From NCBI GenBank assembly GCA_951799425.1, contig OX637394.1, positions 52,951,142-53,015,141 on the forward strand: a stretch of DNA of 64,000 nt, given 5' to 3'. Source of the DNA: Ilex aquifolium (lineage: Eukaryota; Streptophyta; Magnoliopsida; Aquifoliales; Aquifoliaceae). A program made the position numbers and the translations under genes. Positions 1 to 64,000 of this stretch are shown piece by piece. Within the stretch, counting starts at the first letter, position 1. Each line of letters begins with the position of its first letter. Below the pieces are notes generated by a model that was not told where the DNA came from, did no database searches, and worked only from the letters and a program-made list of their open reading frames with translations.

Positions 1-29
1 TAAGTAATTTCCCATTCTTTAGTATTTCT

Positions 30-208
30 GACATAACTTTTTACTCCGGTCTCTGATTAAGATGATTCTTGCGGCATTGTAAAGAATTCTTGAATCCCTA
101 ACCACTTTATTCACATCAATAGTCATGAAAAATCCTCTAACATGGGCTATATCGTAACGCAAGTTTGGTGTAGTAAGTAGTCATCCTTTAAAATGAAGTA
201 GTCTATCC
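30..208 (+). repeat. Half-monomer A (179 bp) of the reference unit
   Basis: Begins gacataactttttactccg, contains cttgcggcattgtaaaga, the palindrome aagaattctt, ccctaacca, cctctaacatggg (cctctagcatggg in most units) and caagtttggtgta, and ends at tatcc. Each of these blocks has a counterpart in half B in the same order and at similar spacing, so A and B descend from one ancestral unit. The 179-bp length lies in the range usual for a nucleosome-sized plant satellite monomer. That functional reading is inference. Confidence 0.9.
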
Positions 209-408
209 GACATAACTTTTTCTCCCGAAATCGGATTGAGCTAACTCTTGCGGCATTATAAAGAGAACTTGAAAGCCTAACCAATATATTCCGATCAAAA
301 TTGGTGATTCATCTTCTAGCAAGGTCGAAATGGTGATGGAAGTTTGGTATAGTTGGCCATTCCCCTCCACAAGGAAAAATAAGTAATTTCCCATTCTTTA
401 GTATTTCT
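209..408 (+). repeat. Half-monomer B (200 bp) of the reference unit
   Basis: Begins gacataactttttctcccg, then has cttgcggcatta/gtaaagaga, cctaacca, cttctagcaagg and gaagtttggtata, matching half A block for block. It is about 21 bp longer than A. Most of the extra length lies in its last third, which holds cccctccacaaggaaaaa, taagtaatttccc and the join back to half A. It also carries a small dyad, CCGA-AA-TCGG, that half A lacks. The halves are clearly diverged while whole 379-bp units are nearly identical, so the dimer, not the half, is the unit being homogenised. Confidence 0.9.
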
Positions 409-787
409 GACATAACTTTTTACTCCGGTCTCTGATTAAGATGATTCTTGCGTCATTGTAAAGAATTCTTGAATCCCTAACCACTTTATTCACATCAATA
501 GTCATGAAAAATCCTCTAGCATGGGCTATATTTTAACGCAAGTTTGGTGTAATAAGTAGTCCTCCTTTAAAATGAAATAGTATATCCGACATAACTTTTT
601 CTCCCGAAATCGGATTGAGCTAACTCTTGCGGCATTGTAAAGAGAACTTGAAACCCTAACCAATATATTGAGATCAAAATTGGTGATTCATCTTCTAGCA
701 AGGTCGAAATGGTGATGGAAGTTTGGTATAGTTGGCCATTCCCCTCCACAAGGAAAAATAAGTAATTTCCCATTCTTTAGTATTTCT
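409..787 (+). repeat. Type monomer S
   Basis: Full 379-bp unit. Half A ends with gtaataagtagtcctcc. Half B has tatatccgacataac, gagatcaaaattgg and agcaaggtcg. S alternates with variant C over much of 0.4-15 kb and 42-44 kb. Some S units carry cttacagc or cttacggc instead of cttgcggc in half A, and gggctttattg instead of gggctatattg. These define sub-lineages. Confidence 0.9.
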
Positions 788-1166
788 GACATAACTTTTT
801 ACTCCGGTCTCTGATTAAGATGATTCTTGCGGCATTGTAAAGAATTCTTGAATCCCTAACCACTTTATTCACATCAATAGTCATGAACAATCCTCTAGCA
901 TGGGCTATATTGTAACGCAAGTTTGGTGTAGTAAGGAGTCATCCTTTAAAATGAAATAGTATATCCGACATAACATTTTCTCCCGAAATCGGATTGAGCT
1001 AACTCTTGCGGCATTGTAAAGAGAACTTGAAACCCTAACCAATATATTGAGATCAAAATTGGTGATTCATCTTCTAGCAAGGTCGAAATGGTGATGGAAG
1101 TTTGGTATAGTTGGCCATTCCCCTCCACAAGGAAAAATAAGTAATTTCCCATTCTTTAGTATTTCT
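788..1166 (+). repeat. Type monomer C
   Basis: Full unit marked by cataacattttctccc at the start of half B (an A in place of a T in the T-run) and by gtaaggagtcatcc just before it. Several early copies also have gtcatgaacaatcc in half A (near 882, 3911, 5804, 8078, 9972). That makes them useful for tracking which higher-order copies share a recent origin. Confidence 0.9.
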
Positions 1167-1923
1167 GACATAACTTTTTACTCCGGTCTCTGATTAAGAT
1201 GATTCTTACAGCATTGTAAAGAATTCTTGAATCCCTAACCACTTTATTCACATCAATAGTCATGAAAAATCCTCTAGCATGGGCTTTATTGTAACACAAG
1301 TTTGGTGTAATAAGTAGTCCTCCTTTAAAATGAAATAGTATATCCGACATAACTTTTTCTCCCGAAATCGGATTGAGCTAACTCTTGCGGCATTGTAAAG
1401 AGAACTTGAAACCCTAACCAATATATTGAGATCAAAATTGGTGATTCATCTTCTAGCAAGGTCGAAATGGTGATGGAAGTTTGGTATAGTTGGCCATTCC
1501 CCTCCCCAAGGAAAAATAAGTAATTTCCCATTCTTAAGTATTTCTGACATAACTTTTTACTCCGGTCTCTGATTAAGATGATTCTTGCGGCATTGTAAAG
1601 AATTCTTGAATCCCTAACCACTTTATTCACATCAATAGTCATGAAAAATCCTCTAGCATGGGCTATATTGTAACGCAAGTTTGGTGTAGTAAGGAGTATC
1701 CTTTAAAATGAAATAGTATATCCGACATAACATTTTCTCCCGAAATCGGATTGAGCTAACTCTTGCGGCATTGTAAAGAGAACTTGAAACCCTAACCAAT
1801 ATATTGAGATCAAAATTGGTGATTCATCTTCTAGCAAGGTCGAAATGGTGATGGAAGTTTGGTATAGTTGGCCATTCCCCTCCACAAGGAAAAATAAGTA
1901 ATTTCCCATTCTTTAGTATTTCT

Positions 1924-2302
1924 GACATAACTTTTTACTCCGGTCTCTGATTAAGATGATTCTTGCGGCATTGTAAAGAATTCTTGAATCCGTAACCACT
2001 TTATTCACATCAATAGTCATGAAAAATCCTCTAGCATGGGCTATATTGTAACGCAATTTTGGTGTAATAAGTAGTCCTCCTTTAAAATGAAATAGCATAT
2101 CCGACCTAACTTTTTCTCCCGAAATCGGATTGAGCTAACTCTTGCGGCATTGTAAAGAGAACTTGAAACCCTAACCAATATATTGAGATCAAAATTGGTG
2201 ATTCATCTTCTACCATGGTCGAAATGGTGATGGAAGTTTGGAATAGTTAGCCATTCCCCTCCACAAGGAAAAATAAGTAATTTCCCATTCTTTAGTATTT
2301 CT
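1924..2302 (+). repeat. Type monomer D
   Basis: Marked by gcatatccgacctaac at the A/B junction, ctaccatggtcg (adds an NcoI-type ccatgg) and ggaatagttagcc in half B. It is followed by tctgacttaac at the start of the next unit. D almost always precedes A' in the left half of the window and V in the right half. It forms its own dimer run with A' near 18.2-20.1 kb. Confidence 0.9.
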
Positions 2303-2681
2303 GACTTAACTTTTTACTCCGGTCTCTGATTAAGATGATTCTTGCGGCATTGTAAAGAATTCTTGAATCCCTAACCACTTTATTCACATCAATAGTCATG
2401 AAAAATCCTCTAGCATGGGCTATATTGTAACGCAAGTTTGGTGTAGTAAGTAGTCATCCTTTAAAATGAAGTAGTCTATCCGACATAACTTTTTCTCCCG
2501 AAATCGGATTGAGCTAACTCTTGCGGCATTGTATAGAGAACTTGAAACCCTAACCAATATATTGCGATCAAAATTGGTGATTCATCTTCTAGCAAGGTCG
2601 AAATGGTGATGGAAGTTTGGTATAGTTGGCCATTCCCCTCCACAAGGAAAAATAAGTAATTTCCCATTCTTTAGTATTTCT
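2303..2681 (+). repeat. Type monomer A'
   Basis: Half A starts gacttaac instead of gacataac, continuing the D signature. Half B has gtagtctatccgac, gcattgtatagagaac and attgcgatcaaa. A later sub-form (for example from 21,252 and 43,985) keeps gtatagagaac but has gtatatccgac at the junction, so it is itself a recombinant between A' and S-like units. Confidence 0.88.
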
Positions 2682-3060
2682 GACATAACTTTTTACTCCG
2701 GTCTCTGATTAAGATGATTCTTGCGGCATTGTAAAGAATTCTTGAATCCCTAACCACTTTATTCACATCAGTAGTCATGAAAAATCCTCTAGCATGGGCT
2801 ATATTGTAACGCAAGTTTGGTGTAGTATGTAGTCATCCTTTAAAATGAAATAGTATATCCGACATAACTTTTTCTCCCGAAATCGGATTGAGCTAACTCT
2901 TGCGGCATTGTAAAGAGAACTTGAAACCCTAACCAATATATTGCGATCAAAATTGGTGATTCATCTTCTAGCAAGGTCGAAATGGTGATGGAAGTTTGGT
3001 ATAGTTGGCCATTCCCCTCCACAAGGAAAAATAAGTAATTTCCCATTCTTTAGTATTTCT
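2682..3060 (+). repeat. Type monomer A
   Basis: Half B has tatatccgacataac with attgcgatcaaa and the ordinary gtaaagagaac. It closes the complete 8-mer copies at 2682 and near 11,774, and is dropped from the shorter copies. Similar A units form part of the V W A F D2 repeat from 24 to 35 kb. Confidence 0.85.
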
Positions 3061-4955
3061 GACATAACTTTTTACTCCGGTATCTGATTAAGATGATTCT
3101 TGCGGCATTGTAAAGAATTCTTGAATCCCTAACCACTTTATTCACATCAATAGTCATGAAAAATCCTCTAACATGGGCTATATTGTAACGCAAGTTTGGT
3201 GTAGTAAGTAGTCATCCTTTAAAATGAAGTAGTCTATCCGACATAACTTTTTCTCCCGAAATCGGATTGAGCTAACTCTTGCGGCATTATAAAGAGAACT
3301 TGAAAGCCTAACCAATATATTCCGATCAAAATTGGTGATTCATCTTCTAGCAAGGTCGAAATGGTGATGGAAGTTTGGTATAGTTGGCCATTCCCCTCCA
3401 CAAGGAAAAATAAGTAATTTCCCATTCTTTAGTATTTCTGACATAACTTTTTACTCCGGTCTCTGATTAAGATGATTCTTGCGTCATTGTAAAGAATTCT
3501 TGAATCCCTAACCACTTTATTCACATCAATAGTCATGAAAAATCCTCTAGCATGGGCTATATTTTAACGCAAGTTTGGTGTAATAAGTAGTCCTCCTTTA
3601 AAATGAAATAGTATATCCGACATAACTTTTTCTCCCGAAATCGGATTGAGCTAACTCTTGCGGCATTGTAAAGAGAACTTGAAACCCTAACCAATATATT
3701 GAGATCAAAATTGGTGATTCATCTTCTAGCAAGGTCGAAATGGTGATGGAAGTTTGGTATAGTTGGCCATTCCCCTCCACAAGGAAAAATAAGTAATTTC
3801 CCATTCTTTAGTATTTCTGACATAACTTTTTACTCCGGTCTCTGATTAAGATGATTCTTGCGGCATTGTAAAGAATTCTTGAATCCCTAACCACTTTATT
3901 CACATCAATAGTCATGAACAATCCTCTAGCATGGGCTATATTGTAACGCAAGTTTGGTGTAGTAAGGAGTCATCCTTTAAAATGAAATAGTATATCCGAC
4001 ATAACATTTTCTCCCGAAATCGGATTGAGCTAACTCTTGCGGCATTGTAAAGAGAACTTGAAACCCTAACCAATATATTGAGATCAAAATTGGTGATTCA
4101 TCTTCTAGCAAGGTCGAAATGGTGATGGAAGTTTGGTATAGTTGGCCATTCCCCTCCACAAGGAAAAATAAGTAATTTCCCATTCTTTAGTATTTCTGAC
4201 ATAACTTTTTACTCCGGTCTCTGATTAAGATGATTCTTACAGCATTGTAAAGAATTCTTGAATCCCTAACCACTTTATTCACATCAATAGTCATGAAAAA
4301 TCCTCTAGCATGGGCTTTATTGTAACACAAGTTTGGTGTAATAAGTAGTCCTCCTTTAAAATGAAATAGTATATCCGACATAACTTTTTCTCCCGAAATC
4401 GGATTGAGCTAACTCTTGCGGCATTGTAAAGAGAACTTGAAACCCTAACCAATATATTGAGATCAAAATTGGTGATTCATCTTCTAGCAAGGTCGAAATG
4501 GTGATGGAAGTTTGGTATAGTTGGCCATTCCCCTCCACAAGGAAAAATAAGTAATTTCCCATTCTTTAGTATTTCTGACATAACTTTTTACTCCGGTCTC
4601 TGATTAAGATGATTCTTGCGGCATTGTAAAGAATTCTTGAATCCCTAACCACTTTATTCACATCAATAGTCATGAAAAATCCTCTAGCATGGGCTATATT
4701 GTAACGCAAGTTTTGTGTAGTAAGGAGTCATCCTTTAAAATGAAATAGTATATCCGACATAACATTTTCTCCCGAAATCGGATTGAGCTAACTCTTGCGG
4801 CATTGTAAAGAGAACTTGAAACCCTAACCAATATATTGAGATCAAAATTGGTGATTCATCTTCTAGCAAGGTCGAAATGGTGATGGAAGTTTGGTATAGT
4901 TGGCCATTCCCCTCCACAAGGAAAAATAAGTAATTTCCCATTCTTTAGTATTTCT
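3061..4955 (+). repeat. 8-mer HOR, shortened copy 2 (5 monomers)
   Basis: Order G S C S C, 1,895 bp. It ends before the D A' A part seen in copy 1 and is followed at once by a new G. The missing three units fit an in-register unequal exchange between C and G neighbours. A private base change (agttttgtgtag near 4709) marks the last C. Confidence 0.88.
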
Positions 4956-7606
4956 GACATAACTTTTTACTCCGGTCTCTGATTAAGATGATTCTTGCGG
5001 CATTGTAAAGAATTCTTGAATCCCTAACCACTTTATTCACATCAATAGTCATGAAAAATCCTCTAACATGGGCTATATTGTAACGCAAGTTTGGTGTAGT
5101 AAGTAGTCATCCTTTAAAATGAAGTAGTCTATCCGACATAACTTTTTCTCCCGAAATCGGATTGAGCTAACTCTTGCGGCATTATAAAGAGAACTTGAAA
5201 GCCTAACCAATATATTCCGATCAAAATTGGTGATTCATCTTCTAGCAAGGTCGAAATGGTGATGGAAGTTTGGTATAGTTGGCCATTCCCCTCCACAAGG
5301 AAAAATAAGTAATTTCCCATTCTTTAGTATTTCTGACATAACTTTTTACTCCGGTCTCTGATTAAGATGATTCTTGCGTCATTGTAAAGAATTCTTGAAT
5401 CCCTAACCACTTTATTCACATCAATAGTCATGAAAAATCCTCTAGCATGGGCTATATTTTAACGCAAGTTTGGTGTAATAAGTAGTCCTTTAAAATGAAA
5501 TAGTATATCCGACATAACTTTTTCTCCCGAAATCGGATTGAGCTAACTCTTGCGGCATTGTAAAGAGAACTTGAAACCCTAACCAATATATTGAGATCAA
5601 AATTGGTGATTCATCTTCTAGCAAGGTCGAAATGGTGATGGAAGTTTGGTATAGTTGGCCATTCCCCTCCACAAGGAAAAATAAGTAATTTCCCATTCTT
5701 TAGTATTTCTGACATAACTTTTTACTCCGGTCTCTGATTAAGATGATTCTTGCGGCATTGTAAAGAATTCTTGAATCCCTAACCACTTTATTCACATCAA
5801 TAGTCATGAACAATCCTCTAGCATGGGCTATATTGTAACGCAAGTTTGGTGTAGTAAGGAGTCATCCTTTAAAATGAAATAGTATATCCGACATAACATT
5901 TTCTCCCGAAATCGGATTGAGCTAACTCTTGCGGCATTGTAAAGAGAACTTGAAACCCTAACCAATATATTGAGATCAAAATTGGTGATTCATCTTCTAG
6001 CAAGGTCGAAAATGGTGATGGAAGTTTGGTATAGTTGGCCATTCCCCTCCACAAGGAAAAATAAGTAATTTCCCATTCTTTAGTATTTCTGACATAACTT
6101 TTTACTACGGTCTCTGATTAAGATGATTCTTACAGCATTGTAAAGAATTCTTGAATCCCTAACCACTTTATTCACATCAATAGTCATGAAAAATCCTCTA
6201 GCATGGGCTTTATTGTAACACAAGTTTGGTGTAATAAGTAGTCCTCCTTTAAAATGAAATAGTATATCCGACATAACTTTTTCTCCCGAAATCGGATTGA
6301 GCTAACTCTTGCGGCATTGTAAAGAGAACTTGAAACCCTAACCAATATATTGAGATCAAAATTGGTGATTCATCTTCTAGCAAGGTCGAAATGGTGATGG
6401 AAGTTTGGTATAGTTGGCCATTCCCCTCCACAAGGAAAAATAAGTAATTTCCCATTCTTTAGTATTTCTGACATAACTTTTTACTCCGGTCTCTGACTAA
6501 GATGATTCTTGCGGCATTGTAAAGAATTCTTGAATCCCTAACCACTTTATTCACATCAATAGTCATGAAAAATCCTCTAGCATGGGCTATATTGTAACGC
6601 AAGTTTGGTGTAGTAAGGAGTCATCCTTTAAAATGAAATAGTATATCCGACATAACATTTTCTCCCGAAATCGGATTGAGCTAACTCTTGCGGCATTGTA
6701 AAGAGAACTTGAAACCCTAACCAATATATTGAGATCAAAATTGGTGATTCATCTTCTAGCAAGGTCGAAATGGTGATGGAAGTTTGGTATAGTTGGCCAT
6801 TCCCCTCCACAAGGAAAAATAAGTAATTTCCCATTCTTTAGTATTTCTGACATAACTTTTTACTCCGGTCTCTGATTAAGATGATTCTTGCGGCATTGTA
6901 AAGAATTCTTGAATCCGTAACCACTTTATTCACATCAATAGTCATGAAAAATCCTCTAGCATGGGCTATATTGTAACGCAATTTTGGTGTAATAAGTAGT
7001 CCTCCTTTAAAATGAAATAGCATATCCGACCTAACTTTTTCTCCCGAAATCGGATTGAGCTAACTCTTGCGGCATTGTAAAGAGAACTTGAAACCCTAAC
7101 CAATATATTGAGATCAAAATTGGTGATTCATCTTCTACCATGGTCGAAATGGTGATGGAAGTTTGGAATAGTTAGCCATTCCCCTCCACAAGGAAAAATA
7201 AGTAATTTCCCATTCTTTAGTATTTCTGACTTAACTTTTTACTCCGGTCTCTGATTAAGATGATTCTTGCGGCATTGTAAAGAATTCTTGAATCCCTAAC
7301 CACTTTATTCACATCAATAGTCATGAAAAATCCTCTAGCATGGGCTATATTGTAACGCAAGTTTGGTGTAGTAAGTAGTCATCCTTTAAAATGAAGTAGT
7401 CTATCCGACATAACTTTTTCTCCCGAAATCGGATTGAGCTAACTCTTGCGGCATTGTATAGAGAACTTGAAACCCTAACCAATATATTGCGATCAAAATT
7501 GGTGATTCATCTTCTAGCAAGGTCGAAATGGTGATGGAAGTTTGGTATAGTTGGCCATTCCCCTCCACAAGGAAAAATAAGTAATTTCCCATTCTTTAGT
7601 ATTTCT
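4956..7606 (+). repeat. 8-mer HOR, 7-monomer copy 3 (2,651 bp)
   Basis: Order G S C S C D A', lacking the final A. It carries three rare markers: a 3-base loss giving agtagtcctttaaa near 5485, an extra A giving gtcgaaaatgg near 6006, and tctgactaag near 6493. All three reappear exactly 4,167 bp downstream, so this stretch and copy 5 come from the same recent event. Confidence 0.9.
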
Positions 7607-9122
7607 GACATAACTTTTTACTCCGGTCTCTGATTAAGATGATTCTTGCGGCATTGTAAAGAATTCTTGAATCCCTAACCACTTTATTCACATCAATAGT
7701 CATGAAAAATCCTCTAACATGGGCTATATTGTAACGCAAGTTTGGTGTAGTAAGTAGTCATCCTTTAAAATGAAGTAGTCTATCCGACATAACTTTTTCT
7801 CCCGAAATCGGATTGAGCTAACTCTTGCGGCATTATAAAGAGAACTTGAAAGCCTAACCAATATATTCCGATCAAAATTGGTGATTCATCTTCTAGCAAG
7901 GTCGAAATGGTGATGGAAGTTTGGTATAGTTGGCCATTCCCCTCCACAAGGAAAAATAAGTAATTTCCCATTCTTTAGTATTTCTGACATAACTTTTTAC
8001 TCCGGTCTCTGATTAAGATGATTCTTGCGGCATTGTAAAGAATTCTTGAATCCCTAACCACTTTATTCACATCAATAGTCATGAACAATCCTCTAGCATG
8101 GGCTATATTGTAACGCAAGTTTGGTGTAGTAAGGAGTCATCCTTTAAAATGAAATAGTATATCCGACATAACATTTTCTCCCGAAATCGGATTGAGCTAA
8201 CTCTTGCGGCATTGTAAAGAGAACTTGAAACCCTAACCAATATATTGAGATCAAAATTGGTGATTCATCTTCTAGCAAGGTCGAAATGGTGATGGAAGTT
8301 TGGTATAGTTGGTCATTCCCCTCCACAAGGAAAAATAAGTAATTTCCCATTCTTTAGTATTTCTGACATAACTTTTTACTCCGGTCTCTGATTAAGATGA
8401 TTCTTACAGCATTGTAAAGAATTCTTGAATCCCTAACCACTTTATTCACATCAATAGTCATGAAAAATCCTCTAGCATGGGCTTTATTGTAACACAAGTT
8501 TGGTGTAATAAGTAGTCCTCCTTTAAAATGAAATAGTATATCCGACATAACTTTTTCTCCCGAAATCGGATTGAGCTAACTCTTGCGGCATTGTAAAGAG
8601 AACTTGAAACCCTAACCAATATATTGAGATCAAAATTGGTGATTCATCTTCTAGCAAGGTCGAAATGGTGATGGAAGTTTGGTATAGTTGGCCATTCCCC
8701 TCCACAAGGAAAAATAAGTAATTTCCCATTCTTTAGTATTTCTGACATAACTTTTTACTCCGGTCTCTGATTAAGATGATTCTTGCGGCATTGTAAAGAA
8801 TTCTTGAATCCCTAACCACTTTATTCACATCAATAGTCATGAAAAATCCTCTAGCATGGGCTATATTGTAACGCAAGTTTGGTGTAGTAAGGAGTCATCC
8901 TTTAAAATGAAATAGTATATCCGACATAACATTTTCTCCCGAAATCGGATTGAGCTAACTCTTGCGGCATTGTAAAGAGAACTTGAAACCCTAACCAATA
9001 TATTGAGATCAAAATTGGTGATTCATCTTCTAGCAAGGTCGAAATGGTGATGGAAGTTTGGTATAGTTGGCCATTTCCCTCCACAAGGAAAAATAAGTAA
9101 TTTCCCATTCTTTAGTATTTCT
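7607..9122 (+). repeat. 8-mer HOR, 4-monomer copy 4 (1,516 bp)
   Basis: Order G C S C. The first S has been lost between G and C, and D A' A are missing. From about 7.9 kb onward it matches 3.8-4.95 kb at an offset of 4,167 bp, including gtcatgaacaatc at 8078. It is therefore the left part of the duplicated 11-monomer block. Confidence 0.88.
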
Positions 9123-12100
9123 GACATAACTTTTTACTCCGGTCTCTGATTAAGATGATTCTTGCGGCATTGTAAAGAATTCTTGAATCCCTAACCACTT
9201 TATTCACATCAATAGTCATGAAAAATCCTCTAACATGGGCTATATTGTAACGCAAGTTTGGTGTAGTAAGTAGTCATCCTTTAAAATGAAGTAGTCTATC
9301 CGACATAACTTTTTCTCCCGAAATCGGATTGAGCTAACTCTTGCGGCATTATAAAGAGAACTTGAAAGCCTAACCAATATATTCCGATCAAAATTGGTGA
9401 TTCATCTTCTAGCAAGGTCGAAATGGTGATGGAAGTTTGGTATAGTTGGCCATTCCCCTCCACAAGGAAAAATAAGTAATTTCCCATTCTTTAGTATTTC
9501 TGACATAACTTTTTACTCCGGTCTCTGATTAAGATGATTCTTGCGTCATTGTAAAGAATTCTTGAATCCCTAACCACTTTATTCACATCAATAGTCATGA
9601 AAAATCCTCTAGCATGGGCTATATTTTAACGCAAGTTTGGTGTAATAAGTAGTCCTTTAAAATGAAATAGTATATCCGACATAACTTTTTCTCCCGAAAT
9701 CGGATTGAGCTAACTCTTGCGGCATTGTAAAGAGAACTTGAAACCCTAACCAATATATTGAGATCAAAATTGGTGATTCATCTTCTAGCAAGGTCGAAAT
9801 GGTGATGGAAGTTTGGTATAATTGGCCATTCCCCTCCACAAGGAAAAATAAGTAATTTCCCATTCTTTAGTATTTCTGACATAACTTTTTACTCCGGTCT
9901 CTGATTAAGATGATTCTTGCGGCATTGTAAAGAATTCTTGAATCCCTAACCACTTTATTCACATCAATAGTCATGAACAATCCTCTAGCATGGGCTATAT
10001 TGTAACGCAAGTTTGGTGTAGTAAGGAGTCATCCTTTAAAATGAAATAGTATATCCGACATAACATTTTCTCCCGAAATCGGATTGAGCTAACTCTTGCG
10101 GCATTGTAAAGAGAACTTGAAACCCTAACCAATATATTGAGATCAAAATTGGTGATTCATCTTCTAGCAAGGTCGAAAATGGTGATGGAAGTTTGGTATA
10201 GTTGGCCATTCCCCTCCACAAGGAAAAATAAGTAATTTCCCATTCTTTAGTATTTCTGACATAACTTTTTACTCCGGTCTCTGATTAAGATGATTCTTAC
10301 AGCATTGTAAAGAATTCTTGAATCCCTAACCACTTTATTCACATCAATAGTCATGAAAAATCCTCTAGCATGGGCTTTATTGTAACACAAGTTTGGTGTA
10401 ATAAGTAGTCCTCCTTTAAAATGAAATTGTATATCCGACATAACTTTTTCTCCCGAAATCGGATTGAGCTAACTCTTGCGGCATTGTAAAGACAACTTGA
10501 AACCCTAACCAATATATTGAGATCAAAATTGGTGATTCATCTTCTAGCAAGGTCGAAATGGTGATGGAAGTTTGGTATAGTTGGCCATTCCCCTCCACAA
10601 GGAAAAATAAGTAATTTCCCATTCTTTAGTATTTCTGACATAACTTTTTACTCCGGTCTCTGACTAAGATGATTCTTGCGGCATTGTAAAGAATTCTTGA
10701 ATCCCTAACCACTTTATTCACATCAATAGTCATGAAAAATCCTCTAGCATGGGCTATATTGTAACGCAAGTTTGGTGTAGTAAGGAGTCATCCTTTAAAA
10801 TGAAATAGTATATCCGACATAACATTTTCTCCCGAAATCGGATTGAGCTAACTCTTGCGGCATTGTAAAGAGAACTTGAAACCCTAACCAATATATTGAG
10901 ATCAAAATTGGTGATTCATCTTCTAGCAAGGTCGAAATGGTGATGGAAGTTTGGTATAGTTGGCCATTCCCCTCCACAAGGAAAAATAAGTAATTTCCCA
11001 TTCTTTAGTATTTCTGACATAACTTTTTACTCCGGTCTCTGATTAAGATGATTCTTGCGGCATTGTAAAGAATTCTTGAATCCGTAACCACTTTATTCAC
11101 ATCAATAGTCATGAAAAATCCTCTAGCATGGGCTATATTGTAACGCAATTTTGGTGTAATAAGTAGTCCTCCTTTAAAATGAAATAGCATATCCGACCTA
11201 ACTTTTTCTCCCGAAATCGGATTGAGCTAACTCTTGCGGCATTGTAAAGAGAACTTGAAACCCTAACCAATATATTGAGATCAAAATTGGTGATTCATCT
11301 TCTACCATGGTCGAAATGGTGATGGAAGTTTGGAATAGTTAGCCATTCCCCTCCACAAGGAAAAATAAGTAATTTCCCATTCTTTAGTATTTCTGACTTA
11401 ACTTTTTACTCCGGTCTCTGATTAAGATGATTCTTGCGGCATTGTAAAGAATTCTTGAATCCCTAACCACTTTATTCACATCAATAGTCATGAAAAATCC
11501 TCTAGCATGGGCTATATTGTAACGCAAGTTTGGTGTAGTAAGTAGTCATCCTTTAAAATGAAGTAGTCTATCCGACATAACTTTTTCTCCCGAAATCGGA
11601 TTGAGCTAACTCTTGCGGCATTGTATAGAGAACTTGAAACCCTAACCAATATATTGCGATCAAAATTGGTGATTCATCTTCTAGCAAGGTCGAAATGGTG
11701 ATGGAAGTTTGGTATAGTTGGCCATTCCCCTCCACAAGGAAAAATAAGTAATTTCCCATTCTTTAGTATTTCTGACATAACTTTTTACTCCGGTCTCTGA
11801 TTAAGATGATTCTTGCGGCATTGTAAAGAATTCTTGAATCCCTAACCACTTTATTCACATCAATAGTCATGAAAAATCCTCTAGCATGGGCTATATTGTA
11901 ACGCAAGTTTGGTGTAGTAAGTAGTCATCCTTTAAAATGAAATAGTATATCCGACATAACTTTTTCTCCCGAAATCGGATTGAGCTAACTCTTGCGGCAT
12001 TGTAAAGAGAACTTGAAACCCTAACCAATATATTGCGATCAAAATTGGTGATTCATCTTCTAGCAAGGTCGAAATGGTGATGGAAGTTTGGTATAGTTGG

Positions 12101-12152
12101 CCATTCCCCTCCACAAGGAAAAATAAGTAATTTCCCATTCTTTAGTATTTCT
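9123..12152 (+). repeat. 8-mer HOR, complete copy 5 (3,030 bp)
   Basis: Order G S C S C D A' A. It shares the 3-base loss (near 9652), the extra A (near 10,173) and tctgactaag (near 10,660) with copy 3. Unlike copy 3 it keeps the final A unit. The length is 3,032 minus 3 plus 1. Confidence 0.9.
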
Positions 12153-15100
12153 GACATAACTTTTTACTCCGGTCTCTGATTAAGATGATTCTTGCGGCAT
12201 TGTAAAGAATTCTTGAATCCCTAACCACTTTATTCACATCAATAGTCATGAAAAATCCTCTAACATGGGCTATATTGTAACGCAAGTTTGGTGTAGTAAG
12301 TAGTCATCCTTTAAAATGAAGTAGTCTATCCGACATAACTTTTTCTCCCGAAATCGGATTGAGCTAACTCTTGCGGCATTATAAAGAGAACTTGAAAGCC
12401 TAACCAATATATTCCGATCAAAATTGGTGATTCATCTTCTAGCAAGGTCGAAATGGTGATGGAAGTTTGGTATAGTTGGCCATTCCCCTCCACAAGGAAA
12501 AATAAGTAATTTCCCATTCTTTAGTATTTCTGACATAACTTTTTACTCCGGTCTCTGATTAAGAAGATTCTTGCGTCATTGTAAAGAATTCTTGAATCCC
12601 TAACCACTTTATTCACATCAATAGTCATGAAAAATCCTCTAGCATGGGCTATATTTTAACGCAAGTTTGGTGTAATAAGTAGTCCTCCTTTAAAATGAAA
12701 TAGTATATCCGACATAACTTTTTCTCCCGAAATCGGATTGAGCTAACTCTTGCGGCATTGTAAAGAGAACTTGAAACCCTAACCAATATATTGAGATCAA
12801 AATTGGTGATTCATCTTCTAGCAAGGTCGAAATGGTGATGGAAGTTTGGTATAGTTGGCCATTCCCCTCCACAAGGAAAAATAAGTAATTTCCCATTCTT
12901 TAGTATTTCTGACATAACTTTTTACTCCGGTCTCTGATTAAGATGATTCTTGCGGCATTGTAAAGAATTCTTGAATCCCTAACCACTTTATTCACATCAA
13001 TAGTCATGAACAATCCTCTAGCATGGGCTATATTGTAACGCAAGTTTGGTGTAGTAAGGAGTCATCCTTTAAAATGAAATAGTATATCCGACATAACATT
13101 TTCTCCCGAAATCGGATTGAGCTAACTCTTGCGGCATTGTAAAGAGAACTTGAAACCCTAACCAATATATTGAGATCAAAATTGGTGATTCATCTTCTAG
13201 CAAGGTCGAAATGGTGATGGAAGTTTGGTATAGTTGGCCATTCCCCTCCACAAGGAAAAATAAGTAATTTCCCATTCTTTAGTATTTCTGACATAACTTT
13301 TTACTCCGGTCTCTGATTAAGATGATTCTTGCGTCATTGTAAAGAATTCTTGAATCCCTAACCACTTTATTCACATCAATAGTCATGAACAATCCTCTAG
13401 CATGGGCTATATTGTAACGCAAGTTTGGTGTAGTAAGGAGTCATCCTTTAAAATGAAATAGTATATCCGACATAACATTTTCTCCCGAAATCGGATTGAG
13501 CTAACTCTTGCGGCATTGTAAAGAGAACTTGAAACCCTAACCAATATATTGAGATCAAAATTGGTGATTCATCTTCTAGCAAGGTCGAAATGGTGATGGA
13601 AGTTTGGTATAGTTGGCCATTCCCCTCCACAAGGAAAAATAAGTAATTTCCCATTCTTTAGTATTTCTGACATAACTTTTTACTCCGGTCTCTGATTAAG
13701 ATGATTCTTACAGCATTGTAAAGAATTCTTGAATCCCTAACCACTTTATTCACATCAATAGTCATGAAAAATCCTCTAGCATGGGCTTTATTGTAACACA
13801 AGTTTGGTGTAATAAGTAGTCCTCCTTTAAAATGAAATAGTATATCCGACATAACTTTTTCTCCAGAAATCGGATTGAGCTAACTCTTGCGGCATTGTAA
13901 AGAGAACTTGAAACCCTAACCAATATATTGAGATCAAAATTGGTGATTCATCTTCTAGCAAGGTCGAAATGGTGATGGAAGTTTGGTATAGTTGGCCATT
14001 CCCCTCCACAAGGAAAAATAAGTAATTTCCCATTCTTTAGTATTTCTGACATAACTTTTTACTCCGGTCTCTGATTAAGATGATTCTTGCGGCATTGTAA
14101 AGAATTCTTGAATCCCTAACCACTTTATTCACATCAATAGTCATGAAAAATCCTCTAGCATGGGCTATATTGTAACGCAAGTTTGGTGTAGTAAGTAGTC
14201 ATCCTTTAAAATGAAATAGTATATCCGATATAACATTTTCTCCCGAAATCGGATTGAGCTAACTCTTGCGGCATTGTAAAGAGAACTTGAAACCCTAACC
14301 AATATATTGAGATCAAAATTGGTGATTCATCTTCTAGCAAGGTCGAAATGGTGATGGAAGTTTGGTATAGTTGGCCATTCCCCTCCACAAGGAAAAATAA
14401 GTAATTTCCCATTCTTTAGTATTTCTGACATAACTTTTTACTCCGGTCTCTGATTAAGATGATTCTTGCGGCATTGTAAAGAATTCTTGAATCCGTAACC
14501 ACTTTATTCACATCAATAGTCATGAAAAATCCTCTAGCATGGGCTATATTGTAACGCAATTTTGGTGTAATAAGTAGTCCTCCTTTAAAATGAAATAGCA
14601 TATCCGACCTAACTTTTTCTCCCGAAATCGGATTGAGCTAACTCTTGCGGCATTGTAAAGAGAACTTGAAACCCTAACCAATATATTGAGATCAAAATTG
14701 GTGATTCATCTTCTACCATGGTCGAAATGGTGATGGAAGTTTGGAATAGTTAGCCATTCCCCTCCACAAGGAAAAATAAGTAATTTCCCATTCTTTAGTA
14801 TTTCTGACTTAACTTTTTACTTCGGTCTCTGATTAAGATGATTCTTGCGGCATTGTAAAGAATTCTTGAATCCCTAACCACTTTATTCACATCAATAGTC
14901 ATGAAAAATCCTCTAGCATGGGCTATATTGTAACGCAAGTTTGGTGTAGTAAGTAGTCATCCTTTAAAATGAAGTAGTCTATCCGACATAACTTTTTCTC
15001 CCGAAATCGGATTGAGCTAACTCTTGCGGCATTGTATAGAGAACTTGAAACCCTAACCAATATATTGAGATCAAAATTGGTGATTCATCTTCTAGCAAGG

Positions 15101-15184
15101 TCGAAATGGTGATGGAAGTTTGGTATAGTTGGCCATTCCCCTCCACAAGGAAAAATAAGTAATTTCCCATTCTTTAGTATTTCT
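12153..15184 (+). repeat. 8-mer HOR, variant copy 6 (3,032 bp)
   Basis: Order G S C C S C D A'. The C unit is doubled and the final A is absent, so the copy still has eight monomers but a different composition. The second C carries cttgcgtcattg in its half A (near 13,330), a marker normally found in the half A between G and S. This points to a recombinant unit. Confidence 0.87.
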
Positions 15185-17079
15185 GACATAACTTTTTACT
15201 CCGGTCTCTGATTAAGATGATTCTTACAGCATTGTAAAGAATTCTTGAATCCCTAACCACTTTATTCACATCAATAGTCATGAAAAATCCTCTAGCATGG
15301 GCTATATTGTAACGCAAGTTTGGTGTAGTAAGGAGTCATCCTTTAAAATGAAATAGTATATCCGATATAACATTTTCTCCCGAAATCGGATTGAGCTAAC
15401 TCTTGCGGCATTGTAAAGAGAACTTGAAACCCTAACCAATATATTGAGATCAAAATTGGTGATTCATCTTCTAGCAAGGTCGAAATGGTGATGGAAGTTT
15501 GGTATAGTTAGCCATTCCCCTCCACAAGGAAAAATAAGTAATTTCCCATTCTTTAGTATTACTGACTTAACTTTTTACTCCGGTCTCTGATTAAGATGAT
15601 TCTTGCGGCATTGTAAAGAATTCTTGAATCCCTAACCACTTTATTCACATCAATAGTCATGAAAAATCCTCTAGCATGGGCTTTATTGTAACACAAGTTT
15701 GGTGTAATAAGTAGTCCTCCTTTAAAATGAAATAGTATATCCGACATAACTTTTTCTCCCGAAATCGGATTGAGCTAACTCTTGCGGCATTGTAAAGAGA
15801 ACTTGAAACCCTAACCAATATATTGAGATCAAAATTGGTGATTCATCTTCTAGCAAGGTCGAAATGGTGATGGAAGTTTGGTATAGTTGGCCATTCCCCT
15901 CCACAAGGAAAAATAAGTAATTTCCCATTCTTTAGTATTTCTGACATAACTTTTTACTCCGGTCTCTGATTAAGATGATTCTTGCGGCATTGTAAAGAAT
16001 TCTTGAATCCCTAACCACTTTATTCACATCAATAGTCATGAAAAATCCTCTAGCATGGGCTATATTGTAACGCAAGTTTGGTGTAGTAAGGAGTCATCCT
16101 TTAAAATGAAATAGTATATCCGATATAACATTTTCTCCCGAAATCGGATTGAGCTAACTCTTGCGGCATTGTAAAGAGAACTTGAAACCCTAACCAATAT
16201 ATTGAGATCAAAATTGGTGATTCATCTTCTAGCAAGGTCGAAATGGTGATGGAAGTTTGGTATAGTTGGCCATTCCCCTCCACAAGGAAAAATAAGTAAT
16301 TTCCCATTCTTTAGTATTTCTGACATAACTTTTTACTCCGGTCTCTGATTAAGATGATTCTTGCGGCATTGTAAAGAATTCTTGAATCCGTAACCACTTT
16401 ATTCACATCAATAGTCATGAAAAATCCTCTAGCATGGGCTATATTGTAACGCAATTTTGGTGTAATAAGTAGTCCTCCTTTAAAATGAAATAGCATATCC
16501 GACCTAACTTTTTCTCCCGAAATCGGATTGAGCTAACTCTTGCGGCATTGTAAAGAGAACTTGAAACCCTAACCAATATATTGAGATCAAAATTGGTGAT
16601 TCATCTTCTACCATGGTCGAAATGGTGATGGAAGTTTGGAATAGTTAGCCATTCCCCTCCACAAGGAAAAATAAGTAATTTCCCATTCTTTAGTATTTCT
16701 GACTTAACTTTTTACTCCGTTCTCTGATTAAGATGATTCTTGCGGCATTGTAAAGAATTCTTGAATCCCTAACCACTTTATTCACATCAATAGTCATGAA
16801 AAATCCTCTAGCATGGGCTATATTGTAACGCAAGTTTGGTGTAGTAAGTAGTCATCCTTTAAAATGAAGTAGTCTATCCGACATAACTTTTTCTCCCGAA
16901 ATCGGATTGAGCTAACTCTTGCGGCATTGTATAGAGAACTTGAAACCCTAACCAATATATTGCGATCAAAATTGGTGATTCATCTTCTAGCAAGGTCGAA
17001 ATGGTGATGGAAGTTTGGTATAGTTGGCCATTCCCCTCCACAAGGAAAAATAAGTAATTTCCCATTCTTTAGTATTTCT
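15185..17079 (+). repeat. Truncated 8-mer HOR (5 monomers, no G unit)
   Basis: Order C S C D A', 1,895 bp. The C units here carry tccgatataacatt, shared with the C near 14,227, so they belong to one local sub-lineage. This is the last stretch recognisable as the left-hand HOR. Downstream the order dissolves into D-rich runs. Confidence 0.85.
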
Positions 17080-20000
17080 GACATAACTTTTTACTCCGGT
17101 CTCTGATTAAGATGATTCTTGCGGCATTGTAAAGAATTCTTGAATCCCTAACCACTTTATTCACATCAATAGTCATGAAAAATCCTCTAGCATGGGCTAT
17201 ATTGTAACGCAATTTTGGTGTAATAAGTAGTCCTCCTTTAAAATGAAATAGCATATCCGACCTAACTTTTTCTCCCGAAATCGGATTGAGCTAACTCTTG
17301 CGGCATTGTAAAGAGAACTTGAAACCCTAACCAATATATTGAGATCAAAATTGGTGATTCATCTTCTAGCAAGGTCGAAATGGTGATGGAAGTTTGGTAT
17401 AGTTGGCCATTCCCCTCCACAAGGAAAAATAAGTAATTTCCCATTCTTTAGTATTTCTGACATAACTTTTTACTCCGGTCTCTGATTAAGATGATTCTTA
17501 CGGCATTGTAAAGAATTCTTGAATCCCTAACCACTTTATTCACATCAATAGTCATGAAAAATCCTCTAGCATGGGCTTTATTGTAACGCAAGTTTGGTGT
17601 AATAAGTAGTCCTCCTTTAAAATGAAATAGTATATCCGACATAACTTTTTCTCCCGAAATCGGATTGAGCTAACTCTTGCGGCATTGTAAAGAGAACTTG
17701 AAACCCTAACCAATATATTGAGATCAAAATTGGTGATTCATCTTCTAGCAAGGTCGAAATGGTGATGGAAGTTTGGTATAGTTGGCCATTCCCCTCCACA
17801 AGGAAAAATAAGTAATTTCCCATTCTTTAGTATTTCTGACATAACTTTTTACTCCGGTCTCTGATTAAGATGATTCTTGCGGCATTGTAAAGAATTCTTG
17901 AATCCGTAACCACTTTATTCACATCAATAGTCATGAAAAATCCTCTAGCATGGGCTATATTGTAACGCAATTTTGGTGTAATAAGTAGTCCTCCTTTAAA
18001 ATGAAATAGCATATCCGACCTAACTTTTTCTCCCGAAATCGGATTGAGCTAACTCTTGCGGCATTGTAAAGAGAACTTGAAACCCTAACCAATATATTGA
18101 GATCAAAATTGGTGATTCATCTTCTACCATGGTCGAAATGGTGATGGAAGTTTGGAATAGTTAGCCATTCCCCTCCACAAGGAAAAATAAGTAATTTCCC
18201 ATTCTTTAGTATTTCTGACATAACTTTTTACTCCGGTCTCTGATTAAGATGATTCTTGCGGCATTGTAAAGAATTCTTGAATCCGTAACCACTTTATTCA
18301 CATCAATAGTCATGAAAAATCCTCTAGCATGGGCTATATTGTAACACAATTTTGGTGTAATAAGTAGTCCTCCTTTAAAATGAAATAGCATATCCGACCT
18401 AACTTTTTCTCCCGAAATCGGATTGAGCTAACTCTTGCGGCATTGTAAAGAGAACTTGAAACCCTAACCAATATATTGAGATCAAAATTGGTGATTCATC
18501 TTCTACCATGGTCGAAATGGTGATGGAAGTTTGGAATAGTTAGCCATTCCCCTCCACAAGGAAAAATAAGTAATTTCCCATTCTTTAGTATTTCTGACTT
18601 AACTTTTTACTCCGGTCTCTGATTAAGATGATTCTTGCGGCATTGTAAAGAATTCTTGAATCCCTAACCACTTTATTCACATCAATAGTCATGAAAAATC
18701 CTCTAGCATGGGCTATATTGTAACGCAAGTTTGGTGTAGTAAGTAGTCATCCTTTAAAATGAAGTAGTCTATCCGACATAACTTTTTCTCCCGAAATCGG
18801 ATTGAGCTAACTCTTGCGGCATTGTATAGAGAACTTGAAACCCTAACCAATATATTGCGATCAAAATTGGTGATTCATCTTCTAGCAAGGTCGAAATGGT
18901 GATGGAAGTTTGGTATAGTTGGCCATTCCCCTCCACAAGGAAAAATAAGTAATTTCCCATTCTTTAGTATTTCTGACATAACTTTTTACTCCGGTCTCTG
19001 ATTAAGATGATTCTTGCGGCATTGTAAAGAATTCTTGAATCCCTAACCACTTTATTCACATCAATAGTCATGAAAAATCCTCTAGCATGGGCTATATTGT
19101 AACACAATTTTGGTGTAATAAGTAGTCCTCCTTTAAAATGAAATAGCATATCCGACCTAACTTTTTCTCCCGAAATCGGATTGAGCTAACTCTTGCGGCA
19201 TTGTAAAGAGAACTTGAAACCCTAACCAATATATTGAGATCAAAATTGGTGATTCATCTTCTACCATGGTCGAAATGGTGATGGAAGTTTGGAATAGTTA
19301 GCCATTCCCCTCCACAAGGAAAAATAAGTAATTTCCCATTCTTTAGTATTTCTGACTTAACTTTTTACTCCGGTCTCTGATTAAGATGATTCTTGCGGCA
19401 TTGTGAAGAATTCTTGAATCCCTAACCACTTTATTCACATCAATAGTCATGAAAAATCCTCTAGCATGGGCTATATTGTGACGCAAGTTTGGTGTAGTAA
19501 GTAGTCATCCTTTAAAATGAAGTAGTCTATCCGACATAACTTTTTCTCCCGAAATCGGATTGAGCTAACTCTTGCGGCATTGTATAGAGAACTTGAAACC
19601 CTAACCAATATATTGCGATCAAAATTGGTGATTCATCTTCTAGCAAGGTCGAAATGGTGATGGAAGTTTGGTATAGTTGGCCATTCCCCTCCACAAGGAA
19701 AAATAAGTAATTTCCCATTCTTTAGTATTTCTGACATAACTTTTTACTCCGGTCTCTGATTAAGATGATTCTTGCGGCATTGTAAAGAATTCTTGAATCC
19801 CTAACCACTTTATTCACATCAATAGTCATGAAAAATCCTCTAGCATGGGCTATATTGTAACGCAATTTTGGTGTAATAAGTAGTCCTCCTTTAAAATGAA
19901 ATAGCATATCCGACCTAACTTTTTCTCCCGAAATCGGATTGAGCTAACTCTTGCGGCATTGTAAAGAGAACTTGAAACCCTAACCAATATATTGAGATCA

Positions 20001-20111
20001 AAATTGGTGATTCATCTTCTACCATGGTCGAAATGGTGATGGAAGTTTGGAATAGTTAGCCATTCCCCTCCACAAGGAAAAATAAGTAATTTCCCATTCT
20101 TTAGTATTTCT
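17080..20111 (+). repeat. D-rich mixed run with D-A' dimers
   Basis: Order D' S D D A' D A' D, exactly 8 x 379 bp. From 18,217 the order is a simple alternation of D and A' with a 758-bp period (18,217-18,974, 18,975-19,732, then a single D). Several D units carry gtaacacaattttgg or gtaacgcaattttgg in half A. The first unit (D') has a D-type junction but an ordinary agcaaggtcg half B, so it is a D/S recombinant. Confidence 0.87.
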
Positions 20112-20493
20112 GACTTAACTTTTTACTCCGGTCTCTGATTAAGATGATTCTTGCGGCATTGTAAAGAATTCTTGAATCCATAACCACTTTATTCACATCA
20201 ATAGTCATGAAAAATCCTCTAGCATGGGTTATATTGTAACGCAAGTTTGGTGTAATAAGTAGTAGTCATCCTTTAAAATGAAATAGTATATCCGACATAA
20301 CTTTTTCTCCCGACATCGGATTGAGCTAACTCTTGCGGCATTGTAAAGAGAACTTGAAACCCTAACCAATATATTGCGATCAAAATTGGTGATTCATCTT
20401 CTAGCAAGGTCGAAATGGTGATGGAAGTTTGGTATAGTTGGCCATTCCCCTCCACAAGGAAAAATAAGTAATTTCCCATTCTTTAGTATTTCT
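20112..20493 (+). repeat. Type monomer V (382 bp)
   Basis: Marked by aagtagtagtcatcc (an extra AGT, giving 382 bp) and by cccgacatcgg in half B. V follows D or D2 and starts nearly every higher-order unit right of 20 kb. From 30.3 kb, three V copies (near 30,717, 34,129 and 35,647) also carry taatttctcattc instead of taatttcccattc, a derived marker. Confidence 0.9.
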
Positions 20494-20872
20494 GACATAA
20501 CTTTTTACTCCGGTCTCTGATTAAGATGATTCTTGTGGCATTGTAAAGAATTCTTGAATCCCTAACCACTTTATTCACATCAATAGTCATGAAAAATCCT
20601 CTAGCATGGGCTATATTGTAACGCAAGTTTGGTGTAGTAAGTAGTCCTCCTTTAAAATGAAATAGTATATCCGACATAACTTTTTCTCCCGAAATCGGAT
20701 TGAGCTAACTCTTGCGGCATTGTAAAGAGAACTTGAAACCCTAACCAATATATTGCGATCAAAATTGGTGATTCATCTTCTAGCAAGGTCGAAATGGTGA
20801 TGGAAGTTTGGAATAGTTGGCCATTCCCATCCACAAGGAAAAATAAGTAATTTCCCATTCTTTAGTATTTCT
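20494..20872 (+). repeat. Type monomer W
   Basis: Half A has cttgtggcattg, a C-to-T change at the CpG of cttgcggc. Half B has ggaatagttggcc and cattcccatccac. W follows V in most right-hand units. Where it has been deleted (at 34,147 and 45,125) its half A survives joined to another unit's half B, which shows recombination within the unit. Confidence 0.88.
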
Positions 20873-22770
20873 GACATAACTTTTTACTCCGGTCTCTGAT
20901 TAAGATGATTCTTGCGGCATTGTAAAGAATTCTTGAATCCCTAACCACTTTATTCACATCAATAGTCATGAAAAATCCTCTAGCATGGGCTATATTGTAA
21001 CGCAAGTTTGGTGTAGTAAGGAGTCATCCTTTAAAATGAAATAGTATATCCGACATAACATTTTCTCCCGAAATCGGATTGAGCTAACTCTTGCGGCATT
21101 GTAAAGAGAACTTGAAACCCTAACCAATATATTGAGATCAAAATTGGTGATTCATCTTCTAGCAAGGTCGAAATGGTGATGGAAGTTTGGTATAGTTGGC
21201 CATTCCCCTCCACAAGGAAAAATAAGTAATTTCCCATTCTTTAGTATTTCTGACATAACTTTTTACTCCGGTCTCTGATTAAGATGATTCTTATGGCATT
21301 GTAAAGAATTCTTGAATCCCTAACCACTTTATTCACATCAATAGTCATGAAAAATCCTCTAGCATGGGTTTTATTGTAACGCAAGTTTGGTGTAATAAGT
21401 AGTCCTCCTTTAAAATGAAATAGTATATCCGACATAACTTTTTCTCCCGAAATCGGATTGAGCTAACTCTTGCGGCATTGTATAGAGAACTTGAAACCCT
21501 AACCAATATATTGCGATCAAAATTGGTGATTCATCTTCTAGCAAGGTCGAAATGGTGATGGAAGTTTGGTATAGTTGGCCATTCCCCTCCACAAGGAAAA
21601 ATAAGTAATTTCCCATTCTTTAGTATTTCTGACATAACTTTTTACTCCGGTCTCTGATTAAGATGATTCTTGCGGCATTGTAAAGAATTCTTGAATCCCT
21701 AACCACTTTATTCACATCAATAGTCATGAAAAATCCTCTAGCATGGGCTATATTGTAATGCAATTTTGGTGTAATAAGTAGTCCTCCTTTAAAATGAAAT
21801 AGCATATCCGACCTAACTTTTTCTCCCGAAATCGGATTGAGCTAACTCTTGCGGCATTGTAAAGAGAACTTGAAACCCTAACCAATATATTGAGATCAAA
21901 ATTGGTGATTCATCTTCTACCATGGTCGAAATGGTGATGGAAGTTTGGAATAGTTAGCCATTCCCCTCCACAAGGAAAAATAAGTAATTTCCCATTCTTT
22001 AGTATTTCTGACTTAACTTTTTACTCCGGTCTCTGATTAAGATGATTCTTGCGGCATTGTAAAGAATTCTTGAATCCCTAACCACTTTATTCACATCAAT
22101 AGTCATGAAAAATCCTCTAGCATGGGCTATATTGTAACGCAAGTTTGGTGTAATAAGTAGTAGTCATCCTTTAAAATGAAATAGTATATCCGACATAACT
22201 TTTTCTCCCGACATCGGATTGAGCTAACTCTTGCGGCATTGTAAAGAGAACTTGAAACCCTAACCAATATATTGCGATCAAAATTGGTGATTCATCTTCT
22301 AGCAAGGTCGAAATGGTGATGGAAGTTTGGTATAGTTGGCCATTCCCCTCCACAAGGAAAAATAAGTAATTTCCCATTCTTTAGTATTTCTGATATAACT
22401 TTTTACTCCGGTCTCTGATTAAGATGATTCTTGTGGTATTGTAAAGAATACTTGAATCCCTAACAACTTTATTCACATCAATAGTCATGAAAAATCCTCT
22501 AGCATGGGCTATATTGTAACGCAAGTTTGGTGTAGTAAGTAGTCCTCCTTTAAAATGAAATAGTATATCCGACATAACTTTTTCTCCCGAAATCGGATTG
22601 AGCTAACTCTTGCGGCATTGTAAAGAGAACTTGAAACCCTAACCAATATATTGCGATCAAAATTGGTGATTCATCTTCTAGCAAGGTCGAAATGGTGATG
22701 GAAGTTTGGAATAGTTGGCCATTCCCATCCACAAGGAAAAATAAGTAATTTCCCATTCTTTAGTATTTCT

Positions 22771-23149
22771 GACATAACTTTTTACTCCGGTCTCTGATTA
22801 AGATGATTCTTGCGGCATTGTAAAGAATTCTTGAATCCCTAACCACTTTATTCACATCAATAGTCATGAAAAATCCTCTAGCATGGGCTATATTGTAATG
22901 CAAGTTTGGTGTAGTAAGTAGTCATCCTTTAAAATGAAATAGTCTATCCGACATAACTTTTTCTCCCGAAATCGGGTTGAGCTAACTCTTGCGGCATTGT
23001 AAAGAGAACTTGAAACCCTAACCAATATATTGAGATCAAAATTGGTGATTCATCTTCTAACAAGTTCGAAATGGTGATGGAAGTTTGGTATAGTTGGCCA
23101 TTCCCCTCCACAAGGAAAAAAAAGTAATTTCCCATTCTTTCTTATTTCT
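22771..23149 (+). repeat. Type monomer N
   Basis: Half B has gtctatccgac, ctaacaagttcgaaat, ggaaaaaaaagtaa and ctttcttatttc instead of gcaaggtcg, gaaaaataag and ctttagtatttc. These changes are shared with E and F, so N, E and F form one deep sub-lineage of the family. Confidence 0.88.
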
Positions 23150-23527
23150 GACATAACTTTTTACTCCGGTCTCTGATTAAGTTGATTCTTGCTGCATTGT
23201 AAAGTATTCTTGAATCCCTAACCATTTTATTCACATCAAAAGTCATGAAAAATCCTCTAGCGTGGGCTATATTGCAACGCAAATTTTGTGTAATAAGTAG
23301 TCCTCCTTTAAAATGAAATAGTCTATCGGACATAACTTTTTCTCCCGAACTCGGATTGAGCTAATTATTGCGGCATTGTAAAGAGAACTTGAAACCCTAA
23401 ACAATATATTGAGATCAAAATTGGTGATTCATCTTCTAACAAGTTCGAAATGGTGATGGAAGTTTGGTATAGGTGCCATTCCCCTCCACAAGGAAAAAAA
23501 AGTAATTTCCCATTCTTTCTTATTTCT
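23150..23527 (+). repeat. Type monomer E (378 bp)
   Basis: Marked by tatcggacataac, cccgaactcgg, gctaattattgcgg, tataggtgccatt (one base short) and the aaaaaaaag run. Only three E units exist in the window (23,150, 45,504 and near 58,401), each inside the same ordered cassette. Confidence 0.88.
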
Positions 23528-23906
23528 GACATAACTTTTTACTCCGGTCTCTGATTAAGTTGATTGTTGCGGCATTGTGAAGAATTCTTGAATCCCTAAC
23601 CATTTTATTCACATCAAAAGTCATGAAAAATTCTCTACCATGGGCTATATTGCAACGCAAATTTGGTGTAATAGGTAGTCCTCCTTTAAAATGAAATAGT
23701 ATATCCGACATAACTTTTTCTCCCGAAATCGGATTGAGCTAACTCTTGCGGCATTGTAAAGAAAACTTGAAACCCTAAGCAATATATTCCGATCAAAATT
23801 GGTGATTCATCTTCTAGCAAGGTCGAAATGGTGATGGAAGTTTGGTATAGTTGGCCATTCCCCTCCACAAGGAAAAATAAGTAATTTCCCATTCTTTAGT
23901 ATTTCT
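23528..23906 (+). repeat. Type monomer Gc
   Basis: Half B has ccctaagcaatatattcc with gcattgtaaagaaaac here. Half A comes from the N/E/F lineage (ttgtgaagaattc, ttgcaacgcaaatttgg), while half B is ordinary G-like. The unit is therefore a mosaic whose switch lies near the A/B junction. A related half B recurs at 41,711. Confidence 0.85.
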
Positions 23907-24285
23907 GACATAACTTTTTACTCCGGTCTCTGATTAAGATGATTCTTGCGGCATTGTAAAGAATTCTTGAATCCCTAACCACTTTATTCACATCAATAGT
24001 CATGAAAAATCCTTTAGCATGGGCTATATTGTAACGCAAGTTTGGTGTAGTAAGTAGTCATCCTTTAAAATGAAATAGTATATCCGACATAACTTTTTCT
24101 CCCGAAATCGGATTGAGCTAACTCTTGCGGCATTGTAAAGAGAACTTGAAACCCTAACCAATATATTGCGATCAAAATTGGTGATTCATCTTCTAGCAAG
24201 GTCGAAATGGTGATGGAAGTTTGGTATAGTTGGCCATTCCCCTCCACAAGGAAAAATAAGTAATTTCCCATTCTTTAGTATTTCT

Positions 24286-24664
24286 GACATAACTTTTTAC
24301 TCCGGTCTCTGATTAAGTTGATTCTTGCGGCATTGTGAAGAATTCTTGAATCCCTAACCATTTTATTCACATCAAAAGTCATGACAAATTCTCTAGCATG
24401 GGCTATATTGCAACGCAAATTTGGTGTAATAAGTAGTCCTCATTTAAAATGAAATAGTCTATCGGACATAACTTTTTCTCCCGAACTTGGATTGAGCTAA
24501 TTCTTGCGGCATTGTAAAGAGAACTTGAAACCCTAACCAATATATTCAGATCAAAATTGGTGATTCATCTTCTAACAAGTTCGAAATAGTGATGGAAGTT
24601 TGGTATAGTTGGCCATTCCCCTCCACAAGGAAAAAAAAGTAATTTCCCATTCTTTCTTATTTCT
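24286..24664 (+). repeat. Type monomer F
   Basis: Half A has attaagttgattc, ttgtgaagaattc, catcaaaagtcatg and ttgcaacgcaaatttgg. Half B has tcggacataac, cccgaacttgg, gctaattcttg and attcagatc. In most later copies ggtgattcatc is shortened by one base to ggtgatcatc. The CCGA-N2-TCGG dyad of half B is lost. Confidence 0.88.
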
Positions 24665-25043
24665 GACATAACTTTTTACTCCGGTCTCTGATTAAGTTGA
24701 TTCTTGCGGCATTGTAAAGAATTCTTGAATCCCTAACCACTTTATTCACATCAATAGTCATGAAAAATCCTCTAGCATGGGCTATATTGTAACGCAATTT
24801 TGGTGTAATAAGTAGTCCTTCTTTAAAATGAAATAGTATATCCGACATAACTTTTTCTCCCGAAATCGGATTGAGCTAACTCTTGCGGCATTGTAAAAAG
24901 AACTTGAAACCCTAACCAATATATTGAGATCAAAATGGGTGATTCATCTTCTACCATGGTCGAAATGGTGATGGAAGTTTGGAATAGTTAGCCATTCCCC
25001 TCCACAAGGAAAAATAAGTAATTTCCCATTCTTTAGTATTTCT
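24665..25043 (+). repeat. Type monomer D2
   Basis: Half A starts with F-lineage bases (gttgattc) then turns to ordinary sequence. Half B has gtaaaaagaac, ctaccatggtcg and ggaatagttagcc as in D. Many later copies also have cccaaaccac in half A and ccttttttaaaatg at the junction. D2 is always preceded by F and nearly always followed by V. Confidence 0.87.
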
Positions 25044-26940
25044 GACTTAACTTTTTACTCCGGTCTCTGATTAAGATGATTCTTGCGGCATTGTAAAGAA
25101 TTCTTGAATCCCTAACCACTTTATTCACATCAATAGTCATGAAAAATCCTCTAGCATGGGCTATATTGTAACGCAAGTTTGGTGTAATAAGTAGTAGTCA
25201 TCCTTTAAAATGAAATAGTATATCCGACATAACTTTTTCTCCCGACATCGGATTGAGCTAACTCTTGCGGCATTGTAAAGAGAACTTGAAACCCTAACCA
25301 ATATATTGCGATCAAAATTGGTGATTCATCTTCTAGCAAGGTCGAAATGGTGATGGAAGTTTGGTATAGTTGGCCATTCCCCTCCACAAGGAAAAATAAG
25401 TAATTTCCCATTCTTTAGTATTTCTGACATAACTTTTTACTCCGGTCTCTGATTAAGATGATTTTTGTGGCATTGTAAAGAATTCTTGAATCCCTAACCA
25501 CTTTATTCACATCAATAGTCATGAAAAATCCTCTAGCATGGGCTATATTGTAACGCAAGTTTGGTGTAGTAAGTAGTCCTCCTTTAAAATGAAATAGTAT
25601 ATCCGACATAACTTTTTCTCCCGAAATCGGATTGAGCTAACTCTTGCGGCATTGTAAAGAGAACTTGAAACCCTAACCAATATATTGCGATCAAAATTGG
25701 TGATTCATCTTCTAGCAAGGTCGAAATGGTGATGGAAGTTTGGTATAGTTGGCCATTTCCCTCCACAAGGAAAAATAAGTAATTTCCCATTCTTTAGTAT
25801 TTCTGACATAACTTTTTACTCCGGTCTCTGATTAAGATGATTCTTGCGGCATTGTAAAGAATTCTTGAATCCCTAACCACTTTATTCACATCAATAGTCA
25901 TGAAAAATCCTCTAGCATGGGCTATATTGTAACGCAAGTTTGGTGTAGTAAGTAGTCATCCTTTAAAATGAAATAGTATATCCGACATAACTTTTTCTCC
26001 CGAAATCGGATTGAGCTAACTCTTGCGGCATTGTAAAGAGAACTTGAAACCCTAACCAATATATTGCGATCAAAATTGGTGATTCATCTTCTAGCAAGGT
26101 CGAAATGGTGATGGAAGTTTGGTATAGTTGGCCATTCCCCTCCACAAGGAAAAATAAGTAATTTCCCATTCTTTAGTATTTCTGACATAACTTTTTACTC
26201 CGGTCTCTGATTAAGTTGATTCTTGCGGCATTGTGAAGAATTCTTGAATCCCTAACCATTTTATTCACATCAAAAGTCATGAAAAATTCTCTAGCATGGG
26301 CTATATTGCAACGCAAATTTGGTGTAATAAGTAGTCCTCATTTAAAATGAAATAGTCTATCGGACATAACTTTTTCTCCCGAACTTGGATTGAGCTAATT
26401 CTTGCGGCATTGTAAAGAGAACTTGAAACCCTAACCAATATATTCAGATCAAAATTGGTGATCATCTTCTAACAAGTTCGAAATGGTGATGGAAGTTTGG
26501 TATAGTTGGCCATTCCCCTCCACAAGGAAAAAAAAGTAATTTCCCATTCTTTCTTATTTCTGACATAACTTTTTACTCCGGTCTCTGATTAAGTTGATTC
26601 TTGCGGCATTGTAAAGAATTCTTGAATCCCAAACCACTTTATTCACATCAATAGTCATGAAAAATCCTCTAGCATGGGCTATATTGTAACGCAATTTTGG
26701 TGTAATAAGTAGTCCTTTTTTAAAATGAAATAGTATATCCGACATAACTTTTTCTCCCGAAATCGGATTGAGCTAACTCTTGCGGCATTGTAAAAAGAAC
26801 TTGAAACCCTAACCAATATATTGAGATCAAAATTGGTGATTCATCTTCTACCATGGTCGAAATGGTGATGGAAGTTTGGAATAGTTAGCCATTCCCCTCC
26901 ACAAGGAAAAATAAGTAATTTCCCATTCTTTAGTATTTCT
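25044..26940 (+). repeat. 5-mer HOR V A A F D2 (1,897 bp)
   Basis: First unit of the V-F-D2 domain. The second monomer has a W-type half A but an A-type half B. This is the simple form from which the following 9-mers can be derived by losing one unit through a D2/V fusion. The length is 5 x 379 plus 3 (V) minus 1 (F). Confidence 0.88.
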
Positions 26941-29900
26941 GACTTAACTTTTTACTCCGGTCTCTGATTAAGATGATTCTTGCGGCATTGTAAAGAATTC
27001 TTGAATCCCTAACCACTTTATTCACATCAATAGTCATGAAAAATCCTCTAGCATGGGCTATATTGTAACGCAAGTTTGGTGTAATAAGTAGTAGTCATCC
27101 TTTAAAATGAAATAGTATATCCGACATAACTTTTTCTCCCGACATCGGATTGAGCTAACTCTTGCGGCATTGTAAAGAGAACTTGAAACCCTAACCAATA
27201 TATTGCGATCAAAATTGGTGATTCATCTTCTAGCAAGGTCGAAATGGTGATGGAAGTTTGGTGTAGTTGGCCATTCCCCTCCACAAGGAAAAATAAGTAA
27301 TTTCCCATTCTTTAGTATTTCTGACATAACTTTTTACTCCGGTCTCTGATTAAGATGATTCTTGTGGCATTGTAAAGAATTCTTGAATCCCTAACCACTT
27401 TATTCACATCAATAGTCATGAAAAATCCTCTAGCATGGGCTATATTGTAACGCAAGTTTGGTGTAGTAAGTAGTCCTCCTTTAAAATGAAATAGTATATC
27501 CGACATAACTTTTTCTCCCGAAATCGGATTGAGCTAACTCTTGCGGCATTGTAAAGAGAACTTGAAACCCTAACCAATATATTGCGATCAAAATTGGTGA
27601 TTCATCTTCTAGCAAGGTCGAAATGGTGATGGAAGTTTGGAATAGTTGGCCATTCCCATCCACAAGGAAAAATAAGTAATTTCCCATTCTTTAGTATTTC
27701 TGACATAACTTTTTACCCCGGTCTCTGATTAAGATGATTCTTGCGGCATTGTAAAGAATTCTTGAATCCCTAACCACTTTATTCACATCAATAGTCATGA
27801 AAAATCCTCTAGCATGGGCTATATTGTAACGCAAGTTTGGTGTAGTAAGTAGTCATCCTTTAAAATGAAATAGTATATCCGACATAACTTTTTCTCCCGA
27901 AATCGGATTGAGCTAACTCTTGCGGCATTGTAAAGAGAACTTGAAACCCTAACCAATATATTGCGATCAAAATTGGTGATTCATCTTCTAGCAAGGTCGA
28001 AATGGTGATGGAAGTTTGGTATAGTTGGCCATTCCCCTCCACAAGGAAAAATAAGTAATTTCCCATTCTTTAGTATTTCTGACATAACTTTTTACTCCGG
28101 TCTCTGATTAAGTTGATTCTTGCGGCATTGTGAAGAATTCTTGAATCCCTAACCATTTTATTCACATCAAAAGTCGTGAAAAATTCTCTAGCATGGGCTA
28201 TATTGCAACGCAAATTTGGTGTAATAAGTAGTCCTCATTTAAAATGAAATAGTCTATCGGACATAACTTTTTCTCCCGAACTTGGATTGAGCTAATTCTT
28301 GCGGCATTGTAAAGAGAACTTGAAACCCTAACCAATATATTCAGATCAAAATTGGTGATCATCTTCTAACAAGTTCGAAATGGTGATGGAAGTTTGGTAT
28401 AGTTGGCCATTCCCCTCCACAAGGAAAAAAAAGTAATTTCCCATTCTTTCTTATTTCTGACATAACTTTTTACTCCGGTCTCTGATTAAGTTGATTCTTG
28501 CGGCATTGTAAAGAATTCTTGAATCCCAAACCACTTTATTCACATCAATAGTCATGAAAAATCCTCTAGCATGGGCTATATTGTAACGCAATTTTGGTGT
28601 AATAAGTAGTCCTTTTTTAAAATGAAATAGTATATCCGACATAACTTTTTCTCCCGAAATCGGATTGAGCTAACTCTTGCGGCATTGTAAAAAGAACTTG
28701 AAACCCTAACCAATATATTGCGATCAAAATTGGTGATTCATCTTCTAGCAAGGTCGAAATGGTGATGGAAGTTTGGTGTAGTTGGCCATTCCCCTCCACA
28801 AGGAAAAATAAGTAATTTCCCATTCTTTAGTATTTCTGACATAACTTTTTACTCCGGTCTCTGATTAAGATGATTCTTGTGGCATTGTAAAGAATTCTTG
28901 AATCCCTAACCACTTTATTCACATCAATAGTCATGAAAAATCCTCTAGCATGGGCTATATTGTAACGCAAGTTTGGTGTAGTAAGTAGTCCTCCTTTAAA
29001 ATGAAATAGTATATCCGACATAACTTTTTCTCCCGAAATCGGATTGAGCTAACTCTTGCGGCATTGTAAAGAGAACTTGAAACCCTAACCAATATATTGC
29101 GATCAAAATTGGTGATTCATCTTCTAGCAAGGTCGAAATGGTGATGGAAGTTTGGAATAGTTGGCCATTCCCATCCACAAGGAAAAATAAGTAATTTCCC
29201 ATTCTTTAGTATTTCTGACATAACTTTTTACCCCGGTCTCTGATTAAGATGATTCTTGCGGCATTGTAAAGAATTCTTGAATCCCTAACCACTTTATTCA
29301 CATCAATAGTCATGAAAAATCCTCTAGCATGGGCTATATTGTAACGCAAGTTTGGTGTAGTAAGTAGTCATCCTTTAAAATGAAATAGTATATCCGACAT
29401 AACTTTTTCTCCCGAAATCGGATTGAGCTAACTCTTGCGGCATTGTAAAGAGAACTTGAAACCCTAACCAATATATTGCGATCAAAATTGGTGATTCATC
29501 TTCTAGCAAGGTCGAAATGGTGATGAAAGTTTGGTATAGTTGGCCATTCCCCTCCACAAGGAAAAATAAGTAATTTCCCATTCTTTAGTATTTCTGACAT
29601 AACTTTTTACTCCGGTCTCTGATTAAGTTTATTCTTGCGGCATTGTGAAGAATTCTTGAATCCCTAACCATTTTATTCACATCAAAAGTCATGAAAAATT
29701 CTCTAGCATGGGCTATATTGCAACGCAAATTTGGTGTAATAAGTAGTCCTCATTTAAAATGAAATAGTCTATCGGACATAACTTTTTCTCCCGAACTTGG
29801 ATTGAGCTAATTCTTGCGGCATTGTAAAGAGAACTTGAAACCCTAACCAATATATTCAGATCAAAATTGGTGATCATCTTCTAACAAGTTCGAAATGGTG

Positions 29901-30352
29901 ATGGAAGTTTGGTATAGTTGGCCATTCCCCTCCACAAGGAAAAAAAAGTAATTTCCCATTCTTTCTTATTTCTGACATAACTTTTTACTCCGGTCTCTGA
30001 TTAAGTTGATTCTTGCGGCATTGTAAAGAATTCTTGAATCCCAAACCACTTTATTCACATCAATAGTCATGAAAAATCCTCTAGCATGGGCTATATTGTA
30101 ACGCAATTTTGGTGTAATAAGTAGTCCTTTTTTAAAATGAAATAGTATATCCGACATAACTTTTTCTCCCGAAATCGGATTGAGCTAACTCTTGCGGCAT
30201 TGTAAAAAGAACTTGAAACCCTAACCAATATATTGAGATCAAAATTGGTGATTCATCTTCTACCATGGTCGAAATGGTGATGGAAGTTTGGAATAGTTAG
30301 CCATTCCCCTCCACAAGGAAAAATAAGTAATTTCCCATTCTTTAGTATTTCT
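26941..30352 (+). repeat. 9-mer HOR copy 1 (3,412 bp)
   Basis: Order V W A F [D2/V hybrid] W A F D2. It is followed directly by a second copy of identical length and order. Private changes in this copy include aaagtcgtgaaa near 28,173 and gatgaaagtttgg near 29,522. W-A junctions carry tttttaccccgg in place of tttttactccgg. Confidence 0.92.
28459..28837 (+). repeat. D2/V hybrid monomer, first copy
   Basis: The left part is D2 (cccaaaccac, ccttttttaaaatg, gtaaaaagaac). The right part is V (attgcgatc, agcaaggtcg, tttggtgtagttgg). The last D2 marker is at 28,692 and the first V marker at 28,721, so the switch lies in about 28 bases common to both parents. The unit lacks the extra AGT of V. It shortens a ten-monomer pair of 5-mers to nine. 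Confidence 0.9.
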
Positions 30353-33300
30353 GACTTAACTTTTTACTCCGGTCTCTGATTAAGATGATTCTTGCGGCAT
30401 TGTAAAGAATTCTTGAATCCCTAACCACTTTATTCACATCAATAGTCATGAAAAATCCTCTAGCATGGGCTATATTGTAACGCAAGTTTGGTGTAATAAG
30501 TAGTAGTCATCCTTTAAAATGAAATAGTATATCCGACATAACTTTTTCTCCCGACATCGGATTGAGCTAACTCTTGCGGCATTGTAAAGAGAACTTGAAA
30601 CCCTAACCAATATATTGCGATCAAAATTGGTGATTCATCTTCTAGCAAGGTCGAAATGGTGATGGAAGTTTGGTGTAGTTGGCCATTCCCCTCCACAAGG
30701 AAAAATAAGTAATTTCTCATTCTTTAGTATTTCTGACATAACTTTTTACTCCGGTCTCTGATTAAGATGATTCTTGTGGCATTGTAAAGAATTCTTGAAT
30801 CCCTAACCACTTTATTCACATCAATAGTCATGAAAAATCCTCTAGCATGGGCTATATTGTAACGCAAGTTTGGTGTAGTAAGTAGTCCTCCTTTAAAATG
30901 AAATAGTATATCCGACATAACTTTTTCTCCCGAAATCGGATTGAGCTAACTCTTGCGGCATTGTAAAGAGAACTTGAAACCCTAACCAATATATTGCGAT
31001 CAAAATTGGTGATTCATCTTCTAGCAAGGTCGAAATGGTGATGGAAGTTTGGAATAGTTGGTCATTCCCATCCACAAGGAAAAATAAGTAATTTCCCATT
31101 CTTTAGTATTTCTGACATAACTTTTTACCCCGGTCTCTGATTAAGATGATTCTTGCGGCATTGTAAAGAATTCTTGAATCCCTAACCACTTTATTCACAT
31201 CAATAGTCATGAAAAATCCTCTAGCATGGGCTATATTGTAACGCAAGTTTGGTGTAGTAAGTAGTCATCCTTTAAAATGAAATAGTATATCCGACATAAC
31301 TTTTTCTCCCGAAATCGGATTGAGCTAACTCTTGCGGCATTGTAAAGAGAACTTGAAACCCTAACCAATATATTGCGATCAAAATTGGTGATTCATCTTC
31401 TAGCAAGGTCGAAATGGTGATGGAAGTTTGGTATAGTTGGCCATTCCCCTCCACAAGGAAAAATAAGTAATTTCCCATTCTTTAGTATTTCTGACATAAC
31501 TTTTTACTCCGGTCTCTGATTAAGTTGATTCTTGCGGCATTGTGAAGAATTCTTGAATCCCTAACCATTTTATTCACATCAAAAGTCATGAAAAATTCTC
31601 TAGCATGGGCTATATTGCAACGCAAATTTGGTGTAATAAGTAGTCCTCATTTAAAATGAAATAGTCTATCGGACATAACTTTTTCTCCCGAACTTGGATT
31701 GAGCTAATTCTTGCGGCATTGTAAAGAGAACTTGAAACCCTAACCAATATATTCAGATCAAAATTGGTGATCATCTTCTAACAAGTTCGAAATGGTGATG
31801 GAAGTTTGGTATAGTTGGCCATTCCCCTCCACAAGGAAAAAAAAGTAATTTCCCATTCTTTCTTATTTCTGACATAACTTTTTACTCCGGTCTCTGATTA
31901 AGTTGATTCTTGCGGCATTGTAAAGAATTCTTGAATCCCAAACCACTTTATTCACATCAATAGTCATGAAAAATCCTCTAGCATGGGCTATATTGTAACG
32001 CAATTTTGGTGTAATAAGTAGTCCTTTTTTAAAATGAAATAGTATATCCGACATAACTTTTTCTCCCGAAATCGGATTGAGCTAACTCTTGCGGCATTGT
32101 AAAAAGAACTTGAAACCCTAACCAATATATTGCGATCAAAATTGGTGATTCATCTTCTAGCAAGGTCGAAATGGTGATGGAAGTTTGGTGTAGTTGGCCA
32201 TTCCCCTCCACAAGGAAAAATAAGTAATTTCCCATTCTTTAGTATTTCTGACATAACTTTTTACTCCGGTCTCTGATTAAGATGATTCTTGTGGCATTGT
32301 AAAGAATTCTTGAATCCCTAACCACTTTATTCACATCAATAGTCATGAAAAATCCTCTAGCATGGGCTATATTGTAACGCAAGTTTGGTGTAGTAAGTAG
32401 TCCTCCTTTAAAATGAAATAGTATATCCGACATAACTTTTTCTCCCGAAATCGGATTGAGCTAACTCTTGCGGCATTGTAAAGAGAACTTGAAACCCTAA
32501 CCAATATATTGCGATCAAAATTGGTGATTCATCTTCTAGCAAGGTCGAAATGGTGATGGAAGTTTGGAATAGTTGGCCATTCCCATCCACAAGGAAAAAT
32601 AAGTAATTTCCCATTCTTTAGTATTTCTGACATAACTTTTTACCCCGGTCTCTGATTAAGATGATTCTTGCGGCATTGTAAAGAATTCTTGAATCCCTAA
32701 CCACTTTATTCACATCAATAGTCATGAAAAATCCTCTAGCATGGGCTATATTGTAACGCAAGTTTGGTGTAGTAAGTAGTCATCCTTTAAAATGAAATAG
32801 TATATCCGACATAACTTTTTCTCCCGAAATCGGATTGAGCTAACTCTTGCGGCATTGTAAAGAGAACTTGAAACCCTAACCAATATATTGCGATCAAAAT
32901 TGGTGATTCATCTTCTAGCAAGGTCGAAATGGTGATGGAAGTTTGGTATAGTTGGTCATTCCCCTCCACAAGGAAAAATAAGTAATTTCCCATTCTTTAG
33001 TATTTCTGACATAACTTTTTACTCCGGTCTCTGATTAAGTTGATTCTTGCGGCATTGTGAAGAATTCTTGAATCCCTAACCATTTTATTCACATCAAAAG
33101 TCATGAAAAATTCTCTAGCATGGGCTATATTGCAACGCAAATTTGGTGTAATAAGTAGTCCTCATTTAAAATGAAATAGTCTATCGGACATAACTTTTTC
33201 TCCCGAACTTGGATTGAGCTAATTCATGCGGCATTGTAAAGAGAACTTGAAACCCTAACCAATATATTCAGATCAAAATTGGTGATCATCTTCTAACAAG

Positions 33301-33764
33301 TTCGAAATGGTGATGGAAGTTTGGTATAGTTGGCCATTCCCCTCCACAAGGAAAAAAAAGTAATTTCCCATTCTTTCTTATTTCTGACATAACTTTTTAC
33401 TCCGGTCTCTGATTAAGTTGATTCTTGCGGCATTGTAAAGAATTCTTGAATCCCAAACCACTTTATTCACATCAATAGTCATGAAAAATCCTCTAGCATG
33501 GGCTATATTGTAACGCAATTTTGGTGTAATAAGTAGTCCTTTTTTAAAATGAAATAGTATATCCGACATAACTTTTTCTCCCGAAATCGGATTGAGCTAA
33601 CTCTTGCGGCATTGTAAAAAGAACTTGAAACCCTAACCAATATATTGAGATCAAAATTGGTGATTCATCTTCTACCATGGTCGAAATGGTGATGGAAGTT
33701 TGGAATAGTTAGCCATTCCCCTCCACAAGGAAAAATAAGTAATTTCCCATTCTTTAGTATTTCT
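30353..33764 (+). repeat. 9-mer HOR copy 2 (3,412 bp)
   Basis: Same order and length as the unit before it, including the D2/V hybrid monomer at the same offset. It differs by a few scattered bases, such as taatttctcattc near 30,714 and ttggtcattc near 31,059 and 32,953. The near identity of two 3.4-kb copies points to a recent duplication. Confidence 0.92.
31871..32249 (+). repeat. D2/V hybrid monomer, second copy
   Basis: Same mosaic as the unit 3,412 bp to its left, with the switch between about 32,104 and 32,133. An identical junction in both places means the recombination happened once, before the 9-mer was duplicated. Confidence 0.9.
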
Positions 33765-35664
33765 GACTTAACTTTTTACTCCGGTCTCTGATTAAGATGA
33801 TTCTTGCGGCATTGTAAAGAATTCTTGAATCCCTAACCACTTTATTCACATCAATAGTCATGAAAAATCCTCTAGCATGGGCTATATTGTAACGCAAGTT
33901 TGGTGTAATAAGTAGTAGTCATCCTTTAAAATGAAATAGTATATCCGACATAACTTTTTCTCCCGACATCGGATTGAGCTAACTCTTGCGGCATTGTAAA
34001 GAGAACTTGAAACCCTAACCAATATATTGCGATCAAAATTGGTGATTCATCTTCTAGCAAGGTCGAAATGGTGATGGAAGTTTGGTGTAGTTGGCCATTC
34101 CCCTCCACAAGGAAAAATAAGTAATTTCTCATTCTTTAGTATTTCTGACATAACTTTTTACTCCGGTCTCTGATTAAGATGATTCTTGTGGCATTGTAAA
34201 GAATTCTTGAATCCCTAACCACTTTATTCACATCAATAGTCATGAAAAATCCTCTAGCATGGGCTATATTGTAACGCAAGTTTGGTGTAGTAAGTAGTCC
34301 TCCTTTAAAATGAAATAGTATATCCGACATAACTTTTTCTCCCGAAATCGGATTGAGCTAACTCTTGCGGCATTGTAAAGAGAACTTGAAACCCTAACCA
34401 ATATATTGCGATCAAAATTGGTGATTCATCTTCTAGCAAGGTCGAAATGGTGATGGAAGTTTGGTATAGTTGGTCATTCCCCTCCACAAGGAAAAATAAG
34501 TAATTTCCCATTCTTTAGTATTTCTGACATAACTTTTTACTCCGGTCTCTGATTAAGTTGATTCTTGCAGCATTGTGAAGAATTCTTGAATCCCTAACCA
34601 TTTTATTCACATCAAAAGTCATGAAAAATTCTCTAGCATGGGCTATATTGCAACGCAAATTTGGTGTAATAAGTAGTCCTCATTTAAAATGAAATAGTCT
34701 ATCGGACATAACTTTTTCTCCCGAACTTGGATTGAGCTAATTCTTGCGGCATTGTAAAGAGAACTTGAAACCCTAACCAATATATTCAGATCAAAATTGG
34801 TGATCATCTTCTAACAAGTTCGAAATGGTGATGGAAGTTTGGTATAGTTGGCCATTCCCCTCCACAACGAAAAAAAAGTAATTTCCCATTCTTTCTTATT
34901 TCTGACATAACTTTTTACTCCGGTCTCTGATTAAGTTGATTCTTGCGGCATTGTAAAGAATTCTTGAATCCCAAACCACTTTATTCACATCAATAGTCAT
35001 GAAAAATCCTCTAGCATGGGCTATATTGTAACGCAATTTTGGTGTAATAAGTAGTCCTTTTTTAAAATGAAATAGTATATCCGACATAACTTTTTCTCCC
35101 GAAATCGGATTGAGCTAACTCTTGCGGCATTGTAAAGAGAACTTGAAACCCTAACCAATATATTGAGATCAAAATTGGTGATTCATCTTCTACCATGGTC
35201 GAAATGGTGATGGAATTTTGGAATAGTTCGCCATTCCCCTCCACAAGGAAAAATAAGTAATTTCCCATTCTTTAGTATTTCTGACTTAACTTTTTACTCC
35301 GGTCTCTGATTAAGATGATTCTTGCGGCATTGTAAAGAATTCTTGAATCCCTAACCACTTTATTCACATCAATAGTCATGAAAAATCCTCTAGCATGGGC
35401 TATATTGTAACGCAAGTTTGGTGTAATAAGTAGTAGTCATCCTTTAAAATGAAATAGTATATCCGACATAACTTTTTCTCCCGACATCGGATTGAGCTAA
35501 CTCTTGCGGCATTGTAAAGAGAACTTGAAACCCTAACCAATATATTGCGATCAAAATTGGTGATTCATCTTCTAGCAAGGTCGAAATGGTGATGGAAGTT
35601 TGGTGTAGTTGGCCATTCCCCTCCACAAGGAAAAATAAGTAATTTCTCATTCTTTAGTATTTCT
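33765..35664 (+). repeat. Shortened V A F D2 unit plus one V
   Basis: Order V A F D2* V. The second monomer (34,147-34,525) joins a W half A (cttgtggc) to an A half B with ttggtcattcccc. D2* lacks the gtaaaaagaac marker and has ggaattttggaatagttcgcc. The last V (35,283-35,664) is followed abruptly by the L-G domain, so this is the right edge of the V-F-D2 domain. Confidence 0.86.
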
Positions 35665-37177
35665 GACATAACTTTTTACTCCGGTCTCTGATTAAGATGA
35701 TTCTTGTGGCATTGTAAAGAATTCTTGAATCCCTAACCACTTTATTCACATCAATAGTCATGAAAAATCCTCTAGCATGGGCTATATTGTAACGCAAGTT
35801 TGGTGTAGTAAGTAGTCATCCTTTAAAATGAAATAGTATATCCGACATAACTTTTTCTCCCCAAATCGGATTGAGCTAACTCTTGCGGCATTGTAAAGAG
35901 AACTTGAAACCCTAACCAATATATTGCGATCAAAATTGGTGATTCATCTTCTAGCAAGGTCGAAATGGTGATGGAATTTTGGTATAGTTGGTCATTCCCC
36001 TCCACAAGGAAAAATAAGTAATTTCCCATTCTTTAGTATTTCTGACATAACTTTATTCCGGTCTCTGATTAAGATGATTCTTGCGGCATTGTAAAGAATT
36101 CTTGAATCCCTAACCACTTTATTCACATCAATAGTCATGAAAAATCCTCTAGCATGGGCTATATTGTAACGCAAGTTTGGTGTAGTAAGTAGTCATCTTT
36201 AAAATGAAGTAGTCTATCCGACATAACTTTTTCTCCCGAAATCGGATTGAGCTAACTCTTGCGGCATTGTAAAGAGAACTTGAAAGCCTAACCAATATAT
36301 TCCGATCAAAATTGGTGATTCATCTTCTAGCAAGGTCGAAATGGTGATGGAAGTTTGGTATAGTTGGCCATTCCCCTCCACAAGGAAAAATAAGTAATTT
36401 CCCATTCTTTAGTATTTCTGACATAACTTTTTACTCCGGTCTCTGATTAAGATGATTCTTGCGGCATTGTAAAGAATTCTTGAATCCCTAACCACTTTAT
36501 TCACATCAATAGTCATGAAAAATCCTCTAGCATGGGCTATATTGTAACGCAAGTTTGGTGTAGTAAGTAGTCATCCTTTAAAATGAAATAGTATATCCGA
36601 CATAACTTTTTCTCCCCAAATCGGATTGAGCTAACTCTTGCGGCATTGTAAAGAGAACTTGAAACCCTAACCAATATATTGCGATCAAAATTGGTGATTC
36701 ATCTTCTAGCAAGGTCGAAATGGTGATGGAAGTTTGGAATAGTTGGCCATTCCCATCCACAAGGAAAAATAAGTAATTTCCCATTCTTTAGTATTTCTGA
36801 CATAACTTTTTACTCCGGTCTCTGATTAAGATGATTCTTGCGGCATTGTAAAGAATTCTTGAATCCCTAACCACTTTATTCACATCAATAGTCATGAAAA
36901 ATCCTCTAGCATGGGCTATATTGTAACGCAAGTTTGGTGTAGTAAGTAGTCATCCTTTAAAATGAAATAGTATATCCGACATAACTTTTTCTCCCGAAAT
37001 CGGATTGAGCTAACTCTTGCGGCATTGTAAAGAGAACTTGAAAGCCTAACCAATATATTCCGATCAAAATTGGTGATTCATCTTCTAGCAAGGTCGAAAT
37101 GGTGATGGAAGTTTGGTATAGTTGGCCATTCCCCTCCAGAAGGAAAAATAAGTAATTTCCCATTCTTTAGTATTTCT
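35665..37177 (+). repeat. 4-mer HOR L G WL G, copy 1 (1,513 bp)
   Basis: The L monomer opens the unit: tctccccaaatcgg, ggaattttggtatag and ttggtcattcccc. The next G monomer (36,044-36,419) is 376 bp because of ctttattccgg (two bases short) and gtcatctttaaaa (one base short). WL combines the W half B with the cccc change of L. The fourth is a G with tatatccgac. Confidence 0.9.
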
Positions 37178-38690
37178 GACATAACTTTTTACTCCGGTCT
37201 CTGATTAAGATGATTCTTGCGGCATTGTAAAGAATTCTTGAATCCCTAACCACTTTATTCACATCAATAGTCATGAAAAATCCTCTAGCATGGGCTATAT
37301 TGTAACGCAAGTTTGGTGTAGTAAGTAGTCATCCTTTAAAATGAAATAGTATATCCGACATAACTTTTTCTCCCCAAATCGGATTGAGCTAACTCTTGCG
37401 GCATTGTAAAGAGAACTTGAAACCCTAACCAATATATTGCGATCAAAATTGGTGATTCATCTTCTAGCAAGGTCGAAATGGTGATGGAATTTTGGTATAG
37501 TTGGTCATTCCCCTCCACAAGGAAAAATAAGTAATTTCCCATTCTTTAGTATTTCTGACATAACTTTATTCCGGTCTCTGATTAAGATGATTCTTGCGGC
37601 ATTGTAAAGAATTCTTGAATCCCTAACCACTTTATTCACATCAATAGTCATGAAAAATCCTCTAGCATGGGCTATATTGTAACGCAAGTTTGGTGTAGTA
37701 AGTAGTCATCTTTAAAATGAAGTAGTCTATCCGACATAACTTTTTCTCCCGAAATCGGATTGAGCTAACTCTTGCGGCATTGTAAAGAGAACTTGAAAGC
37801 CTAACCAATATATTCCGATCAAAATTGGTGATTCATCTTCTAGCAAGGTCGAAATGGTGATGGAAGTTTGGTATAGTTGGCCATTCCCCTCCACAAGGAA
37901 AAATAAGTAATTTCCCATTCTTTAGTATTTCTGACATAACTTTTTACTCCGGTCTCTGATTAAGATGATTCTTGCGGCATTGTAAAGAATTCTTGAATCC
38001 CTAACCACTTTATTCACATCAATAGTCATGAAAAATCCTCTAGCATGGGCTATATTGTAACGCAAGTTTGGTGTAGTAAGTAGTCATCCTTTAAAATGAA
38101 ATAGTATATCCGACATAACTTTTTCTCCCCAAATCGGATTGAGCTAACTCTTGCGGCATTGTAAAGAGAACTTGAAACCCTAACCAATATATTGCGATCA
38201 AAATTGGTGATTCATCTTCTAGCAAGGTCGAAATGGTGATGGAAGTTTGGAATAGTTGGCCATTCCCATCCACAAGGAAAAATAAGTAATTTCCCATTCT
38301 TTAGTATTTCTGACATAACTTTTTACTCCGGTCTCTGATTAAGATGATTCTTGCGGCATTGTAAAGAATTCTTGAATCCCTAACCACTTTATTCACATCA
38401 ATAGTCATGAAAAATCCTCTAGCATGGGCTATATTGTAACGCAAGTTTGGTGTAGTAAGTAGTCATCCTTTAAAATGAAATAGTATATCCGACATAACTT
38501 TTTCTCCCGAAATCGGATTGAGCTAACTCTTGCGGCATTGTAAAGAGAACTTGAAAGCCTAACCAATATATTCCGATCAAAATTGGTGATTCATCTTCTA
38601 GCAAGGTCGAAATGGTGATGGAAGTTTGGTATAGTTGGCCATTCCCCTCCACAAGGAAAAATAAGTAATTTCCCATTCTTTAGTATTTCT
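37178..38690 (+). repeat. 4-mer HOR L G WL G, copy 2 (1,513 bp)
   Basis: Same four monomers, order and length as the preceding copy. One clear difference is cctccacaagg here (near 38,647) where copy 1 has cctccagaagg (near 37,134). The short G unit keeps both small deletions. Confidence 0.9.
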
Positions 38691-41600
38691 GACATAACTT
38701 TTTACTCCGGTCTCTGATTAAGATGATTCTTGCGGCATTGTAAAGAATTCTTGAATCCCTAACCACTTTATTCACATCAATAGTCATGAAAAATCCTCTA
38801 GCATGGGCTATATTGTAACGCAAGTTTGGTGTAGTAAGTAGTCATCCTTTAAAATGAAATAGTATATCCGACATAACTTTTTCTCCCCAAATCGGATTGA
38901 GCTAACTCTTGCGGCATTGTAAAGAGAACTTGAAACCCTAACCAATATATTGCGATCAAAATTGGTGATTCATCTTCTAGCAAGGTCGAAATGGTGATGG
39001 AATTTTGGTATAGTTGGTCATTCCCCTCCACAAGGAAAAATAAGTAATTTCCCATTCTTTAGTATTTCTGACATAACTTTATTCCGGTCTCTGATTAAGA
39101 TGATTCTTGCGGCATTGTAAAGAATTCTTGAATCCCTAACCACTTTATTCACATCAATAGTCATGAAAAATCCTCTAGCATGGGCTATATTGTAACGCAA
39201 GTTTGGTGTAGTAAGTAGTCATCTTTAAAATGAAGTAGTCTATCCGACATAACTTTTTCTCCCGAAATCGGATTGAGCTAACTCTTGCGGCATTGTAAAG
39301 AGAACTTGAAAGCCTAACCAATATATTCCGATCAAAATTGGTGATTCATCTTCTAGCAAGGTCGAAATGGTGATGGAAGTTTGGTATAGTTGGCCATTCC
39401 CCTCCACAAGGAAAAATAAGTAATTTCCCATTCTTTAGTATTTCTGACATAACTTTTTACTCCGGTCTCTGATTAAGATGATTCTTGCGGCATTGTAAAG
39501 AATTCTTGAATCCCTAACCACTTTATTCACATCAATAGTCATGAAAAATCCTATAGCATGGGCTATATTGTAACGCAAGTTTGGTGTAGTAAGTAGTCAT
39601 CCTTTAAAATGAAATAGTATATCCGACATAACTTTTTCTCCCCAAATCGGATTGAGCTAACTCTTGCGGCATTGTAAAGAGAACTTGAAACCCTAACCAA
39701 TATATTGCGATCAAAATTGGTGATTCATCTTCTAGCAAGGTCGAAATGGTGATGGAATTTTGGTATAGTTGGTCATTCCCCTCCACAAGGAAAAATAAGT
39801 AATTTCCCATTCTTTAGTATTTCTGACATAACTTTATTCCGGTCTCTGATTAAGATGATTCTTGCGGCATTGTAAAGAATTCTTGAATCCCTAACCACTT
39901 TATTCACATCAATAGTCATGAAAAATCCTCTAGCATGGGCTATATTGTAACACAAGTTTGGTGTAGTAAGTAGTCATCTTTAAAATGAAGTAGTCTATCC
40001 GACATAACTTTTTCTCCCGAAATCGGATTGAGCTAACTCTTGCGGCATTATAAAGAGAACTTGAAAGCCTAACCAATATATTCCGATCAAAATTGGTGAT
40101 TCATCTTCTAGCAAGGTCGAAATGGTGATGGAAGTTTGGTATAGTTGGCCATTCCCCTCCACAAGGAAAAATAAGTAATTTCCCATTCTTTAGTATTTCT
40201 GACATAACTTTTTACTCCGGTCTCTGATTAAGATGATTCTTGCGGCATTGTAAAGAATTCTTGAATCCCTAACCACTTTATTCACATCAATAGTCATGAA
40301 AAATCCTCTAGCATGGGCTATATTGTAACGCAAGTTTGGTGTAGTAAGTAGTCATCCTTTAAAATGAAATAGTATATCCGACATAACTTTTTCTCCCCAA
40401 ATCGGATTGAGCTAACTCTTGCGGCATTGTAAAGAGAACTTGAAACCCTAACCAATATATTGCGATCAAAATTGGTGATTCATCTTCTAGCAAGGTCGAA
40501 ATGGTGATGGAATTTTGGTATAGTTGGTCATTCCCCTCCACAAGGAAAAATAAGTAATTTCCCATTCTTTAGTATTTCTGACATAACTTTATTCCGGTCT
40601 CTGATTAAGATGATTCTTGCGGCATTGTAAAGAATTCTTGAATCCCTAACCACTTTATTCACATCAATAGTCATGAAAAATCCTCTAGCATGGGCTATAT
40701 TGTAACGCAAGTTTGGTGTAGTAAGTAGTCATCTTTAAAATGAAGTAGTCTATCCGACATAACTTTTTCTCCCGAAATCGGATTGAGCTAACTCTTGCGG
40801 CATTGTAAAGAGAACTTGAAAGCCTAACCAATATATTCCGATCAAAATTGGTGATTCATCTTCTAGCAAGGTCGAAATGGTGATGGAAGTTTGGTATAGT
40901 TGGCCATTCCCATCCACAAGGAAAAATAAGTAATTTCCCATTCTTTAGTATTTCTGACATAACTTTTTACTCCGGTCTCTGATTAAGATGATTCTTGCGG
41001 CATTGTAAAGAATTCTTGAATCCCTAACCACTTTATTCACATCAATAGTCATGAAAAATCCTCTAGCATGGGCTATATTGTAACGCAAGTTTGGTGTAGT
41101 AAGTAGTCATCCTTTAAAATGAAATAGTATATCCGACATAACTTTTTCTCCCCAAATCGGATTGAGCTAACTCTTGCGGCATTGTAAAGAGAACTTGAAA
41201 CCCTAACCAATATATTGCGATCAAAATTGGTGATTCATCTTCTAGCAAGGTCGAAATGGTGATGGAATTTTGGTATAGTTGGTCATTCCCCTCCACAAGG
41301 AAAAATAAGTAATTTCCCATTCTTTAGTATTTCTGACATAACTTTATTCCGGTCTCTGATTAAGATGATTCTTGCGGCATTGTAAAGAATTCTTGAATCC
41401 CTAACCACTTTATTCACATCAATAGTCATGAAAAATCCTCTAGCATGGGCTATATTGTAACGCAAGTTTGGTGTAGTAAGTAGTCATCTTTAAAATGAAG
41501 TAGTCTATCCGACATAACTTTTTCTCCCGAAATCGGATTGAGCTAACTCTTGCGGCATTATAAAGAGAACTTGAAAGCCTAACCAATATATTCCGATCAA

Positions 41601-41710
41601 AATTGGTGATTCATCTTCTAGCAAGGTCGAAATGGTGATGGAAGTTTGGTATAGTTGGCCATTCCCCTCCACAAGGAAAAATAAGTAATTTCCCATTCTT
41701 TAGTATTTCT
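38691..41710 (+). repeat. 2-mer HOR L G, four copies of 755 bp
   Basis: Copies are 38,691-39,445, 39,446-40,200, 40,201-40,955 and 40,956-41,710. Each is L followed by the 376-bp G, and the WL G pair of the 4-mer is gone. The second and fourth copies have gcattataaag in G while the first and third have gcattgtaaag, so an underlying 1,510-bp period may be present. Confidence 0.92.
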
Positions 41711-43984
41711 GACATAACTTTTTACTCCGGTCTCTGATTAAGATGATTCTTGCGGCATTGTAAAGAATTCTTGAATCCCTAACCACTTTATTCACATCAA
41801 TAGTCATGAAAAATCCTCTAGCATGGGCTATATTTTAACGCAAGTTTGGTGTAATAAGTAGTCCTCCTTTAAAATGAAATAGTATATCCGACATAACTTT
41901 TTCTCCCGAAATCGGATTGAGCTAACTCTTGCGGCATTGTAAAGAGAACTTGAAACCCTAAGCAATATATTCCGATCAAAATTGGTGATTCATCTTCTAG
42001 CAAGGTCGAAATGGTGATGGAAGTTTGGTATAGTTGGCCATTCCCCTCCACAAGGAAAAATAAGTAATTTCCCATTCTTTAGTATTTCTGACATAACTTT
42101 TTACTCCGGTCTCTGATTAAGATGATTCTTGCGGCATTATAAAGAATTCTTGAATCCCTAACCACTTTATTCACATCAATAGTCATGAAAAATCCTCTAG
42201 CATGGGCTATATTGTAACGCAAGTTTGGTGTAGTAAGGAGTCATCCTTTAAAATGAAATAGTATATCCGACATAACATTTTCTCCCGAAATCGGATTGAG
42301 CTAACTCTTGCGGCATTGTAAAGAGAACTTGAAACCCTAACCAATATATTGAGATCAAAATTGGTGATTCATCTTCTAGCAAGGTCGAAATGGTGATGGA
42401 AGTTTGGTATAGTTGGCCATTCCCCTCCACAAGGAAAAATAAGTAATTTCCCATTCTTTAGTATTTCTGACATAACTTTTTACTCCGGTCTCTGATTAAG
42501 ATGATTCTTGCGGCATTGTAAAGAATTCTTGAATTCCTAACCACTTTATTCACATCAATAGTCATGAAAAATCCTCTAGCATGGGCTTTATTGTAACGCA
42601 AGTTTGGTGTAATAAGTAGTCCTCCTTTAAAATGAAATAGTATATCCGACATAACTTTTTCTCCCGAAATCGGATTGAGCTAACTCTTGCGGCATTGTAA
42701 AGAGAACTTGAAACCCTAACCAATATATTGAGATCAAAATTGGTGATTCATCTTCTAGCAAGGTCGAAATGGTGATGGAAGTTTGGTATAGTTGGCCATT
42801 CCCCACCACAAGGAAAAATAAGTAATTTCCCATTCTTTAGTATTTCTGACATAACTTTTTACTCCGGTCTCTGATTAAGATGATTCTTGCGGCATTGTAA
42901 AGAATTCTTGAATCCCTAACCACTTTATTCACATCAATAGTCATGAAAAATCCTCTAGCATGGGCTATATTGTAACGCAAGTTTGGTGTAGTAAGGAGTC
43001 ATCCTTTAAAATGAAATAGTATATCCGACATAACATTTTCTCCCGAAATCGGATTGAGCTAACTCTTGCGGCATTGTAAAGAGAACTTGAAACCCTAACC
43101 AATATATTGAGATCAAAATTGGTGATTCATCTTCTAGCAAGGTCGAAATGGTGATGGAAGTTTGGTATAGTTGGCCATTCCCCTCCACAAGGAAAAATAA
43201 GTAATTTCCCATTCTTTAGTATTTCTGACATAACTTTTTACTCCGGTCTCTGATTAAGATGATTCTTACGGCATTGTAAAGAATTCTTGAATCCCTAACC
43301 ACTTTATTCACATCAATAGTCATGAAAAATCCTCTAGCATGGGCTTTATTGTAACGCAAGTTTGGTGTAATAAGTAGTCCTCCTTTAAAATGAAATAGTA
43401 TATCCGACATAACTTTTTCTCCCGAAATCGGATTGAGCTAACTCTTGCGGCATTGTAAAGAGAACTTGAAACCCTAACCAATATATTGAGATCAAAATTG
43501 GTGATTCATCTTCTAGTAAGGTCGAAATGGTGATGGAAGTTTGGTATAGTTGGCCATTCCCCTCCACAAGGAAAAATAAGTAATTTCCCATTCTTTAGTA
43601 TTTCTGACATAACTTTTTACTCCGGTCTCTGATTAAGATGATTCTTGCGGCATTGTAAAGAATTCTTGAATCCCTAACCAGTTTATTCACATCAATAGTC
43701 ATGAAAAATCCTCTAGCATGGGCTATATTGTAACGCAAGTTTGGTGTAGTAAGGAGTCATCCTTTAAAATGAAATAGTATATCCGACATAACATTTTCTC
43801 CCGAAATCGGATTGAGCTAACTCTTGCGGCATTGTAAAGAGAACTTGAAACCCTAACCAATATATTGAGATCAAAATTGGTGATTCATCTTCTAGCAAGG
43901 TCGAAATGGTGATGGAAGTTTGGTATAGTTGGCCATTCCCCTCCACAAGGAAAAATAAGTAATTTCCCATTCTTTAGTATTTCT
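41711..43984 (+). repeat. Gc unit followed by C-S dimers (758-bp period)
   Basis: Order Gc C S C S C, exactly 6 x 379 bp. The C-S alternation (42,090-42,847, 42,848-43,605, then one C) resembles the inner part of the left-hand 8-mer. Its S units carry cttacggc and gtaacgcaag, not the cttacagc and gtaacacaag of the left-hand copies, so it is a separate branch. Confidence 0.88.
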
Positions 43985-46900
43985 GACATAACTTTTTACT
44001 CCGGTCTCTGATTAAGATGATTCTTACGGCATTGTAAAGAATTCTTGAATCCCTAACCACTTTATTCACATCAATAGTCTTGAAAAATCCTCTAGCATGG
44101 GCTTTATTGTAACGTAAGTTTGGTGTAATAAGTAGTCCTCCTTTAAAATGAAATAGTATATCCGACATAACTTTTTCTCCCGAAATCGGATTGAGCTAAC
44201 TCTTGCGGCATTGTATAGAGAACTTGAAACCCTAACCAATATATTGCGATCAAAATTGGTGATTCATCTTCTAGCAAGGTCGAAATGGTGATGGAAGTTT
44301 GGTATAGTTGGCCATTCCCCTCCACAAGGAAAAATAAGTAATTTCCCATTCTTTAGTATTTCTGACATAACTTTTTACTCCGGTCTCTGATTAAGATGAT
44401 TCTTGCGGCATTGTAAAGAATTCTTGAATCCCTAACCACATTATTCACATCAATAGTCATGAAAAATCCTCTAGCATGGGCTATATTGTAACGCAATTTT
44501 GGTGTAATAAGTAGTCCTCCTTTAAAATGAAATAGCATATCCGACCTAACTTTTTCTCCCGAAATCGGATTGAGCTAACTCTTGCGGCATTGTAAAGAGA
44601 ACTTGAAACCCTAACCAATATATTGAGATCAAAATTGGTGATTCATCTTCTACCATGGTCGAAATGGTGATGGAAGTTTGGAATAGTTAGCCATTCCCCT
44701 CCACAGGGAAAAATAAGTAATTTCCCATTCTTTAGTATTTCTGACTTAACTTTTTACTCCGGTCTCTGATTAAGAGGATTATTGCGGCATTGTAAAGAAT
44801 TCTTGAATCCCTAACCACTTTATTCACATCAATAGTCATGAAAAATCCTCTAGCATGGGCTATATTGTAACGCAAGTTTGGTGTAATAAGTAGTAGTCAT
44901 CCTTTAAAATGAAATAGTATATCCGACATAACTTTTTCTCCCGACATCGGATTGAGCTAACTCTTGCGGCATTGTAAAGAGAACTTGAAACCCTAACCAA
45001 TATATTGCGATCAAAATTGGTGATTCATCTTCTAGCAAGGTCGAAATGGTGATGGAAGTTTGGTATAGTTGGCCATTCCCCTCCACAAGGAAAAATAAGT
45101 AATTTCCCATTCTTTAGTATTTCTGACATAACTTTTTACTCCGGTCTCTGATTAAGATGATTCTTGTGGCATTGTAAAGAATTCTTGAATCCCTAACCAC
45201 TTTATTCACATCAATAGTCATGAAAAATCCTCTAGCATGGGCTATATTGTAACGCAAGTTTGGTGTAGTAAGTAGTCATCCTTTAAAATGAAATAGTCTA
45301 TCCGACATAACTTTTTCTCCCGAAATCGGATTGAGCTAACTCTTGCGGCATTGTAAAGAGAACTTGAAACCCTAACCAATATATTGAGATCAAAATTGGT
45401 GATTCATCTTCTAACAAGTTCGAAATGGTGATGGAAGTTTGGTATAGTTGGCCATTCCCCTCCACAAGGAAAAAAAAGTAATTTCCCATTCTTTCTTATT
45501 TCTGACATAACTTTTTACTCCGGTCTCTGATTAAGTTGATTCTTGCGGCATTGTAAAGAATTCTTGAATCCCTAACCATTTTATTCACATCAAAAGTCAT
45601 GAAAAATCCTCTAGCATGGGCTATATTGCAACGCAAATTTTGTGTAATAAGTAGTCCTCCTTTAAAATGAAATAGTCTATCGGACATAACTTTTTCTCCC
45701 GAACTCGGATTGAGCTAATTATTGCGGCATTGTAAAGAGAACTTGAAACCCTAACCAATATATTGAGATCAAAATTGGTGATTCATCTTCTAACAAGTTC
45801 GAAATGGTGATGGAAGTTTGGTATAGGTGCCATTGCCCTCCACAAGGAAAAAAAAGTAATTTCCCATTCTTTCTTATTTCTGACATAACTTTTTACTCCG
45901 GTCTCTGATTAAGTTGATTCTTGCGGCATTGTGAAGAATTCTTGAATCCCTAACCATTTTATTCACATCAATAGTCATGAAAAATCCTCTACCATGGGCT
46001 ATATTGCAACGCAAATTTGGTGTAATACGTAGTCCTCCTTTAAAATGAAATAGTATATCCGACATAACTTTTTCTCCCGAAATCGGATTGAGCTAACTCT
46101 TGCGGCATTGTAAAGAAAACTTGAAACCCTAAGCAATATATTCCGATTAAAATTGGTGATTCATCTTCTAGCAAGGTCGAAATGGTGATGGAAGTTTGGT
46201 ATAGTTGGCCATTCCCCTCCACAAGGAAAAATAAGTAATTTCCCATTCTTTAGTATTTCTGACATAACTTTTTACTCCGGTCTCTGATTAAGATGATTCT
46301 TGCGGCATTGTAAAGAATTCTTGAATCCCTAACCACTTTATTCACATCAATAGTCATGAAAAATCCTTTAGCATGGGCTATATTGTAACGCAAGTTTGGT
46401 GTAGTAAGTAGTCATCCTTTAAAATGAAATAGTATATCCGACATAACTTTTTCTCCCGAAATCGGATTGAGCTAACTCTTGCGGCATTGTAAAGAGAACT
46501 TGAAACCCTAACCAATATATTGCGATCAAAATTGGTGATTCATCTTCTAGCAAGGTCGAAATGGTGATGGAAGTTTGGTATAGTTGGCCATTCCCCTCCA
46601 CAAGGAAAAATAAGTAATTTCCAATTCTTTAGTATTTCTGACATAACTTTTTACTCCGGTCTCTGATTAAGTTGATTCTTGCGGCATTGTGAAGAATTCT
46701 TGAATCCCTAACCATTTTATTCACATCAAAAGTCATGAAAAATTCTCTAGCATGGGCTATATTGCAACGCAAATTTGGTGTAATAAGTAGTCCTCATTTA
46801 AAATGAAATAGTCTATCGGACATAACTTTTTCTCCCGAACTTGGATTGAGCTAATTCTTGCGGCATTGTAAAGAGAACTTGAAACCCTAACCAATATATT

Positions 46901-47397
46901 CAGATCAAAATTGGTGATTCATCTTCTAACAAGTTCGAAATGGTGATGGAAGTTTGGTATAGTTGGCCATTCCCCTCCACAAGGAAAAAAAAGTAATTTC
47001 CCATTCTTTCTTATTTCTGACATAACTTTTTACTCCGGTCTCTGATTAAGTTGATTCTTGCGGCATTGTAAAGAATTCTTGAATCCCTAACCACTTTATT
47101 CACATCAATAGTCATGAAAAATCCTCTAGCATGGGCTATATTGTAACGCAATTTTGGTGTAATAAGTAGTCCTTCTTTAAAATGAAATAGTATATCCGAC
47201 ATAACTTTTTCTCCCGAAATCGGATTGAGCTAACTCTTGCGGCATTGTAAAAAGAACTTGAAACCCTAACCAATATATTGAGATCAAAATTGGTGATTCA
47301 TCTTCTACCATGGTCGAAATGGTGATGGAAGTTTGGAATAGTTAGCCATTCCCCTCCACAAGGAAAAATAAGTAATTTCCCATTCTTTAGTATTTCT
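43985..47397 (+). repeat. Ordered cassette copy 2: A' D V N E Gc A F D2 (3,413 bp)
   Basis: Same order as 21,252-25,043 but with W missing. The N unit at 45,125-45,503 has cttgtggc in half A, the mark of W, joined to an N half B. W was therefore lost by exchange within the unit. It reads ccattgccc in E, as does the copy near 58 kb. Confidence 0.9.
45125..45503 (+). repeat. W/N hybrid monomer
   Basis: Half A has the W marker cttgtggcattg (near 45,163). Before the A/B junction it turns to gtaagtagtcatcc and gtctatccgac, as in N. The switch lies between about 45,170 and 45,275. It accounts for the missing W monomer of this cassette copy. Confidence 0.82.
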
Positions 47398-49295
47398 GAC
47401 TTAACTTTTTACTCCGGTCTCTGATTAAGATGATTCTTGCGGCATTGTAAAGAATTCTTGAATCCCTAACCACTTTATTCACATCAATAGTCATGAAAAA
47501 TCCTTTAGCATGGGCTATATTGTAACGCAAGTTTGGTGTAGTAAGGAGTCATCCTTTAAAATGAAATAGTATATCCGACATAACATTTTCTCCCGAAATC
47601 GGATTGAGCTAACTCTTGCGGCATTGTAAAGAGAACTTGAAACCCTAACCAATATATTGAGATCAAAATTGGTGATTCATCTTCTAGCAAGGTCGAAATG
47701 GTGATGGAAGTTTGGTATAGTTGGCCATTCCCCTCCACAAGGAAAAATAAGTAATTTCCCATTCTTTAGTATTTCTGACATAACTTTTTACTCCGGTCTC
47801 TGATTAAGATGATTCTTGCGGAATTGTAAAGAATTCTTGAATCCCTAACCACTTTATTCACATCAATAGTCATGAAAAATCCTCTAGCATGGGCTTTATT
47901 GTAACGCAAGTTTGGTGTAATAAGTAGTCCTCCTTTAAAATGAAATAGTATATCCGACATAACTTTTTCTCCCGAAATCGGATTGAGCTAACTCTTGCGG
48001 CATTGTAAAGAGAACTTGAAACCCTAACCAATATATTGAGATCAAAATTGGTGATTCATCTTCTAGCAAGGTCGAAATGGTGATGGAAGTTTGGTATAGT
48101 TGGCCATTCCCCTCCACAAGGAAAAATAAGTAATTTCCCATTCTTTAGTATTTCTGACATAACTTTTTACTCCGGTCTCTGATTAAGATGATTCTTGCGG
48201 CATTGTAAAGAATTCTTGAATCCCTAACCACTTTATTCACATCAATAGTCATGAAAAATCCTCTAGCATGGGCTATATTGTAACGCAATTTTGGTGTAAT
48301 AAGTAGTCCTCCTTTAAAATGAAATAGCATATCCGACCTAACTTTTTCTCCCGAAATCGGATTGAGCTAACTCTTGCGGCATTGTAAAGAGAACTTGAAA
48401 CCCTAACCAATATATTGAGATCAAAATTGGTGATTCATCTTCTACCATGGTCGAAATGGTGATGGAAGTTTGGAATAGTTAGCCATTCCCCTCCACAGGG
48501 AAAAATAAGTAATTTCCCATTCTTTAGTATGTCTGACTTAACTTTTTACTCCGGTCTCTGATTAAGATGATTCTTGCGGCATTGTAAAGAATTCTTGAAT
48601 CCCTAACCACTTTATTCACATCAATAGTCATGAAAAATCCTCTAGCATGGGCGATATTGTAACGCAAGTTTGGTGTAATAAGTAGTAGTCATCCTTTAAA
48701 ATGAAATAGTATATCCGACATAACTTTTTCTCCCGACATCGGATTGAGCTAACTCTTGCGGCATTGTAAAGAGAACTTGAAACCCTAACCAATATATTGC
48801 GATCAAAATTGGTGATTCATCTTCTAGCAAGGTCGAAATGGTGATGGAAGTTTGGTATAGTTGGCCATTCCCCTCCACAAGGAAAAATAAGTAATTTCCC
48901 ATTCTTTAGTATTTCTGACATAACTTTTTACTCCGGTCTCTGATTAAGATGATTCTTGCGGCATTGTAAAGAATTCTTGAATCCCTAACCACTTTATTCA
49001 CATCAATAGTCATGAAAAATCCTCTAGCATGGGCTATATTGTAACGCAAGTTTGGTGTAGTAAGGAGTCATCCTTTAAAATGAAATAGTATATCCGACAT
49101 AACATTTTCTCCCGAAATCGGATTGAGCTAACTCTTGCGGCATTGTAAAGAGAACTTGAAACCCTAACCAATATATTGAGATCAAAATTGGTGATTCATC
49201 TTCTAGCAAGGTCGAAATGGTGATGGAAGTTTGGTATAGTTGGCCATTCCCCTCCACAAGGAAAAATAAGTAATTTCCCATTCTTTAGTATTTCT
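47398..49295 (+). repeat. Mixed block C S D V C
   Basis: Five monomers linking two ordered regions. The first C follows D2, an unusual junction, with cctttagcatgg in its half A (near 47,500). The D V pair is ordinary, but V is then followed by C in place of W. The D unit is followed by atgtctgacttaac near 48,529, a private change. Confidence 0.83.
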
Positions 49296-52200
49296 GACAT
49301 AACTTTTTACTCCGGTCTCTGATTAAGATGATTCTTACGGCATTGTGAAGAATTCTTGAATCCCTAACCACCTTATTCACATCAATAGTCATGAAAAATC
49401 CTCTAGCATGGGCTTTATTGTAACGCAAGTTTGGTGTAATAAGTAGTCCTCCTTTAAAATGAAATAGTATATCCGACATAACTTTTTCTCCCGAAATCGG
49501 ATTGAGCTAACTCTTGCGGCATTGTAAAGAGAACTTGAAACCCTAACCAATATATTGAGATCAAAATTGGTGATTCATCTTCTAGCAAGGTCGAAATGGT
49601 GATGGAAGTTTGGTATAGTTGGCCATTCCCCTCCACAAGGAAAAATAAGTAATTTCCCATTCTTTAGTATTTCTGACATAACTTTTTACTCCGGTCTCTG
49701 ATTAAGATGATTCTTGCGGCATTGTAAAGAATTCTTGAATCCCTAACCACTTTATTCACATCAATAGTCATGAAAAATCCTCTAGCATGGGCTATATTGT
49801 AACACAAGTTTGGTGTAGTAAGGAGTCATCCTTTAAAATGAAATAGTATATCCGACATAACATTTTCTCCCGAAATTGGATTGAGCTAACTCTTGCGGCA
49901 TTGTAAAGAGAACTTGAAACCCTAACCAATATATTGAGATCAAAATTGGTGATTCATCTTCTAGCAAGGTCGAAATGGTGATGGAAGTTTGGTATAGTTG
50001 GCCATTCCCCTCCACAAGGAAAAATAAGTAATTTCCCATTCTTTAGTATTTCTGACATAACTTTTTACTCCGGTCTCTGATTAAGATGATTCTTACGGCA
50101 TTGTAAAGAATTCTTGAATCCCTAACCACTTTATTCACATCAATAGTCATGAAAAATCCTCTAGCATGGGCTTTATTGTAACGCAAGTTTGGTGTAATAA
50201 GTAGTCCTCCTTTAAAATGAAATAGTATATCCGACATAACTTTTTCTCCCGAAATCGGATTGAGCTAACTCTTGCGGCATTGTAAAGAGAACTTGAAACC
50301 CTAACCAATATATTGCGATCAAAATTGGTGATTCATCTTCTAGCAAGGTCGAAATGGTGATGGAAGTTTGGAATAGTTGGCCATTCCCATCCACAAGGAA
50401 AAATAAGTAATTTCCCATTCTTTAGTATTTCTGACATAACTTTTTACTCCGGTCTCTGATTAAGATGATTCTTGCGGCATTGTAAAGAATTCTTGAATCC
50501 CTAACCACTTTATTCACATCAATAGTCATGAAAAATCCTCTAGCATGGGCTATATTGTAACGCAAGTTTGGTGTAGTAAGTAGTCATCCTTTAAAATGAA
50601 ATAGTCTATCCGACATAACTTTTTCTCCCGAAATCGGATTGAGTTAACTCTTGCGGCATTGTAAAGAGAACTTGAAACCCTAACCAATATATTGAGATCA
50701 AAATTGGTGAATCATCTTCTAACAAGTTCGAAATGGTGATGGAAGTTTGGTATAGTTGGCCATTCCCCTCCACAAGGAAAAAAAAGTAATTTCCCATTCT
50801 TTCTTATTTCTGACATAACTTTTTACTCCGGTCTCTGATTAAGTTGATTCTTGCGGCATTGTAAAGAATTCTTGAATCCCTAACCACTTTATTCACATCA
50901 ATAGTCATGAAAAATCCTCTAGCATGGGCTTTATTGTAACGCAAGTTTGGTGTAATAAGTAGTCCTCCTTTAAAATGAAATAGTATATCCGACATAACTT
51001 TTTCTCCCGAAATCGGATTGAGCTAACTCTTGCGGCATTGTATAGAGAACTTGAAACCCTAACCAATATATTGCGATCAAAATTGGTGATTCATCTTCTA
51101 GCAAGGTCGAAATGGTGATGGAAGTTTGGTATAGTTGGCCATTCCCCTCCACAAGGAAAAATAAGTAATTTCCCATTCTTTAGTATTTCTGACATAACTT
51201 TTTACTCCGGTCTCTGATTAAGATGATTCTTGCGGCATTGTAAAGAATTCTTGAATCCCTAACCACTTTATTCACATCAATAGTCATGAAAAATCCTCTA
51301 GCATGGGCTATATTGTAACACAATTTTGGTGTAATAAGTAGTCCTCCTTTAAAATGAAATAGCATATCCGACCTAACTTTTTCTCCCGAAATCGGATTGA
51401 GCTAACTCTTGCGGCATTGTAAAGAGAACTTGAAACCCTAACCAATATATTGAGATCAAAATTGGTGATTCATCTTCTACCATGGTCGAAATGGTGATGG
51501 AAGTTTGGAATAGTTAGCCATTCCCCTCCACAGGGAAAAATAAGTAATTTCCCATTCTTTAGTATTTCTGACTTAACTTTTTACTCCGGTCTCTGATTAA
51601 GATGATTCTTGCGGCATTGTAAAGAATTCTTGAATCCCTAACCACTTTATTCACATCAATAGTCATGAAAAATCCTCTAGCATGGGCTATATTGTAACGC
51701 AAGTTTGGTGTAATAAGTAGTAGTCATCCTTTAAAATGAAATAGTATATCCGACATAACTTTTTCTCCCGACATCGGATTGAGCTAACTCTTGCGGCATT
51801 GTAAAGAGAACTTGAAACCCTAACCAATATATTGCGATCAAAATTGGTGATTCATCTTCTAGCAAGGTCGAAATGGTGATGGAAGTTTGGTATAGTTGGC
51901 CATTCCCCTCCACAAGGAAAAATAAGTAATTTCCCATTCTTTAGTATTTCTGACATAACTTTTTACTCCGGTCTCTGATTAAGATGATTCTTGTGGCATT
52001 GTAAAGAATTCTTGAAACCCTAACCACTTTATTCACATCAATAGTCATGAAAAATCCTCTAGCATGGGCTATATTGTAACGCAAGTTTGGTGTAGTAAGT
52101 AGTCCTCCTTTAAAATGAAATAGTATATCCGACATAACTTTTTCTCCCGAAATCGGATTGAGCTAACTCTTGCGGCATTGTAAAGAGAACTTGAAACCCT

Positions 52201-53088
52201 AACCAATATATTGCGATCAAAACTGGTGATTCATCTTCTAGCAAGGTCGAAATGGTGATGGAAGTTTGGAATAGTTGGCCATTCCCATCCACAAGGAAAA
52301 ATAAGTAATTTCCCATTCTTTAGTATTTCTGACATAACTTTTTACTCCGGTCTCTTATTAAGATGATTCTTGCGGCATTGTAAAGAATTCTTGAATCCCT
52401 AACCACTTTATTCACATCAATAGTCATGAAAAATCCTCTAGCATGGGCTATATTGTAACGCAAGTTTGGTGTAGTAAGTAGTCATCCTTTAAAATGAAAT
52501 AGTCTATCCGACATAACTTTTTCTCCCGAAATCGGATTGAGCTAACTCTTGCGGCATTGTAAAGAGAACTTGAAACCCTAACCAATATATTGAGATCAAA
52601 ATTGGTGATTCATCTTCTAACAAGTTCGAAATGGTGATGGAAGTTTGGTATAGTTGGCCATTCCCCTCCACAAGGAAAAAAAAGTAATTTCCCATTCTTT
52701 CTTATTTCTGACATAACTTTTTACTCCGGTCTCTGATTAAGTTGATTCTTGCGGCATTGTAAAGAATTCTTGAATCCCTAACCACTTTATTCACATCAAT
52801 AGTCATGAAAAATCCTCTAGCATGGGCTTTATTGTAACGCAAGTTTGGTGTAATAAGTAGTCCTCCTTTAAAATGAAATAGTATATCCGACATAACTTTT
52901 TCTCCCGAAATCGGATTGAGCTAACTCTTGCGGCATTGTATAGAGAACTTGAAACCCTAACCAATATATTGCGATCAAAATTGGTGATTCATCTTCTAGC
53001 AAGGTTGAAATGGTGATGGAAGTTTGGTATAGTTGGCCATTCCCCTCCACAAGGAAAAATAAGTAATTTCCCATTCTTTAGTATTTCT
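49296..53088 (+). repeat. 10-mer HOR copy 1 (3,793 bp)
   Basis: Order S C W N A' D V W N A'. Rare markers shared with the next copy at a 3,793-bp offset include ccaccttattc (49,371), cccgaaattgg (near 49,871), ggtgaatcatc (near 50,706) and ggttgaaatgg (near 53,004). A private change is ctcttattaag near 52,352. Confidence 0.92.
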
Positions 53089-56000
53089 GACATAACTTTT
53101 TACTCCGGTCTCTGATTAAGATGATTCTTACGGCATTGTGAAGAATTCTTGAATCCCTAACCACCTTATTCACATCAATAGTCATGAAAAATCCTCTAGC
53201 ATGGGCTTTATTGTAACGCAAGTTTGGTGTAATAAGTAGTCCTCCTTTAAAATGAAATAGTATATCCGACATAACTTTTTCTCCCGAAATCGGATTGAGC
53301 TAACTCTTGCGGCATTGTAAAGAGAACTTGAAACCCTAACCAATATATTGAGATCAAAATTGGTGATTCATCTTCTAGCAAGGTCGAAATGGTGATGGAA
53401 GTTTGGTATAGTTGGCCATTCCCCTCCACAAGGAAAAATAAGTAATTTCCCATTCTTTAGTATTTCTGACATAACTTTTTACTCCGGTCTCTGATTAAGA
53501 TGATTCTTGCGGCATTGTAAAGAATTCTTGAATCCCTAACCACTTTATTCACATCAATAGTCATGAAAAATCCTCTAGCATGGGCTATATTGTAACACAA
53601 GTTTGGTGTAGTAAGGAGTCATCCTTTAAAATGAAATAGTATATCCGACATAACATTTTCTCCCGAAATTGGATTGAGCTAACTCTTGCGGCATTGTAAA
53701 GAGAACTTGAAACCCTAACCAATATATTGAGATCAAAATTGGTGATTCATCTTCTAGCAAGGTCGAAATGGTGATGGAAGTTTGGTATAGTTGGCCATTC
53801 CCCTCCACAAGGAAAAATAAGTAATTTCCCATTCTTTAGTATTTCTGACATAACTTTTTACTCCGGTCTCTGATTAAGATGATTCTTACGGCATTGTAAA
53901 GAATTCTTGAATCCCTAACCACTTTATTCACATCAATAGTCATGAAAAATCCTCTAGCATGGGCTTTATTGTAACGCAAGTTTGGTGTAATAAGTAGTCC
54001 TCCTTTAAAATGAAATAGTATATCCGACATAACTTTTTCTCCCGAAATCGGATTGAGCTAACTCTTGCGGCATTGTAAAGAGAACTTGAAACCCTAACCA
54101 ATATATTGCGATCAAAATTGGTGATTCATCTTCTAGCAAGGTCGAAATGGTGATGGAAGTTTGGAATAGTTGGCCATTCCCATCCACAAGGAAAAATAAG
54201 TAATTTCCCATTCTTTAGTATTTCTGACATAACTTTTTACTCCGGTCTCTGATTAAGATGATTCTTGCGGCATTGTAAAGAATTCTTGAATCCCTAACCA
54301 CTTTATTCACATCAATAGTCATGAAAAATCCTCTAGCATGGGCTATATTGTAACGCAAGTTTGGTGTAGTAAGTAGTCATCCTTTAAAATGAAATAGTCT
54401 ATCCGACATAACTTTTTCTCCCGAAATCGGATTGAGTTAACTCTTGCGGCATTGTAAAGAGAACTTGAAACCCTAACCAATATATTGAGATCAAAATTGG
54501 TGAATCATCTTCTAACAAGTTCGAAATGGTGATGGAAGTTTGGTATAGTTGGCCATTCCCCTCCACAAGGAAAAAAAAGTAATTTCCCATTCTTTCTTAT
54601 TTCTGACATAACTTTTTACTCCGGTCTCTGATTAAGTTGATTCTTGCGGCATTGTAAAGAATTCTTGAATCCCTAACCACTTTATTCACATCAATAGTCA
54701 TGAAAAATCCTCTAGCATGGGCTTTATTGTAACGCAAGTTTGGTGTAATAAGTAGTCCTCCTTTAAAATGAAATAGTATATCCGACATAACTTTTTCTCC
54801 CGAAATCGGATTGAGCTAACTCTTGCGGCATTGTATAGAGAACTTGAAACCCTAACCAATATATTGCGATCAAAATTGGTGATTCATCTTCTAGCAAGGT
54901 CGAAATGGTGATGGAAGTTTGGTATAGTTGGCCATTCCCCTCCACAAGGAAAAATAAGTAATTTCCCATTCTTTAGTATTTCTGACATAACTTTTTACTC
55001 CGGTCTCTGATTAAGATGATTCTTGCGGCATTGTAAAGAATTCTTGAATCCCTAACCACTTTATTCACATCAATAGTCATGAAAAATCCTCTAGCATGGG
55101 CTATATTGTAACACAATTTTGGTGTAATAAGTAGTCCTCCTTTAAAATGAAATAGCATATCCGACCTAACTTTTTCTCCCGAAATCGGATTGAGCTAACT
55201 CTTGCGGCATTGTAAAGAGAACTTGAAACCCTAACCAATATATTGAGATCAAAATTGGTGATTCATCTTCTACCATGGTCGAAATGGTGATGGAAGTTTG
55301 GAATAGTTAGCCATTCCCCTCCACAGGGAAAAATAAGTAATTTCCCATTCTTTAGTATTTCTGACTTAACTTTTTACTCCGGTCTCTGATTAAGATGATT
55401 CTTGCGGCATTGTAAAGAATTCTTGAATCCCTAACCACTTTATTCACATCAATAGTCATGAAAAATCCTCTAGCATGGGCTATATTGTAACGCAAGTTTG
55501 GTGTAATAAGTAGTAGTCATCCTTTAAAATGAAATAGTATATCCGACATAACTTTTTCTCCCGACATCGGATTGAGCTAACTCTTGCGGCATTGTAAAGA
55601 GAACTTGAAACCCTAACCAATATATTGCGATCAAAATTGGTGATTCATCTTCTAGCAAGGTCGAAATGGTGATGAAAGTTTGGTATAGTTGGCCATTCCC
55701 CTCCACAAGGAAAAATAAGTAATTTCCCATTCTTTAGTATTTCTGACATAACTTTTTACTCCGGTCTCTGATTAAGATGATTCTTGTGGCATTGTAAAGA
55801 ATTCTTGAAACCCTAACCACTTTATTCACATCAATAGTCATGAAAAATCCTCTAGCATGGGCTATATTGTAACGCAAGTTTGGTGTAGTAAGTAGTCCTC
55901 CTTTAAAATGAAATAGTATATCCGACATAACTTTTTCTCCCGAAATCGGATTGAGCTAACTCTTGCGGCATTGTAAAGAGAACTTGAAACCCTAACCAAT

Positions 56001-56881
56001 ATATTGCGATCAAAACTGGTGATTCATCTTCTAGCAAGGTCGAAATGGTGATGGAAGTTTGGAATAGTTGGCCATTCCCATCCACAAGGAAAAATAAGTA
56101 ATTTCCCATTCTTTAGTATTTCTGACATAACTTTTTACTCCGGTCTCTGATTAAGATGATTCTTGCGGCATTGTAAAGAATTCTTGAATCCCTAACCACT
56201 TTATTCACATCAATAGTCATGAAAAATCCTCTAGCATGGGCTATATTGTAACGCAAGTTTGGTGTAGTAAGTAGTCATCCTTTAAAATGAAATAGTCTAT
56301 CCGACATAACTTTTTCTCCCGAAATCGGATTGAGCTAACTCTTGCGGCATTGTAAAGAGAACTTGAAACCCTAACCAATATATTGAGATCAAAATTGGTG
56401 ATTCATCTTCTAACAAGTTCGAAATGGTGATGGAAGTTTGGTATAGTTGGCCATTCCCCTCCACAAGGAAAAAAAAGTAATTTCCCATTCTTTCTTATTT
56501 CTGACATAACTTTTTACTCCGGTCTCTGATTAAGTTGATTCTTGCGGCATTGTAAAGAATTCTTGAATCCCTAACCACTTTATTCACATCAATAGTCATG
56601 AAAAATCCTCTAGCATGGGCTTTATTGTAACGCAAGTTTGGTGTAATAAGTAGTCCTCCTTTAAAATGAAATAGTATATCCGACATAACTTTTTCTCCCG
56701 AAATCGGATTGAGCTAACTCTTGCGGCATTGTATAGAGAACTTGAAACCCTAACCAATATATTGCGATCAAAATTGGTGATTCATCTTCTAGCAAGGTTG
56801 AAATGGTGATGGAAGTTTGGTATAGTTGGCCATTCCCCTCCACAAGGAAAAATAAGTAATTTCCCATTCTTTAGTATTTCT
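53089..56881 (+). repeat. 10-mer HOR copy 2 (3,793 bp)
   Basis: Same ten monomers in the same order and total length as copy 1, with all four rare markers at the matching positions (for example ccaccttattc at 53,164 and ggttgaaatgg near 56,796). I noticed only a few differences by eye, such as gatgaaagtttgg near 55,671. This is among the most recent duplications in the window. Confidence 0.92.
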
Positions 56882-59800
56882 GACATAACTTTTTACTCCG
56901 GTCTCTGATTAAGATGATTCTTGCGGCATTGTAAAGAATTCTTGAATCCCTAACCACTTTATTCACATCAATAGTCATGAAAAATCCTCTAGCATGGGCT
57001 ATATTGTAACGCAATTTTGGTGTAATAAGTAGTCCTCCTTTAAAATGAAATAGCATATCCGACCTAACTTTTTCTCCCGAAATCGGATTGAGCTAACTCT
57101 TGCGTCATTGTAAAGAGAACTTGAAACCCTAACCAATATATTGAGATCAAAATTGGTGATTCATCGTCTACCATGGTCGAAATGGTGATGGAAGTTTGGA
57201 ATAGTTGGCCATTCCCCTCCACAAGGAAAAATAAGTAATTTCCCATTCTTTAGTATTTCTGACTTAACTTTTTACTCCGGTCTCTGATTAAGATGATTCT
57301 TGCGGCATTGTAAAGAATTCTTGAATCCCTAACCACTTTATTCACATCAATAGTCATGAAAAATCCTCTAGCATGGGCTATATTGTAACGCAAGTTTGGT
57401 GTAATAAGTAGTAGTCATCCTTTAAAATGAAATAGTATATCCGACAAAACTTTTTCTCCCGACATCGGATTGAGCTAACTCTTGCGGCATTGTAAAGAGA
57501 ACTTGAAACCCTAACCAATATATTGCGATCAAAATTGGTGATTCATCTTCTAGCAAGGTCGAAATGGTGATGGAAGTTTGGTATAGTTGGCCATTCCCCT
57601 CCACAAGGAAAAATAAGTAATTTCCCATTCTTTAGTATTTCTGACATAACTTTTTACTCCGGTCTCTGATTAAGTTGATTCTTGTGGCATTGTGAAGAAT
57701 TCTTGAATCCCTAACCACTTTATTCACATCAATAGTCATGAAAAATCCTCTAGCATGGGCTATATTGTAACGCAAGTTTGGTGTAGTAAGTAGTCCTCCT
57801 TTAAAATGAAATAGTATATCCGACATAACTTTTTCTCCCGAAATCGGATTGAGCTAACTCTTGCGGCATTGTAAAGAGAACTTGAAACCCTAACCAATAT
57901 ATTGCGATCAAAATTGGTGATTCATCTTCTAGCAAGGTCGAAATGGTGATGGAAGTTTGGAATAGTTGGCCATTCCCATCCACAAGGAAAAATAAGTAAT
58001 TTCCCATTCTTTAGTATTTCTGACATAACTTTTTACTCCGGTCTCTGATTAAGATGATTCTTGCGGCATTGTAAAGAATTCTTGAATCCCTAACCACTTT
58101 ATTCACATCAATAGTCATGAAAAATCCTCTAGCATGGGCTATATTGTAACGCAAGTTTGGTGTAGTAAGTAGTCATCCTTTAAAATGAAATAGTCTATCC
58201 GACATAACTTTTTCTCCCGAAATCGGATTGAGCTAACTCTTGCGGCATTGTAAAGAGAACTTGAAACCCTAACCAATATATTGAGATCAAAATTGGTGAT
58301 TCATCTTCTAACAAGTTCGAAATGGTGATGGAAGTTTGGTATAGTTGGCCATTCCCCTCCACAAGGAAAAAAAAGTAATTTCCCATTCTTTCTTATTTCT
58401 GACATAACTTTTTACTCCGGTCTCTGATTAAGTTGATTCTTGCGGCATTGTAAAGAATTCTTGAATCCCTAACCATTTTATTCACATCAAAAGTCATGAA
58501 AAATCCTCTAGCGTGGGCTATATTGCAACGCAAATTTTGTGTAATAAGTAGTCCTCCTTTAAAATGAAATAGTCTATCGGACATAACTTTTTCTCCCGAA
58601 CTCGGATTGAGCTAATTATTGCGGCATTGTAAAGAGAACTTGAAACCCTAACCAATATATTGAGATCAAAATTGGTGATTCATCTTCTAACAAGTTCGAA
58701 ATGGTGATGGAAGTTTGGTATAGGTGCCATTGCCCTCCACAAGGAAAAAAAAGTAATTTCCCATTCTTTCTTATTTCTGACATAACTTTTTACTCCGGTC
58801 TCTGATTAAGTTGATTCTTGCGGCATTGTGAAGAATTCTTGAATCCCTAACCATTTTATTCACATCAATAGTCATGAAAAATCCTCTACCATGGGCTATA
58901 TTGCAACGCAAATTTGGTGTAATAGGTAGTCCTCCTTTAAAATGAAATAGTATATCCGACATAACTTTTTCTCCCGAAATCGGATTGAGCTAACTCTTGC
59001 GGCATTGTAAAGACAACTTGAAACCCTAAGCAATATATTCCAATTAAAATTGGTGATTCATCTTCTAGCAAGGTCGAAATGGTGATGGAAGTTTGGTATA
59101 GTTGGCCATTCCCCTCCACAAGGAAAAATAAGTAATTTCCCATTCTTTAGTATTTCTGACATAACTTTTTACTCCGGTCTCTGATTAAGATGATTCTTGC
59201 GGCATTGTAAAGAATTCTTGAATCCCTAACCACTTTATTCACATCAATAGTCATGAAAAATCCTTTAGCATGGGCTATATTGTAACGCAAGTTTGGTGTA
59301 GTAAGTAGTCATCCTTTAAAATGAAATAGTATATCCGACATAACTTTTTCTCCCGAAATCGGATTGAGCTAACTCTTGCGGCATTGTAAAGAGAACTTGA
59401 AACCCTAACCAATATATTGCGATCAAAATTGGTGATTCATCTTCTAGCAAGGTCGAAATGGTGATGGAAGTTTGGTATAGTTGGCCATTCCTCTCCACAA
59501 GGAAAAATAAGTAATTTCCCATTCTTTAGTATTTCTGACATAACTTTTTACTCCGGTCTCTGATTAAGTTGATTCTTGCGGCATTGTGAAGAATTCTTGA
59601 ATCCCTAACCATTTTATTCACATCAAAAGTCATGAAAAATTCTCTAGCATGGGCTATATTGCAACGCAAATTTGGTGTAATAAGTAGTCCTCATTTAAAA
59701 TGAAATAGTCTATCGGACATAACTTTTTCTCCCGAACTTGGATTGAGCTAATTCTTGCGGCATTGTAAAGAGAACTTGAAACCCTAACCAATATATTCAG

Positions 59801-60294
59801 ATCAAAATTGGTGATTCATCTTCTAACAAGTTCGAAATGGTGATGGAAGTTTGGTATAGTTGGCCATTCCCCTCCACAAGGAAAAAAAAGTAATTTCCCA
59901 TTCTTTCTTATTTCTGACATAACTTTTTACTCCGGTCTCTGATTAAGTTGATTCTTGCGGCATTGTAAAGAATTCTTGAATCCCTAACCACTTTATTCAC
60001 ATCAATAGTCATGAAAAATCCTCTAGCATGGGCTATATTGTAACGCAATTTTGGTGTAATAAGTAGTCCTTCTTTAAAATGAAATAGTATATCCGACATA
60101 ACTTTTTCTCCCGAAATCGCATTGAGCTAACTCTTGCGGCATTGTAAAAAGAACATGAAACCCTAACCAATATATTGAGATCAAAATTGGTGATTCATCT
60201 TCTACCATGGTCGAAATGGTGATGGAAGTTTGGAATAGTTAGCCATTCCCCTCCACAAGGAAAAATAATTAATTTCCCATTCTTTAGTATTTCT
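56503..60294 (+). repeat. Ordered cassette copy 3: A' D V W N E Gc A F D2 (3,792 bp)
   Basis: Same ten monomers and same length as 21,252-25,043. It overlaps the last A' of the 10-mer copy before it, so the cassette is grafted onto the end of that repeat. The E unit has gcgtgggct like copy 1 but ccattgccc like copy 2. The Gc unit has attccaatt near 59,037, a further change from the attccgatt of copy 2. Confidence 0.9.
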
Positions 60295-62189
60295 GACTTA
60301 ACTTTTTACTCCGGTCTCTGATTAAGATGATTCTTGCGGCATTGTAAAGAATTCTTGAATCCCTAACCACTTTATTCACATCAATAGTCATGAAAAATCC
60401 TCTAGCATGGGCTATATTGTAACGCAAGTTTGGTGTAATAAGTAGTAGTCATCCTTTAAAATGAAATAGTATATCCGACATAACTTTTTCTCCCGACATC
60501 GGATTGAGCTAACACTTGCGGCATTGAAAAGAGAACTTGAAACCCTAACCAATATATTGCGATCAAAATTGGTGATTCATCTTCTAGCAAGGTCGAAATG
60601 GTGATGGAAGTTTGGTATAGTTGGCCATTCCCCTCCACAAGGAAAAATAAGTAATTTCCCATTCTTTAGTATTTCTGACATAACTTTTTACTTCGGTCTC
60701 TGATTAAGATGATTCTTGTGGCATTGTAAAGAATTCTTGAATCCCTAACCACTTTATTCACATCAATAGTCATGAAAAATCCTCTAGCATGGGCTATATT
60801 GTAACGCAAGTTTGGTGTAGTAAGTAGTCCTCCTTTAAAATGAAATAGTATATCCGACATAACTTTTTCTCCCGAAATCGGATTGAGCTAACTCTTGCGG
60901 CATTGTAAAGAGAACTTGAAACCCTAACCAATATATTGCGATCAAAATTGGTGATTCATCTTCTAGCAAGGTCGAAATGGTGATGAAAGTTTGGTATAGT
61001 TGGCCATTCCCCTCCACAAGGAAAAATAAGTAATTTCCCATTCTTTAGTATTTCTGACATAACTTTTTACTCCGGTCTCTGATTAAGATGATTCTTGCGG
61101 CATTGTAAAGAATTCTTGAATCCCTAACCACTTTATTAACATCAATAGTCATGAAAAATCCTCTAGCATGGGCTATATTGTAACGCAAGTTTGGTGTAGT
61201 AAGTAGTCATCCTTTAAAATGAAATAGTTTATCCGACATAACTTTTTCTCCCGAAATCGGATTGAGCTAACTCTTGCGGCATTGTAAAGAGAACTTGAAA
61301 CCCTAACCAATATATTGCGATCAAAATTGGTGATTCATCTTCTAGCAAGGTCGAAATGGTGATGGAAGTTTGGTATAGTTGGCCATTCCCCTCCACAAGG
61401 TAAAATAAGTAATTTCCCATTCTTTAGTATTTCTGACATAACTTTTTACTCCGGTCTCTGATTAAGTTTATTCTTGCGGCATTGTGAAGAATTCTTGAAT
61501 CCCTAACCATTTTATTCACATCAAAAGTCATGAAAAATTCTCTAGCATGGGCTATATTGCAACGCAAATTTGGTGTAATAAGTAGTCCTCATTTAAAATG
61601 AAATAGTCTATCGGACATAACTTTTTCTCCCGAACTTGGATTGAGCTAATTCTTGCGGTATTGTAAAGAGAACTTGAAACCCTAACCAATATATTCAGAT
61701 CAAAATTGGTGATCATCTTCTAACAAGTTCGAAATGGTGATGGAAGTTTGGTATAGTTGGCCATTCCCCTCCACAAGGAAAAAAAAGTAATTTCCCATTC
61801 TTTCTTATTTCTGACATAACTTTTTACTCCGGTCTCTGATTAAGTTGATTCTTGCGGCATTGTAAAGAATTCTTGAATCCCAAACCACTTTATTCACATC
61901 AATAGTCATGAAAAATCCTCTAGCATGGGCTATATTGTAACGCAATTTTGGTGTAATAAGTAGTCCTTCTTTAAAATGAAATAGTATATCCGACATAACT
62001 TTCTCCCGAAATCGGATTGAGCTAACTCTTGCGGCATTGTAAAAAGAACATGAAACCCTAACCAATATATTGAGATCAAAATTGGTGATTCATCTTCTAC
62101 CATGGTCGAAATGGTGATGGAAGTTTGGAATAGTTAGCCATTCCCCTCCACAAGGAAAAATAAGTAATTTCCCATTCTTTAGTATTTCT
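60295..62189 (+). repeat. 5-mer HOR V A A F D2 (1,895 bp)
   Basis: Same order as 25,044-26,940 but 2 bp shorter because D2 here has cataactttctccc (two T lost, near 61,997). The second A unit carries ttattaacatc in half A and caaggtaaaataag in half B, both repeated in the next block. Confidence 0.9.
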
Positions 62190-63705
62190 GACTTAACTTT
62201 TTACTCCGGTCTCTGATTAAGATGATTCTTGCGGCATTGTAAAGAATTCTTGAATCCCTAACCACTTTATTCACATCAATAGTCATGAAAAATCCTCTAG
62301 CATGGGCTATATTGTAACGCAAGTTTGGTGTAATAAGTAGTAGTCATCCTTTAAAATGAAATAGTATATCCGACATAACTTTTTCTCCCGACATCGGATT
62401 GAGCTAACTCTTGCGGCATTGTAAAGAGAACTTGAAACCCTAACCAATATATTGCGATCAAAATTGGTGATTCATCTTCTAGCAAGGTCGAAATGGTGAT
62501 GGAAGTTTGGTATAGTTGGCCATTCCCCTCCACAAGGAAAAATAAGTAATTTCCCATTCTTTAGTATTTCTGACATAACTTTTTACTCCGGTCTCTGATT
62601 AAGATGATTCTTGTGGCATTGTAAAGAGTTCTTGAATCCCTAACCACTTTATTAACATCAATAGTCATGAAAAATCCTCTAGCATGGGCTATATTGTAAC
62701 GCAAGTTTGGTGTAGTAAGTAGTCATCCTTTAAAATGAAATAGTTTATCCGACATAACTTTTTCTCCCGAAATCGGATTGAGCTAACTCTTGCGGCATTG
62801 TAAAGAGAACTTGAAACCCTAACCAATATATTGCGATCAAAATTGGTGATTCATCTTCTAGCAAGGTCGAAATGGTGATGGAAGTTTGGTATAGTTGGCC
62901 ATTCCCCTCCACAAGGTAAAATAAGTAATTTCCCATTCTTTAGTATTTCTGACATAACTTTTTACTCCGGTCTCTGATTAAGTTTATTCTTGCGGCATTG
63001 TGAAGAATTCTTGAATCCCTAACCATTTTATTCACATCAAAAGTCATGAAAAATTCTCTAGCATGGGCTATATTGCAACGCAAATTTGGTGTAATAAGTA
63101 GTCCTCATTTAAAATGAAATAGTCTATCGGACATAACTTTTTCTCCCGAACTTGGATTGAGCTAATTCTTGCGGTATTGTAAAGAGAACTTGAAACCCTA
63201 ACCAATATATTCAGATCAAAATTGGTGATCATCTTCTAACAAGTTCGAAATGGTGATGGAAGTTTGGTATAGTTGGCCATTCCCCTCCACAAGGAAAAAA
63301 AAGTAATTTCCCATTCTTTCTTATTTCTGACATAACTTTTTACTCCGGTCTCTGATTAAGTTGATTCTTGCGGCATTGTAAAGAATTCTTGAATCCCAAA
63401 CCACTTTATTCACATCAATAGTCATGAAAAATCCTCTAGCATGGGCTATATTGTAACGCAATTTTGGTGTAATAAGTAGTCCTTCTTTAAAATGAAATAG
63501 TATATCCGACATAACTTTCTCCCGAAATCGGATTGAGCTAACTCTTGCGGCATTGTAAAAAGAACATGAAACCCTAACCAATATATTGAGATCAAAATTG
63601 GTGATTCATCTTCTACCATGGTCGAAATGGTGATGGAAGTTTGGAATAGTTAGCCATTCCCCTCCACAAGGAAAAATAAGTAATTTCCCATTCTTTAGTA
63701 TTTCT
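62190..63705 (+). repeat. 4-mer HOR V A F D2 (1,516 bp)
   Basis: Repeats the preceding block minus one A. The A unit joins a W-type half A (cttgtggc, with aaagagttcttg near 62,623) to the caaggtaaaataag half B. It shares ttattaacatc, caaggtaaaataag, gcggtattg and the two-T loss with the block before it, at a 1,516-bp offset. Confidence 0.9.
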
Positions 63706-64000
63706 GACTTAACTTTTTACTCCGGTCTCTGATTAAGATGATTCTTGCGGCATTGTAAAGAATTCTTGAATCCCTAACCACTTTATTCACATCAATAGTC
63801 ATGAAAAATCCTCTAGCATGGGCTATATTGTAACGCAAGTTTGGTGTAATAAGTAGTAGTCATCCTTTAAAATGAAATAGTATATCCGACATAACTTTTT
63901 CTCCCGACATCGGATTGAGCTAACTCTTGCGGCATTGTAAAGAGAACTTGAAACCCTAACCAATATATTGCGATCAAAATTGGTGATTCATCTTCTAGCA
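63706..64000 (+). repeat. Partial V monomer at window end
   Basis: The first 295 bases of a V unit, with aagtagtagtcatcc and cccgacatcgg present. The window is cut inside half B, so the V A F D2 run may continue beyond it. Confidence 0.9.

Follow-up and report, generated by a model that had tools for sequence, protein, structure and literature searches.

The window, 64,000 nucleotides of contig OX637394.1 of Ilex aquifolium (C4, positions 52,951,142-53,015,141; genome of 800 Mb in 103 contigs), is occupied throughout by one uninterrupted satellite array with a 379-bp monomer (168.8 copies with 96% matches in TRF). We divided it into 168 monomers, whose unit numbers (u) are phased 5 bases off those of the preliminary description. 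Each monomer comprises two related parts of ~179 and ~200 bp, and adjacent monomers in the window differ by 14 edits on average. Three times within the window, monomers of the types A', D, V, W, N, E, Gc, A, F and D2 follow one another in the same order (copies A, B and C; Table 1).

The array was also read over the 30 kb directly upstream and the 200 kb directly downstream of the window, over the final 10 kb of C4 and over one detached 10-kb stretch. The 379-bp monomer is present through the upstream 30 kb and most of the downstream 200 kb: the array runs to 53.0308 Mb, where a 25.6-kb insert breaks it, and restarts at 53.0564 Mb. A long (TTTAGGG)n tract from ~53.222 Mb closes the contig, ~0.2 Mb from the window, and the array reaches this tract, the reading leaving out 3 kb before the final 10 kb. 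To the left, matches on C4 extend to 52.18 Mb. The array is thus long, head-to-tail and built of a single monomer, and since it meets the terminal (TTTAGGG)n tract, we take it to be a plant subtelomeric satellite. Two monomers, at C4:53,088,394-53,088,667 and C4:53,142,086-53,142,388, deviate in length (273 and 481 bp); ~106 bp are lost in one and ~102 bp gained in the other, and the phase is kept elsewhere.

The insert (C4:53,030,796-53,056,369, ~15.7 kb past the end of the window) contains three tandem units of ~7,653 bp and a 2.6-kb terminal repeat. Its units are 99.8-99.9% identical to one another, the same five bases stand on both flanks (judged by eye), and a long reading frame was assigned by eye to the Ty3/gypsy type. 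We read it as three retrotransposons sharing LTRs, as unequal exchange between terminal repeats would make.

Table 1 Features of the satellite array, in positions of the window
Feature	Position	Strand	Remarks
Block with copy A	19728..27317	+	20 monomers, u131-150; gap-free against u224-243
Cassette copy A	21247..25038	+	ten monomers, A' D V W N E Gc A F D2; u135-144
E and Gc of copy A	23145..23901	+	rare monomers; Gc hybrid-looking (suggestive only)
Local nine-monomer repeat, A to B	25421..34520 (end approximate)	+	lag 9 over 15 monomers; 1.1 edits on average
Local two-/four-monomer repeats, A to B	35660..41705	+	lags 2 and 4
Cassette copy B	43980..47392	+	nine monomers, W absent in phase; u195-203
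E and Gc of copy B	45499..46255	+	rare monomers
Local ten-monomer doubling, B to C	49291..56876 (end approximate)	+	2 edits in 10 monomers
Block with copy C	54979..62566	+	20 monomers, u224-243; gap-free against u131-150
Cassette copy C	56498..60289	+	ten monomers; u228-237
E and Gc of copy C	58396..59152	+	rare monomers

The three cassettes and their rare monomers

Corresponding monomers of the cassettes differ by 1-6 edits in the comparisons A-B and A-C and by 0-3 edits at the six monomers compared between B and C, against 14 edits between neighbours. Monomer by monomer, the edits are 5, 4, 1, 6, 2, 4, 6, 1, 2 and 4 for A-C; 4, 3, 2, (W absent), 3, 5, 5, 1, 2 and 1 for A-B; and 1, 1, 3, 2, 0 and 3 at N, E, Gc, A, F and D2 for B-C. 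When cut in the phase of the preliminary description, A and C are equal in length (3,792 bp) and differ by 35 mismatches, and B measures 3,413 bp. The ordered ten-monomer cassette at three places, with W alone gone from B, and the identical length of the two full copies are therefore as first described. Many more copies between these three would have cast them as ordinary tandem neighbours; in this assembly no extra E- or Gc-type monomer lies between them.

In terms of cluster labels, two local patterns meet in the cassette. One has five monomers (N A' D V W), the other is built on A, F and D2 with fillers, and E-Gc stands between them. Beyond its three copies, Gc has its nearest relative 10 edits off among the 707 monomers compared. 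E occurs three times in the window, and telomere-proximal monomers of the same array (E-type monomers at C4:53,202,000-53,214,300) are 3-4 edits from it, which suggests that E is part of a subfamily abundant beside the telomere. The Gc monomer of copy A is fitted by a one-breakpoint hybrid with 4 edits, compared with 12 to its best single relative, the first part being F-type-like and the second resembling the monomer at 41,706. This improvement by 8 edits is no greater than the highest among 80 control monomers (median 4), which it equals, and the gain for Gc in B and C is 4, no higher than the control median, so that a hybrid nature of Gc is suggestive only. E gains next to nothing from a hybrid fit.

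The initial impression that E and Gc are almost absent elsewhere is true of the window but not genome-wide. A 41-base Gc word has 50 occurrences in the genome, three on C4 and others on C17, C19, C20 and C26, and a 42-base E word has at least 112, four of them on C4 among the matches listed. Of these Gc places, three, each of them on C4, have the E word at the cassette spacing (366 bases); the E matches listed run past the last Gc place on C26. On that contig, E and Gc words come close together at ~0.08-0.16 Mb, at 770, 746 and 1125 bases and not at the cassette spacing, and the array there may have its own repeat made from the same monomer types. Their joint presence on C26 at other spacings, known from the word matches, counts against a reading in which blocks were duplicated within the C4 array only.

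For a genome-wide search we used the 1,515-bp core N-E-Gc-A as query and scored 19 of 3783 candidate regions. Three matches at 99-100% were obtained among these scored regions, all on C4 and all being the cassette copies themselves; the next, at 97%, likewise lies on C4 and overlaps copy B by one monomer. No core match of at least 99% was found off C4 in the 19 regions, where other contigs reach 96% at most, and a missed copy is possible. The proposal that sister arrays exchanged the cassette finds no support in these regions. A sister-array source was rejected, as the E and Gc words on other contigs, among the matches listed, are never at cassette spacing and the core there reaches no more than 96% in the regions scored. 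As far as this search shows, copying appears to be confined to the C4 array.

The relationships of the copies were examined at polarised sites in the nine monomers common to A, B and C, using outgroup monomers and dropping gapped columns. Private derived changes number 14 in A, 8 in B and 10 in C; the sites that group copies are two for B+C, one for A+C and one for A+B, and three are ambiguous. A grouping of B with C, hinted at by the distances, is replaced by a near-star at these sites, a pattern suggesting that the copies separated within a short span. Such a near-star gives no order of events, which counts against the block-duplication reading.

Extent of the duplication and growth between the copies

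The homology between A and C extends past the cassette over 20 monomers without a gap, with 65 edits in ~7.6 kb (0.86%); the feature first delineated captures the cassette itself but was drawn too short. Collinearity between A and B covers 10 monomer pairs with one gap (u134-144 and u194-203), and that between B and C covers six monomers (u198-203 and u232-237). Gap-free homology past the unit, the mark of a segmental duplication, is thus present between A and C and not in B, which matches over 9-10 monomers only.

An eroded fourth copy, consisting of cassette C and its downstream block, lies at C4:53,020,532-53,026,700, ~6 kb beyond the window. It starts (~53,020,532) with an A'-like monomer (3 edits), a diverged monomer and N, and then passes straight to D2 and onward, skipping E, Gc, A and F; farther on, u241-244 are missing as well. 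The N monomer (u264) is identical to that of C, u265-268 are identical to u237-240, and u269-280 differ from u245-256 by 2 edits in total. Given this near-identity to C (2 edits over 17 aligned monomers, apart from the two missing sets of four), the block of C has been copied again very recently. The copying of ~10-kb blocks is therefore recent, and the fourth copy is the best single evidence for the mechanism proposed below. Together with the 20-monomer A/C block, it bears out the larger segmental duplication envisaged in the preliminary description.

The best collinear run between places at least 30 monomers apart scores 35, whereas 200 random reorderings of the monomers gave no more than 16. 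In 200 shuffles of five-monomer blocks the median is 25, the 95th percentile 33 and the maximum 48; the score alone is therefore not extreme, and its position inside the block-shuffle range counts against the block-duplication reading of the 20-monomer run. It is the rare pair E-Gc that gives the run its specificity.

Including the fourth copy, successive cassettes are 59, 34 and 32 monomers apart. The orders between them had been called unrelated, which is too strong, as several collinear pieces link the inter-copy stretches. Between A and B, 45 of the 50 monomers match another monomer of that gap within 2 edits, and 27 belong, as later members, to local runs (three or more monomers); between B and C the corresponding counts are 23 and 9 of 24. 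Local repeats between the copies carry 0.2-1.1 edits per monomer, compared with 3.5 in the A-C cassette, so that the nine-monomer repeat and the ten-monomer doubling have ~3 to 18 times fewer edits per monomer than the latter. The doubling extends to the first monomer of C. Across the array, near-identical monomer pairs fall from 5% at lags below 10 to 0.3-1.1% at lags 60-120, and tandem repeats exist only at local lags of 2-11. Since the local runs are less diverged than the cassettes, local growth would have made much of the inter-copy distance, which is presumably younger than the cassettes. The assertion that tandem growth does not explain the spacing is thus upheld for the origin of the copies, most likely made by block duplication, but not for the distance between them. 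At 35,660-41,705, a two-monomer pattern is repeated six times in what looks like a small local burst, one member of the pair having an unusual first part (a weak anchor).

We also considered one tandem duplication spanning the 35 kb from A to C. The homology starts at u131/u224, and the same lag of 93 returns at u155-162/u248-255, both in its favour. When the stretch between A and C is aligned by chaining with what follows C, the score of 51.6 falls inside the spread of 100 block shuffles (95th percentile 43, maximum 55). Such a duplication is therefore not shown, and this candidate was rejected.

Origin of the cassette copies

We consider it likely that out-of-register homologous exchange within the array duplicates and removes blocks of ~8-12 kb. 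All cassettes would derive from one ancestral stretch of the plant subtelomeric satellite array, and blocks of ~8-12 kb (20-30 monomers) would have been duplicated inside the array, either by unequal exchange between sister chromatids or homologues or by break repair invading the wrong repeat. Individual copies would later have been shortened by losses of whole monomers (W in B; E-Gc-A-F in the fourth copy), and the copies would have been pushed apart by younger local duplications. E-Gc, as a rare join of two monomer patterns, would keep the old block recognisable after its surroundings were reshuffled. Block duplication, whole-monomer losses and local growth would together be explained by out-of-register homologous exchange, a mechanism that we infer, along with its direction and the order of its steps, from the duplicated blocks and the less diverged local repeats; the observed differences in monomer number are likewise read as losses and not gains. 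The tandem units of the neighbouring insert count for exchange as the mechanism in the array beside it.

Gene conversion or break-induced replication could instead have pasted the cassette at a distance, replacing sequence and leaving the length unchanged. The confinement of A-C identity to 20 monomers would fit such an event, as would in-phase switches of type in the second half of N and near the middle of Gc, whose resemblance to conversion tracts is suggestive only. However, the fourth copy repeats a run of the monomers downstream of C with whole-monomer gaps, and other parts of the array plainly hold duplications that changed its length, which makes conversion an unlikely, if credible, source of the copies.

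We regard it as quite improbable that the cassette is a recurrent duplication unit, a ~12-kb macro-repeat with a recombination hot spot instead of a product of random reshuffling. The steps from B to C and from C to the fourth copy do measure 34 and 32 monomers (12-13 kb), the fourth copy being nearly identical to C. If this were true, the same stretch would have been re-copied towards the telomere, and the divergent E-Gc join would be a preferred exchange boundary.

An artefact in which the assembly placed both haplotypes in series, making A and C alleles of one block, is very improbable. The A-C divergence of ~0.9% would pass as ordinary allelic difference, but there are three copies and a fourth with private variants in each, the flanks of A, B and C differ, and the stretch belongs to one contig ending in telomere. 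The least credible account has extrachromosomal circles excised from the array and reinserted, possibly following rolling-circle amplification: a survey of circular DNA arising from plant satellites is reported (PMC2543021), but the order of monomers is the same and unpermuted in all three copies, and A and C have common flanks on either side.

Duplication by out-of-register exchange belongs to a well-known class of mechanism, and the behaviour of this satellite is ordinary, if unusually legible here. The array provides a readable record of the evolution of a fully assembled plant subtelomeric array, with older block duplications of ~8-12 kb, whole-monomer losses and less diverged local growth, and duplication events might be counted between haplotypes with rare monomers, for instance Gc, as markers.

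Comparison with known satellites

In the literature searched on 379-bp subtelomeric satellites, rye pSc200 was the one useful lead and the nearest described counterpart; a 16-base string of the present monomer was not found in the papers searched, and a search on CEN178 found nothing. The CS-1 satellite has a monomer of ~370 bp. CS-1, HSR1 and HJSR of Cannabaceae are plant subtelomeric satellites too, and their likeness to the present array is by description only (PMC12406709).

As in higher-order repeats, for which alpha satellite is the type case (PMC4857426), the order of the monomers is fixed and repeated and the copies are closer to each other than neighbouring monomers are. Unlike alpha-satellite higher-order repeats so described, the cassettes do not follow one another head to tail but are dispersed, with other orders between them, and only the local repeats are tandem.

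According to the same source, rye pSc200 is a 379-bp subtelomeric satellite located close to the telomere and organised in multimers of 2-8 monomers; its monomer trees are mainly star-like, and the authors invoke unequal crossing over, conversion and ectopic exchange (PMC4857426). The array on C4 resembles it, in a comparison by description only, in the 379-bp monomer, the subtelomeric location, the multi-monomer units and the star-like trees. In contrast to multimers of 2-8 monomers, the duplicate here comprises 20 monomers and is more irregular, in a genome of 800 Mb. Compared by description and not filed as pSc200, the present array would appear to be of the same kind, longer and more irregular.
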